Source of the DNA: Lactarius indigo
Lineage: Eukaryota; Basidiomycota; Agaricomycetes; Russulales; Russulaceae
Length of the DNA stretch: 64,000 nucleotides
NCBI GenBank assembly: GCA_025766275.1
Contig: JAFKAC010000143.1
Location: 1 to 64,000, forward strand
Direction: 5' to 3'
Both the position numbers and the translations under genes were made by a program. The notes under the pieces were generated by a model, which saw only the letters and a program-made list of their open reading frames with translations, was not told where the DNA came from and did not search any database. The stretch's first letter is position 1, and each line of letters begins with the position of its first letter. This document shows positions 1-64,000 of this stretch, one piece after another.

Positions 1-399
1 CCGCTGGGGCGAGACTCGCCGTATATACGGGAGCCATTCGCCATTCGCCCCCCCCCCTGTTCGCAGCGCCTACGACATTCGTTCACTTCCGTCGAAGGTC
101 TCCGGTTTAGAGGATCCGGCCCTGGAGCCGCAACACGCCTGAGCGAGCGCGATGCTCCAAGTGATATGACAGCTTCTTCCTTGACTTCCGCCACCGGGTT
201 GTGCAACCGATTTTTTCACATTTATTCGTGATCGGTCCGATGCAGGCGATAGATACTTGTTATAGTAGAATTTTGTGAAGTGGGTCGACACATAATGGTG
301 CCGAACTCTTCTTTTCTTGCGATGGAATTCAGTGACCTGTGAAAATCAGTCGAATGTTGAGAATTCGAAGTGTATGAGGGCACGCACAATTTCAAACTT

Positions 400-975
400 G
401 TCCGAGTCATCATGACTGGTAACATAATGCTGCCTTACAATGGCTATGATGTATCATTCACCGTCCTCATTACTTTTGGAAAGAGGCCACCTGAGGATGA
501 ATTGTGCGGAAGCGATCGATAGCAGCAAGCCACTAGGTCAAGTCCAGTAACTTCTGCGACCACCCCGTTGATCATGATGAATGTTCCATGAATATCATTG
601 ACACGGTGACAGAAGCCTCTGTAGTCTTTACGGCAAACGGAGTCAACCAACCTAGCAGCATCAGGCCTCAAATGATCACTCACGATTCTCATTGGCACTC
701 GATTGAACATGCAGAATGTTGCATTGATGCCAGACGGATTTGCTTGAATCCCTAGTAGGTCAGGCCACTGGCGGGATCAAGGAGAATTTGGTAATAGGAC
801 AACATGCGACAGCTGTTCCAGCGTGGGTAATTCCAATGACTAACACGGGGTCCAACTTGACATCCTTATCATAGAGTCTGAGCACCCCAACCAGTGTTGG
901 ATCCATCCAGGGTCGACGAGGGTCTGATGTGGAAAGATCCACCGCCACGCCGAGTTTTGCAGTCGTTGTTGACAT
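400..975 (-). CDS. Hypothetical protein, at least two exons
   Basis: No family recognised. Reading leftwards from an ATG at 975, exon 1 (MSTTTAKLGVAVDLST...) gives about 65 codons of balanced composition. A plausible intron with a GTGGCC donor and CTAG acceptor lies near 755-775. The second exon contains the segment MFNRVPMRIVSDHLRPDAAR and runs towards 444, with a further possible exon to about 222. Splice sites are weak and the 3' end is not fixed. It could be a degraded gene. Confidence 0.3.
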
Positions 976-1484
976 GGCATGAATCAGCGGTAGTTTCAAG
1001 TTTCAACGATTTCGGTTAATCTTCAGCCGCAGCGAACCCCAACCATCTAATCTATTATGTACTACAGGTGCTGCCCGCCCTCGTGACGAGAGTCCATTCT
1101 GAATGCACATCGTACTCCCAGCGCTGCCTTTGCCAGTCCCGGCGGTTCACGATGGTTCCACACTGGGAAGCGAGGACAGCATCCGTTTCCCAGAACGCCT
1201 GATTGACGACCGCCGTCGACTGGCCGTGTGCTTGGATTTTAGACGCTGGCTTTTTTCTGCACCAAAAAAGAAGTAAATTCAACGACGACAACAAATGACA
1301 TTATTATATGAGTAGTATGCTTCCTCAGGGTTGGTTTTTGCAAGGAATTGTTGGCTAACTGTCACATATGCTTTGCGGTGCTGCGGAGAACTCCTGCTTT
1401 CAGTGACAGCCACGGCCGCAACAGCGCACTGCGTTGAATACGATGCTGCGCGCTCCGCGGACATGCGCCCAGGTCGGGCTTTCA

Positions 1485-2075
1485 TCAAGACGGCCGCAGT
1501 GGCCGGGCGCATAGCGCACATTCCCTCATCATCAATGATTTTGGAATAAATGTCAATGACATGGAACCGTAGGTGCTGTCGTACTCGTAGAACATCTTTG
1601 AGGAAGCACCTGGAACTCGGGCGACGCCTTTTGAACTATCGCCGCCGGTCAACCGTTCGTGGGATAACGGGGGGTTTTTTTGGTCAAAATTTCTCACAAA
1701 CAAAGCTGCATTTTCGTTCATCGTTTGCCAGTGGTACATCGTTTGGCATCCAGCTGTTCTCTTGCCACTCGCCTCCGTGTCTGACGGGTCTGACCACGGG
1801 CGGACGCGGCTTGCTCGCGGAGCCGTAGACTGCGGGGGCGTCCAGGTGTTACTGCGGTCCCACATCTTGCTTGTCCCGCATAGCAGATTTTCATCGAAGC
1901 TCAACGAGGCCCCATCGACTCCGTGAAACTCTCGACACGTGGCGAAGTTTGGATGCGGCTCACCGCACTGGGACTCGAGCAAGGTGGGTGTGAAGAGTTG
2001 GTGGTGGCTGGCGAGGAGAGTTTCATTGGTGCATGACGAATATTCCGAGTCGATGTAATGACCATGCGAGCTCAC
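1485..2075 (-). CDS. Hypothetical 196-aa reading frame
   Basis: A single open frame of 196 codons begins MSSHGHYIDSEYSSC and is rich in Ser, Thr, Pro and Cys. No domain, signal peptide or membrane segment is visible. The length is above chance for this GC content, but no intron-supported extension was found. It may be spurious or an exon of an unrecognised gene. Confidence 0.25.
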   Translation of the reverse strand: MSSHGHYIDSEYSSCTNETLLASHHQLFTPTLLESQCGEPHPNFATCREFHGVDGASLSFDENLLCGTSKMWDRSNTWTPPQSTAPRASRVRPWSDPSDTEASGKRTAGCQTMYHWQTMNENAALFVRNFDQKNPPLSHERLTGGDSSKGVARVPGASSKMFYEYDSTYGSMSLTFIPKSLMMRECALCARPLRPS

Positions 2076-2594
2076 TCCAAGATGTTGCCATTATCCTGCG
2101 CAATGTTTTTTTTTTTTAAAAAAAAAATAAAACAGTTTTCCTTATTTCACATGGTTGGTCTAGGGTCGACGACTCCTGCCAACGTTTGTCCGACTTGCAC
2201 AGGCAAAGTTTGGAATCCGCACGCTCTCAGATACCAACACGCTGTTCCTTTCCGCCACAACCCCAATGGCCTGTTCCGAGTCTTCGAACCACGGAACGTG
2301 CCAAGCTTGGACGGGGATCCTGATCTGACGACCGCTTGCCATCAATTTCTCCTGACTCTTATCGTGAGTCACCACGGTTCCGCGATATGAACAAGGGTGA
2401 GCCGGGCGAGGAGACCGGCGGAGGCTTCTCCCGTGCAAATTTACATTATGGCATCAGAGCGAGTGATCCATCAACGGGTCAAGACATCATATGCACAAAC
2501 TCGATGCTTCCGCTCCCACTAGGTAAAGTGGAGTAGTTCACGTCCCAGAACTAATTCTTTGGTTTCTTTATATTAATATTCCGGAGAACGTAGC

Positions 2595-3089
2595 TCAGAC
2601 GGTTTCTTGGACTGGTTCGTTTCTGTGATTTACTAAGGAACGAATTTCTCTCAGAAGAGCAATTGAGATTCCTAACGAAGCAGTGGACCGCCCTACCCTT
2701 GGCTCCCCCGCATAAGCCGCACTAGGAGCAGTTTGATACGTATCATCGCTGACTACGGCAGTATCGCGAACGGTACACATTCTCTTGCTCGTTCTTGCCT
2801 TCATTTCCTTGCGGCGCAACTCCACCCGTGGTTGTTCTTCGTCCACAGGCGCAACCGAAACACTCTGATACGCCGGGAGTACTGTGTCTGCAGGGTGCAC
2901 GGGGACGGTGCCTTGTGCCTCAAAGACCCCGTTCAGATTAGATGCGGGCACTGGCAATGAAAATACTACCGACGTTTGTATCCGCATTCTACATCGTGGT
3001 TTCTGGAAGGCCCAAAACCCAGATATCGTGCTCCGGGCGCGTTGCTTACTCGATGAAACACGGAGCCAACGTGGAAAGCTTTGGCACAT
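2595..3089 (-). CDS. Hypothetical 164-aa reading frame
   Basis: An open frame whose C-terminal two thirds (VVFSLPVPASNLNG... to ...NHRNEPVQETV, then stop) has protein-like composition with charged stretches such as DEEQPRVELRRKEMKAR. No domain was recognised. It may be a 3' exon of a longer minus-strand gene starting upstream near 3.2-3.9 kb, but no convincing junction was identified. Confidence 0.25.
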   Translation of the reverse strand: MCQSFPRWLRVSSSKQRARSTISGFWAFQKPRCRMRIQTSVVFSLPVPASNLNGVFEAQGTVPVHPADTVLPAYQSVSVAPVDEEQPRVELRRKEMKARTSKRMCTVRDTAVVSDDTYQTAPSAAYAGEPRVGRSTASLGISIALLREIRSLVNHRNEPVQETV

Positions 3090-4118
3090 AGGCGTTGAAG
3101 GGAAGACACAGGGCTACCCCCTTGAGCTTTGAGCCTTGTTAGTTTTTGCTGGAAGCAAGACTCGGCGCTGGCTTTGTGGAGCCCGACTTCTTGATATTTT
3201 TGTAACACGTCTCGCTAAGCAACGCTGTCAGCCAAGTCTGATGTCTGAAACTGTATATCAAGTTGTGGTTCCTATGAAACCGCTCCCTCGGGGAAGGAAG
3301 AGTTATACCTGAACGGGGAGCTCTCCCTTTTGTTCTTTACTGACCAGACCTCTGGTGACGCCCGTCGGGAATATGCGATATCGCCGCGGCGTTTTGCAGA
3401 GATGGCTCAAGCAAGTACGTACCCCCGGAGAGCTGCTGGAAACGGTAGGAGAAGATAGAGGATGCTTCCCAGAGACCTGGGACCGCGTGCACCTTGATAC
3501 CCGGGCAACATCATCCCTGCGGGCCTTGATGGTGTGATGGACAGACTCGGGGTAAACGTGGCCATACAGTCCCCGCACCTGATGCGAACAGTGGCGGCGC
3601 AGCGTATACGGACTGTAGCGCAATGCAGATACGATAGTGACTAAGCACTGTCTTGCCGCGTGACCATCGGCAAGAGAGAACACGCAAGAGCTTGCACATG
3701 GCGACAGATGGACTCAACCTTTGTGAGCATGCATAATCGGACAAATGGGTACTCGGATTCTGTGATTGAGTGCTATCCGTTGAATAAATTAAATTAGTGG
3801 TGCTCTTCTTTATTTTTCGGTCGCATCGTGAATGATGGAACTTCACTCGGTCATGGAAATGACACTGGGAGACACAAAAAGTCATGAGAGCCCATGGTCT
3901 GCACTTGAGTACATCTTCCAACACCGATCTACGCCCGATATCACAGGCTGCGGTACCAGGTGCCTAGTGGATCCTACAGCGTATCATCACCCAACTAGTT
4001 AAAGGCGGAAGAACGGATAATGCTTCTATCGTCGACCGATTGGTATTGTCAACAAATGTCGAATTGAACGAACGAACCAGAAAGAATGGACGGGCAGGAG
4101 TGCCACCTCACCTCACCC

Positions 4119-4737
4119 TCACACCTCCTCAAGATACCCCTGCACGATGAGGTGCTCGATATCAGCACGGCGGACCATGAACCTCTGCCCCTTCCGAAAG
4201 TCAATCGTGCCCAGCTCGGTCTGTATCACGCCACAATCGCGCACGACGCGCACGAGCGCATGCAAGTCGCGCGGGGGGTGGGTGACCGACGCCGCGACGT
4301 CGAGCTCCGCCGAAAAGTCGCCGCGGAAGTCCATGACGGACGCATTATACTCGCGCAGAAAGTCGACCTCGTGCGGCGACAGGCGCGCGCGCAGATCGCC
4401 GTCCGCGAGCAGCGCGGGCAGCGCGGCCCGAGCGCCCAGTACATGTCCTTGAGGCGGTCGAGGCGGTGCGCGTGGTACGCGAGCAGACAGCGCTTGTTGC
4501 GCAGGACGGCGGTCTGGTAGAGCAGGAGCGCGGGCGCGTCGCCCGTAAAGCGGCGTTGTCCGCTTGCGCGGCGATGGCGTTGTCGATGAGCTCCTCGAGG
4601 TTGCGCTGCTCGCGGATGACGGTGCGCACGAGGCTGTCGTTGTACTTGAGGAGGGTGTCCGTCAGCGTCGACCTGCGAGATTCTTGTACTAGCTGTGTTG
4701 CTAGGTCGCCGAATTGGCGCGAGTCTGCAGAGGCCAT
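4119..4737 (-). CDS. PSF1: GINS complex subunit PSF1, with two one-base frame breaks
   Basis: PSF1 is one of four GINS subunits. GINS joins Cdc45 and Mcm2-7 in the CMG replicative helicase and acts in the nucleus at replication forks. The N-terminus FGDLATQLVQESRRS, the helix VIREQRNLEELIDNAI, the central LAYHAHRLDRLKDMYWALG and the C-terminal B-domain (VRVVRDCGVIQTELGTIDF, then RRADIEHLIVQGYLEEV and stop) match PSF1 in order. The start is MASADSRQFGD, the usual PSF1 beginning; a longer in-frame start exists at 4782. The coding frame changes twice, near 4548 and near 4434. Each change is explained by a single missing base beside G/C runs, and the corrected length is about 206 aa, the family norm. 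PSF1 is essential, so sequencing error is more likely than gene loss, but a second-copy pseudogene cannot be excluded. No introns are seen. Confidence 0.88.
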
Positions 4738-4789
4738 GCCACGATGGACTTTGGTCAAGAAATCTATGGTCGTGGGAATCATTCAAGTT

Positions 4790-6900
4790 GTTACTCTACT
4801 ACTTACTCGATCTGTCCTGGTTTCAATCATAAACTCCCTGAGGCATCGTACAAAAAATTCTGGAATGGGTCTCTTCTATTCTGAAAGAGTCTTCTACCTA
4901 GAGTACTACTCAGAGAGGCCTCTCGGGATTTTCACTATGGCAACTGCTAGCACTTGTCCTGATGATCGCATCCGAGTCGGGCCAATTCAAGTCCCTAGCA
5001 AGATCCTAGACTCCATGGTTTTAGCATATATCATGCAGATTCCCCTATCTAGGTATGATACTTTCGAATTGTCCGAGCGTCTGACGATTCCGGCTTTTCG
5101 ATGCTAACGATTTAGAAGGTTTGCGTGGCTCGTCACGTCCTTCTTCGAAGCTCGTATCCCCGCGCTGCACTGCTGGTCCGAGTTTGTGTCCTTCCGCATC
5201 TTGTCAACTATATCTTGGCACGCAGATCCAGGATGTTTTTATTGCCGACGTATCCCAGCTAGTGCCTCGGGGCATTGTATTCCCCAATAGCCTCCGACCA
5301 CTCTCGTGCTCTCACGGACGGAACTAGCGACCGATAGTATTCCCGGAGAGTCAAATGCTACCATTCTATACACGCGCGACACTGACAGCTACTTTCTCCT
5401 TCAGTGTTGATACGCCACTTCGAATGCACTATGAAAAACCGAACCATGGCAAGAGAGTTGAATAGCCATATCGAACCGTCCCGCCCATTTATCCCAAAAA
5501 TTCACGGGGGGTCGTTTCTTTTCAAGTTCGCGCCGCCGATCTGGCCATGCCATGGCTATGGCCAAACGTTTCGTTGTTTTCCTTAATATCCGCAAAGTGT
5601 ATTTCACCTCGTTCACGTTAATCTATGAAAAAAAAAAGTGGGGATAGACAGCCCTGCCACTGCCTCGGCGTCACATGCGAGATGGGCGCGTCTCCGTCCA
5701 TCATCTTTGCGCTCGCGCTCACCGCCGAGTCCACCCTTCTCTCGAAATAATCCTATACAGTCGCCATTCACAGGACGCGCTTCCAGACTCGTCTTTCTTT
5801 TGCTCCTCAAGGCGCCACGCCACGCCACGCCTCTGCAAGACGGTCTTCGAACGAAACCAAACTCGGCGGTGCCCGCGCGCGCACGCGCGCGTACCGATTT
5901 GGTGGGCGTCGTATCGTTGCTATCCCCCCTGCGCGCAGCAGAGATAGCAACGACCAATGTTTGATAATTAAAAGAGTCTGGGGTCCGTTCCTGATAAAAT
6001 AATAATAACGCTTTCCCCCAAGATGTCGCGCCTGGGTTGGGTGCAAAACCACACTTACCGACATCGTAGCCCGAATACGTCCTCCGAGTCCATTAAGTGG
6101 TTAAGAGACTGGCTGGCCGGTAACAAGTCCGTGTATATACAATTAGTAACTACGGACCGAGTGGTTCGGGTGGGTTCAATGATCATTATTCTATCCCGCG
6201 ATCCACCACCTGTCTATATTCCCGAGGTATTTTTCTGAGTATATCTTAGCACACATCACACCGACGCCTTCGTTATACGGGAAGCTTGCAGAGATTCACA
6301 CCAGACGCGTGCACAACAAGTATTGATACACTGTGAATATATACACAAGAAGGCACCTTGCTCGCACATATAGACACCGTGAACACGAGTGACGAGCAGC
6401 TGGGGCCAGTTGGCTATAATACGAGAAGTGGAGGGGAGGGGGGGGGGTATGATTACGACCAAATGGCCAGAACACGTACTTCGTAGGTGTGAACAAGCAG
6501 TATATAGAAGTCAGTTAGAAGCTACAAAGGATGAGGGGAATTCCGAGACGAGATAAGAAAAGGGTAGAGATAGAGAGGACGATCGGCATCGATAGTAAGG
6601 CTACACAGTTGGAGAGGAAATTATGTACCGAGACGAGACTTGACATTTTTGTTTTCGTTTTTTTTTTTCTATGTAGATGAAAAGGATACAAGTTGGGGGG
6701 GTGGGGGGAATGGGGAATTAGGTTTTGGGACCGTCGATGCTTGAAGATCCTGTTTGATCAGAGACGAAGAGTTTGTGCGAAAGCAAAAGAGAGAGAAATG
6801 GCAGCAAGAAATAGAAGCTCCGACGGGTAGATATGTATAGATATGTGTAGTGTAGGGCGATTGCAGTGCGGTGCCAGGCGGGATGGCGGGGGAGGGAGGG
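4790..6900. other. Intergenic, no supported gene
   Basis: Only short overlapping frames on both strands, several through poly-A/T or (GC)n-like stretches such as 5876-5892. A poly-A run at 5627-5636 and a poly-T run near 6659 are present. The segment 6480-6900 is probably the 3' UTR/terminator side of the HMG-box gene, which ends at 6921 on the minus strand. Nothing else was recognised. Confidence 0.5.
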
Positions 6901-6920
6901 AACGTGATTGCTCATTGCGT

Positions 6921-8525
6921 TCAGAAATCATTAATGACGTCGTTGAAGTTGAATCCAGCGTCGACTGGCATCGCGATCGGAGCCACGATCGGCATCTGCT
7001 GCTGCTGCTGCTGGGCCTGTTGCTGCTGCTGTTGGTGCTGTTGGATCGCATCTGCGAAAAGCTGCTCGGAAATATCGAATGACAGCGGAGGCATCTCCGG
7101 CACGACGTAGGACAAGCCCATGTCAAGAGGGATGCCGAAACTCGCGAGGCCCTGCGAGTATGCGGACATATCCACGTCGAGGTTGACCATGTTGCTCTTC
7201 GCTTGAGACATCTGCGCGCTTTGCGAATGGGACGCGCCAAAGGCGCGCTGCGGCTTTGGTGCTTGCACGGGTAGCGAGAAGTCCGAGGGCGCCGGAGAGC
7301 CAGAGTACGTCGACGGGGGCACGGGGGGCGTCGCGCTGTGTAGGTGCGTGAACGCGTGCAGGGATGCGGCAGCCAATGGATTCTGCGAGTCGCACGAGTT
7401 GGAAATGCTGTCCAAGGGCGAGATGAACAACTCCTGTTGTGAATTGACACCTCCGGGAGCGAACTGAACATCGAACCAAAGTCCTGTGTCGGATCGACGT
7501 CAGTCATCTCGGTCCACGAATGCGAGGAACAGAGGGCCAAAAATAACTCACGAAGGACGCATCCAGTTGCGTCCGGAGCCTGGGAACGCGTTGTCAAGGT
7601 ATGACCCATTGAACAGGGACGCGTTGATCTCGGGCATCGGGGATGGCTCGCGGGGATGCTGAAGGGCTCGTTCCAGGAACGGTATAGCGACGGAGCAGCG
7701 CTAGAGGGACGGCGGGGGAGGGTATAACGTGGGGGGATCATGCACTGAGGGGACGAAGGCCGCGAGGGCTCCACGAAAGGCAAAGCAGGGATAGAAATGG
7801 GAAAGGCGTGGGGGAGCGGAACCGAGGAGGGACGACGAGGAAGATGAAGAGGGGTGTCGGAACGGATGCGATCAAGACGCTTGACGGCGGCGGCAAGCTC
7901 TTCACCCTTCATTCCTTCGAGAAGGAGCTGGGCAACATCTTCACAGCGCTTCTCGTCTTCGGCAGGGATAAGCGCCTTTGGCTTCCTCTCCTTGTTCTTG
8001 TTATGCACGGGGCGGAAGCGATAGTTGGGGTACATCTGCTTGTGCTCTGCCTTGGCATGCTTTGCCTTGACCTCCCAGACACGTTTCTCCTCCAGAGGTA
8101 GAGCGCGCCAGCAGTTGCCTAGATAGAGTGATGTAGATGTGAGAACGGTGAAACGGATATAAAATCAGAACAAGGTCTGATGGAGGAGGAACTGACCAAT
8201 GATCTTTGAGAGGGAGCCGTGATTCGTTTCGATGGAGCCGGGGACGTGCTTTTGACGGACGAAATCAGCACGGAAGAGCATGAACGCATTTGGGGGTCGT
8301 GGGATGTAGCCCTGAGAGCGACGCTTTCCTGGTGGGCAGCGTTTGCGGGAAGGGGGGCAGGCGTGGCAACGGGAGGAAAGAGAGCAGATGTTGGAGATTC
8401 GGGATCGATTCGAGACTGTCATTTTCGGGTTCAACGAACGTAACTGGGGTGACGTTGGGAGCAAAGGTAACGCCTTTGGGCGACGCCTGGCCGATACCGT
8501 GATTACCATGCTTGAGAGTGTTCAT
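6921..8525 (-). CDS. HMG-box transcription factor
   Basis: A sequence-specific HMG-box DNA-binding protein, predicted nuclear. The first exon starts MNTLKHGNHGIGQASPKG at 8525. The HMG box begins GYIPRPPNAFMLFRADFV, runs to SLSKIIG, crosses a 78-nt intron (8119-8196; GTCAGT donor, CTAG acceptor) and continues NCWRALPLEEKRVWEVKAK and KAEHKQMYPNYRFRP. This resembles MATA_HMG/Ste11-like fungal boxes. The middle is Pro/Ser rich. The C-terminus has a poly-Gln tract coded by CAG/CTG repeats at about 6994-7035 and ends FNFNDVINDF. Two frame changes need correction: an extra C in a run of six near 8358, and a missing C near 7653. A third discrepancy lies near the intron at about 7485-7552. The role may be mating or nutritional signalling, but this is inference; the locus shows no homeodomain pair or pheromone receptor. 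Confidence 0.82.
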
Positions 8526-8829
8526 AGAGACTGGAATGATGGGTTAACAGAGAGCAGCATCGATCGATCAGATAAGAATAGCTCACGGAGGGCGAGAGAG
8601 GAACGCCTGCGACGGGACGATGATGTACGAAGAGCAGGCATATCAAAGGAAGGTGGTGTCGTGAATGATACCGGATTGAGCGAAACAAAAAGGCAGACGA
8701 GGAGTGCGGGGGGAGGTCTGAGGGGAAGGCAAGGGAGAGGATACCGGAATCAATCTCGCTATTGTTCTCCTTCCTTATATTGGCGGTATCACGCCGGCTC
8801 CTCTTACGTACCAAAAGCCCTCGATCCCT

Positions 8830-11800
8830 AGCCGTCTCCCTCTTTCCCTCTCACCCATTCCCTCTCCCCCCCTCTTTCCCCTCCCTCGTCCCTCTCCTTA
8901 TCCCTCTCATTCACTCCTCAATCCTATCTCATATAACCCCAAATCCTCCGGGTGTGATGTCTCCCAGAACCTGCACACAGGGAAATATGCACCAGTCCGG
9001 AAATCCCGTTGTGCCTTTTCCAGTTTCCTGATTCGGCCGTTAGTTTGTCCAGCTGTCCAGGGATGGGGTTCCTTTGTACGGCCTCTTGTCCTCATCTGTG
9101 CCTTCCATCAGAACAATACCCCCTTTTCGTACACCCATTCCTTCGCTATGCTCATCCTCGTACCCTCTCTATTCAGCTTACAGGTCAATCTTTCTACACA
9201 ACACTCCGCGGATACCTACAATCACCCGTGGAAATCATTCGAACAACTCTGTATTAGGTCAACACGTGCCCCAAATCATCACACACGATAGTATTTTGAC
9301 CGAGACGCCCTAGCGTTCCATTCATCGAGTGAACACCCTCTATACAGTAATACTCAACTCGATTCGAAGCCCGTCGCTTCTGCCTTTTTTAATTTAATTT
9401 TTTTCCATTCGACATTCTTCCGATTGGTCGCTGGTTCTCGTGGCACCACAGTACACACTCGATGACACTGACCCCGCGATTGGAGGCCCGAGGCATCTCA
9501 GAACCTTGGCAATAGACAAGCGATTGGCGAAGAACTCCTCTTCCTGCTTCTCACGGATCTTCACCGCATCTCGTCTTATCAAGGGGCTTACACTGCAAGC
9601 GGGGACGGTCAAGACGTCTTGAACACTTTGATGTCATCATACTCGTACACTCCTCCCCGGTGATCAATGCGCCACTTTCACCGCCTTCGTGTTATTCTAC
9701 TGTACTCATCACGCTACCGCCCGTGAAGAGGCTTTGTACTTTCCATTCTATCCTCGCTTCTGGATCCCTTGTTCTCAATGCAGGCCCCGCGAACCTCGAC
9801 CCCAAAATCGCGTTTTACCTTCCCTTCTCCTTCAAGTTTGGCGCAGGTGTCTCCCTCGCTACGAGCCAATCTTTAATCCCCTCTCCACAAGGTTACCTTC
9901 TAGTGCTTTATATTTCATCTAGCTTAGATCAGACGCCCGGCCCTATATGTTGCTCTGAACTCTCGGAATTTACTCTCTGCTTCTCATCTCACCTCGGGAC
10001 TTTCTTACTCCCTGTCTTTTTCTGGGCCTCCCTATGGACGTTGGAAATAAATACGGTATTCCAGGTAAACCCCCGGACGGATTTGTCAACGCTTGGCTTC
10101 CGAATTTTCACGAAAAGGCGATTTTCAAACACGATTAAACAAACGTCGCCCAATCGCAATTGACTGGCCACACAGAGAACGACTACATCTCACTGGCGCC
10201 CCAATTTCCCGAGCGCTCGCGTCGTATTTCCATTAGCTTCGCAAACACGCCCTCGCTCTTTAAGACCTCACTGTAATGGCGCAAACGAATCACTCGTTGG
10301 TTTTCCAGGGTAAACTCGCTGAGTAACACCTGTCGGGAATGCCAAATAACATTCAGGATCTAACTTACGTGCGTGCAGACGCTCAAGCGAGACGTCCCGT
10401 CTGGAATTCAGGGCAACAACCGCCATACGCAAGACGTTACGTCCTCTCGCTCCGCGTACCATGTGTGTGTGGAGAGAAGACCGCGTCCCCATGATGTATG
10501 TATGTAACTGAAGATTGATTGCTGTAATACACGCGCTACCATACTTTTATTTGACCTCTACCAAGTGGGGCCTTGTATAACTTACGGATGCCGCAACTTC
10601 GACCCGAAACGACAACCATGTTGCCATGTACCACGGTTCCTCCCACGCCGAACTTGGGTCTCGGGTAACTGCAGCCCCCAGTTCCAGGGCGCGCAAGCTC
10701 CGGACCACCTTGTATATTATAACGCCGTGAAGCTACTATACCCGACGCGTCCGAGTCAACAAAAAAATCGGTATCGCCGTGCTAAGTCCGGGCGAATCAT
10801 AACAAGTCTCTCCAGCCGACGTCAGAATAGCTTCTTCTGTTCCCAAACACGCACGTTCGTTGATTTTATTCATTTATTTTTTTAATATACTTTGTAAGCT
10901 GGTTTGTTGGGGAGGGTGTCCTGTGTGGAATCCAGACTGGTACAGTACAGTACGACCTGAGCTGGGTTTAGTAGTAGTTCCCACTTCCCACCTTGAGAGT
11001 CAATGATCGCGTTCTGCTACCACCAAATATGCCCGCTCGTCTTTTCTCGTAAGATACCATGGTTCCTCAGTCTCCTTGCCTCTGCTGTACCGAAAGCCTG
11101 ACATATAGCCCCCAAAACAGAAAGCACCCAGTTTTGAGGAGATATTCTATTCTTACATGCAGAATTCGTTGTAGGGAGCTAGCCGGCACCACCCGAGGCC
11201 GAGTAATTAGTAAGTGTCGCTTACCAGCTACAGATGTGTATTCGGTCCGACCGGGGGTGAAAATAGGAGTGAGCGTTCGTGCCACACTCTATCCTCGTAA
11301 TGTACTCTATTCTCCATATTTCGTAGCCAAAAAGGTTATCGCCCCATTTTGAAGGTCAAGTCACCATTTTCTCAGGGTGGGCCCATCGCAGCATCTAGTT
11401 CGCATTGGGAGTCAGGGGTACAACGAGATAGCATCAAGTGCGGGTTTTTAGGCGTAATTGGCTTGACGAGCCCCAACCCGGCGGAAGCATCACGATGATG
11501 CAGGAACTCATAATCATTGCCCACGGCGTTTGTTCTGCTGGTATGATCCTGAAACACTGCCGGCATTGTACAGTGCAGCACTGGTTCAAGTTCTCTCTCC
11601 TCTCTTTGCCCCACTGTGTAGAACGGTTGTTAGGGCAGCATGATTAAGGTGTACTCGTCGCAGGAAACTAGGTGCGATGAGCCGCGGTCCAGCGACCCTT
11701 CGGTGTATCTTCGGCAGTGTCGATATACGCTTGTAGGTTCTCGCTGTTTAACGACAGCCGAGGAGGTCCCCGGTCGGATCTCTCGCCCAATGACAGACGT

Positions 11801-12860
11801 CCCACCGCAGATGCCCTACATCCCACAAAACCTCGCGTGTGTCGGTAGTTGAGAAGAACCAACAATACTTGCTAATAGCGCGGGCACCGCCAGCACCAGC
11901 CGCACCTGCGTCCCCCCCAGTCCAACCGGGACCTCCTTGGCCGTTGCTCCGGTTCTACTCGGGGAAGGTGCTGGTGGTTGCGTTGTCGTTAGCGTGGTTC
12001 TGAAGGGTCATTGTCGTATGGTTCCTCAGCCAACCACCGACATGCGCTAGGTAGAGGTTTTGTGGATTGCGTGCTGGGCATCCGCAGTGGGATGTCCTGT
12101 CATCGCGACAGATAATTGGAGAGAGGTGGATATCCCCTGCCGTCCCCACTGCAGTCTGACTGGGACCTCATTGGCTGTCACACTCTGGCCTTTACTCTTC
12201 CCCCGAACGACGAGAATCAACAAGCATGGATTAACGATGCACTCCAAGACATCAACCGCCGGAAGGATCGCGGCCATTACTGTAGCACCTAATTTCCGCC
12301 GGCGTGACCTAGCTTGGTTCTGGTATCGGGCTTGTGTCCACACCGAGAATAACAAGGTCGTGATCCATGAGCCCGCTCCGGATCACATTTCTTTCTATTC
12401 CCAAAGCACTACAGTATTCAAATGTTCCAATCGTCTTTTTTGTCTCTTGCCTTTCACCCCCCCCTCCAGATCCATCCCGTGCTCAGCGGTCTAGAACCCC
12501 CCCTGAACGGCCTCGCCCGCGCCATGACGGTTCGAACAGGCTTTTCGAGAACGCTGAGCTCTAATAACGAGACCCGAAGGAAAACATCTCATCATCGTGA
12601 CCACGCGGCGATTCTACATCATGAGAAGTGTACACGCCGCCGTCCGCGCATGCATTCAAGCAATGCTTCGACCATTAAGTGCCAAAAAGAATCAGAATCA
12701 GAAAAAAAAAAAGGTCTCGTCGCTTGTATAGTCGGTTGATTCGAGGCAGAGAGGACGGGGGAAGCGCGCGTTCGTGCCCTCCGATGCCGTTTAACCCCTC
12801 TCCTCTCCCCCTCCCCATCTTTCCCTATCACAACAAAAAGAAAAAACATGAACGCGAAAA
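8830..12860. other. Long gene-poor region with pyrimidine-rich tract
   Basis: Positions 8830-8930 are a C/T-rich tract with long CTCTCCC-like runs, at the 5' side of the HMG-box gene and perhaps its promoter or 5' leader. From 9.0 to 12.86 kb many frames are open for 60-170 codons, but none has domain structure, splice support or biased composition; the longest (9660-10163, plus) reads as random Ser/Leu/Pro-rich sequence. No RNA gene or transposon fragment was recognised. Confidence 0.5.
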
Positions 12861-12928
12861 AAAAAGAACACTAAAATTTGGATAACGAAGGCGTGAAAGA
12901 AAGAAAGTGCGAATGAAGGGAGAGTGAA

Positions 12929-15900
12929 CTAGTCAAACGGTACCCCGCAACTCGGGCACGTACGATTCCCACGGTCAAGCCAGCTACCTGCACACCGCTC
13001 ATGGAAACTGCGACGTCAAGTTCCTCGTTAGCACAGCTGACAAAAAAAAAAACACACGCACGCAAAAAGGAAAAAGACTCACGCGTGCTGGCAGCGCGGG
13101 CCCAGAGCGGCGCTCTCACGGTCGCGGAACTGCGTCGCGCATAACACGCACCGGTCCACGGTCGCGCCAAGCAGCACCAACTTGAGTTTCACGCGCCCAC
13201 TGCGCGTCACCCGCCGACGCACCACCTCTACGCGTCCCAGCTGCGCCCCATTCACACTGTACTGCGCACCCCCTGCCTGCGGCGGCGTCGTCGTCGTCGC
13301 AGCCATAGTCCTGGGGGGAGTAGTCGTCGTCGTCGTCGTTGTCGTCGTCGGCACCGCACGCGCGGCGGCGAACTTGGCTCCCTGTGCGAGAAACAGGTTC
13401 TGCGGAGGGTGCGGGGGAGCGACGGTCAGCGACGCGGTACGGCGGCAGAGCAAGGGAGAGGTGGCGCGCCTCGCGGTAGCGTCTGCCCATCGTCGTGGTA
13501 GTCGCTTCGTTCCCGTCATCGTGGTTAGGGTCGCTTGCGAATTCGCGCAACGTCGAGGACGGTGTGGACGGCGGCATCTCGTACGTACTCCCCGGCGAGG
13601 AGGGCTCCGACGCGTCCTCGTCGAAGACGGTGAATAGCTCGGACGGTGCGCCGCGCGGTGGGGTGCGTGGGCCGGGCTGGTTCACAAGCGGAGAAGGTGG
13701 GAGACAGGGTGCATTCGAAACCGGCTTGGTTTGCGAGAACGGCAGGGTATGCCAAAGTCCCTGCCTCTCGAGTTCTATTTCTTCATACGGAGGCAGGCCG
13801 CCAGGGATGTTGCCCGCAAGGAACGTGTCGAGTAAAACCGGTCGCACCGGGCCAGACTGCGAAGCGCCCGGCGGGTGAGGAAGCGGACGGCCGGGGTAAT
13901 GATACTGCTTGGGGTCTCCGCTGCTCGCTGGCATCCACTCATCAAGCTCGCTATCCGTGGAAGCGGCAGGTGCTACAGAGTCGGCCATCGGAGGGGTGGA
14001 AGCTGATTGCACATAAAGCTCGATGAGAGACTCCGTGTCGCCGACCGACATGACGGTGTCTCGTCTCGGGAGCGTGGGCGAGGGCGGGGCGGGTGGAATC
14101 AAAGCCTGCCTTTCGAACGACTGATTCGCAAGTGGGCTAGGATTCGGCGGCGCGAACGCGTGCAGCGCGTTGACAGAGGGCCGGGGTGTTATCGTCGGCG
14201 TGCGCGCGGTTCGTGCGTGTGCCTCCGAACGCGCGGGACTCACTGAGGGCACGGGGCCATCATCGCGGAGGGTGACCCCTATCCGACCTTCGTGACGCAC
14301 CGGGGACGGGTGCCTGCTGCCGCCGATGGTAGGGATCGGAAGTGTCAAGAGGCTGCGAACGGGGCTGCCGGGTGGCGTCACGAAATTCTCCTCCTCTTCT
14401 TCCTGCACGAGCGACGGGGGCAAAGCGCCAAGGACGGCTTCCTGGTCATGGCCGACCAGAGTTGCAGGAGTAACCGCATCATAGTCGACATTGGTGACGC
14501 CCGACTGTAGCGAGGCCGTAGATGGGGAAGTGGGCGTTGTAGTAGAACGAGTGGGTGACGGAACAGGCGAATAACGTTTGCGGGGGCTCCAAATCATCGA
14601 GGCAGTGGCCCGCAAGGAACGACCTCGTGCGGGGCTATCGATGGCCGTATGGGGTTGTTGAGGCACCTGCGCCGATTGCATCGGCAGCCTCTGGGAAGGC
14701 GAGGAAGGTGAAGGCACCGCCGCACTAGCTGAGGCAGTAGCCGAGACTGCAAATGTCGTCGGCTGTCGTTGGAGGGACGCGAAGACGGCCGCCGCGCGAA
14801 GGTCCATATGCGTGTTCGAACGCTGGGTTGCTGTCGGAGTAAGCGGTGATGTCGGAGGTGGGACCGGGTGATTTAGCATAGAGTGGTGCTTGGGGCGTGT
14901 ACCTTCACGACGCAGACCAGGTGACAGGTGGATCGCCGGGTCAGACTGCCTGGGTGTGCTGGGAAAATGCTCGGAAGCCGGAGAGACAGGGGGCATGGGG
15001 TAGCCGGAACCAGAAGCAGGAGGAGTTTCGCGCTCAACATCGCTAAGCATATCCCATGTGTCGAGAGGTTCAGGTGGCCCCCCGATCTGGGGTTCGGTGT
15101 TTCTATCCTTTCCCTTATTCCCGAATAGCTTGCGTGAGATGAGACCTTCCCCACGATGAGATTTGCTGGGGCTTCCCGGGCGATTAAGGAAATGGATTGG
15201 GAGCGAAAGCTGGGATGCAGCAGCATGCGTAGGAGTAGAAGGCGCAGAAGCAGGATGATCCCTCGATTTGAGGAGGCCTGAAAGAAGATGAAGACGCCGT
15301 CTGGGTGGTACAGGGGATGGAATCGAGTTGTGTGCTTCGACCGTGTGATCATCGCCCTGGGAATCAGTCGAAGGGCTGTAAGCAGTTATGTCATCCCTAT
15401 CGTCCTGAGGTGATTCGCTAAGGTGGGGCGTTAATGTCAACTGAGATGGCGACGAGCGCACGGTGCGCGTAGACGTTGGCGCTGTCCCGACCTCAAGGTG
15501 TGCCCTTTCAGGAAAAACCCGTATATGGCGGTCTTGCTCCCATGTGCCTACGGATGAAGTTGCTTCGCTGGTAGATATAACCTCTAGGTCCTCGTCTTCG
15601 TCTGAGTTGTCGTATTCAGCCTGTGTGCTGTATCGCAATGACTCGGATGACTCGGGATCAGGAAGTGTAGGGGTAAACACGGGTTGATTCTGGGAACGGG
15701 GTAGGGGGGGTATGAGGATGGGGGCTGAGTGGTAGCTATCCGCAAAGGACGAGTGGGTAGTGGTAGAGTCAGTCGGTGAAAGTGGTGGGGCATTCCTAGC
15801 CGCTGCTGCTGCTGCTGCAACGGCTTCGTCGAAGGATGGGGGCGGATAGTCAGGGATAGAGCCTAAAAAATGATACAAAAAAAGAAGCGTCTTCAATGGC

Positions 15901-16228
15901 CGCCCCTGACTGAAGATTTGGAGAGGCGGGTACCTGCATCTGATACGTCTGGCCGCCTGTTGGGACGGGAGCGGGCACTAGGAGAGCCGGGTTGGGTCCT
16001 TCGTGGAGTTCTGGGAGCGCCAACGTTGAAATGAGGCTCTTCGGGGGGTCTCTGCTGTCTCTCTTGTCTGGGGCGCTTCTCACGTCTAGGCTTTCTGGAG
16101 CGGCTAGTGGTTTCTTGAGGCATGAGAGCTAGCTGGCCGTGCTGGCGAATGACGTGAGTAAGATACGGCGCAAGGCGCGCTGCGTCCGTGATGCGTTGAT
16201 CTGTGGGCGAGCGGGTAGAGACCTGCAT
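12929..16228 (-). CDS. Large RING-finger protein with PY motif, putative E3 ligase
   Basis: The C-terminus forms a RING-H2-like zinc finger split by an intron at 13008-13082: VDRCVLCATQF, then RCQHAFHERC, then CPSCGVPFD and stop. This fits ubiquitin E3 ligase activity. The start is MQVSTRSPTDQRITDAARLA at 16228. A second exon ends TGGQTYQMQ, followed by an intron of about 75 nt, and the next exon opens SIPDYPPPSFDEAV with a poly-Ala run; PPPSF near YPPP resembles a PY/WW-binding site. About 800 Ser/Pro/Thr-rich, probably disordered residues follow. The reading frame shifts twice, near 16077 and near 13424, each matching one extra C in a C run. The corrected product is roughly 1,000 aa. The substrate is unknown. 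The opposite strand has no supported gene. Confidence 0.72.
13285..13355 (-). repeat. Trinucleotide-like tract coding poly-Thr
   Basis: Imperfect GTC/GTT (plus-strand) repeats in the RING-protein gene encode a Thr-rich stretch just before the RING domain. This is a simple-sequence tract prone to length change. Confidence 0.6.
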
Positions 16229-16537
16229 GGTGGTGAAAGTCGGGAGGAAACGCTGGTGCCCATGCCCTCACAACGAGGCTCAGATGATAGCGTTCTCCGA
16301 GCCCTTCCTCGGCTTCCTTTTCCAGGCAACCCTCATCTGTGGGTGATCATCTGGCACAAATTAAAGCACGCACGAAAAGCGTGGACGGTGGTGCTTGCTT
16401 CCATAGATAGGGGGTTTGATTACTGGTCAAGTGAGGTGAAGAGTAGAAGTGCTCACGTGGTTTTCACGAGGCGAGGCTCACACACGTGATCAATCCGGGG
16501 CTGCCAACTACAACCGCGACCGTGACCGCGACCCCAA

Positions 16538-19500
16538 ATGCCTGCTCGAACACCTGCGCCAATACTAGAAACAATCACTTCTGCCATTCCAAAGGCATTC
16601 GAACAGGCACAAAACTCATCTGCGAACCACCAGAAGAACTTTGTCGCCCTCCACAAGCTTCACTTTGAGGCGGCTGCCAAGACAGAGACGGTTCGCGGGG
16701 GCGATGGCGTCAAACTCGTCGGGGAACGCGCATTCGAAGATTGCTTCGTCGACATGGTGAATCGCGTCCTTGTAGTCAAGAAGGGGACGGGGGTCGCAGA
16801 CAGGGCCGTCAAGTTTGTGGCAGGTTACATCAAATTCCTCAACGCGAAGGGTGCGTGTTGATCTCTCATTAACGCGCCCCCACATCTCATCTGATGCCTT
16901 CAAGCCGCGGAAGAGAGATTGAAGCAAGAGGAAGGAGAGGACAATGATGATGAATCCACTGCGACGCGCTTTACTTATCGTCTGCTCAAACACTTTCTCA
17001 AAGGCTTCGAGGCAAAGGACAAAAACGTGCGTTACCGCGTTGTATGCTTCGTTGCGGAGGTGATTTCGCATCTCGGTGAACTCGAGTACGTGTTCTTCCT
17101 CTTTCGTCGCGTTTTCATCTCATCTTTCGTCAGCGAGGACATATACAACACCCTCCGGACCGCACTCTTGGAGCGTGTACGTGATAAAGAATCATTCATT
17201 CGTGTCCAGGCAGTTGCAGCGCTTGCCAAGATTTGTGGGTCCGAAGACCTTGGGGAGCTTGCCGAAGACGAACAAACCGCTACAGAGGTGCTTGAGGACC
17301 TCCTCGCCCACGACCCTTCCGCGTGTGTCCCTTAGCGCTCCATTCATCTTTCCCTGTCCATCCTAACGATCTCTACTTAGCGATGTACGCCGCGCTGCAC
17401 TCCTCAACATCCCTATCACCGTGGAGACACTTCCTACCGTCCTCGCTCGCACGCGCGACATCGATACGACAGTACGCAGATTAGTTTATGGCAACATCCT
17501 CCTCGCCCATGCGGAACCCCCGGATGGCGCCCTGCCCGGCGCAGCACACCCTCGCGCGCTAACGATTGCGCAGCGCGAGCTGATTGTGCGCAATGGGCTT
17601 GGTGATCGTGAACCTACAGTGCGTGCTGCGGCCGGAAAGCTCGTCGGCGCTTGGGTCGACGCAGTGGGCGTGGGGACCAAGAAAGGCGCTGTTCTTGAAG
17701 ACGTTCTTGCCTTCCTAGGCACCTTTGACCTCCGCGAAAGCGCGGTCGTGGAGGATGCATTGCTCAGTGTGTTTGTCACACGCGTGGATGTGTTTGATGC
17801 CCTTGAGTTCGATGGTGTGTTCATTCCGCTTTGTTTTCTCGCTATACAGCCCCTGAGTACTGTTTACGGAACGCAGAGGATTTCTGGCGCGGGTTGTCGC
17901 CAGAGAAAGCGTTCCTCGTGCGCGTGTTCGTTGACCACTGCGTAACGACAAAGGAGACCACTCGCCTCGAAAAGGTGCTCCCTGTTGTTACTGCCCACGC
18001 GTTCCGTATCCAGGAAGCGTACAACACCCTTCTCGACGTTCTCGACGGAGCGGAGGGGCCTGGGGGGGATGACGAAGCAATTGATGAACACGAGTTCATA
18101 CTCGCGGAACTTCTGCGCCTTGCGTTGAACCTCGATTATGCTGATGAAATTGGCCGACGGCGGCTGGAGCAATTCGTCCGTATGTATAACATTTATTCGT
18201 GCGTGGAAAACTAGTCAACAGGTAATTCGCAGGACATATGATATCGCAGGAGGCTCTTCCTTCGGGGCTCGTCACACGGTGCCTCGACGTTCTACGCACT
18301 CTGTCTTCGAGCGAGCGGGATCTTATACGCATCGTCGTCGAAGTTGTGCATGAGCTGCGCGATGCAAACGATGACGATGAAGTCATCGTCCGTCCGCACA
18401 CTTGCCCGATCTTTCCGCCTATCTAACTAAATGCACGCACCGGCGTCTACGTAGAACGAGCTCATTAACGATGACGATGATACAACGATCGACGGCCCGA
18501 CGACCGCCGCACCCCGTGCCCCACGAGGTCCCAAGTCCCACGCCGAGATGACAGCCGTGGAACGGGAGCGGGCGGATGCGATGGACGTGCGCTGTCTCGA
18601 TCTCTGCATCGGGATGCTTGAACGCGTCAACGGGGTAGGCCTCCACCCGCTTCCCACTATCTAGTAACCGATCGCTTCGTCCACGCAGACATTTGAGGAA
18701 AACTCCACGCTAGAAGGTATCCTCGGCGAGCTGATCGTGCCAGCGGTGAAACGCAAAGAACTCGTGCTGCGTGAGAAGGGGCTCGTGTGCCTCGGCCTAT
18801 GTTGCCTCATCACACGACGCATGGCCCTCAACTCGTTCCAGCTATTCTTGAGCCAAGTCCAGACCGCTCCAGAAGTACTCAAGCTGCGCGTGTTGCAAGT
18901 CGTGTTCGACGTGCTTATGGTACACGAGGGGGACTTCCTTGCCAACGCGAGTGTCGGCGTGCGTCCATGTCTGCTTCTCTTCACCCCTTGCTATGTGCTA
19001 AGTCCACGATATCGGTGACAGGGTGGACGGGTGATCGAGTTCCTGCTGCAGGTGCTCGGAAATGAAGAATCGGACAAGGTTCAGGCGCTCATATGCACCG
19101 GATTCGCGAAGCTCATGCTATCGGGAATGATTTCAGACGAACGGGTATGCTTTCACTCGTGCTACAATCGCCCCCACTGACTAGGTTTTCCGACTGACCT
19201 GTAGGTCCTTTCCAGCCTAGCGTTGATATACCTCTCGCCTGATACAGCGGAAAACCAAGAGCTGCGCCAATGCTTGTCTTACTTTTTCCCAGCCTTCAGC
19301 TATTCGTCTCCTACACACCAGCGCCTTATGCAGGAGGTGCGCAGACGGTTGGTGTATCACCTACCAAAACTCTAATGCCCACTCGATAGATATTCCTGCC
19401 CGTATTTGATCAATTAAGCAAAGGGCGTAGGGAGTTGGATGAGGGCCAAGAAATGGTATCTTCGGCGCAGGTCTGCGCAATGTTTGTGGATTGGACAGAC

Positions 19501-20749
19501 CCGCAAAAAGCCGTATGCATGTGAGCAAGCAGTTCTGCTTTGTACGCCTGGCTTAACCCCCCTCTCAGCGAAGCCCTTGGTCAGACTGCAGACCAGATGG
19601 TCCATATGGACATGGCCGCCGCGATCCTCCGCGCGCTCTTCAGCAAGGATGTCCCTCGTGAGTCATGCCCTCTTTCCCGAATCTATGAATATGCCCCTTT
19701 TACGAGCTCGCACCCACCTAGGAGACGATAAGAAAGTGCTCTGCCAAGCCCTCGCCAAGCTCTACCTCCCGCCCGAGACCGCCGACGACGACAAAGTGCG
19801 CACCCTCAAACTCCTCGTGGACAATCTGCGCACGCGCCGGCCGCCGCGTGAGGCCTCTGCGCTAGCCGCACTCTCCAAGTTCGACAACGCGCTCTCGAAG
19901 CGATTTGAGAAGCAGCTCGAGGACTTTGACGAAGCTGAGTACCGCCAGCTCGAGTCCCTTCGGGAGCTCTTCGAGTTTCTGGACGATATCGTGCCGCTCG
20001 AAGAAGATGAGGACGAGGAGGATGAGGCGCCTTCGACGAGGAAGCGCGGTGCGAGGAAACGCAGGTCGGAGAGCGTCACGACGGACGCTACGAGTGCTGA
20101 CGAAGAAGCGCGGACACCGCCGCGGGGCAAGGGCGGCAAGGCGCGGTCTAAGTATGACTCCAAACTCTATCGAAACATACGCTTATATATGGTTTTCTCT
20201 GTACAGACGACGTCGCACATCTCAATCTGATGAGGATGAGGAGCACGACGAGGAGGCTTCCCCAGCCCCTTCCGTGGCTCCCACACGCACCATGCCACGT
20301 AGAGCCGCGTAAGTAGATGCCAGCTGGGCGATGGAGGAACTACTGAACTCTGCCGTAGGACCAAGAAGGTCGATATGACGCCGATCAGGCTCGAGGGCGA
20401 TGACGATGAAGACGGGGAAAACAATGTCGACGAAAACAACGACGATGAGGACGACGAGTCCACGCCCGTTCCTCGTTCCAAGCGTCGTGCCACTGCGTGC
20501 GTGTCCCTTCTTTCTGCTTACTTTTTGGAGCTATAGTATCCTTACCCTACGTTCCTTCCCATTTTTATCAGCGAACCTGTTAGAAATGGGTCCAAGTCGC
20601 GATCTCACCGACAAGAGGAAGAGGACGAGCAGAATGACGATGACGACGATGACGACGAGGCATCAGAGCCAGCTGACTCAATTCTGGGTTCTGAAACGGA
20701 AGGGGAGGAGACAAATGAGGTGGATGGGCTGTTGGACGACTCGGAGTAG
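16538..20749 (+). CDS. YCG1: Condensin complex subunit 3 (Cap-G/Ycg1)
   Basis: A HEAT-repeat, non-SMC subunit of condensin, which compacts chromosomes in mitosis and with the kleisin forms a DNA-clamping pocket. Family signatures: TRFTYRLLKHFLKGFEAKD, RVVCFVAEVISHLGELDED, LLERVRDKESFIRVQAV, LLAHDPSADVRRAALLNI, RDIDTTVRRLVYGN, EYCLRNAEDFWRG, and the condensin-3 C-terminal block (LREKGLVCLGLCCLITRRMA, GKYLPPETAD-like segment). The tail is acidic and Arg/Ser rich and ends EVDGLLDDSE. Clear exons are 16538-16850, 16905-17085, 17134-17322, 17381-17814, 17850-18179 and 18233 to about 18390; further exons follow to the stop at 20747-20749. One phase mismatch near 19512/19568 was not resolved. Introns are 36-60 nt. 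The length of about 1,000 aa fits the family. No truncation is seen. Confidence 0.92.
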
Positions 20750-21347
20750 CGCCACTGGCACGTGACATGACCGTACCAATGCCGCGGTCTAATCAGAGGT
20801 ATGCGATCTATATTGTTGTAACCGTTTGTTGTAATTTTTCCTGTGATCATCTACCATCTACCATCCGATTTTCTTTTTTCATATGCACATACGCGTGCGA
20901 GAGGTTTTACGGCCACTCGGGCCCTAACATTATTGAATATAAAGGAACGGTCTGGCAAAGCCAACTGGGGTTCAGGACTGTTCTCGTGTCGCCGTGTATA
21001 ACATCACACCCCATATTCGTAGAGCGCAACCAGACAATCGAGCTTCTTCCATGCTTGTTGTCAAGGCTGTATTATTCGGTCCCTCCACTGGGTTCCCGTT
21101 CAGACCGGCGCAAGCGACCACCAGCGAGGCTCTCATCACAGCATTGCTTTTTACGTCTCAATTTATTCCAAGCTGACTACTCGCCTCATGTCACGATCCT
21201 TCGTTTGTTCTCACAATTCCCTTGACTGCCCGCAATTGATGGAGCGGCACCTCCTGACCTGCTGGATATAAGAGGTCGAGGTGAACGGCCATTCGTTTGA
21301 TACGCTCAGCGGCTCACTGCAGAGTAAACTCATCGCTACACTCTAAA

Positions 21348-22744
21348 ATGGCTAGTAAACTCCCCACCCGCAGAGTAGGCACGGCGCAAGTTTCGGCGAT
21401 AGGATACGGCGCCATGGGCATATCTAGCTACTACGGCGCCGCTCAGCCCGACGAAGAGCGATTCAAGGTAACTTCCGCTTCTGCCATGTGACCTAGTGAC
21501 GTCGCGAACCCTCTCACATGATGGCGCTCGTTTCCTTTTAGTTGCTCGATGCCGTCTACGAGGCCGGTTGCACCAACTGGGACACCGCAGACGCATATGG
21601 CGATTCGGAAGAGCTCATCGGTAAATGGTAAACGCTCTCATCGATGAGTCGTTCGCACGCTTGTCCGCTGAGCCGCGCGAACGCACAGGTTCAAGCGCAC
21701 TGGGAAGCGCAGCGAGATATTTTTAGCGACCAAGTTTGGCGCCGGTGCACCTTCGGGGAAGGTGATCGACTGTTCGCCCGCCTATGTCAGGGAGGCCCTG
21801 AACAAGTCTCTCGAGAGACTCGGCGTCGACTACATTGACTTGTATTATGCACATAGGTGAGGGCGATTTCCCCGTAGGGCGCGTGGAGATCTGATGTGGA
21901 TACTGATAAGGGCGGATCCCACTGTCCCCATTGAACACACTGTGGGAGCATTGGCGGAGCTTGTGAAGTAAGAGAACGTCCTTCACATCTTTTCCCCTTA
22001 TGTCACGGCTCATCCCGATTTACCCTACTGCAGGGAAGGAAAAATCAAGTTCATCGGCATCTGCGAGTGTAATGGCGAGACTCTGAGACGCGCGAACAAG
22101 GTCCACCCGATCTCAGCGATCCAGGTCGAATACTCACCTTTCACTCTGGATGCCGAGGATCCGAAGATTGGGGCCCTGCAAGCCGCGCGCGAACTCGGCG
22201 TAACCGTGTTCGCATATTCGCCGCTTGGGAGGGGACTCCTGACTGGCAAATACGTACGTCTGACACGCTTGTCTCTTAAGCGGAGAGAAGAACCTGAGGA
22301 AATGGTGCCCCCGTCGTTTCACAGACGAGTCCTGACGACTTCGAAGAAGACGATCTTAGGCGCTTTATTCCGCGGTATTCAAAGGAGAACTTCCCGAACG
22401 TGCTCAAGGTCGTGGAAGAAATCAAGCAGATCGGAGTGAAGCACGATGCGTCTGCGGGACAGGTTACGCTCGCTTGGCTCCTTGCACAGGGACCGGACAT
22501 CATCCCCATCCCTGGTACGCGTAATGTCAAGGTACGAAAAATAGAAAGAAAGCAAGAAAAAAATGTGGCGCTGACAATGCTTCTCTAGTATTTGAACGAG
22601 AACCTCGGCTCGCTGGATGTCAGGCTCAGTCCGGAGGAGGTGCAAGAAGTGCGTGGGATTGCCGAGCGCGCAGACTCAGTCCTGGGAGATCGCTACCCTG
22701 CCGGGTGGTTGGAGACGGTCTACGTGAACACTCCCCCGCTCTGA
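21348..22744 (+). CDS. Aldo/keto reductase (AKR13/YakC-like)
   Basis: An NADPH-dependent carbonyl reductase, probably cytosolic; substrate unknown. Seven exons (21348-21467, 21542-21627, 21689-21856, 21911-21967, 22034-22253, 22325-22531, 22589-22744) join in frame to 337 aa, the usual AKR size. The catalytic tetrad is visible: Asp54 and Tyr59 in NWDTADAYGDSEE, Lys84 in LATKFG, His124 in YYAHRADPTVP. Cofactor-binding features include FAYSPLGRGLLTG and IPIPGTRN. The start MASKLPTRRVG precedes RVGTAQVSAIGYGAMG. It is intact, with no indels, unlike the genes to the left. Neighbours are unrelated mitotic genes, so no pathway is implied. Confidence 0.92.
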
Positions 22745-22749
22745 ATCCC

Positions 22750-23880
22750 AATCTTCGTGGGAAGGGATGTGCAGATGACTTCAATGGGTGTATTTCGTGA
22801 AAGGTAGAATGTACCGAAAGAGTGGAAGAAAATCAATTGAGTTACAGTACGGGTCGAGTACGATACCGGCACAAAGCAGAACGCATGACACGAGCTAGGC
22901 AAGTAAGACCGTCGGAGAGCGCACTGTATCCGAGGCAATGAAACCGATTGTGTCAAGAGTAGGTTAGTCACGACGTGCGCAAGCGTTATGGCCATCCAAT
23001 ATTGGGTTGTGGATTACGGTCAGGTGGACGCAGACCCACCCCAAACGCCATTGTTATCGTCGTGCACTTATCGTGGACATCACCAGTGTGTCAAACCTCA
23101 TTCGGAAGCTTTGTTTTCGAATCCTCTATCTTTGGGCATTCGGAACATCTGCTCGTCTCCAACTCTTTGTTCTTGTCCGCGGATGCGATCGGGGAGCGGT
23201 GAGGGAGCGGCCACAAGAAGCACCAGAACGATACATGCAGATTTGCAGATTCAATTTCTCCTGTTTATGGTAACCCGTGTATGAGATGGCGTTCCCTTTG
23301 ACCGGATCTCCAATGCGAAAGAGAAAAACGGGGTACGCACAAAGCTTGCACAAAGTCACTAGCTGACTATCAAAGTCTTTTTTGATCCATAGACCACCTG
23401 AATATCGTTGTGTCGTTCAGATCTGTACATTATCGACGAGCATGCTTGGAATGGAGGTGCCTCAACAGAATGGTGTTCCTGACAGGGTTCCTGACTCGGA
23501 CGTGCCGGAAGGAACCGCCGTGGCGCAGGCTTCCTGGTGATGTGTGTGTTTCACCTAGGGCAGACACGAGGCTAATCGCTGGGAAATCAAAAGCACGATC
23601 ACGGCGCACGAATTATATCAAAGCTACGCGCACGACGAATGTAGTCTAGTGGGGAGATGTGCTCAGGCTGCTATCTCGCTGTAGGGGGCTGAGAACGCGA
23701 TCACGTGATGAATTGTGACGCGAGTGGTGGTGCTTATGTAATATACACGCCGTGGCAGCGTGGGTGTTCGACTTGTTCGAGTTTTACTTTAACTTGAACT
23801 TGCTCAACAACGCGCAAGGCGTCAACCAGCAAGTCGTGATAATTCTCTCTAGTTGTCTCTGGTGTTAGGCCTCTGTGACA
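22750..23880. other. Intergenic region between reductase and Polo kinase genes
   Basis: No supported gene. The last 150 bases before 23882 (TATATACACGCC near 23741, then pyrimidine-rich sequence) are likely the core promoter and 5' leader of the Polo-like kinase gene. Confidence 0.45.
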
Positions 23881-23881
23881 A

Positions 23882-26690
23882 ATGAACGCTCATCTCCATC
23901 ACGCTCGTCTCGCTCCGATCCCCCCACCGGCCACCTCAACGACCACCCATCGGCGCAACCCCTTATCTAACGCTATCAATAACCACGTTCCTCCTGAGGT
24001 CCCACCAAAGCCAGCGACCTATGAAAAGAAACCATCACCCCCCTTGCCTCGCCAGAATGCCAAAGTTCAGCCCCCTTCGCCACCCCAAGTCATCCAAGAC
24101 AAGACAGGTTCTCTGCGATATCAAAGAATGTCTTTCCTCGGAGAGGTCAGCACCTACTTCTCTCGGAACTCTCTGTTTCTTACCTACCCTAACCTTACAG
24201 GGCGGTTTCGCTCGAGTATATCAAGTTAGAGATTCCCGCGATAACTACCTTGCCTGTAAGGTCGTGACGAAAAGCTCGCTCAAGACCAAGAAAGCTAAAA
24301 CCAAGGTGCGTGCTCACTTTACCCAGATCGTTCTCCGATACTAAACACGTTCCAGCTTTACGCAGAAATCAAAATCCACAAGGCGTTAGACCACCCCAAC
24401 ATCGTCCAGTTCATAGATTGCTTTGAGGATGACGAGAACGTGTACATGACCCTTGAGCTTTGTCCTAGCGGCTCTCTAATGGGCATGCTCCACCGTCGTC
24501 GCGTATTCACAGAGCCAGAGGCACGGTTTTTCATGGTGCAACTCATTGGTGCCTGCCACTATATGCACACCCACCAGGTCATCCACCGTGACCTTAAGCT
24601 CGGCAATCTTTTCCTTGACGCGGACATGAACATCAAAGTTGGCGACTTTGGTCTGGCGGCGCTGATCGAGAGCCCCGGGGAGCGGAAGAAGACCATCTGC
24701 GGCACGCCCAACTATATTGCGCCTGAGGTATTGTTCGACACCGCGAACGGACACAGTTTTGAGGTCGATATCTGGTCGATCGGTGTCATTCTCTACACAT
24801 TCGTCGTCGGCCGTCCTCCCTTCCAGACTAAAGACGTCAAAGAGGTGTATCAGTAAGTTTGCAGGTATTTTTACTGACAGGTTAACCTCAACTCTGCACA
24901 GGCGTATCCGCGACAACCAATATGAGTTCCCTTCACACCGAGATGTATCACTCGACGCCCGTGAACTGGTGCAGCAGATACTCACACCCAACCCCCAAGA
25001 GCGACCGTCGTTGCACGACATCGTTGACCACGCGTTCTTTACCCGCGGTATCGTTCCTGGATACATACCCGTGTCCGCGCGGGACATGCCCCCCGACTTC
25101 CGACACCTCTCTCCCCTCGTCTCACAAGCAAATCTCGCCCGCTTGCGGCAGGCGTGCCAACTCGACGGGGAGGTCGATCCAGCCACGTCGCGTGACATGG
25201 AACCCCCCGCCCCGAGCGCAAGTAGCGCGAGCAGTCTTGCGCAGCAGGAGCGTGAATTCCGGAATGCAGTGCAGCCCGGGAGCCCGATCTCCGCTTTGCT
25301 CAGCTCTGCACGTCAGCCGCTCATGGTGGCGTCCGGCGGCGTTGGTGTCGCGCGCGGAGAACCGACACTTCTCCGTAAATTGCAAGCCGCAAAGAAAGAG
25401 GCAGTCAAGTCGCCTGCCAAGACCCAGAAGGCCACAAGACTGCAGGGGATCACGGAGGAGGGCGGTGCTGCGTACGAAATGCAGGGGGAGGAAGCGCGGA
25501 CGAAAGAGCTACAAAGTCAGAAGGCCAGGATCGTCGCGCAGATGGTGCCTGCGCAGGTCCCACGTTCCACCACCGAGTCCCCATTCGAGGATGCGGAGAA
25601 CGTGCCTGCACCGGCTCTGGAGACAGCACAAGGCGAGCGACGTGTCCGAGTACGCATGAAGGAGACCCAGGCAGTTCTCGGTGAGGCCGCCTACTCACGC
25701 ATTTCTGGACTGGGGCTGATGGGCTATCTTTGATGCAGGATCATCAGGTGGCGCCGTCGCTACCGCACCAACACCAGCCGCTCCCAAGGTGAATGGGTTT
25801 GATGCTGCGGCGGAGACCCTCTGCGCCGCATTCGATGCGTTCTCACAGGGCCTGCTTTTCCGTGACCCAAGCGACGATGTAGACTTGCCGGAAGAGCGGG
25901 TATTCATTGCATCCTGGGTCGACTACTGTAACAAATATGGTATGGGTTACGCCCTCACGGATGGCTCGGTCGGCGTGCACTTCAATGACAGCACGACGCT
26001 CGTCCTCGCCGCCGACAAGCAGTACGTCAATTCTAGTTCTTTCCTTTGTACGGCGTATTGATCCATTATGGCAGGCACTTCGATTACATTTCGTCGCGCC
26101 GTCAAGGAACGGTGTATGTGCGCAGGAACCACACGGTCGCGGACTACCCAGAGGAGTTGAAGAGTAAGGTGTACCTCCTGAAACACTTTGAGGGGTACAT
26201 CATGGGTAAATTATATGGCGATTACGAGTACACATTTACGGACCTGCAACGTACCAAGTGCATGCATTTCGTGCAAAAGTACCTTCGAATGAAGCATGTG
26301 ATTGTATTCAAGCTAAGCCACGACGTCCTCCAGGTGCGCGCTTTCCTTACTACTGGCCGTACGGGAACACGCAACTAACGCGACTATCAGTTTAATTTTT
26401 ACGATCACTCGAAGATCATTCTGTCGGCGCAAGGTCTCGCGATCGCGCATATCGATAAGAATTACGTGCTAACGCGCTGGACGCTGAGCCAAGTGATGGC
26501 GCAGGCGCTCGTGCCACCGTCGTCGGACGCGGAGCAGGCCAAGTTCGCACAGCGATTGCTGGATAAGCTGAGGTACTGCAAGGAGGTACTGTTGTCGATC
26601 CGCAACGCGAGCGCCAGTGCAAGCAGCGGAGGTGGCAGCGAAAACGGTGGTGGGGTCAGCACAAAGGCTTCGAAGGCATCCCTGAGGTAG
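23882..26690 (+). CDS. PLK1: Polo-like kinase
   Basis: A mitotic Ser/Thr kinase (Plo1/Cdc5/PLK1 orthologue type) acting at spindle poles, kinetochores and the division site. Seven exons (23882-24145, 24201-24305, 24356-24852, 24902-25680, 25739-26021, 26075-26333, 26391-26690) give 828 aa. Kinase domain about residues 83-345: [11 protein letters not shown] glycine loop, Lys108 in [16 protein letters not shown] with Asp202, DFG with Asp220, and the activation loop [15 protein letters not shown] with Thr236. A disordered linker of about 230 residues follows. Polo boxes: [20 protein letters not shown] with Trp608, and YDHSKIIL with His735 and Lys737, matching the phosphopeptide-pincer residues of the family. 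All key residues are present and no frame break is seen. The C-terminal tail is Ser/Gly rich. Confidence 0.95.
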
Positions 26691-26699
26691 AGACAGGAA

Positions 26700-27220
26700 T
26701 GAGACGCCGTCGCAGGTCTCAGGCGCGATGAGTCTGAGCCCCCCCACTCAATTCGAGCGTTCGTTTCCCATCCGCTTTTCTCTCTCTCACTTTCTTTTTA
26801 CTCTCAGCACTGCATTGCCCGCATACATTCGATAGCAAAGATGTACGATCTAATAGGCCCTTCCGATCTGCATGATCCACGTTACCACTATATCCACCCA
26901 ATCCCACACACATTTTTTCTGTCACTTACCTCCTCCTCCCCTTTCTCTGGCATTGGCACAGCGATACATACTTTCTTGGTTCGGTCCGTTTGGAAAGGGT
27001 CATTTATGGACCGCTCATTTTTTTGGAACAATTTCACATGTATTATACGTGAGCGAGTGTAGTGAGCTGTCACTGTATCACCGCCGGCACTCAACGGGTC
27101 GAAAGTAAGGTCGAAAGCGTACTGCACGTTCCTAGTTGCGGCCGCGTGAGACCCTGCGTCATATGACTCTATTATCAGTGTAGTGGTGATTCCCCGCTAC
27201 CCTCACTCTCTTATCGATCG
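26700..27220. other. Intergenic, Polo kinase to GTPase
   Basis: About 0.5 kb with no supported gene. It probably holds the kinase 3' UTR and the GTPase promoter. Confidence 0.45.
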
Positions 27221-27229
27221 AGCATCAAC

Positions 27230-30200
27230 ATGGGCAACACCCCAAGCCAAGTCTCAGCCTCCTTTGAAGCACGCCAGAAATACCGCTATTTTCGTATTCT
27301 CGTCATCGGTCGGGCCAATGCCGGCAAGACAACTCTCTTAAAGCGCGTTTGCAATACCACCGAGGAACCTTGCATTTATGATGAAAAGAGTAACAGTTTG
27401 GTGAGTTTCTTACTCAGTCATGGACGCAGTTCTCTAATCACCCAATGGAAATTCAGTTGGAGCCGACTTCGGAGGTGATTTCTGTGTTATGGCTGACTGA
27501 TCTCGACTATTTAACCTTGCTGCTAATCAGCGCGGCATCCACGACATCGATCGCCCATTCGCCTTTGCGAGCAATCCACAGTTCATCTTCCACGATTCTC
27601 CCGGGTTTGAGACAGGAGACGAGAGACAGCTGAAGAAAGTCCAGTCGTTCATCGAGGAGCGTGCTCGGGCCACGGAAGTAGACGATCAACTTCACGCCAT
27701 CTGGTCACTTTCACCGTCTCACTTTGTTGCTCTCCCTTATTTCTCGCACAGGTTCTGCTTTATACCGAATGAATCGAGATTCCTCCTGGATCTAGAAAAG
27801 AGGTTCTTCGATGAGCAACGAGCAGGAAATAGTTTGTTGACTCTCTATTTTCTGAACTTTCGCTAACATAAATGAAACTTTGTGCAGTTCCAGTGATCGC
27901 GATCTTCACGAAATTCGATCATCTGATAAGTCAAGTCTACGATATAGACTTGGATGACGACAAGAATCGCCAGGTGGCGGAGAATGTATTGAAGGACAAA
28001 CTCCGAGCACCGTTATTCAAGTATAAGTTTCCACCCAGAGCAGATGTATGCTTGGAAGGCGCGTCCATGGTATGCTTCCTGTAGTTCGTCGGTCTGTTGA
28101 CACGGTCGGGATACAGATATGCACAATGATGACGGGAACCACCAAGAGCAGGTGAAAGTACTGATCGAGAAGACAGCAGAGTCGCTCGACAATCTTGCAC
28201 TGAAGATATTGTTCGTTTCTGTGCAGCAGAACAACCTGGAACTGTGTGTCAAATATGCGGTGGAATAGTAGGCGTTTCCCTGAAAAACCTAATTGAATGT
28301 GCTCATTGACGTCCATTCCAGTGCGCCGAATCCTATGTCGAGCGCTTCCATGGTTGGTATTATCGTGTTGTTGGGCCAGATTTTTCCTACATTAATTGTA
28401 ACGGTCAAAGTGGGAATTGGCGATCAAATGTTTGTCATGGTTCCGCCATTCATATGTGAGTGAAAGCCGTGTTCGTTTGTTCTTTGTTGATTTATTATAC
28501 CAACAGTTCGGAGTGAGTACAACCGACAATCATGAGAGGTAAGAGGTTTATCTTTCTGGGTATTTTCTCATCTATTGACACACTATCACAAAGGATGAAT
28601 GCGGACTAACAAGGCAAAGGATCATGTACGAAGGATGCGATATTTTCTGACCAGAGACGGAGAATTGATGCGCTGTTTAGGACGTGAGAGAATGAATATT
28701 TTCAATGGACGAAAGCGATAACTGACATTTGTATGATAGTATGTAAGTTGCATTATCAAGAATGGTACTCAGAAAGATACGATCGTGGTGTAGGGACAGA
28801 CGGTAAGAAAGAAATGTAATACAAGGATGCGGAAGCTGAACATGATGATCTATACAGGAGGTAATTATAAATTACCCGTGATCCGACTGGAATACTGATG
28901 ATGGTGGCCTAAATCGTGTCCAGGTCGTGAGTCGCTCTCTCGGTTTTGTGCAAAATTCGCTCGACTGACGACGCCACCTGAAAACGTGTCCAGGGAGTGA
29001 GTCGCTCTCTCGGATTTGTGCAAAATTCGCTCGACTGACGACGCCACCTGAAAACGTGTCCAGGGAGTGAGTCGCTCTCTCAGTTTTGTGCAAAATTCCG
29101 CGACTGACGACGCCACCTGAAAACGTGTCCAGTCCGTGAGTCGCTCTCTCGGTTTTGTGCAAAATTCGCTCGACTGACGACGCCACCTGAAAACGTGTCC
29201 AGTCCGTGAGTCGCTCTCTCGGTTTTGTGCAATATTCGGCGACTGACCACGCCACCTGAAAACGTGTCCAGCGAGTGAGTCGCTCTCTCGGTTTTGTGCA
29301 AAATTCGCTCGACTGACCACGCCACCTGAAAACGTGTCCAGGTCGTGAGTCGCTCTCTCGGTTTTGTGCAAAATTCGGCGACTGACGACGCCACCTGAAA
29401 ACGTGTCCAGGTCGTGAGTCGCTCTCTCGGTTTTGTGCAAAATTCGGCGACTGACCACGCCACCTGAAAACGTGTCCAGTCCGTGAGTCGTTCTCTCGGT
29501 TTTGTGCAAAATTCGCTCGACTGACGACGCCACCTGAAAACGTGTCCAGTCCGTGAGTCGCTCTCTCGGTTTTGTGCAAAATTCGGCGACTGACGACGCC
29601 ACCTGAAAACGTGTCCAGTCCGTGAGTCGCTCTCTCGGTTTTATGCAATATTCGGCGACTGACCACGCCACCTGAAAATGTGTCCAGCGAGTGAGTCGCT
29701 CTCTCGGATTTGTGCAAAATTCGCTCGACTGACGACGCCACCTGAAAACGTGTCCAGTTCGTGAGTCGCTCTCTCGGTTTTGTGCAAAATTCGCTCGACT
29801 GACGACGCCACCTGAAAACGTGTCCAGGTCGTGAGTCGCTCTCTCGGTTTTGTGCAAAATTCGGCGCGACTGACGACGCCACCTGAAAACGTGTCCAGGT
29901 CGTGAGTCGCTCTCTCGGTTTTGTGCAAAATTCGGCGACTGACGACGCCACCTGAAAACGTGTCCAGCTCGTGAGTCGCTCTCTCGGTTTTGTGCAAAAT
30001 TCGGCGCGACTGACCACGCCACCTGAAAACGTGTCCAGCTCGTGAGTCGCTCTCTCGGTTTTGTGCAAAATTCGGCGACTGACCACGCCACCTTAAAACG
30101 TGTCCAGCTCGTGAGTCGCTCTCTCGGTTTTGTGCAAAATTCGGCGACTGACCACGCCACCTGAAAACGTGTCCAGTCCGTGAGTCGCTCTCTCGGTTTT

Positions 30201-31681
30201 GTGCAAAATTCGGCGCGACTGACCACGCCACCTGAAAACGTGTCCAGGAAGTGAGTCGTTCTCTCGGTTTTGTGCAAAATTCGCTCGACTGACGACGCCA
30301 CCTGAAAACGTGTCCAGTTCGTGAGTCGCTCTCTCGGATTTGTGCAAAATTCGCTCGACTGACGACGCCACCTGAAAACGTGTCCAGGGAGTGAGTCGCT
30401 CTCTCGGATTTGTGCAAAATTCGCTCGACTGACGACGCCACCTGAAAACGTGTCCAGTTCGTGAGTCGCTCTCTCGGTTTTGTGCAAAATTCGCTCGACT
30501 GACGACGCCACCTGAAAACGTGTCCAGTTCGTGAGTCGCTCTCTCGGTTTTGTGCAAACTTCGGCGACTGACCAGGCCACCTGAAAACGTGTCCAGGAAG
30601 TGAGTCGTTCTCTCGGTTTTGTGCAAAATTCGCTCGACTGACGACGCCACCTGAAAACGTGTCCAGTCCGTGAGTCGCTCTCTCGGTTTTGTGCAAAATT
30701 CGCTCGACTGACGACGCCACCTGAAAACGTGTCCAGTCCGTGAGTCGCTCTCTCGGATTTGTGCAAAATTCGCTCGACTGACGACGCCACCTGAAAACGT
30801 GTCCAGGAAGTGAGTCGCTCTCTCGGTTTTGTGCAAAATTCGGCGACTGACCACGCCACCTGAAAACGTGTCCAGCGAGTGAGTCGCTCTCTCGGTTTTA
30901 TGCAAAATTCGCTCGACTGACCACGCCACCTGAAAATGTGTCCAGCTCGTGAGTCGCTCTCTCGGTTTTGTGCAAAATTCGGTGACTGACGACGCTACCT
31001 GAAAACGTGTCTAGGATGTGAGTCGCTCTCTCGGTTTTGTGCAATATTCGGTGACTGACAACCCAACCTCAAATCCCGTCCAGGCTGTGAGGCGCTCTCT
31101 CCCTTTTGTGCAGAACTTTATGACTGATAAGCTGACCTTAAACGTCACTAGCTTGTGGGTACCCTCCTCTTGTTCAGTTACAATCACGCTGATCCCGTCT
31201 GCCTTGAACTTTGTTCTTCCTTTACTCAGTCACACAACACCGGGGAAGTTTTGGCAATCGTGGAGAAAATGTCTGATGTTCGTCAACTTTTACCCCGCGT
31301 TACAGTAATAGATCCTAATTAAAATCAGATACCCTCCATTCCTGTGTTTTCTGGTTCGTTGGATTTCCTTCCCGTACTTATCGTGCTTCGAAGTCGCCGT
31401 TTATTTTTCGGTGTCACGCAGCACTCGTCATTTGTCTCGAAAATTCCTTTTGGTACCAATCCTCGTCCATCTCCTTTATCGACGCCTTTCGCAAGGCTTT
31501 TACAACATATACGGAAACTGGCACACAGGAGAAGGTCGAGATTGCCCTTAACGAACTAGGGGATTCGTCCGAACGAACCGCATTCATCGCCGCACTGTCT
31601 AAAATTCTTCTCAGTCATCGTCTTCGTAAGTTCGATTACCTTTTCTCGTACCAACTGCTTCTGATTATTATCGTTCGTTAA
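27230..31681 (+). CDS. Basidiomycete-type P-loop GTPase gene interrupted by the intron-like array
   Basis: The N-terminal G domain starts MGNTPSQVSASFEARQKYR. It shows G1 GRANAGKTT, G3 HDSPGFETGD and G4 TKFDHL, then RADVCLEG and ILFVSVQQNNLELCVKYA, a layout common in expanded agaricomycete GTPase families with a C-terminal membrane region. Exons include 27230-27400, a short one near 27457-27474, about 27531-27702, about 27752-27832 and about 27888-28070, then pieces to about 28460 including MVGIIVLLGQIFPTLIV (hydrophobic). After the tandem array (28913-31142), coding character resumes on the same strand: TGEVLAIVEKMSDVRQLLP (about 31233-31295), then ALVICLENSFWYQ and FIDAFRKAFTTYTETGTQEK, ILLSHRL (about 31426-31620), typical of the C-terminus of this family. 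The phase across the array was not resolved. The stop may be 31679-31681. Either one long gene containing the array or a split pseudogene is possible. Confidence 0.62.
28913..31142 (+). repeat. Tandem array of about 31 intron-like 69-71 bp units
   Basis: Each unit on the plus strand reads GTGAGTCGCTCTCTCGG, then TTTTGTGCAAAATTC, then a variable G(C/G)(T)CG segment, CTGACGACGCCACCTG and AAAACGTGTCCAG, followed by three variable bases before the next GTGAGT. The GT...AG part is 66, 67 or 68 nt. The piece between CAG and GTGAGT is always 3 nt; the trinucleotides seen are GTC, GGA, TCC, CGA, TTC, CTC, GAA and GAT, plus GCT and CTT in the two degenerate edge units. A CTGAC branch-site consensus lies about 25 nt before the AG in every unit. 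The edge units near 31016-31142 are diverged but keep the same signals. No copy of the trinucleotide is a stop codon. Long minus-strand open frames through the array are by-products of a stop-free unit. Confidence 0.9.
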
Positions 31682-31689
31682 GCCCATCC

Positions 31690-33170
31690 CATCCTGACAA
31701 CTCCGAACCTTTAAACTGAGCATTGATGCTCTCTTGGAACTTATTCCCATTTCTCTGACTGCTCTAAAATCTGTATTGTATGAAAACGTAGCAAAGACTC
31801 TACCAATCAGATCAATAGGCTGTCTGTACACTTGCTTAAGCATGGCTTTAAATGCGCGTACCTAAATGTACTAGAGAAACGATGCCAGGATCTGGTTCTC
31901 AGCTCTGCGCATCACGGAACCTGAAGCGGTCTGCATTGACCACATCGTTGCCAAAGACAATCTGGTGTAACAATGTGAAAACTAGAGGGTGTGGTACGCA
32001 GGCACGATCGCTTCGGGTGCACAGCTTGGAAGGGATATACGTCATGCTCCTGGCCAGGGCTCTGGCTGGGAGCGAGCGACAGCAGCGGGTCAGTGAGTCC
32101 CTTTTCAGTGTTCATTCGTACTGAGCTGGTGACGGTCCCACACAAAGTGAAGGTAGCGTCCGGCGACTGTCAGGTGTGACACTCGGCCAGCTCACCCTGC
32201 CAGCATCATCTCCAGTGCCTGGACATGTAATAGAAAATACCGGATGAGGCACGGGTGGTTGCTTACCGTGTTGGCAGATCGGACCAGCCACAGGTTGACG
32301 CACACCTGATGGAAGATGTACTTTCCTTTGCGTGGCAGCCCATGCACGTCACCCCTGTCGTTAAAATCGACGACGCAGTTCGGGACCGTCTCATAGCTGA
32401 TCGACCCGGGCCGCAGGTCCACCACTTATGTCGCGTGCACCACCGAACTGGAAGACCCGTCCTGGGGTTGCACTGGTGGGACATCAGCTACAGTCGCTCT
32501 GGGTCGTTGTCATGGACGACTGTGGGGCAGCGCTGGGTGGTTCTCTGCACCTGCATCTGCCACCGTTGCGGCAGGCGTGGTTTCCGGTCCTGCAGATGCG
32601 GGGACGTTGTTTTGAACGCATCTCGTGCGTTGGCCCCTGACCTATTTCCATATGCCTCGGGGTCACGGTCTTGGTCCTTCACTTCCGTCTCCACATCTAC
32701 CTCAGTGTGTGGCGATCTAAAATAGATCAGTGGGAACGTACGCGTATGAGCGTGCCAGTAGTAATAGTCGATGTCGCAAAATTCCGGACCGCCTTATAAT
32801 CGGTCCGACTTATAATTGCCCTTTTAAGGTGAATTATAAAGTGTTTTTGGCTTATATAAAGGTTTTAAAAACAAATTAGAAGGCGTTATTCATAATTATA
32901 AAATATTACGAGAAAGGTCTATTATTATATACAATTATAAGGGAACGTCACATGATTACAACGTGTTTACCAGCATGTCCCGCTCCACCTGCGACCACTG
33001 CTGGCGTCGAGATAGCATATATTCGATAAAAAAAAAAAAATGAGAAATTTTGCGAGTAAGGGAGCACGTACGTTGGCACTGTGTTTGGGGGCGTTGTTAC
33101 ATGTACGCAAACGCTCAAAACAACGCCACGTGCAGCACTCGAACATCTGAATCCATTGACAACTATCTGT
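31690..33170. other. Intergenic with a possible degraded gene trace
   Basis: On the minus strand, 32192-32700 has protein-like pieces (NCVVDFNDRGDVHGLPRKG, then YIFHQVCVNLWLVRSAN, and upstream VETEVKDQDRDPEAYG) in different frames without clear introns. This suggests a decayed gene or transposon fragment of unknown family. The rest of the stretch shows nothing recognisable except the AT-rich block at 32788-32945. Confidence 0.35.
32788..32945. mobile_element. AT-rich MITE-like block
   Basis: About 155 bp of very AT-rich DNA stand out from the surrounding roughly 50% GC sequence. Short imperfect terminal inverted repeats are visible: CCTTATAATCGG at the left (near 32793) against CAATTATAAGGG at the right (near 32931). 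An internal CGGACC...GGTCCG hairpin sits at the left end. No coding capacity. No target-site duplication was confirmed. Confidence 0.3.
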
Positions 33171-33177
33171 CATCATC

Positions 33178-33465
33178 ATGCATCCGACTACTTCCAACAA
33201 ACGAAAGAACGACCAGAATCTGACCAACCCACAGAAGCGCGTCAAGCCTGACGTCAGTAAGTACCCTTTGGCAGGGAGAGGATGCAGCTAAAAAAAAAAA
33301 AACTTACACTTAGAGTCTGGCCAAGTTGTTGATGCTGCTGTCGTGGCCGCCCCCTCGCTGGCGCCGTCTTCCCCTGCCCCTTCCATCGTCGTCGTCGCCC
33401 CCTCGCTGCCGCCTGACGATCCTTGTGGGTGTTCGTTTTGCGTTCGCAACCGTTCGCAGTACTGA
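33178..33465 (+). CDS. Small two-exon hypothetical protein, 76 aa
   Basis: Exon 1 (33178-33256) starts MHPTTSNKRKNDQNLTNPQK. A 57-nt intron (GTAAGT donor, poly-A tract, TTAG acceptor) joins in frame to exon 2 (33314-33465), which ends PCGCSFCVRNRSQY and stop. The N-terminus is basic, the middle Ala/Pro/Val rich, and the C-terminus has a CxCxxC cluster. No family recognised. The clean splice makes it more than a random frame, but it could be the remnant of a longer gene. Confidence 0.4.
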
Positions 33466-33469
33466 AAAA

Positions 33470-34160
33470 AAAACAATGTGAGTCTCCCTGCGCTGACATT
33501 GATATCTGGTTTTGATGTAGTCCTTGTGCGATCGTTGGTGCACTATCAGTCAACCAAGTGTTCGACCTACATATGCAGCGCTCGCGGGGGTCCAGAGGGG
33601 GCTGAAGGTGTGAGGTGGGGCTGATTTAGTAGGAACATATTATGTCTATAAACTTGAATCGTCGGCACGGAATACGCACGCGTTTACACCCTTATGTGCT
33701 TTCCGACTCCGGAGGGCAGGGAGCGGGGTGAACCTGTGCGATGCGTATTCTGGGTGTGCGTCATGCAGCCTTTGGGCACGTTGAGCACGGTGATGGTCAG
33801 CGAGGACCCCCGTTTGCAATAGATGCCAGCAGGCGCAAGGCGGTACCTTGTATCGCGTTCTACGTATGCATTTTGGGCTTCGGCTTACCGTCAGAGAAAC
33901 CTCTGGCGGCGGCTGGTCCCATGTTCGCTGTGGCAACTACTCATGTCGTTTCAATTGTTGTTAATGTCAGGGGGTTGTCAATGCAACTTCAATTCGGAAC
34001 AAGCAAACATCTGAAGCAACAACGAGCGCCTGCCACGACAAAGGCATCAGCCAGAGGGAAGATAAAACTCATAAATGTGTCTTACCCTGTGCATCAGTCC
34101 CAGACACTGATCAATCGGTAATCCCAAATAAGTCAAAATAAACCAGATGTAGAAACGCGA
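33470..34160. other. Intergenic, small gene to Plavaka transposase
   Basis: No supported gene. Open frames on both strands (for example 33741-34121 plus) lack splice or family support. The downstream end of the Plavaka-type element presumably lies here, but no terminal inverted repeat was identified. Confidence 0.4.
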
Positions 34161-34165
34161 ATACA

Positions 34166-36760
34166 TTACCATCCAAATATTTCATTGCAACGGATGAACA
34201 GGTCGTCGGTGTGGTCAACGACATCCATCACAAGGTAGTTGCCATGCTTGTTGAAGTCCTGAATGAGTGGAGCACTGCGCACAATTGATTGGGCAAAAAA
34301 GAACTCCATTGATCGCCTCACACGAAGACGACGAAGCCTCAAATCCTTTTCCTTGGCCCGCGGTGGGCCTGTGGATGCGTCAAGGGGACACACCAGGCAA
34401 ATAGGGTATTTGTCCTCTGCAACTGAAATGGTAAATATAAACTTGAGTTCCGCAAAAATGAACCCCTCTGTTGTCATGAGAATCACGAAGTCGTATCTCT
34501 TGCGGCCATGGAAGTTAGGACTACAATACAGGTAGTCCAGATATTGTTCCCAGTCGACCTTCGATTCAGAGCATACTTTCATCGACCTGTATTCCGTTAT
34601 CTTAAAAAGCTAATGAGCCAAAATACCAGATCAGATGTGAAACTCACCTTGTCATTGTCCTGAAATTCAACGCGCGTACAGCCTGGTGCGAAACTGAAAT
34701 TATACTGGGGTAGAACAACAGTCAACCAAGTCGCGAGTCTCGCACGGAAGTTTCTGAAAGTCGGATTTTCAGTGTTAGTGCCTTCAAGAGTTTTTAATGT
34801 AACTGGGGGCTGTTGCGACCACAGGACAACGGCCCCGGCATCAAACGTCGTACTTCTCCCTTGATGCGATGAGCCATCATGTACTGTCAATGTGGGTCCA
34901 AGGGAGGGACCAATATCTTGTTCTTGTGTGCTCCCCAAAGCGTCCTCCATGTCGTCGTTGTCGTCCAACATCTGCACATGACATGAAGCCGCCGCATCGA
35001 GTTCGTTGATTTGGTCCTGGATTAGCGCTGAAATAAATGCAAAATGATCGTACCTCAAGATCTATGTTAAATGGTAATTGTCAGAAATAAACTATAAAGA
35101 TAATGTATGCGACTGACCTGAGGTACAACGTTCTTGAAATTGGTCTGATTCAAGTACAGCTTCCTGAGGGGGCTGTGAAATTTCTCGTTCGGTTTCATGT
35201 TGTAATTGCGTGAGGCACCTTTCGCTTCAATATCGTCGAAGCCGTGGACCAACGCGTGCATCTTAGGGAAGTTCCAGTCTTTGACTTTCTCATTATCTTC
35301 TTCCGCTGATCCTGAAAATAGTAGAATATAGTTCTATTATGTAGATCAATACCGCAGAGTCATCAAAAAAAGAAAAAACGAGTACCTCCATGAAGTCAGC
35401 AAACTTCTTCAGTTCATTCCGCCCAGCGAGAATCGTCTTCTCCGTGTGTGCCTCGAGAGATAAGAGCAAATCTAAGATGGACAGGCTTCGTAGACAATAT
35501 AGTAATTGCCACCCTTTCTTGCTGTCCTGCGGAATAACATTATGTGCGGCAAAGACCACAACCTGGGGTGATTCCGACGATTCAGAGTCAATCAGTTGAC
35601 GCAATGAAGCCACATATAGTTGACGCACCTTGGATATATCCTCGAACTTTGTGCCATCCATGAAAGACACCTTCATCACTGCAGGGAAGTGATGTAGGCC
35701 ACGCCAGCGAGGCGTGAGATCAAATCTGAAGGAATAAAGCACTTGGACATCGACTTGGATAAGACGGGAAATATCTTACTGTTGGTCGACTTTTGACGCT
35801 GCGCCGCCCCATGTTTGAGCCAAAGCCTTGAACTCCCACCACAAATGGTGCCTGAATAGGCCAGTATTGTTTGAATGAAGCCTGTCGAAGGACAGCGCGC
35901 GATATGGGTCCGAATTGTTGACAAGCCAGAACACGTTCTGAACTCATAGTTACGCATAATTATTAGAGGAAATAATCAATGAGACTCACATCAATATCAC
36001 GAAGCCCATGTCCAATGAGAAGTTTCTCACGAACGTTCTTGGGGAGGGTGCGCCCACGTACGATGATTTGCTGCATCCCTGCCGTTGACCTCAACGGCCA
36101 AGTCCTTGTAATGTCAGTGAGCTTGTCGTCGGGGACCAAACAAACTGGGCAGGGCCGTTTGCTGCGAGTGCCCCAGATAAGAGACATAATGCATCTAATA
36201 CATTGGGGTCAGCCGATTCAGGCGGTGATAGAATAAAGTACTTACTGTTCTTCATAGTCGGCAGATAATATGATGATGCCAGGGTAAAATAATTGGTCAG
36301 TGCCATCGGCGCACCAAAGCCAGCAACCCATCTTAGATTTCTCGATGATGGATTTGATTATGCGACGGAACGCGCAATGCCAGACCTTGCGTTTGAAGTT
36401 GACGAATGCCGTCTCCTTAGAGTCCTCTGGATTTTCTGGGACCTAGAATAAGTGCAGTACAACATTAGATATCTCCTATCTGAGTCTGCGAGAAAACTTA
36501 CAATCGGCAACCATCCGATAACGCGGCCACCACCAGTGCCGTTGCTATTCCAAATCTCAACTGGTAGATTCGCGCAGCGTGCGATCACTGGGTAGGCCAT
36601 TTCTGTGCCGAAACTTGACAGCTTCGACTTATCCACATAGAGGATGAAGCACAACAGACGTGCACCCTTGGGGATCCGAGACTGCAATGATTGGTTCAAC
36701 AATAAAATCGTACACATTGGAACAACACATAATGATTGATGGTGACTTCCATCATTCATG
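34166..36760 (-). CDS. Plavaka-type transposase, N-terminus missing
   Basis: Reading leftwards, the exons match the Plavaka transposase family of basidiomycetes: RIPKGARLLCFILYVDKSKL and SSFGTEMAYPVIARCANLP, GGGRVIGWLPI, PGIIILSADYEEQ, RPCPVCLVPDDKL, REKLLIGHGLRD, NVFWLVNNSDPYRALSFDRL, PRWRGLHHFPAVMKVSFMDG, LYCLRSLSILDLLLSLEAHT, FDDIEAKGASRNYNMKPNEK and a C-terminal region ending CNEIFGW. Introns of about 50 nt separate the blocks. The gene begins abruptly near 36681-36760, without the usual N-terminal region, exactly where element A sequence starts, so it appears cut by that insertion. Internal exons look open. Activity is unlikely without the N-terminus. Confidence 0.75.
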
Positions 36761-36875
36761 GGCCAACCGACGGTGAGAGTCTTAGATATGTCATGGGCTA
36801 GCCGACGTCGGCCGACGCCCAAGATTCCTTCCAAGATTCATGGGCCAGCTGACATCGGTTCGGACGGACGAGATT
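36758..36875. repeat. Junction repeats at the Plavaka/element A boundary
   Basis: Three imperfect copies of CATGGGCCARCYGAC occur at about 36758, 36793 and 36838, followed directly by the first GTTCGGACGG motif of element A. They may be the terminal or subterminal repeats of element A. Confidence 0.4.
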
Positions 36876-37005
36876 TACAAACAGCTCCGTAGTAATCATG
36901 CAATGGTGACTTTTTATGGCTTCCGCATCTGAGAGACATGATCGGACACTGTACCAAATAGAATGTGTGCTTGACATCTGAGAGGTAAACACAGAGATGT
37001 TATCA

Positions 37006-37415
37006 AACATGGTCTGAGGTAGAATCTCAGACACATTCCATTGATCACTGTCCGAGGTACAATCTTGGACGTATTCCATTGATCACTGTCCGAGGTACGA
37101 TCTCGGACGTAATCCATTGATCACCGTCCGAGGTAGAATCTCGGACGTGTTCCATTGATCACCGTCCGAGGTAGAATCTCGGACGTGTTCCATTGATCAC
37201 TGTCCGAGTTACGATCTCGGACGTGTTCCATTGATCACTGTCCGAAGTAGAATCTCGGATGTGTTCCATTTATTACTGTCCGAGGTTGAATCTCGGACGT
37301 GTTTCATTGATCACTGTCCGAAGTAGAATCTCGGACGTATTCTATTAATTACTGTCCGAGGTAGAATCACGGACGTGTTCCATTGATCACCATCCGAGAG
37401 TTAATCTTGGATGTG
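37006..37415. repeat. 38-bp tandem array carrying GTCCGA
   Basis: About eleven head-to-tail copies of a unit of roughly 38 bp with segments ACTGTCCGAGGTAGAATCTC and GGACGTGTTCCATTGATC. Each copy holds both a GTCCGA and a TCGGAC, the dispersed motif of element A. It lies at the left edge of the element and has no coding signal. Confidence 0.85.
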
Positions 37416-37419
37416 TGAG

Positions 37420-37670
37420 TAGTGTGCTCCAACCATATCTATCAGCAGGACAACTTGGAAGAGTGATATGAATCACAGTCTGACAGAAAATTAGAAATGA
37501 TATTATGTAGCCAGTCCACAGTTCAGATATAGATAGCCAATATATGTAGCTATAGAGTGTACAGTTTAATTCTGTCTCTCAAGGTAGCCCGGACCAATCC
37601 TCTGTGAACCCCTGCCAGTGTCCATATTCCTTCACAACTGTCAGAATGCTGTGTGAGATGTAGAAAGATA
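37420..37670. other. Spacer between array and first element A gene
   Basis: About 250 bp with no gene. It is probably the 3' flank of the minus-strand gene ending at 37674. Confidence 0.4.
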
Positions 37671-37673
37671 GTC

Positions 37674-39736
37674 TTACTTGGCTTTATCTGACTTCTTGAT
37701 CTGCCGCTTGCCCAGACTGTGAGAATGAGGTGGTTGGTCCTCTGACATATGTCCAGATGTAGAGGCTAAAGTGCTCCCATGGTGAACTTGGAGGAGTGCC
37801 ATCCTCTGGCCTGGTGTATCTTGATGGGTTGACAGTCCTCTGGCTAGATTACTTCCAGTGTGAATAGAATGGCTAACTATCAAAAGCATTTGTGAAAGTA
37901 CTTACCTGGGTCTTGTGTCAATTCAGTGGGTGCCGTCTCAGAGGGTGGAGCATTACTGCCATGTGCACCATGGAGGTATGCTATATAAGCAGATGAGTGG
38001 AAGTCTGCACATGGAAGCAATGGCCAAACCCACAGGAGTGTTGTGGGACAGATGGAGGCTCTGGACATTCAGTAGACTCTACTCCTACTCTGGCTGGATG
38101 TTCAGTATTGGATTTGGAAGGACCCTTCTGCACTGCATGCAGAGAAGGCAGTATTTGTAGCGGTGATGACTCCGGACTAGGATGATCAGAGATCTTGTTC
38201 AAGTCTCTAGCAAAGTCCTCTTCTTCTTCATCTGGATTAGAGGTGGAAGGAGTCTGGCACCGTCTCCGAGTTGGTAGATGTTCGGAGGTCTTCTCCGCTT
38301 CAGCAAGCAGCTCACATGATGGGTTCCAGATGAGGGGAGTCAGTCCATCTTCCTTCCGCTGCCTCCAGTAGATCAAAAGGTCATGGACATCATCCAATCG
38401 TATTTTTGATGGGTCTGCCCATTGAAATCCAGGTGGATAACACTCTTCCTCTATCCAGGCAGTAGGAGCTGTGGATAGCTTTGCCCAAGGGATGGTCAGA
38501 TTACGCTTGCCAGAGATGAACCCTAATGCACATATCCACATAGGTGACTGAATACAATGTATATTGTGGAGACCACTCACTAATATGGGCAGTACAATAG
38601 TCCCTAAGTGCTGTTTGAACCACCTTGGCTTGATGTCCACCACCCTTGACAATGGATGGAATTTCTGGTTCCCCTGTCACATCAGTGGTGATTTGGACAG
38701 GGGCCTTGAGTGTCCTTGCATGGTTCTTCTCAGCACCCTGATCATCGTCTGTATCACTTATGAGATAATCATATATGTTGATGAATGCATTCCAAACCTG
38801 GCCCAAAGCACTGCCTGCCATATTTCTTCCATTTATCCCAGAGCACAGAGGTCCTCCAGTTAGGACAGAAGTCTCCGAAATCAAGTCCTTCATCTACACC
38901 AGCATTCCACTCATCCCTGTGAATAGAACAGTTAGTGTCCGGCCAGCAATGTAACATAAACAACATACATTGAAACCTGTGGAGTTCCATCCTCCTTCTG
39001 GTATGCAAGGAGAACTATAGACCGAGCTCCACATGTTCTGTAAAGTTGGGTTTGAAAGTCTCTCACTATCCGGCCACGGATAGCAGCCGAAGCCATTCTG
39101 GAAGGTGAGTCAGTGTGATGCATGGAGTGGTGAGACTTCACTTACTTGGCCTGAATGCCCTTCGGAGGGCCATTGTCCGACCATTCTTTAGCAGTCTCCG
39201 CAAAGCGCTCCTGCTCCTCAATTGGTAACTTCTTCCATAACTCAGTGGTTGCCTCCTGGAGTGCACCTAAGAATTCCTGTGTTCCAGGCACAGCTCCGGA
39301 CATTTCCTCCGCAAGCACAGTGATGTGTGCCTTATCCTCATGGTAGAAGACATTCCTTGCAGACCACCTCCGAGTGAACTTGATAACCTGACGATGAGGA
39401 GGGGAGTAGTGGTTGTAGAACCACTTTCTGATTTTCTGTAAAGCATATCTATCAGTAGACTTATAAGCATGCATGGAATATCAATACCTGTCTAGCATCT
39501 TTCTTATCAAACACAGAGTTGGCAGGCTGCCTCCGATACAGTTCCCCCATAGCCTTCTCCAGAATATTCTTTCTCATCTGTGTATCAGCCTGCTCAAAGT
39601 CATCCATATAGCCTCTAAGAATGGTTGCATCCTGTGGTGTGATTACAAACCCCTCCTTAGTGGGAGGCATTGGTCTGGAGTCTTGGCCAGAGTGAGTAGC
39701 AGATGAATCAGAGTGTTCAGACATGGGTGTAGACAA
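37674..39736 (-). CDS. Element A cargo protein with HMG-like helical and IRLDD domains
   Basis: The start is MSTPMSEHSDSSATHSGQDS at 39736. Exons joined by short introns give DFEQADTQMRKNILEKAMGE, a basic FTRRWSARNVFYHEDKA segment, a helical region LWKKLPIEEQERFAETAKEW, then SDNGPPKGIQAK, which loosely resembles an HMG-type repeat, a middle block SIVLLAYQKEDGTPQVS, and the C-terminal domain IPWAKLSTAPTAWIEEECYP with IRLDDVHDLLIYW. The last exons are Ser/Pro/His rich and end IKKSDKAK at 37674. The same order of blocks occurs in the element B gene at 50180-52198, so the two are paralogues. The function is unknown; a DNA-binding or transposition accessory role is inferred from context. Exact exon borders near 38.5-39.0 kb are uncertain. 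Confidence 0.65.
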
Positions 39737-39999
39737 AGTTGTTGAAGGGTATGGAAGTCGAATGTATTCAGGAAATCAAACTGATCATGATTGAGCATAT
39801 ATATAGTGCTCTCATAAGTCCCCAAGAGGATGACCCAGAGATATCACCTTGATACAGGGTAGGTGGATTGAACGATCAGAAAATGAGGACTCCGAAATCC
39901 GTGTGTTGACATGACACACGTAACATGATAGGTTTCAACACAAAGTGTATTGGAGTGATATACTTAGAAAGACCAGTGACATACTCACAGTGTATTGTT

Positions 40000-40490
40000 T
40001 CATGGCTCTGAAACATAATACAATTTAGTTTGGAGAGGTGCGGTCTGTTTTCACGACTTCGGACGGAACGCACACCGGACCAATATGTCCGAAGTATGTC
40101 TGAAGATGCATTCAATTGTCAATCTGAGAAGGGTGTCCAGACATGTTATACTTACTTTAACAGGCTGGTGTCATGGCTTTGAAACACAATACAATTTAGT
40201 TTGGAGAGATGCGGTCTGTTTTCACGACTTCGGACGGAATGCACACCGGACCAACACATCCGAACGATGTCCGAAGATACGTTCCATTGTCAATCTGAGA
40301 ACGGTCTCTAGACACCTATATTCTTCATAGCAAATTGCTTTGTGGTTATGAAATAAAACACACTTCATTTCAGAGAGGTGCAGTCTGCCTTCATGACTCC
40401 AGCTGAAACACCCTTCGGACACATGACTCTGAGTCATGTCCGAATATGCGTGCTGTGGCCAATCGGTCAATGATCTCTAGACGCTCTATA
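40000..40490. repeat. Three direct repeats of about 170 bp with TCGGAC/GTCCGAA
   Basis: Copies begin near 40003, 40171 and 40343. Each contains TCATGGCTNTGAAACA, GGAGAGRTGCGGTCTGTTTT, CACGACTTCGGACGGAA and a GTCCGAAG further on; the third copy is the most diverged. They lie between the two minus-strand genes of element A and add a cluster of the element A motif. Confidence 0.75.
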
Positions 40491-40613
40491 TGGTATGTAA
40501 ATATCATCTGATTGAATATGGTCACATCATATGCTGCAATCACCCCAACAGAAGTGACCAAAACCTGAGGAGGAACAGTAGATTCACAAGGTAGACTACA
40601 GCTATGAACTTTA

Positions 40614-41479
40614 CTACTCTGGAAGACTGGCCATGAACTCATCCAGCTTATCTGTAAATGCTTTCTCAGCTTCCAGACCGTCGTGAAGGGCTATTTGACG
40701 CTCTATGAGGTGTGCACGAAGATGAGACACCATCTCCTGGACCTTGGTTACCTCAACCATGGATGGAGAAGTGTCCGGTGAGGGGGCAAGTTCCTTGGTG
40801 TTCTTGGAGGTCGAAGCCAGCTGGGGCATGTCATATGAGTGGTCGGTAATGGAGGGAACACTGTGATAAGTGTCCGATAGTACGTACTGTGTGTTCCTCA
40901 CTCTCCGGATCACTTCCGTCCGGTGCTGGCTCCGAGATGGAGGCTGTTGACTTGAGCAAGAATGTAGTAGGTTGTGAACGATGCGGAGGTGGATGATCGT
41001 CGTCCACCACCATCGCATCAGTCAGATCCTATTCAGAGATTGTGATAATGCCATACTGTGAGTTGAACTCGGACGTACCTTCGGAGTGGAAGCAGCAGCA
41101 GGCACCGCAGTTTGCACAGCAGGAGGAGGGGTAGGTGTACCAGCATCTTTGTAGAGGAAAGAGCGCTTGACCTTTGATTTCACTGGAGGCACCACCTTTG
41201 CTTGAAAGGCCGGAGCAAGAGCAGAAGCCAGAGATGGTGCTGCTGCAGTGGCAGCCACAGCTGGAGCAGGTGGGGTGGTAGCAGTTGGAGTAGGTGTGGC
41301 AGTGGGAGTGGCCTTGCTAGGCGCACTTTTCACAGTAAGCTTTCGCGCATGTGGGGGCATCTTTCCGACGTATGCCCAATGCCCTATGGCCATATGACTC
41401 AGGTAAGTACTGTGGGTAATGCTTACTATATGGGGACACACTGGACTCAGACTCCGAAGTCTCATCTGGGAATGACATG
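40614..41479 (-). CDS. Element A coiled-coil cargo protein
   Basis: The start MSFPDETSESESSVSPYSKH lies at 41479. Exon 2 carries GKMPPHARKLTVKSAPSKAT and a long Pro/Ala/Thr-rich low-complexity region to KVKRSFLYKDAG. Later exons give DHPPPHRSQPTTFLLKSTAS and the C-terminal helix VQEMVSHLRAHLIERQIALH, LEAEKAFTDKLDEFMASLPE, then stop. The helix is amphipathic and coiled-coil-like. Its architecture (disordered body, C-terminal helix, divergent from a plus-strand HPLL-type gene) is shared with the element B genes at 45981-47332 and 60743-61255. No known domain. Partnership with the divergent neighbour is inferred from the repeated arrangement. Confidence 0.6.
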
Positions 41480-41881
41480 TTGTGTGGGTGTGGCTGATAG
41501 TTCGCTGGATCGGTGATGACTATATTACTGTGCACGGACTAAGTATTGGAATTGGCGACTGTCCGAAGTATGGGCCCAAGACTATGGTGTATGCATAGAT
41601 GCATGCCGCATGTCCGGAGTTGTGTACTGGGCGACTAGAACTATGACATCATATACTCTTATGAGATGTTCGGACACAATAGACTCGGTGTCCATGTGGG
41701 GCATATGCTTTTATTAGATGTCCGGACAGATCGGACGCGGCGTCCATGTGGGGCGTCCGTATGGGGCATGCCTTATCGGTCCAATCACATCAAACTCGGA
41801 CGTCGAATATTCGGAGTCAGGTGTCTGAGTATGCGATAGACAGTATCTGATTGTTCAACGTTCACCTTCCACATTACAACG
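41480..41881. promoter_or_regulatory. Divergent promoter of element A with clustered GTCCGA/TCGGAC
   Basis: A 400-bp spacer between divergent genes. It holds at least six copies of the element A motif or close variants (for example TGTCCGAAG near 41552, GTTCGGACAC near 41670, ATCGGACGCGG near 41731, ACTCGGACGTCG near 41795). This is denser than in the adjoining coding DNA. Confidence 0.55.
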
Positions 41882-42717
41882 ATGGCAGCGTCCGACTCTA
41901 TTACTCCTGCTGAGGCTCAGCTGTTGGGGATCGCCTGTAGGATAGACACTGCTCTCCGGTATAGGGATGAACATAAGGAAGCTGTGGACAATTCCTGGTA
42001 CAACCAGGCATTGGAAAATGAGTTGGTGCGTGGTCCGTCCGAATGCGTATCACGGCTCACTCACTGAGTGTCATAGGACGAGGTCAATGAGGTCTTTGAG
42101 AAGGAGGATGCCTGTGTCCCTCGCATGCATCCACTGCTGCGCATGGTTGGGGAGGAGAGTGTGCGCGTTGGTAATGGTGACATGGAGCTGGACAGGTTCA
42201 GCATCGATGCGATCCGTGAGGCCTGCAAGGCGTTCTCAAGTGCGAACCCTGGGTTCAACCCAGTGCTCTCCTTGGCTGATGTCCGGCGCCTTGCTAGCGA
42301 GGTACCGGACATGGTCGAGTGGTGGCTCCCTGGAGAGCCCACATTTGAGGATGAGGAGGCTGCTGAAGACGCAGCTGCTGAGGCTGCCGGAGGTGAAGGC
42401 GACGACGACGATGAAGTTGCAGAAGGTGAGTTCGCTGCTCATATGCTGAAGACACATAGCTAATCTAATCGCACACAATAGTCGAATCAGCTAGTACCGG
42501 AGCGAGTAGTGGTCCGCGCCGCTCCGGACGCAACTCAAAGGTGAAGGTATCCGGCCATACTGATGAAGACTCGACTGGTGACGACATCATCATGTTGGAC
42601 AATCTGGATGTGGAGGCGACACCGCGCAAGCCAAGGGCGACCAAGCGCCCCCAGGCTGTTGTGGTATCACCATCCTCGGACATCCCTGCAAAGCCACATA
42701 ATGACGCAAATAATTAA
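41882..42717 (+). CDS. Element A HPLL-type cargo protein, probably truncated by element B
   Basis: Exons 41882-42025, 42077-42425 and 42482-42717 join in frame to 242 aa. Exon 1 ends NQALENEL and exon 2 starts DEVNEVFEKEDACVPRMHPL, matching by position and pattern RDEKKTSVDYYF...PRIHPLL in the gene at 61919 and HLEKEKAKATKVF...PALHPTL in the gene at 47574. An acidic/Ala stretch (EEAAEDAAAEAAGGEGDDDD) and a basic tail with RPRATK-like segments follow. The cysteine cluster found in the 47574 gene is absent. The frame ends 30-40 bp before element B satellite sequence begins, so the original 3' end was probably replaced. Function unknown. Confidence 0.65.
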
Positions 42718-42769
42718 CGATACATTCGTAAAACCCCATGTGCAAATGACCCTAATACATCGGTGAAAC

Positions 42770-45560
42770 CCATGTGGGCCTACATAGTAAAGGCAGACGT
42801 AAATCACGAATGGGCCTATTAAATAGAGCTGCCGAATTGTTCGGATGGGGCCAGTGACATCAGCTGGAGATACCTTACCATGATAAAGAGATGGGCCCAC
42901 TACACAGAAAACACTTCACAGGTGCTGCTGATAGTCTCAAATGGGCCCAATGTTATTCCTAAGTGATACTACCGAATTCCTTGAATAGGCCCAGTGCTGC
43001 CCCTGAGACACACCGCCGACAGTCTCAAATGGGCCCGGTACTATTCCCCTGCAATGCTACCGAATGCCTTGAACGGGCCCATAATGGCTCCTTGGACATG
43101 CTGCCGATAGGATCAAATGGGCCCAGAATTGATCCTTGGTGAAATTGATAATTGTATCGAATGGGCCCAGTGCCAATCATAAGATATGCTGCCGATGGTC
43201 TCAAATGGGCCTGATATTATCCTAAGTGACACTACCGATTTCCTTGAATGGGCCCAGCGTTGCTCTTAATAAATGCTGCCGATGGTCTCAAATGGGCCCG
43301 GTGTTTTCCTAAGTGATGCTACCGATTTCCTTGACTGGGCCCAGTGCCAATCATAAGATATGCTGCCGATGGTCTCAAATGGGCCCAGTGTTTTCCTGAG
43401 TGACACTACCGATTGCTTTGAATAGGCCCGGCGTTCCTCTCGATAAATGCTGCCGATGGCCTCAAATGGGCCTAGCATTGATACTTGGCGAAATTGCCGA
43501 TTGCATTGAATGGGCCCAGTGTCAATCATAAGATATGGTACCGATGGTATCAAATGGGCCCAGTGTTTTCCTGAGCGACACTACCGATTGCTTTGAATAG
43601 GCCCAGCGTTGGTCTCAATAAATGCTGTCGATGGCCTCAAATGGGCCCAGAATTGATCCTTGGTGAAATTGACGATTGCATTGAATGGGCCCAGTGTCAA
43701 TCATAAGATATGCTGCCGATGGTCTCAAATGGGCCCAGTGTTTTCCTGAGCGACACTACCGATTGCTTTGAAGAGGCCCAGCGTTGGTCTCAATAAATGC
43801 TGTCGATGGCCTCAAATGGGCCCAGAATTGATCCTTGGTGATATTGACGATTGTATTGAATGGGCCCAGTGTCAATCATAAGATATGCTGCCGATGGTCT
43901 CAAATGGGCCCGGTAATTTCCTAAGTGACACTACCGATTGCTTTGAATAGGCCCAGCATTGCTCTTAATAAATGCTGCCGATGGCCTCAAATGGGCCCAG
44001 AATTGATCCTTGGTGATATTGACGATTGCACTGAATGGGCCCAGTGTCAATCATAAGATATGCTGCCGATGGTCTCAAATGGGCCCAGTGTTTTCCTGAG
44101 CGACACTACCGATTGCTTTGAATAGGCCCAGCATTGGTCTCAATAAATGCTGTCGATGGCCTCAAATGGGCCCAGAATTGATCCTTGGTGAAATTGACGA
44201 TTGTATTGAATGGGCCCAGTGTCAATCATAAGATATGCTGCCGATGGTCTCAAATGGGCCCGGTAATTTCCTAAGTGACACTACCGATTGCTTTGAATAG
44301 GCCCAGCATTGCTCTTAATAAATGCTGCCGATGGCCTCAAATGGGCCCAGAATTGATCCTTGGTGAAATTGACGATTGCACTGAATGGGCCCAGTGTCAA
44401 TCATAAGATATGCTGCCGATGGTCTCAAATGGGCCCAGTGTTTTCCTGAGCGACACTACCGATTGCTTTGAATAGGCCCAGCGTTGGTCTCAATAAATGC
44501 TGTCGATGGCCTCAAATGGGCCCAGAATTGATCCTTAGTGAAATTGGCGATCGTATTGAATGGGCCCAGTGTCAGTCATAAGATATGCTGCCGATGGTCT
44601 CAAATGGGCCCGGTAATTTCCTAAGTGACACTACCGATTGCTTTGAATAGGCCCAGCATTGCTCTTAATAAATGCTGCCGATGGCCTCAAATGGGCCCAG
44701 AATTGATCCTTGGTGAAATTGACGATTGCATTGAATGGGCCCAGTGTCAATCATAAGATATGCTGCCGATGGTCTCAAATGGGCCCAGTGTTTTCCTGAG
44801 CGACACTACCGATTGCTTTGAAGAGGCCCAGTGTTCCTCTCAATAAATGCTGCCGATGGCCTCAAATGGGCCCAGAATTGATCCTTGGTGATATTGACGA
44901 TTTTATTGAATGGGCCCAGTGTCAATCATAAGATATGCTGCTGATGGTCTCAAATGGGCCTGGTAATTTCCTAAGTGACACTACCGATTCCCTTGAATGG
45001 GCCCAGCGTTGCTCTTAATAAATGCTGCCGATGGTCTCAAATGGGCCCAGCATTGATCCTTGGTGAAATTGCTGATTGTATTGAATAGACCCGGTGTCAA
45101 TCACAAGACATGCTGCCGATGGTCTCAAATGGGCCCAGTGTTGTTCGTCAGTAATACTACCGATTACCTTGAATGGCCGAGTGTTGCAAATGATTCGTGC
45201 TGCCGATGGTACCCCATCGACCCAGTGTCATTCCTGAGTGTCACTACCGATTGCCTTGAATGGGCTCAAAATTGCTAGCGAGATATACTGTCAACAGGCT
45301 TAGATGGGCCCAGCATTGCTTGTGAGACATGCTGCCGATGGGCTCAAATGGGCCCAGCATTGCCCCTTGATGACATCCCTGATCAACTCAATGTTGCTCA
45401 TGACAAGTTATGAGGGAAAGCACCGATGGTCTTGAATGGACCCCATGTTGTTTACGAGGGATGCTACCGACAGGCCTAGCATCACTGACAAACCATATTA
45501 GGCCCATTTGAGACCATCGGCAGCATTTCTTAAGAGCAACTCTGGGCCAATTCAATCTAA
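42770..45560. repeat. Higher-order satellite: about 44-bp monomers in a 175-bp unit
   Basis: Monomers of about 43-45 bp each contain a (C/T)CGAT element and a GGGCCC core, as in CCGATGGTCTCAAATGGGCC, then CAG. Between about 43.4 and 45.0 kb, four monomer types alternate to make a 175-bp higher-order unit. The diagnostic phrase TTTTCCTGAGCGACACTACC recurs near 43566, 43741, 44090, 44441 and 44790, alternating with AATTTCCTAAGTGACACTAC near 43914, 44264, 44613 and 44963. One monomer type carries GCTGCCGAT, the element B motif. Edges are diverged and unordered. No coding signal. Confidence 0.9.
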
Positions 45561-45980
45561 TCGGTAGTATATCACTTCGGAACAAGACTGCTGACTATGT
45601 TGGCTGGGCCCAGGCATGTTCCTGTGATGCGCAGCCAACAACCTTCAATAGGCCCAGCCACCCATGGTCAGTCCTGAAATGTGTTGCTGATAGCTTTGAA
45701 TGGGCTAAGAATCCTTTTAAGGGCCACCATAGATTGCCTTTAATGGCCTGAGCCCTTCCCTCCAGAGTGCTGCCGATGGTCCTGAATGGGCCCAGAATTC
45801 TATGGGAAGCACTGGCATATTTGCCTTGACATGTACCGCCTGAATGATCCCAGTGATACTCATTGTTGTCCATCGGCAGCCTATCATTCCCTGCGTTCTT
45901 GGCCGGCAAGCTATTCTGAGCGCACTCATATGTTTTCCGATCAGAAGCTTTAACATTTGGACTATATAACACTCGATATA

Positions 45981-47332
45981 CTACACGAGGTTCTGCACCT
46001 CAGTATTGTCCAACTCCTCGATTATTTCATCTATTACCTCACTCATTTCTTTCTCCTGCTGATAGATATTCCATACCTGGGCATGGATTCGACGATTCCT
46101 TGACCCTTCAGCACGTAAGATGGCGGCCCTGGTGCTGAGATCAAACTCTTCTTGCTGTTGTAAAGCAGAATAGATGGTCAGTGTTGCAAAAATCGGTAGC
46201 GGAATATCCAGCGTACCAGTACCTGCTTGGGAGGATGCTGTACTTGCACATGAAGCACCTCCACACTTTCATCACCATGACCTACCGGCACCTGTGAGTT
46301 GGAGGGAGATAGGTCATTCCCACCGAAAGTTCTGACTGTATACGGTGAGCAAGGTATGCTTCATAATCAGTCAAACTGGTACTCACTGTGTGCTACCGAA
46401 TGGATTCCAACGCGCTCTCCAGCCTCGGTAGGCAGGGCCAAGTCTGCCCTAATGTCTTCATTCAGCATCCCATCCTGTCGCAATGGTGCATGGGTTGTCC
46501 CCTGAGCACGGGCCCCAGGCGAGACTGGCGAGTCCATCCCAAAGTCGTCTTGAGCCATTGGCGAGGGTGGCCCATCCATACCAAAACTGTCCAGATCTTC
46601 GACCTCATGGTCTGTATATGCAGAGTAAGACATATTTTATAATCAGTCAAAATGGTACTCACTGTGTGCTGCCGACGAGATTCCTACACTCTCTCCAACC
46701 TCGGCAGGTAGGGCCAAGTCCATCTGGTACTCACCACACGCTGCCGAAGGGTTTCCTACACACTCTCTAACCTCGGCAGGTAGGGCCAAGTCCATCCCAA
46801 AGTCGTCTTGAGCTGTTGGTGAGGGTGGCCCATCCATACCAAAACTGCCCCCATCTCCCACCTCCTGAGGAGCCTCTGAGTTGGTGACGTCATGACCTTT
46901 TGGCATCTCAGAGGCACTGGAAGGTGGGGCATGCTTGCCCCATTCCCAAACTGTACATGCAGAGTTAGGGGTGAATGGAAATCAGTGAAAACGACACTTA
47001 CCACGTGCTGCCTTGAGGCTGCCGATGGACCGAGTTGGCAGAGTAGGTGGAGGCGAATCCATCCCAAAGTCAGCTGGAACTGTAGGGGATGGAGATCCAC
47101 CCATTCCAAAGTCGTCCTGAGCTACTGGGGATGGAGACCTGCCCATTCCAAAGTCATCCTGAGCTACCGGAGATGGCGATCCATCCATCCCAAAGCTGTG
47201 TTTACTTTCTGGGGATGACTCCCCACCCATGCCATAATCGTCTTGACCTTCGGCAGATAGAAGCGAATCTTCAATGATCCTGAGCTGTTGAGTGCTGACC
47301 AATATCGAAAGGGGAGAGCGAGATTGAGACAT
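45981..47332 (-). CDS. Element B coiled-coil cargo protein with FGMD repeats
   Basis: The start is MSQSRSPLSILVSTQQLRII at 47332. Exon 1 carries an internal repeat: five near-identical copies of SPSPVAQDDFGMG-type blocks. Further exons repeat GMDGPPSPMAQDDFGMD and LALPAEVGE units, with intron-exon segments near 46370-46640 and 46640-46900 clearly duplicated. The last exon encodes a helix (EEFDLSTRAAILRAEGS, VWNIYQQEKEMSEVIDEIIE, ELDNTEVQNLV) and stops at 45981. It has the disordered-body plus C-terminal-helix plan of the genes at 40614 and 60743 and faces a divergent HPLL-type gene. No enzyme motif. Exon borders in the repeated middle are uncertain. Confidence 0.6.
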
Positions 47333-47573
47333 GAAAGTAGAATTTTCTGAGTGGAAATGGTCTGCGTGGAGTGGTCTGATGATGTAGCGATAAGTCGAAT
47401 GAGTCGGCAATATCTCGATTACTTATTATGCAAAGAAGAATCCATGTTCTGCTGAGTCAGGTTGTGAATGGATATTTCGGCAGCTCGGCAGCGGCACCAC
47501 CCGTCACTAGCACAACCTCAACCGACGTGGCAATTGACACCGCTGAACACATTCTTTTTTTTACTTCAACACC
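47333..47573. promoter_or_regulatory. Divergent promoter with TCGGCAG cluster
   Basis: A 241-bp spacer between divergent element B genes contains adjacent motif copies TTTCGGCAGCTCGGCAGCGG (47475-47495) plus a partial copy (GTCGGCAAT) at about 47403. Confidence 0.5.
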
Positions 47574-49655
47574 ATGACATCTCTTCTTTCCGTCGCATCA
47601 GTGATCGAAGCTGCCGTTGCTGCTTATGTCTCAGTCCGAGACATAACTGACAGGGCAGAATGGAAATGCCACCTTGAGAAGGAGAAGGTAAGTCCTTGTT
47701 TAGGTTTCCATTTGATCTCATCCCCATTTGAGTTAGGCCAAGGCAACAAAAGTTTTTCGGCAGGTCAAGAAGGACAATTCGGGGGAGGCGCCAGCACTGC
47801 ATCCCACACTAGCGGCGCTCTACATCGTATTAGACGCTGATGGTGATCTTTCAGAGATCACCAGGACAAACCCCAGCCTTAAGAGGCATAAGTATTACCA
47901 ACCTGGGGCCAAGTTCCCCCAGGACATCTCGGACTTGTTGCCGAGCGAGGGTCGCTGGTGGGAAACCCTTGGTGAGTCATTACAAACTGTCTCATTTGTT
48001 TTCTCAATGTCTCCCCACAGTTGCCAAGTCTCGAAATGTGGGACCACCACCAAAGACGGTCCCACATCACCTGCCGAGGGTGAAGCTCATCCTGCCGGAT
48101 CCACCTGCCGACTATGCGGCAATGCAGGTGGATGGGTCGCAGAAGGTGAGTAATTATATCTCTATTCCGCTGATCATTCTGACTTCCTCCAACAGTTGCT
48201 AAGGGCCACCCGCAACCGAAGGCAGCGCGAAAAGGCTGCCGAAGCTGCTGCCGTGGCCGATTCAAGGAAGCGTAAGCGGCCTTCGCCTTCAGGCGACAAG
48301 GCCAAGAAGCGCCATGCGGGGCCCTCGCGGCAGCAACGTATGCCCGCGCTCAATGACAAGGACGAGTTTGAGAGTGAGGAAGACGACAGCAAGAGCGACA
48401 GCTCCAGTGACAATGGCTATGAAGAAGAGGATGAGATCGAGGAGGAAGACGAGATCGAGGAGGACGATGAGGAGGACGAGGAGGACGAGATCGACAACGA
48501 CGACAACGACGAAGACGACGACGGCAAGGGTGAAGAGGGTGAGGGAGAAAACGAGGATGAGGGGTATAAGTTCGAGGTGCGTATTCGTTATCTTTTCATT
48601 ATTCGCAGCTAAAGGAAATGTAAATAGTGCTCTCGATGCGCCCGTGCAGGGGTCGACTGCCAGACAAGGCCGACAGGGCCTTGCATTCGCTGCAAGGAGA
48701 AGAAGCAGCAATGCAGTCTGATGCCCATCAACGCGAAGACAGGCAAGGCAGATCGGCGGACGCTGACGGCCAAGCAGGTCTTCAAGTTCCGCCTCGAGCA
48801 GCTCAAGGGGAAGCAGCCGAGGCGCGGGGTCAGGGTGGGTTCAAACTCGGTAGCGTTGGCCTCGAGGATGGTTGGGAGGATGAAGCTGGACAGCGGGTCA
48901 TCTCATGGCCATTCTCGCTCGGCAGCTTCAGTTTCACCATCTGCAGCTGAGTCACCTGTCCCACCCTCTGCGGAGCTGTTCCCTGCTGTTGACGCAGCTG
49001 CCGAGCCCTCTGTCCCTACTCCCGCTTCCATTCCCATTATCTCTGCCACCGCCGCCCCTTCCACTGTTGCCGCCGTTCCTCCTACCACTGCCGCCGCCAT
49101 TCCCCCTGCCGCCACCACTCCCATTCCCCCTACCCCTGCCGCCGACTCTCCTGTTCCCATCGACGACCACTCCCCTTCCATAGCCCCCGCTCTCCGTCGG
49201 CACGTGTCATCGAAGAGGAAGAAACTCGTGCCGTATGTCTTGGTGCCGAACCCACCACCCTCGGTCTCCTCCTCGCGAAAGCAAAGCTCTGCCGCCCAGG
49301 AGTCGCAAGCGCCATCTCCCAGCAGCGGCAGCATGGAGGCCTTGGAAAGAAGGGTAGCTGCAATTGAAGAATGGATACGTGCGCAAGATGAGAACTGGAA
49401 GGGGCGGATTGTAAGGCCTTTTTCATTTTCGGCATCTTTTTTGTCCTGTTCACTATTTCTCTCTGCCTCGGTATCTCTTTACATACTTGTCTCAAATCTA
49501 GCTAGTTCACTGCCCTACTGTACCATTTCTGTATCAAATTCAATCTCCATTTGCTGTCTTGTTTCGCCCTGCGTGATTGTGAGTTGGTCGTAATGTTTCA
49601 GCAGCTGTTCAGAGCTGGTCAAATAACTCACAAGCGGTCTGATTTTATCGCTTAG
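47574..49655 (+). CDS. Element B acidic protein with cysteine cluster (HPLL-type)
   Basis: Exon 1 (47574-47687, 114 nt, the same length as exon 1 of the 61919 gene) starts MTSLLSVASVIEAAVAAYVS. Exon 2 (47737-47971) holds the shared block ending APALHPTLAALYIVLDADGD, then RWWETL. Exons 48021-48145 and 48196-48576 follow; the latter is strongly acidic (runs of Glu/Asp near 48420-48560). The next exon carries a cysteine cluster, VDCQTRPTGPCIRCKEKKQQ then C, spaced C-x7-C-x2-C-x6-C, like basidiomycete zinc-cluster regulators. Basic residues, a long Pro/Ala/Ser region and a helix MEALERRVAAIEEWIRAQDE follow. A last exon may run to the stop at 49653-49655. The phase at the exon starting near 48650 is one base off. 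I infer a nuclear DNA-binding protein; its targets are unknown. Confidence 0.62.
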
Positions 49656-49659
49656 AGTC

Positions 49660-50175
49660 GGCGGAGGATTCCTCAGCGTTTGAGAATGTCTACCTCCCCA
49701 AATATTTTCAGATCTCCGAAATCTTATTTACCAAGGCAGCAAAAATGTTGGCTTGAGCTGCCGCAACACTAGATCATTGTCAAGGCATTTAATGGCGCTG
49801 AAAATTTGCACAACACGTGTATAGATAGATATTTACGTTACACTCTGAGAGACGCTTGGTACGAGTGAGAATTCAGAAAAGGGATGTGAGGGAGATACTA
49901 ATCATCTGCAGCGGTGCATGCCCCTTGCTCCTCCTCCTTCTAGCGACCCACTCTGGTCCTGGCAGACATGCCGCTGCTCCTATTGGACACATTCACCTTC
50001 TAGAGTCAATGAGGAAGCTATCACTTACTGAATTTGCTTAGCCCGCTCAGTAGGCCGCGTTACGCGCGCTGAGCGCCGAGTGTCATTCTGTGCATTTGTC
50101 AAACGGCGATCAACTTTCTGGCGCTTGGAGGGGGGGGTATCGGCAGTTGCCTGAGTGAGAGGCCCTGAGTTTCAA
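49660..50175. other. Convergent intergenic spacer
   Basis: Between the 3' ends of the genes at 47574-49655 and 50180-52198. No supported gene, and no clear repeat beyond scattered element B motifs (GAGCTGCCGC near 49758, ATCGGCAGTT near 50139). Confidence 0.45.
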
Positions 50176-50179
50176 GGCG

Positions 50180-52198
50180 CTAGATTGAATTTAGGTCACT
50201 TACATGGTCATCAGGGGAGCGTTCCTGGGCAGGACCCGCCCTTGAGCTGCCGATGGGAGCTGGGTGCTGCATGATGATGCGAGGGCGAGGGCGAGGGCGA
50301 GTGCAGGTGCGGGTGTGAGGAGGTGGAGGAGGTGGTGGGGGGTTGGGAGGGTGTGGGGGCAGAATTCCCCCATCTTCTTGCATCGGCAGCTCCTCATGAG
50401 GCTGCTGGCCATTGGCGCTCTGGTGGGGGTGAGGCCAGAGTTACAGAAACATAAGGGAGCTCAGCTACTTACACTGCTTGGACTCCCAGCACCATCTTCT
50501 TGGCTTTGTCCATTAGACCCACCCCCGGTTGAATGCTCACCATCATAATGCCTGTTAGCCTTATCCACTTTCTTGAAGCGGAATGGGATCTCGCCGGCAG
50601 CTCGCCTCTGTATCCAGTGCTTGAGTAGGGAGTTGGCATCATCGAGACGAATGTGATGGTATTGTGTCAGAGTGACCCCCTCCGGCAGGTACTCAGCAGC
50701 GATAAAGTCGCCTTGGGCCGCATGTATTCTGGCCCATGGGACCCTTCCCTTGCACCCACCAGCAGCAATCCCTGAAAATCAGATAACTGGCTAGGTCGGC
50801 AACAGGGAACTGTAGTTCACTCACGGTACATCTCACTCATGAACTTGCCAATGACCACCTTCTTGTACATGAGGCCCTCGCGATCAATGTCTTCCCATTT
50901 CGGCAGCACAGGGTACCCATTTTCGTCCATCGGCAGCTTCACCTTAGGGGTTTTATCCTTCCTTTTTCTGTCCTCTTCACCGCTATCAGCGGGGTATTCC
51001 CCTACAAAGGTGTCATGTTAGTACATTTCTCTTGAAGTGAAATAAACGCCGACCAAAAGACTCGGCAGTCCATCTTGAGAACTCCTCAACCAGTGGGTCC
51101 TTTGACCAGCCTTTGTACCGGGCTTTGAAAGAAGTTCCGCCCAGCTCGTCATTGTTGTCATAGCTATTTGATAGGTTGTTAGATTGTAAGTAGATTGTAA
51201 GTAGATAGCTTTGTATACGCACAACATGATCGAGGGTCCGTCATCATCACAATACCCCCCCAAAATAGCAACGCGCACTCCATATTGGCGGTACATGGTC
51301 TCAGAAAAGTCCCGGATTGTATGAATACCGTGCTTCTCAAACATCCTTGGTGAGATTTAGTCAACTTCCATCTGGTAAAATGATCGGCATGTACATACCG
51401 CTGCTGCTGCCGAGGAGGTACACCTTGCTCTGCCCATTTCTTCGCCTCTGCTCGGTACTTCACCCGTGTGTCTTCATCCAACCTTTCGTCAATTAACTTC
51501 ACAGCCTTCCTGTAACAGCCAAGGTAGCTTCGTGATCCTGACGTTGACCCAGACATTTCAACAGCCATCTTGTCCAGTTCCTGCCGGTGATGGTCAATCA
51601 AAATGTCGTGATATGTCCATCGTTTGCGACGAAAGCTGAATCTTTTGCGCTCCTGTCGGCACTTGTTGTAAAGGTACCGGCGGACAAGCTGCAAAATATC
51701 AGGGCTGGACAATGTAGCCAAGAGTGCACATACTGTTTCTACGACCTTTCTATCAAATTCGGCGCCTTGTCGCCAGTGTCTCTCAATGCGGTCCACCGAA
51801 TCTTGGACGATTTTTAACCGACCATCTGCATCGGCAGCTCTGAACTCGGCAGTGTGCTTCTGCAACATGCTCGCTTGTTCATCTGTGATTTCAATGTCCT
51901 GCTTTGAGGGGCTGTGAAGTGACATCAACAGAGGGCGTTTGCATAAATACAATGGTTATACACACCTTTCTTCACTTGTGGCACCTCCCACCTCGTCCTC
52001 AAGATCGGCAGCGAGCCAATGTAACTCGCCAGATGCGATTGACCCGAAGTCAGAAGATGGATACGAGCCCTCAGACTCTAGACCTGAGTCATAGTCTTCG
52101 TCTGAAGTTTCATCATCTGACAGAGCCGCGTCCTTCTCCCCCTTACTGCGATCCACAGAGTTGGGCTTAGCACCTTTCTTGGTTGTTTTTCCAGGCAT
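50180..52198 (-). CDS. Element B cargo protein with HMG-like helical and IRLDD domains
   Basis: The start is MPGKTTKKGAKPNSVDRSKG at 52198, with an acidic segment (DDETSDEDYDSGLESEG). After the first intron come ITDEQASMLQKHTAEFRAAD, FRRKRWTYHDILIDHHRQEL, YRKAVKLIDERLDEDTRVKY, RAEAKKWAEQGVPPRQQQR, then IRDFSETMYRQYGVRVAILG and DNNDELGGTSFKARYKGWSK. The C-terminal block has VPWARIHAAQGDFIAAEYLP with HHIRLDDANSLLKHWIQRRA. The last exons are Pro/Arg rich and end SDLNSI at 50180. Block order and the IRLDD segment match the element A gene at 37674-39736. It is divergent from the TET/JBP gene with a 170-bp spacer, so co-expression is likely. I do not know a biochemical role; an HMG-like DNA-binding function is inference. 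Confidence 0.68.
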
Positions 52199-52368
52199 GG
52201 GGAAGATTCACGGGAGGGACAGACCGAAGGACTGAGAATCTGCGGCAGTTTAAGTGACGATATCACATGCTCGGCAGTGTGGGTTTGTTTATCAGCAGCT
52301 AAAAAAACTACGGAATTCGGGTGGATCGGCAGCTAGTCTTCTGTGCCAAGTTCCTTAACGGTTAGAAT
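52199..52368. promoter_or_regulatory. Divergent promoter of the TET/JBP gene and its neighbour
   Basis: A 170-bp spacer containing two exact TCGGCAG copies (about 52270 and 52325) and one near-match (GCGGCAG near 52242). It is the only DNA available for both promoters, so the motif is well placed for regulation or marking. Confidence 0.5.
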
Positions 52369-53673
52369 ATGCAGTCTTTCCAGCCTGTTAACTCCCGCAG
52401 ACTCACTCCCCTGAGTCTCTCCCATCTCTGTGCTCAATATCTCCGAGCTCAGTTCCAATTCAAGTTAGATGAGCGCTCCTCTGAGCTGATTGACGCTGCC
52501 ATGGCGCCACAAGTCCCCCTGATGCTGCCGGTGCATCTAATTTCTGAGCTGGACCGAATGGCACTCACACTGGTGGATGCCTTCATGAACCGCGGTCAGT
52601 TATGTAGACCAGTCACTCAGGCATCAATTTCTGAGATAATCTGAGCAGTGAAGATAGAGTGGGATGCTACGCGTTATGCGGAGAAGCTCCCAAAGAAGTT
52701 CCCAAGGCCAGGAACTGCTGCCGCAGACGCTGGCGAGGCCATTATGAGAAGGCAATATCCTCCACGGAATGATTCAGCTGCCGACATTCCCATTTCAAGA
52801 CCCTGCATTATTGTTGATATGCAGGGAGTTATATTGGCATGGCACCTTCCTGGAATCTTGAATGATTCTAGGCAAGTGAGTTTATTCACCTTGTCCGATC
52901 ACCGCATCAAATTGAATATGCATTTTAGAGTGAAATGATGGCCGCGACAGCGAAGTTACATCCATTGCTGGAAAAGCGCCGAACAGGCACCTCTTGGCGC
53001 CTTGATCCAGGATACTTTCCTTTGGGATTAGATGGCCATCAAGGGTTAATTGACCTTTCACCTGCATGGTTCCAACAAGGGCATGAGGTGAGCTGTTTAA
53101 TCATGTAATATTTTCTTGTTCAGCAGCTGATTTCACATTGAGACGGTACAAAATTTCCCTCAGGTCTCCGTGTCTTTGAAAAGTCCAGCTGCCTTAGACT
53201 GGCTAGATCGCGCCACTGAAACGAATTCAATAATGGGTGCGATACTGGCTGTCATTCATCCGGAACTTTATGATGCCGGTCGGGATACCTTCAAAGTGCT
53301 AAGAAGCTGCTCTGAGATCGAGCCCCAGGAGATCCTCCACCAATGGACATCCGTTTACAGCGGCATCTCTGTCATATGTAACCGCCTCACGCCACCACAT
53401 CGGGATGTCAGTTCCAGAAAACAATGGTATGACCTACTGGCGTCTGTAGGAAGCTACCGAAATTGCAATTTGAAGCTGCCGGGCCTTGGACTTTCACTTG
53501 AGTATGGTCCTGGTTCAGTAGTTGGAGTGTTAGCAGCAATGTTGGAGCATGAAGTGGAGCACTTTGAAGGAGAAAGAGTGTGCTATGTATATTTTATGAG
53601 GGATAGAGTGCACGAGTGGGCTAAGGTGCCAGGGAAATCTTGGATGTCAGTAGACCGCTATCCGGTAGCGTAG
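52369..53673 (+). CDS. TET/JBP-family 2OG-Fe(II) dioxygenase
   Basis: Fungal TET/JBP enzymes oxidise 5-methylcytosine using Fe(II), oxygen and 2-oxoglutarate, and in basidiomycetes they are commonly carried by KDZ transposons. Exons 52369-52594, 52649-52875, 52929-53087 and 53164-53673 join in frame to 373 aa. The family core is clear: RPCIIVDMQGVILAWHLPGI, SWRLDPGYFPLGLDG, and the double-stranded beta-helix CNRLTPPHRDVSSRKQWYDL with iron ligands His283 and Asp285, LPGLGLSLEYGPGSVVG, LEHEV with the distal His333, and FEGERVCYVYFMR with Arg342 as the 2OG-binding residue. All active-site residues are present and no frame break is seen, so it looks functional. No CXXC or other DNA-reading domain is attached; targeting may come from another element protein. 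Confidence 0.88.
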
Positions 53674-53679
53674 AGAATT

Positions 53680-54505
53680 CCAATGCTTTCCCCTATATAG
53701 ATTTCCTTCCCTCAGTGAGGTCAGACTTCTATGTCCCTAGCAATGAGCATAGGTGAAATGGGGCATAGCCATTGGAGCAGATCTATGGGGTCGGCAGCTC
53801 ATCTGTTGGCTCGATGTTTTGCAGATGCGAAGAAACGTTGTTTTTTTGCAGCAGCTCACCAAATGTCTCAAGCGTGTACATCTTCCCAAGAAAAGTGAAA
53901 TGGTGTAGTGGCCAAGAACCTGAGTTTGCCTATTCCCCCTCTTCAGAGCTGCCGAACAATTCAATATCCTTTCCATGTTAATGGGGCGTGTTCATACTGC
54001 TTTCATAGAGACTATACTATCAAGCTCTATGTATTAATCTAGCTGTGCGAGACAAATCTGTTGTTTTTTGTCTACAGTGACTGAGGATCTAGATTTGTGA
54101 ATGCAGAGTGCTCCCTCCTCTGAGCTGCCGAACAATCAAAATCCTCATGATGTTAATGGGGCGTGCTCATACTGCGTCCTCAGAGTCCATACTATCGAGC
54201 TTTATTTCTCAATCTAGCTGCACAAGATAAATGCTTTGTTTTTTTGTCAAGACAGACCCATCTTAGCGGTTATCTATCTTGGCACTGTTGATATCGTAAA
54301 TAGGGTCTGGTTGTAACATTGGCAAAACCAGGCCATCTAAGGACCCTAGATCGTGCTTCGGCAGCTACCGACTGATGCGCCCAGATGACAGACTCCAAAA
54401 TGATGGCTTGCTGCACTTTCAGGTGCCTTAATAACTGCCTTTTGCAGGACCCATTCGTGGATGTATAACAGGCCGTTGTCCCGCAATCCTTTTCCCTTAC
54501 AGCAA
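53680..54505. other. Spacer downstream of the TET/JBP gene
   Basis: No supported gene. It contains two direct repeats of about 145 bp (near 53938-54082 and 54114-54255), each with AGAGCTGCCGAACAAT and TGTTAATGGGGCGTG, then TCATACTGC. They may be 3' UTR or promoter duplications. Confidence 0.55.
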
Positions 54506-54508
54506 ACG

Positions 54509-55539
54509 ATGAAGAGAACAGCATACTATCAAAGGTGAGTAATATTATGGCACTGTTTCCCTGCTCTTAAATACGAGTGGCCAGATATCTTATTTGCTGA
54601 ATTCCTAGGAACAAAAAACCCCTCCAGACTTACCAGCGGGAATATGCTCGGCGGAAGCGAGCACCTGGGCACCGAAAGGTCAGCAAAGCAGAGCGTGCAC
54701 TATTGGAGGAAAGGTGTGCACAGAGGTGCATGCTAATGGCAGCGGAGGACCTGCCGAAGTGCTCAAAGGCTGCTCTTTCCCGGTGCGTCTGCTACCCCCT
54801 CCAGTCACTTGGTTCTCACATGGATATCAAGGGGCTACGAATGTTCTCTCATCTTACAATCCAAATCGGCAGATTCCCGAAGAACCCCAGACATGATAGA
54901 GGAGGAAGAAAGGGCCCGCAACTGCTTCGATGAGTTGAAATTCATACTTCAAACATTCTGCCTTTTCCCGTGGATAGAGCCATTCCAGAAGCATGTTGAA
55001 GACTTTATTCAAGAGCGGCTTTCGGAAGCAGCAAGTATTATAGCGGTACCAGGAATAGAAGAAGAAGACTCAATCCGCCTTCATGGATTACGACGCTTGG
55101 TAGCTGGCGCCATTCAAGAAGTGGAGCTGGTACAGCAACCTTGGTATGCCGCTACATGTGCTAGGGAGGACGGCGCTATTATATGGGATGGTCGAGGGTA
55201 CGTGATTAAAAACTTATCTGCTGTGTCCTTGCCTCGCACACCTTCTCAGAGTTAATTCGAGGAAGTTTCGGCAGCGTTATGGCTGGTGATACCAATTTCC
55301 CAGCACTTGTTCAAGCTACATGTGTATTTAGCTACATATGGTCTATCGTCCCATATCCATATAAAGTAAATAAAAAATGCGTTACATTCATGAAGTGGCC
55401 ATTGGCTATCGGTGAGGACATCAGGTGCATTGGAAGGAAAATGTCCAGAGAATGTCTCCAACAGACATTGGACTCGTTGAACATCCCAGAGTGGTTTGGG
55501 AGGCTGCCGATGCCGGTCCCTCAAATCCACCAACAGTAG
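54509..55539 (+). CDS. Element B hypothetical protein between TET/JBP and KDZ genes
   Basis: Four exons are supported by splice sites. MKRTAYYQR starts at 54509. Next comes a basic exon NKKPLQTYQREYARRKRAPG, HRKVSKAERALLEERCAQRC, then an acidic/helical exon RRTPDMIEEEERARNCFDEL, FCLFPWIEPFQKHVEDFIQE, LHGLRRLVAGAIQEVELVQQ, and a final exon ELIRGSFGSVMAGDTNFPAL, EDIRCIGRKMSRECLQQTLD, ending PMPVPQIHQQ at 55539. About 300 aa. No family recognised. The N-terminus is strongly basic with Arg/Lys pairs, so nucleic-acid binding is conceivable. All introns are short and in phase, supporting a real gene. The position inside the element suggests an accessory role, which is inference only. Confidence 0.55.
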
Positions 55540-55616
55540 AGTGGGCGGCTATAGGTCCAGATCTATCCGATCTGCAAATACAATGCCTGGCCTGCCAAAG
55601 CTGTAAATGAAATATC

Positions 55617-55665
55617 TAGACTGCCGAAGCTGCCGAAGCTACCGAAGCCACTGAAGCTGCCAGAA
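55617..55665. repeat. Short GAAGCTGCC microsatellite
   Basis: ACTGCCGAAGCTGCCGAAG followed by two diverged copies. This is a local expansion of the element B motif about 100 bp upstream of the KDZ gene. Confidence 0.6.
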
Positions 55666-55761
55666 CAATACTCGGACCGCCAACGTTTCCGGTAGGCTGA
55701 TAAGAGGCACTCCTCCAAGCATATACGCCACAACGCAAAACCCCACCTATCTAGGCTCCCC

Positions 55762-58700
55762 ATGGCACCCAAAGGTATAAAGGCATCCAAAGTCTTCCAG
55801 AGAAAGTCTAAGGCCAAGATAATCGACTGGGTGACTCGGGAGGGCTCTCGAGGAACTAGAAGCGTCCCAGTTGAAGTGATCACCTCAACAGATTTGCCGG
55901 TACCGAGGAGAGGTGCTGGTGGAAGAGAGATAGACAATCATGAGGCAACTTTGCATGAAACTGATCCTCCAGCTATGGATATCGACGACACATTCTGGAT
56001 AGAGGAGCCAGAACAGAAAAGAGTGAGTTCACTCACACGTCTGTCCTTGACAGTAATTGACATGTCTCAGTCCCAACGTACCTATATGGAGGAGTTTATT
56101 CCTAGGATTGGCCCTTACCTGCGCTGCCTCCTCGATTCTGAGGGCGTCCCTGCTATGACAACGTGTCAGAGCTGCATGTCTGCTCCATTTGAGTGGAGGT
56201 GCACTGAATGCTTTCCTACTCTGGTGCTCTGCAAGGAGTGTTGCCGAAAGTCCCACCAGCGGCTCCCTTTCCACAGGGTCCAGAGATGGACAGGAAAATA
56301 CTTTATTTCATCTTGGATGCGGGAGGTTGGGGTAAGCTTGCGTCTTGGACACTCTGGAGATTTATGCCCCAATCAATTGAATCAAAGCGTGCGTTGCGAA
56401 TCCTTTTATATTTTAAATCACATCCCAATCGATACAGTCACAGATGGACTGCGACGATGAAGACCGCCAGGTCGGCAGCCAAAATGAATATGACACAGCT
56501 GCCGACTTTGGCTTCGGCACAGCTGCCGACCTTGGTTTCAACAACTCAAAACCTGGTCGTCGTGACAAAGACGGAAACCCAATCATTACTGTTATTGATA
56601 GGTCTGGTGTTCATGATATTGGTGTCAGCTGGTGCTGCTGCCCTGAAGCTCCCGAGCACGACATGCAGTTGATGACGGCAGGGCTCTTTCCAGCTACATT
56701 TCGCAACCCAAGGACAGCATTTACCTTCCGGGTGCTAGAAGACTTCCATTTGGATAATCTTGAATGCAAGACAACTCCGAGCCAGTTTTTCAGTCGCCTA
56801 AGGAGACTCACAAATGATGAGTTTCCGAATACAGTGCCGGTAGGAGGATTTACAAGCCTATCTGCCGACGGTAAACTAAGTGGAATACTTAGGACCGATA
56901 TCGGGAGCTTCTGAGGGCCTGCCGACAGTGGAGAGTGCTCATTTCCCGAAAGCGATTTGGTTTTGGGTATGGAGGGGATGAAGAACAGAAGTCAGGATCG
57001 ATGGCTATATTTTGTGCTTTGTGTGCACAACCCGGGATCAACCTCCCTGAAGATTGGAGAGAGTATGAAAATAGGTGCGTTAATAGACATCAGTACCTGG
57101 CAGCTGCCGACATATATCACTTTAGCGACGTCCTTTTTATGCGAGGTTTCATGATGGATGGCAACTTCCAGGCAGAGCACATGAAGATGAGAAATCCAGA
57201 GAATGATATTCCACTTTCCGAAGGCACAGGGTTCATGGTCAGCCGAGAACCATACGAATCGCATCTGAAATCGGCAGTTGAGAGGCGGCAGGTCGGTACT
57301 ACATCTTGTATTTCGGCAGAGGAAAGCTCACACTCAAGCAGAGGTCGACATGCCATGATCACCGTGCAGTAAATAATGTAAACAAGCATAGCTCACACCT
57401 TGAATCAACTGGAATCGGCGCCACAGCCTGTATTCATGGGGCCTTTGTCCCTGATTCTGTTGTTGACTTTCAAAAGGGAGAAGCGTGAGTTTTCATATTT
57501 ATCAATATATGCTAGGTGAAAACCAACCTCCAAAAGCCAGAAGAACATGGACTACTCCATTTTCAAGGCCCTTAACTTTAATATGGAGGGAATAGAGGCC
57601 GCCCTCATCTGCTACGATGTTATGTGTCAATGGAGTGTTCATATGGCGGAGAGGGTTGTCGGCAGCAACTATCTTGAACTTCCCGATAACCTGGAGCTTA
57701 GGTTGGGCATCGGCCTTTTTCACATACACGGACACCAAGATACCTGCTTAGCTAGGTACTCACCCAGCTTTATCAAAGGTGGACGACAAATCGATGGCGA
57801 GACCATTGAAACACTTTGGGCTCCGCTCAATGAGATCACTAGAAGCACAAGGGGGATGTCAACATCACACCGTAGGGAGGTCATAGACGACCACATGAAC
57901 GACTCCAATTGGAAAAAACTTATCGACCTAGGCAAGTTCTTTCCTATGGATGCCACACCGGTGCTCACTCTGGTTGTGTAGTCAATGCCGTGTCTAGACG
58001 CTACCGAAAGGCACTTTCGGCAGCTATGCTGAGCACGGCAGCATTTGAGTCCATAAGTGCATCGGCAAGTCCAGAACGTATTAAGGCTTGGGGTGCCGAA
58101 GAGGAGCACGCACAAAGGGAGCGAGGTCGTGATGTAAAAGTGATGGACATCTATGACATCAAGATGAAACGATGTGGGTCTGGTTGCTCCGTGATTGTTT
58201 TTGCCTAACATGAGGATTCAGTCCCATCGCGTGCAGAAATACTTCTTGATTTGACAGAGAAGGAGATAGAGGGCTCTGGCCATAAGGGGCATGCTACGTG
58301 GCTCAGTAGCGGGTTGAAGATTCAGGAGACGCAGTATGATTTTCGGCAGCTTTCTGAGGGAGACTTCTGATCATGGTTTCACAAAAAATGTAGGTTATCC
58401 CTTCAAGCACTGGAAAGGAAGATTGGGTCCCATCCAACACCAGATCAACAAAGGGATATTGCCTTGAAGCATGCTCGGCTTCAAGAAAGAGTTGACACGT
58501 TCCAAAAGCAGGCGGCTAACATTCTCCGGGCTTCCCCTGACAGTGGAGGTGACTCCTGGGATAACACCCCTTTAAGAGAAAGATATATCGGCATCGAATT
58601 TGATGGCATTGGTGAAGGAGAAGACGATGACGAGTGTGCATCATCTGCCGAAGAACATGATCAATTGCAAGTATCAGGAAATAACTCCACTGACGGCAGT

Positions 58701-59531
58701 ATTGATGCAGAGTATATCCCATTGCATCTCCCCTCACATCTCGGATATGACTGGTGTGACAAAAATGGTGCCGAAGACCTGGCGAAGGCGGAACTTCACC
58801 TAAGGGAGGGCCAACTCAATGACTCTCTGCATCATATTCGCATTGCCCTGGGACACAAATCCTATCTGTTCAGACATGACGTTCGTCCAGCACGTACACA
58901 GAGACTCAAAACGCGTGCTTGGACAGAGGTGCATGCTGCCGAGTCAACTGTTCAACATCATGCTCGGGTGTATACTTGTGCACGGCAAGCAATAGTAGAC
59001 CTTGGCGCCGGCAGCTCTCTCCTTGACAGGTACAAAGTCTTGAGGCGCCAGGACTTGAGTGTCAAGACAAGCGTAATTGCACCCCATGTACGTGGACAAC
59101 GGAACAAATCATTGCCTTGGTTTTGGACAATGGATGTTCGGAGAGATGCCGACGTTGGGGAATGGATGGAAGATTGTACGGGCTACTCTGTTCATACATG
59201 CTTAAGAAATCTAACACTCCACACAGTCTACCGGGTCCATTGGCTTCGAGCAAAAGCTCAAAAAATGCGGTGGATTGAAGAGCTTCAGTGTCTCCAAGTC
59301 GAGATGGACTCTGCCATTAGGTTCTTCAGGCATCAAGAGAAATTTTGGCAAGCAAAGAAGGAGCTCATTGAGCCCCAGTCACAGCCGGGGCATGCTGTGT
59401 GGGCAGCAAGACAAAGCGCTATGTGGAGTTCAATGGCTGTCCAGGCGGGGTCCAAGTTTACTGCTTTGCTTAAGAGTGACCCACCTCCTGAGTTTGCCAA
59501 GGTCCTACTACAGCCAAAAACGAGTAGATAA
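55762..59531 (+). CDS. KDZ (Kyakuja-Dileera-Zisupton) transposase with CxC2-type cysteine cluster
   Basis: A RNase H-fold DNA transposase of the KDZ superfamily. The N-terminus MAPKGIKASKVFQRKSKAK is basic. A CxC2-like zinc cluster (CQSCMSAPFEWRCTECFPTL, LCKECCRKSHQRLPFHRVQR) precedes it, then VHDIGVSWCCCPEAPEHDMQ, FTFRVLEDFHLDNLECKTTP, DRYRELLRACRQWRVL and FCALCAQPGINLPEDWREYE. The core has MMDGNFQAEHMKM, GATACIHGAFVPDSVVDFQK, QKNMDYSIFKALNF, LICYDVMCQWSVHM, RLGIGLFHIHGHQDTC and DGETIETLWAPLNEITRSTR. The Asp of DGNF, the Asp of YDVMCQW and the Glu of ETLW are the likely acidic triad. The C-terminus is long and helical, to PPPEFAKVLLQPKTSR and stop. Exons include 55762-56022, 56068-56388, 56444-56839, 56893-57296 and 57537 to about 57931, continuing to 59531. 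Two junctions (near 57297 and 57932) were not resolved in phase. It looks largely intact, about 1,050 aa. Confidence 0.9.
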
Positions 59532-59534
59532 AAT

Positions 59535-60015
59535 TATTCAAATACATACAGTAATCTCAACTAGTCGTCGGTAGTCATTGGGGGCTAAAATATCGGCAGC
59601 ATCCAATGGCAAGTTGGGCTTGTTTCTATCTACTAAGGGAAGCCATGTGGACAGTGGAATCGCTGCCGATGACGTTGTATTGGCCAATAGCTGGCAGGGA
59701 ACTGGCAAACAACATCCTCACATGGGCCCACAGAACCCATCGTGTTGACCCAAAGTTGTTGGGAGAGCTGCCGAGTGTAGGCCGATGGGTTAAGCTGCCG
59801 AGCCAACACCTCATATGGGCCTATAGTCTCTGTCTATGGCCACCCATTGGCCTATAGAACCCATTGCGCTGGTCTAAAGTTGTCGGGAGAGCTGCCGAGC
59901 ATGGTCCCAGGATCACGTGTATGATTTGGTGGCGTAACCCTACCTTAGATTATTAGGACTCATAGGCAGCTTCCAAAGGCAATATCACACTCCATTCACG
60001 TCACACACTACATAC
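59535..60015. other. Spacer with dispersed TGGGCC/CTGCCGA repeats
   Basis: No gene. Between about 59650 and 59930, phrases such as TGGGCCCACAGAACCCATCG, GTTGGGAGAGCTGCCGAGTG and GTCGGGAGAGCTGCCGAGCA recur in two diverged copies. They combine the TGGGCC core of the satellite with the element B motif. Confidence 0.55.
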
Positions 60016-60016
60016 T

Positions 60017-60708
60017 ATGTCAGCTGAAACAGGCACCTCTATATTAGATGCTGTGCTCACCTGCATCGGCGAGAGAATATCCTCTATCTTGCTCAACTCT
60101 GCCGATAAAGATGAAAAGTATATCGCCAGCTTACACAATGAAGTGGCAAGCATTAATTTTCCATCCAAAACAAGTGGAACACATTCTGATTAGAATTTGG
60201 ATTTAGCTTGCTGCCGTATGGGTCACTGGCCTTTTATCGTCTAGCGGCAGCCCCCCTCATGTGCCAGAGGCAGTCAGGATTGCCTTTCACCATTTTTCGG
60301 ACATCAGGAACCCGGCATCCTATGCAGCACATGATGCAGACCAGAGGCTGAAATGCAAGATTGAGGCATTAGCCATTCCACGATTTAAACTTACGGAGTG
60401 GTGGAAAATTGGAGAAGGGGTGACGATGAAAGAACCATTTGATGTCCGCGATGAGTTAGTAGCAGAGTTGTTGCGTGCTCTAGAGATGGTATGCACCCTG
60501 CTTCATTTACAAGTCCTCAAAGTAACTGGAACTGCAGCAGGAAGCTGGCTCAAGTCTTCGCACTAGGGTAACAGAAAGGTTCAAACAAGCTCGGCAGCTG
60601 TCCAAGAATATCGAGAGCTGCCGCGATTCCATTTATCGCATGTTCGATGATACTTATCGCAGTTTTGAGGCAGAGGCTAACCGTTTGGAGAATGAAAACT
60701 CTGGTTGA
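60017..60708 (+). CDS. Element B small cargo protein, helical C-terminus
   Basis: Exon 1 starts MSAETGTSILDAVLTCIGER and runs to DKDEKYIASLHNE. An intron of about 70 nt (GTGGCA donor, TTAG acceptor) leads to LAAVWVTGLLSSSGSPPHVP, EAVRIAFHHFSDIRNPASYA, LTEWWKIGEGVTMKEPFDVR. A final exon gives VTERFKQARQLSKNIESCRD, MFDDTYRSFEAEANRLENEN, SG and stop at 60706-60708. The N-terminal block resembles the start of the HPLL-type genes in position and length, so it may be a diverged fourth copy. The C-terminal helix is coiled-coil-like. It is convergent with the next gene, 34 bp away. Donor choice at the last intron is uncertain by one base. Function unknown. Confidence 0.5.
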
Positions 60709-60742
60709 CGATTACTGTAGTTCTACACATCACAGAATACGA

Positions 60743-61255
60743 TTACAGCTGCCGATCCTCCCCAATGAAGGCGTCTGCCATAACCATCTCATTGTCCAAA
60801 TCACGCAGAAGTTCCTCCAATAGTTCGATCTTCTCTGATTGCTTATCTTTCAGGAGGTTAGCTCGATCTCTGGCAATTGAAAGCCATCGTGGAGAGACAC
60901 CCTTTGGAGGATCCTGGATTGTTTTAGCTGATGTCAATCAGATGACACTTGAGTTACCTTGTCAATGAGCTTTCCAATCACAGGTTGTAAGAGTGTCACA
61001 CTTTTCGGGACCTCGCTGAAACCTTCGGCATCTGCTGTTGGGCCGGAGGGTCCCACCATTCCTTGCTGGTGTTGACCCACATCAGACTCCATTCCATTGA
61101 GGAGTTTGACCCCATTCCAGAATGCAGATCGCATCTATAGGCATCGGCTCAGCGTTCTAGTAAAGCATTAGTTTTGATACACACACCGCCTCCTTGAAGC
61201 TGTTCTCCTCTGACTCATAGACACCTTGTTTCATCTCTGAGGACTTCCCCTGCAT
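60743..61255 (-). CDS. Element B coiled-coil cargo protein (short form)
   Basis: Start MQGKSSEMKQGVYESEENSF at 61255. Three exons join in frame through introns with GTGTGT/TTAG-type and GTAACT/CCAG signals. The body is MRSAFWNGVKLLNGMESDVG, VTLLQPVIGKLIDK and DPPKGVSPRWLSIARDRANL, then the helix KQSEKIELLEELLRDLDNEM, VMADAFIGEDRQL and stop. About 139 aa. The helix at the C-terminus and the divergent partner on the plus strand (61919) mirror the gene pairs at 41479/41882 and 47332/47574. It is shorter than the other two because it lacks the low-complexity body. Function unknown. Confidence 0.58.
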
Positions 61256-61918
61256 GGTTGATAGATTGTTGATCGGATATCAGTAGATGTCCCTCACAGT
61301 ATGACGTCATAAGCGCTTATGTACACATGCGGATCTATGAATCTGAAACAAGTTACATGGGGTGGCAACAATCTATATCCCCTTCTGATTAGTTGGAATG
61401 GGCCAAAAGCGAGAGAACTGCTGGGTTAGACATGAGAGCTGCCGGGTTAGACATGAGAGCTGCCGGGATAGACACATGAGCTGCCGAGCTGGATACAAGA
61501 GCTGCCGGGCTAGACACTGGCATAGGCCAGCCATATGTTTGTGTTTTGACTGCCGGCTGAACAAATTAAGCCCACGCAAGCAGCACGCATAACACCCAAT
61601 AATCTTCCCTGAAACATCTTCTGAAACGTGCCTGTGTGGGTCAATGGAATCTATGTGTGAGCTCCCAACAAACTTGCGGCAGCCCCAACAATATGCCGGC
61701 AAGTGAAGCGCTTGCCTGGCCCATATAGTACACCCACACACACTGCCGATGAAACTAGATTCCCCTAATAGGATGTTTCACAATATATCTATCTGCATAG
61801 TTGATAATTATGGATGGACATACCCAGGCCACGCTCCTACTGTTTCCTCCTATATATACTCCCGACACCTCTTGCCTTCGATCCATAAGACCATTGACAC
61901 CACCCTTCCTCTGTGACC
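61256..61918. promoter_or_regulatory. Divergent spacer with short GAGCTGCCGG tandem repeat
   Basis: A 660-bp spacer between divergent genes. At about 61415-61530, five copies of a 20-24 bp unit of the type AGACATGAGAGCTGCCGGGT occur, partly matching the element B motif. A TATATATACTCC sequence near 61851 lies about 65 bp upstream of the ATG at 61919 and is a plausible core promoter. Confidence 0.55.
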
Positions 61919-63583
61919 ATGTCAACTTCCAATCTCAGTCTAACCCAGGACGAACAAACTCTTCACCACTATGCAGCTATGCTCGAGAAGGAACTAGAAG
62001 CCTATCATGCATGCATACCTAGAGATGAAAAGGTGTGGAGGAAGAAATTCAGAACGCACTTGGTATTCTAGTCTTCCTACAATCCACTTCTATAAGCTGA
62101 GCTGAGGTCTATACAGAAGACTTCAGTGGACTATTATTTCGGTGCCAATAGAAGAGGCTCTGTACCTCCCCGCATTCACCCACTGTTGTTAAGCCTCATG
62201 GAAGTGATCAGAGAGGGTGGAACCTCTGTGAAAATAAGTTCAGTCTCAGTGAAGGATCCAAGGATTTTGATGAGCAACTATTATACTTCACCAACGGATC
62301 TCCCACCACTGAATATACATTTACCAGGCCAAAATGGTGTGGATCCTCTCTCTGACATTCATGTCTGTCGACTGACATCGGCAGCTTCTTGTCAAGAATG
62401 CATGGACAGTTTGGCATCAGTAGGTGGCATGATGATAAATATGCCATCGGCAGCTTCCAGTCCAGCTCCTATAGCACCTGGGCATCAAGAAAATCCAGCA
62501 GGTGGAAACATAATGACTACCTCAGTGGCAGCTTCTGGTCTAGAACCTATGGCATCTGAACCTCAAGAGCCCTCGGCAGAGATAGGCAATCCAAGAGCCC
62601 CTATTCCCAGGAGGAAGAAGGATTTGTATGCGTCTGGTAGTGGTGTTCGCAGTGAGTCCTGAATTTTGTCATGCAGATGTGTTGAGGAATAAAATTGCCA
62701 AAGAAATTGTTACCAGATCGGCAGCAAAAAGGAGTGCTGCCGATGACACTGGTGAAGCAGCTATCAGCACTACATACAAGACTAGGAGGCGTGCAGGAGT
62801 TAATAATCCGAGTGCAGCTAGGCCAAATATCAAGGGTAAGGGAGAACGGGATAAGAGGACAAGCTCAAGAAAGGGCAAGCCTCTACACCCAGAAGAGGAC
62901 CCTGACAACTGGGAGGATGAAGCTCAACCTCTCAATAAACCAATGGGGGGAACCAATGAGGAGGCGTCGCCAGGTGCATTAGGTCTAGCTTCCATTGGTT
63001 CTATGCTCATCACATTTACCGGCAGCTAAAGAAATTGTTACCAGATCGGCAGCAAAAAGGAGTGTTGCCGATGGTATTGGTGAAGCAGCTATCAGCACTA
63101 CATACAAGACTAGGAGGCATGCAGGAAATAATAATCCAAATGCAGCTAGGCCAAATATCAAAGGTAAGCGGAAACAGGATATGAAGACAAGCTCAAGGAA
63201 GGGCAAGCCTCTACACCCAGAAGAGGACCTTGACAACAACCGGGAGGTCGAAGCTCAACCTCTCAATAAACCAATGGAGGGAACCAATGAGGAGGCATCG
63301 CCAGGTGCATTGGGTCTAGTTTCCATTGGTTCTATGCTCACCACATCGATCGGCAGCTGAAGGCGAAGATAACAATAATATAGTTAAACAGCTCGAATGG
63401 GAGGTCCAGAGTCTAAAGGTCAGATGTGACTGGCAAGAGAAAACAATTAAGGATCTGAAATCCAGATGCGATAGCCATGAGAAGGTCCTTGAGTCACTTC
63501 GGCAGCAAATTGTGGGTCTCCATGAGAGAGGGAAGAGCCTGAATACTACATATTTTGGGGAGAACTATGATCTCATGCCATAG
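61919..63583 (+). CDS. Element B HPLL-type cargo protein with duplicated exon
   Basis: Five exons (61919-62032, 62117-62636, 62677-62973, 63026-63304, 63357-63583) join in frame to 478 aa. Exon 1 starts MSTSNLSLTQDEQTLHHYAA and is 114 nt, like exon 1 of the 47574 gene. Exon 2 opens KTSVDYYFGANRRGSVPPRI then HPLLLSLMEVI, the block shared with the genes at 41882 and 47574. Exons 3 and 4 are near-copies of each other (AKEIVTRSAAKRS, GEAAISTTYKTRR, ARPNIKGK, SRKGKPLHPEED). They are basic and flanked by introns of 52 nt that are also duplicated, in phase 1, so the duplication keeps the frame. Exon 5 encodes a coiled coil (IVKQLEWEVQSLKVRCDWQE, HEKVLESLRQQIVGLHERG) and ends NYDLMP. A DNA-binding or scaffold role is possible but not shown. 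Confidence 0.65.
62692..63356 (+). repeat. Tandem duplication of an exon plus its intron (about 331 bp each)
   Basis: Segments 62692-63024 and 63025-63356 are about 93% alike by eye. Each begins at the shared AAAGAAATTGTTACCAGATC and ends with the 52-nt intron whose acceptor is CGGCAG. The acceptor itself lies within the TCGGCAG-like motif. Confidence 0.85.
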
Positions 63584-63599
63584 CTACACTCCTCATACC

Positions 63600-64000
63600 A
63601 ATATAGGCTCATCAGCAGGATGAATGCATGGGTATTGCAGGTCAATACATGCTTGTCAGAAGAGTACAGATATGAACACTGTGAGCCAACTTCATTGGAA
63701 GAAGAAACTGCAGGCCAATACAAGCACATCGGCAGGACGCACACATCGGCAGAATGGGCCAGTACAAGCTCATCGGTAGGATACATACCTTGACACCATG
63801 GGCCAATACAAGCTATTCGGCAGAATACACACGCTTCTACCGTGGGTCAATACAAGCTCGTCGGCAGCATGTACACTTTGGCGCCATGGGCCAATATAAG
63901 CCATTCAGGAGAATAGACACACAAATTCCATGGGGCAATACAAGCTCATCAGCAGAATATGTATATAAGTACAGCAGGCCAATACAAGCTCATTGACAGA
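63600..64000. repeat. Right-hand tandem array, about 44-bp units with TCGGCAG, running off the window
   Basis: Imperfect units contain CATGGGCCAATACAAGCT followed by CATCGGCAG(AA/GA)TACAC. Copies are seen near 63603, 63643, 63714, 63760, 63798, 63844, 63889, 63933 and 63976. It combines TGGGCC with the element B motif, as in the left-hand satellite, and continues past 64000. Confidence 0.75.

Follow-up and report, generated by a model that had tools for sequence, protein, structure and literature searches.

The closest described systems are the VANDAL elements, which are plant relatives of Mutator, the CACTA elements including En/Spm and the TET+ Kyakuja elements of the KDZ group. Fungal Zn2Cys6 proteins provide a further point of reference. 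Their cysteines follow the spacing range CX2CX6CX5-16CX2CX6-8C (PF00172) and their usual targets are CGG triplets. Dimeric Zn2Cys6 proteins bind paired sites of the CCG...CGG type (PMC5559640). The VANC21 word YAGTATTAY is strongly enriched in its own VANDAL family, and a related family uses different words (PMC5735166, PMC10398659). In CACTA elements, motif and protein diverge between subfamilies, and the GC-rich part of the motif may be methylation-sensitive (PMC2613891). The main text on TET+ Kyakuja contains none of the terms 'satellite', 'tandem repeat', 'subterminal' and 'zinc', and all 11 of its 11 uses of 'motif' refer to proteins or transposon ends (PMC12730594). Among the records listed by the literature search, none described family-specific motifs dispersed over KDZ elements.

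Structure of element B

Element B was located in the genome of Lactarius indigo. The window comprised the whole stretch of DNA analysed, 64,000 nucleotides. The initial annotation had followed B to position 64000, and the contig showed that it reaches 66168, giving a size of 23.5 kb (42695-66168). The right copy of the target-site duplication GCAAAGC was found at 66169-66175 and the flanks of B rejoin in frame across the insertion. Not all of the DNA left of 42.7 kb is host. A second KDZ element, C, occupies the stretch from approximately 33 to 42.7 kb, and B was inserted in the six-cysteine gene of this element. The features were as follows.

33000..42687, plus strand: left-hand portion of the KDZ element C, which hosts B, with 34 GTCCGA and 1 CTGCCGA; left end not fixed, 33000 being a working limit
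37012..37398, no strand: array of element C, 38-bp units with palindromic pairs GTCCGAG-N7-CTCGGAC
42688..42694, no strand: 7-bp target-site duplication, left-hand copy (GCAAAGC)
42695..64000 in the window, reaching 66168 on the contig, plus strand: element B, a TET/JBP-bearing KDZ transposon delimited by the 7-bp duplication and imperfect inverted ends
42829..45338, plus strand: array at the left end, built of 87/175-bp units; its 21 motif copies all read CTGCCGA on the plus strand
45400..63600, no strand: interior, where 71 motif copies (33 plus and 38 minus) are dispersed at a mean spacing of 257 bp; their consensus is AGCTGCCGA
48211..48600, limits tentative, plus strand: acidic exon directly preceding the six-cysteine exon, from an open frame with splice sites set by eye
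48628..49447, plus strand: six-cysteine exon with the Zn2Cys6 spacing CX2CX6CX7CX2CX6C, proposed from its sequence as the motif reader
50461..51955, minus strand: IRLDD protein gene, from open frames
52645..53673, plus strand: TET/JBP dioxygenase gene, PF12851 E 3.4e-18 on 53131-53673
55696..59531, plus strand: KDZ transposase gene, PF18758 E 3.8e-31 on 57520-57981
63713..64000, continuing to ~65.93 kb of the contig, minus strand: beginning of the array at the right end, built of 44/88-bp units; the 39 copies from position 63600 onwards are all minus

The Pfam profile search identified B as a KDZ element, with 108.9 bits for PF18758 at a cut-off of 26.6, and this assignment is safe. Membership in Kyakuja is not claimed. 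B shares with TET+ Kyakuja the 7-bp target-site duplication on both sides and the TET/JBP gene inside the element (PF12851, 65.9 bits at a cut-off of 34.9). Its left end, CACATAATG, fits the Kyakuja rule of 5'-CA..TG-3' ends without TIRs, but the right end reads ...GGGCTC and imperfect inverted ends were visible. The KDZ transposase gene includes a cysteine-rich, CxC2-like region at ~56.2 kb. The IRLDD protein had no Pfam match at E up to 10 among the matches listed.

Saturation of element B with one motif

CTGCCGA was present in the window with 100 exact copies, 75 at 45.5-64 kb, 21 at 42.75-45.5 kb and 4 at 0-42.75 kb. The full element (42695-66169 of the contig) held 131. It was the commonest 7-mer of 45.5-64 kb, and the runner-up CGGCAGC (70 copies) was the same motif shifted. 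Dinucleotide composition predicted 2.1-2.2 copies in the 18.1-18.3 kb tested. The approximately 75 copies seen by eye in the initial annotation agreed with these counts, and the comparison with shuffled sequence that it had proposed confirmed the enrichment. After masking of the tandem arrays, 69 copies remained in B against 2.1 expected. The best 6-mer reached a z of 31.3, compared with at most 5.6 over 40 dinucleotide shuffles. The saturation stops at the borders of B.

The two end arrays were in strictly inverted orientation, with 21/21 copies on the plus strand at the left and 39/39 on the minus strand at the right. Interior copies were random in position and strand; no regular spacing was detected among them, consistent with random placement. 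The 71 interior copies gave the best-defined motif of B, and their flanks had little in common beyond positions -2 to +6. The near-variants CTACCGA, CTGCCGC and CTGCCGG were likewise elevated. Each motif copy contains one CpG. The forms expected from CpG decay were not clearly raised in B, which disfavours decay remnants as the source of the pattern.

Exons of B held 17 copies, whereas 2.8 were expected and the maximum in 5000 synonymous-codon shuffles was 12. This rules out codon bias as the cause, as the initial annotation had argued from the non-coding copies, and places the pressure on the exons at the nucleotide level. Fifteen of the 17 copies sit in frames giving A/S/T-Ala-x. Between the sister families A and B, the motif was retained at 17/24 and 17/26 sites, above the background of 3588/13720 (26%) for other 7-mers; the P values are approximate because Blast alignment is biased towards stretches that match exactly. 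Lower polymorphism at the motif was not seen within families A (0.46% in the motif vs 0.25% in the rest) and B (1.08% vs 0.75%), a comparison that faster mutation of the motif CpG may affect. The codon shuffling, the retention between A and B, the match to the element borders and the family specificity described below uphold the earlier reading of a sequence-specific site acting at the nucleotide level. The motif is very likely a protein-binding site.

Words of other KDZ families

Fixed anchors were used to define the family motifs, as EM motif finding ended in degenerate motifs for the majority of sets. With arrays masked, the top 6-mer differed among family groups, and CCG/CGG was present in A-E and G. 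CGGCAG was found 52 times in A (4.7 expected) and 94 times in B (7.6 expected), GTCCGA 31 times in C (5.0 expected) and AAGCGG 14 times in G (2.0 expected). Family D showed TCCGGA (13 vs 1.7 expected) and ACGGAA (14 vs 2.2), and E showed TCCGGA (17 vs 1.9). The words were CTGCCGA in A/B, GTCCGA(G) in C, TTCCGT/TCCGGA in D and TCCGGA in E. The top word of F, CGAAAC, is without CGG. The family specificity is clear in A/B, C, D and E, in line with the VANDAL precedent named in the initial annotation; the signals of F-H are weak or doubtful. Absence of a dispersed motif from other KDZ-TET elements had been named as a result that would refute the initial reading. Family A, the TET-bearing family on which this was checked, carries the same motif as B at 3.6 per kb.

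KDZ elements and pieces were CpG-poor overall (O/E 0.35-0.72). Tetramers at approximately 1 or more of expectation were CCGA in A (1.25), B (1.21) and C (0.97), ACGG in D (1.00), CCGG in E (1.11) and CCGC in G (1.08), and no tetramer stood out in F. Because the tetramers that stand out vary from family to family, a general CpG-context effect is disfavoured.

In the nested pair, the two words stay separate. CTGCCGA had a density of 3.9/kb in the B interior, compared with 0.10 and 0.00 in the two portions of element C. For CTCGGAC the densities were 0.16/kb in the B interior and, C arrays included, 1.65 and 8.55 in these portions. Paired CCG...CGG sites were found in the arrays of C and D. Gypsy elements were located between the six-cysteine and KDZ genes in E and H. 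E served as a clean control, with one TCCGGA in its first 4.58 kb (gypsy frame 1-3522) vs 20 in the rest. H was not clean, with 8 AAGCGG in the first 4.1 kb, which hold the inserted gypsy, and 10 after. The assumption that H was a truncated copy of G was wrong, given this insertion. One further piece (C262, 537-aa frame) was set aside. It held 7 CTGCCGA in 10 kb, its top 6-mer lay within the shuffles (z 5.3 vs a shuffle maximum of 5.8) and no six-cysteine exon was found in it.

Candidate readers and alternative explanations

A six-cysteine exon was located upstream and on the same strand at 111/133 KDZ loci (controls 4 and 9), and the candidate reader gene was present in 8/9 elements examined. 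Its domain is fast-diverging, with all six cysteines invariant in the six families aligned. The spacing in B meets the Zn2Cys6 pattern; in C, F and G the first CX6C is longer by one residue. Pfam Zn_clus scored below the 21-bit cut-off in A (14.6), B (10.7), C (14.1) and D (8.7 bits) and was absent among the matches listed for E, F, G and H. Searches of PDB sequences gave no Zn2Cys6 chain. The initial annotation had proposed either the cysteine-cluster protein or the KDZ transposase as binder. As judged from sequence, the presence of this exon at most KDZ loci and the CCG/CGG words favour the former, and the reader is probably the Zn-cluster protein. The transposase, through its CxC2 region, stays a candidate. 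The motif would then be a transposase site that started at the ends and came to cover the body, for instance to titrate transposase or tie copies together. The terminal arrays are strictly inverted, and the motif groups {A,B}, {C}, {D,E} and {F,G,H} match CxC2 similarity. Motif similarity thus follows transposase similarity too, and co-variation is therefore no evidence for the Zn protein in particular. However, body copies are random in strand and position and occur in exons, and transposition seemingly needs neither; CGG is also the usual Zn2Cys6 target, and a gene with that spacing adjoins most KDZ loci. The transposase as reader is unlikely.

Even less likely is that the motif is an address for the TET/JBP enzyme, with its CpG as the oxidation target. 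The TET-bearing families A and B do have by far the densest motif and every copy offers such a CpG. However, TET matches adjoined A and B in 36/39 cases and C, D or E in none, although these three have motifs of their own, so that the enzyme is not a general reason for a motif, and the exact motif holds only 9.4% (A) and 10.2% (B) of the CpGs. The earlier suggestion of a mark for TET/JBP action is weakened accordingly. Two further explanations are disfavoured as very improbable. Methylation might have removed CpGs except where a host protein or the sequence context protects them, leaving CCG words as a relic, which would suit the low CpG content of KDZ elements. The copies in B are ~30-fold over expectation, beyond mere preservation, the tetramers that stand out differ among families of the same genome, and decay products are not clearly raised. 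Alternatively, array units might have spread by local duplication or gene conversion, leaving functionless interior copies. The motif is present in the array units, and for VANC motifs a spread through the formation of tandem repeats has been suggested (PMC5735166). For the arrays themselves such spread is plausible; against it in the interior stand the unrelated flanks, the copies that persist with arrays masked and the mostly tolerable reading frames of the exon copies.

The preferred explanation is that the CCG/CGG-bearing word of each KDZ family, AGCTGCCGA in B, would be the binding site of the family's own encoded DNA-binding protein, most likely the six-cysteine Zn-cluster protein. At the inverted end arrays, the protein would be able to pair the two ends or assist transposition. 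Through the body copies, those in exons among them, it would coat the element and maintain open or demethylated chromatin there, in A and B perhaps jointly with the TET/JBP enzyme that the element encodes. The site would change along with the protein, so that each family recognises itself and little else. Both the binding and its effect are what we infer here. For the body copies, anti-silencing or activation is an evenly balanced proposition, and the explanation as a whole is slightly favoured. More tentatively, nucleotide selection may have written a self-tag into the entire sequence, read by a fast-evolving Zn-cluster protein that acts on its own copies even when nested. An element with such a tag, together with a TET/JBP demethylase in two families, would target its own copies over their full length and not its rivals. 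This bears on how a transposon-encoded factor acts specifically on a long element and on why fungal TET/JBP enzymes travel with transposons. If so, sites kept in exons would exemplify selection for element-wide marking with unusual directness. A single genome provides five families in many copies each, among which three to four clearly different words occur (A/B common, D/E overlapping), and the nested elements and the gypsy insertion are natural controls.

Comparison with known systems

The six-cysteine protein resembles fungal Zn2Cys6 proteins of the Gal4 type in its cysteine spacing, basic residues near the cysteines, a possible coiled-coil tail (by eye), which in B is Ser/Pro-rich, and the proposed CGG sites, single or paired. 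Unlike these, its domains are below the Pfam cut-off or without a listed match. In C, D and E the basic loop follows in the latter half of the cluster (by eye), whereas in Gal4 it lies in the first half. With TET+ Kyakuja of Agaricomycetes, B has the KDZ transposase, TET/JBP and the length of the target duplication in common (Kojima 2025; PMC12730594). As in TnpA of En/Spm and other CACTA elements, an element-encoded protein would recognise repeated motifs near both ends (PMC2613891). CACTA motifs are subterminal, and the parts of that source consulted describe no saturation of body and exons as seen in B, which also differs from En/Spm in its transposase and termini. Features in common with VANC/VANDAL of Arabidopsis are a family-specific short word, tandem repeats and a fast-diverging element-encoded factor (PMC5735166, PMC10398659). 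VANC21 sites, as described there, are mainly non-coding, uniformly oriented and frequently part of tandem repeats, whereas the interior sites of B are dispersed on both strands with unrelated flanks and extend into exons. With its KDZ transposase and mushroom host, B is not a member of VANDAL but would work like VANC/VANDAL.

Motif enrichment in element B

The word CTGCCGA/TCGGCAG was the top 7-mer at 45.5-64 kb of the window, where exact counting gave 75 copies, as many as the initial annotation had estimated by eye. The whole window held 100 exact copies, with 21 at 42.75-45.5 kb and four further left. The DNA left of 42.7 kb is not all host sequence; part of it belongs to a second KDZ transposon, element C. 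A dinucleotide model predicted 2.1-2.2 copies per 18.1-18.3 kb, in line with the earlier figure of about two chance copies in 18.5 kb. After masking of tandem arrays (TRF), 69 copies were left in 18.3 kb of B, and the proposed saturation was upheld by the 7-mer count. Genome-wide, AGCTGCCGA occurred 1739 times and its reversed control 589 times. Of the 56 AGCTGCCGA copies on contig C1, for which the listing was complete, 23 lay within 13.5 kb at a B-type element.

All 21 motif copies of the left array of B were on the plus strand and all 39 of the right array on the minus strand. The 71 interior copies (33 plus, 38 minus) were positioned consistently with random placement, and 36/70 neighbours shared orientation. 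Aligned on the motif, interior copies gave AGCTGCCGA, with little common sequence outside -2 to +6 (≤0.16 bit per position). Near-variants exceeded expectation, as in a graded binding preference: CTACCGA (11 vs 1.0), CTGCCGC (13 vs 2.0) and CTGCCGG (12 vs 2.0). CpG-decay forms showed no clear rise in B (CTGCCAA, 2 vs 3.9; CTGCTGA, 7 vs 4.7). Exons held 17 copies versus 2.8 under synonymous-codon shuffling of 12 in-frame coding segments (6.7 kb; tentative gene models), with a maximum of 12 in 5000 shuffles. Of these 17, 15 were in frames coding Ala/Ser/Thr-Ala-x. Taken together, the exon counts suggest a pressure on nucleotides, which the protein accommodates.

Borders and nesting of element B

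The motif extended to 66.0 kb of the 117,802-bp contig and ended there, with no copies at 66-79 kb. Imperfect inverted ends were located just inward of the two copies of a 7-bp duplication. The flanks of B, once joined, formed an open frame (...SSDIPAKRRQRKASTSAKAKGKGKES...) running into a six-cysteine exon at 66.3 kb. We read B as a 23.5-kb insertion in the six-cysteine gene of element C.

Features of B and C (contig coordinates)
42688-42694 and 66169-66175: duplication GCAAAGC
42695-66168: insertion B
72.2 kb: KDZ exon of C
Encoded by B: KDZ transposase (PF18758, 3.8e-31)
Encoded by B: TET/JBP protein (PF12851, 3.4e-18)
Encoded by B: six-cysteine protein

No Pfam match was listed for the IRLDD protein of B. 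At least 175 KDZ exon matches were found in the genome (90.3 Mb, 291 contigs).

Nested B interrupts the presumed motif reader of its rival C, at a point in frame-continuous coding sequence. Another B gene is perhaps represented by minus-strand frames at 46643-47422, in which a FGMDGSPSPVAQDD-like peptide recurs (42-bp repeat). Near the right array, a stretch at 62586-63360 was present twice in similar form (KEIVTRSAAKRS...KPLHPEED...), which suggests a local duplication. The left part of the window contained a 70-bp satellite array (28911-31112, 31.6 copies) without CTGCCGA. A second array resembling the left end of B ran towards the contig end (114500-117802) with 17 CTGCCGA, mostly plus. The inner array of C (67.0-68.2 kb) held 30 CTCGGAC in a single orientation, flanked on both sides by palindromic arrays.

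Family-specific words

Nine KDZ elements or pieces (A-H and X) were compared; H was a copy of G's kind (98.6% identity over 5.7 kb).

Top 6-mers with arrays masked, observed vs expected
A: CGGCAG, 52 vs 4.7
B: CGGCAG, 94 vs 7.6
C: GTCCGA, 31 vs 5.0
D: TCCGGA, 13 vs 1.7; ACGGAA, 14 vs 2.2
E: TCCGGA, 17 vs 1.9
F: CGAAAC (without CGG), 11 vs 1.7, then CCCCGC, 11 vs 2.1; weak
G: AAGCGG, 14 vs 2.0
H: AAGCGG, 18 vs 1.7

The top 6-mer of X (TCGGCA, 10 vs 2.2) was inside the range of its own shuffles. With 40 shuffles per set, the highest best-6-mer z over all sets was ≤6.9. Two control stretches had mostly low-complexity top words; their best CpG-bearing 6-mers reached z 5.1, slightly over its own shuffle maximum of 4.7, and z 4.8. 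Among the ten NCGN tetramers, CCGA led in A (1.25), B (1.21) and C (0.97), ACGG in D (1.00), CCGG in E (1.11) and CCGC in G (1.08) and H (0.78); F had no clear leader, and non-leading tetramers were mostly <0.8.

The nested pair kept its words apart. CTGCCGA reached 3.9 per kb in the B interior, against 0.10 and 0.00 per kb for the two C parts. For CTCGGAC the B interior had 0.16 per kb and the two C parts, arrays included, 1.65 and 8.55. The D palindrome TTCCGTGTTAACGGAA had 23 genome copies, 21 within about 3 kb of the seven D-type KDZ exons. D and its relative E both use interior TCCGGA; the D array instead carries TTCCGT...ACGGAA, as though D's word were in transition.

In two KDZ copies, a Ty3/gypsy element separated the six-cysteine gene from the KDZ gene:
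L038 (element E), 1-3522; includes a chromodomain
L041, 3-3433

The insert of E was nearly without TCCGGA (1 in the first 4.58 kb vs 20 in the remainder). The insert of H was not word-free (AAGCGG, 8 in the first 4.1 kb vs 10 in the remainder), and the F-H motif is therefore doubtful.

Conservation of motif sites

Sister family A (84.6% identity with B across the KDZ region, 3.4 kb) held 40 motif copies in 11.1 kb. Six aligned A/B blocks (74-84% identical) had 17 common, seven A-only and nine B-only sites. Motif retention was 17/24 and 17/26 versus 3588/13720 (26%) for other 7-mers and 260/1034 (25%) for 7-mers that contain a CpG and have the same GC content. Binomial P values were 3e-6 to 3e-5, approximate as blast favours exact stretches. 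Besides retention, sites show gain and loss between A and B. Variation within families was no lower at motif bases than at the remaining bases.

Candidate motif readers

An exon with six cysteines in Zn2Cys6-like spacing was present in A-H and was not found in X. Among 133 listed KDZ catalytic-exon matches (17 listed N-terminal-only and all unlisted matches excluded), 111 were preceded on the same strand by at least one such exon no more than 25 kb upstream (median, 6.3 kb), compared with control counts of four downstream and nine on the opposite strand. The cluster set comprised at least 139 six-cysteine matches after removal of duplicates and two weak rows. In six aligned families, the six cysteines and one proline were invariant, and cluster cores shared 26-57% identity between families. 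Pfam Zn_clus was under cut-off or not listed for these exons.

According to PMC5559640, Zn2Cys6 proteins typically bind inverted, direct or everted pairs of CGG triplets, and in the tested promoters the Pho7 site TCG(G/C)(A/T)xxTTxAA contains one CGG only. In C and D the array sites were CCG...CGG pairs (GTCCGAG-N7-CTCGGAC and TTCCGTGTTAACGGAA, respectively), unlike the single CCG/CGG sites of A and B. Similarity in the cysteine-rich CxC2 region of the KDZ transposase matches the motif groups just as closely, which makes this region the main rival reader. Of 39 TET/JBP matches, 36 were beside A or B, two beside other KDZ exons, one beside none and 0/39 beside C, D or E, so TET/JBP appears to be an addition to the motif system rather than its cause.

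Comparison with known systems

We infer both Zn-cluster binding of the word and an effect of binding. On the favoured reading, a family-specific Zn-cluster protein would bind its family's own word. The inverted arrays might act for the element ends in the manner of TnpA (excerpts of PMC2613891), and body copies in element-wide anti-silencing or activation in the manner of VANC (excerpts of PMC5735166, PMC10398659). VANC21 sites are described in these excerpts as mainly non-coding, arrayed and same-oriented, whereas the body copies here are dispersed, occur on both strands and extend into exons. Literature searches returned no report of KDZ elements with dispersed words specific to a family. 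The accessible text of a 2025 survey of TET+ transposons (PMC12730594) has no such word, its 11 uses of 'motif' denoting proteins or transposon ends. We rate the system as a variant of VANC/TnpA-like self-recognition, its new part being the body-wide, exon-penetrating saturation.
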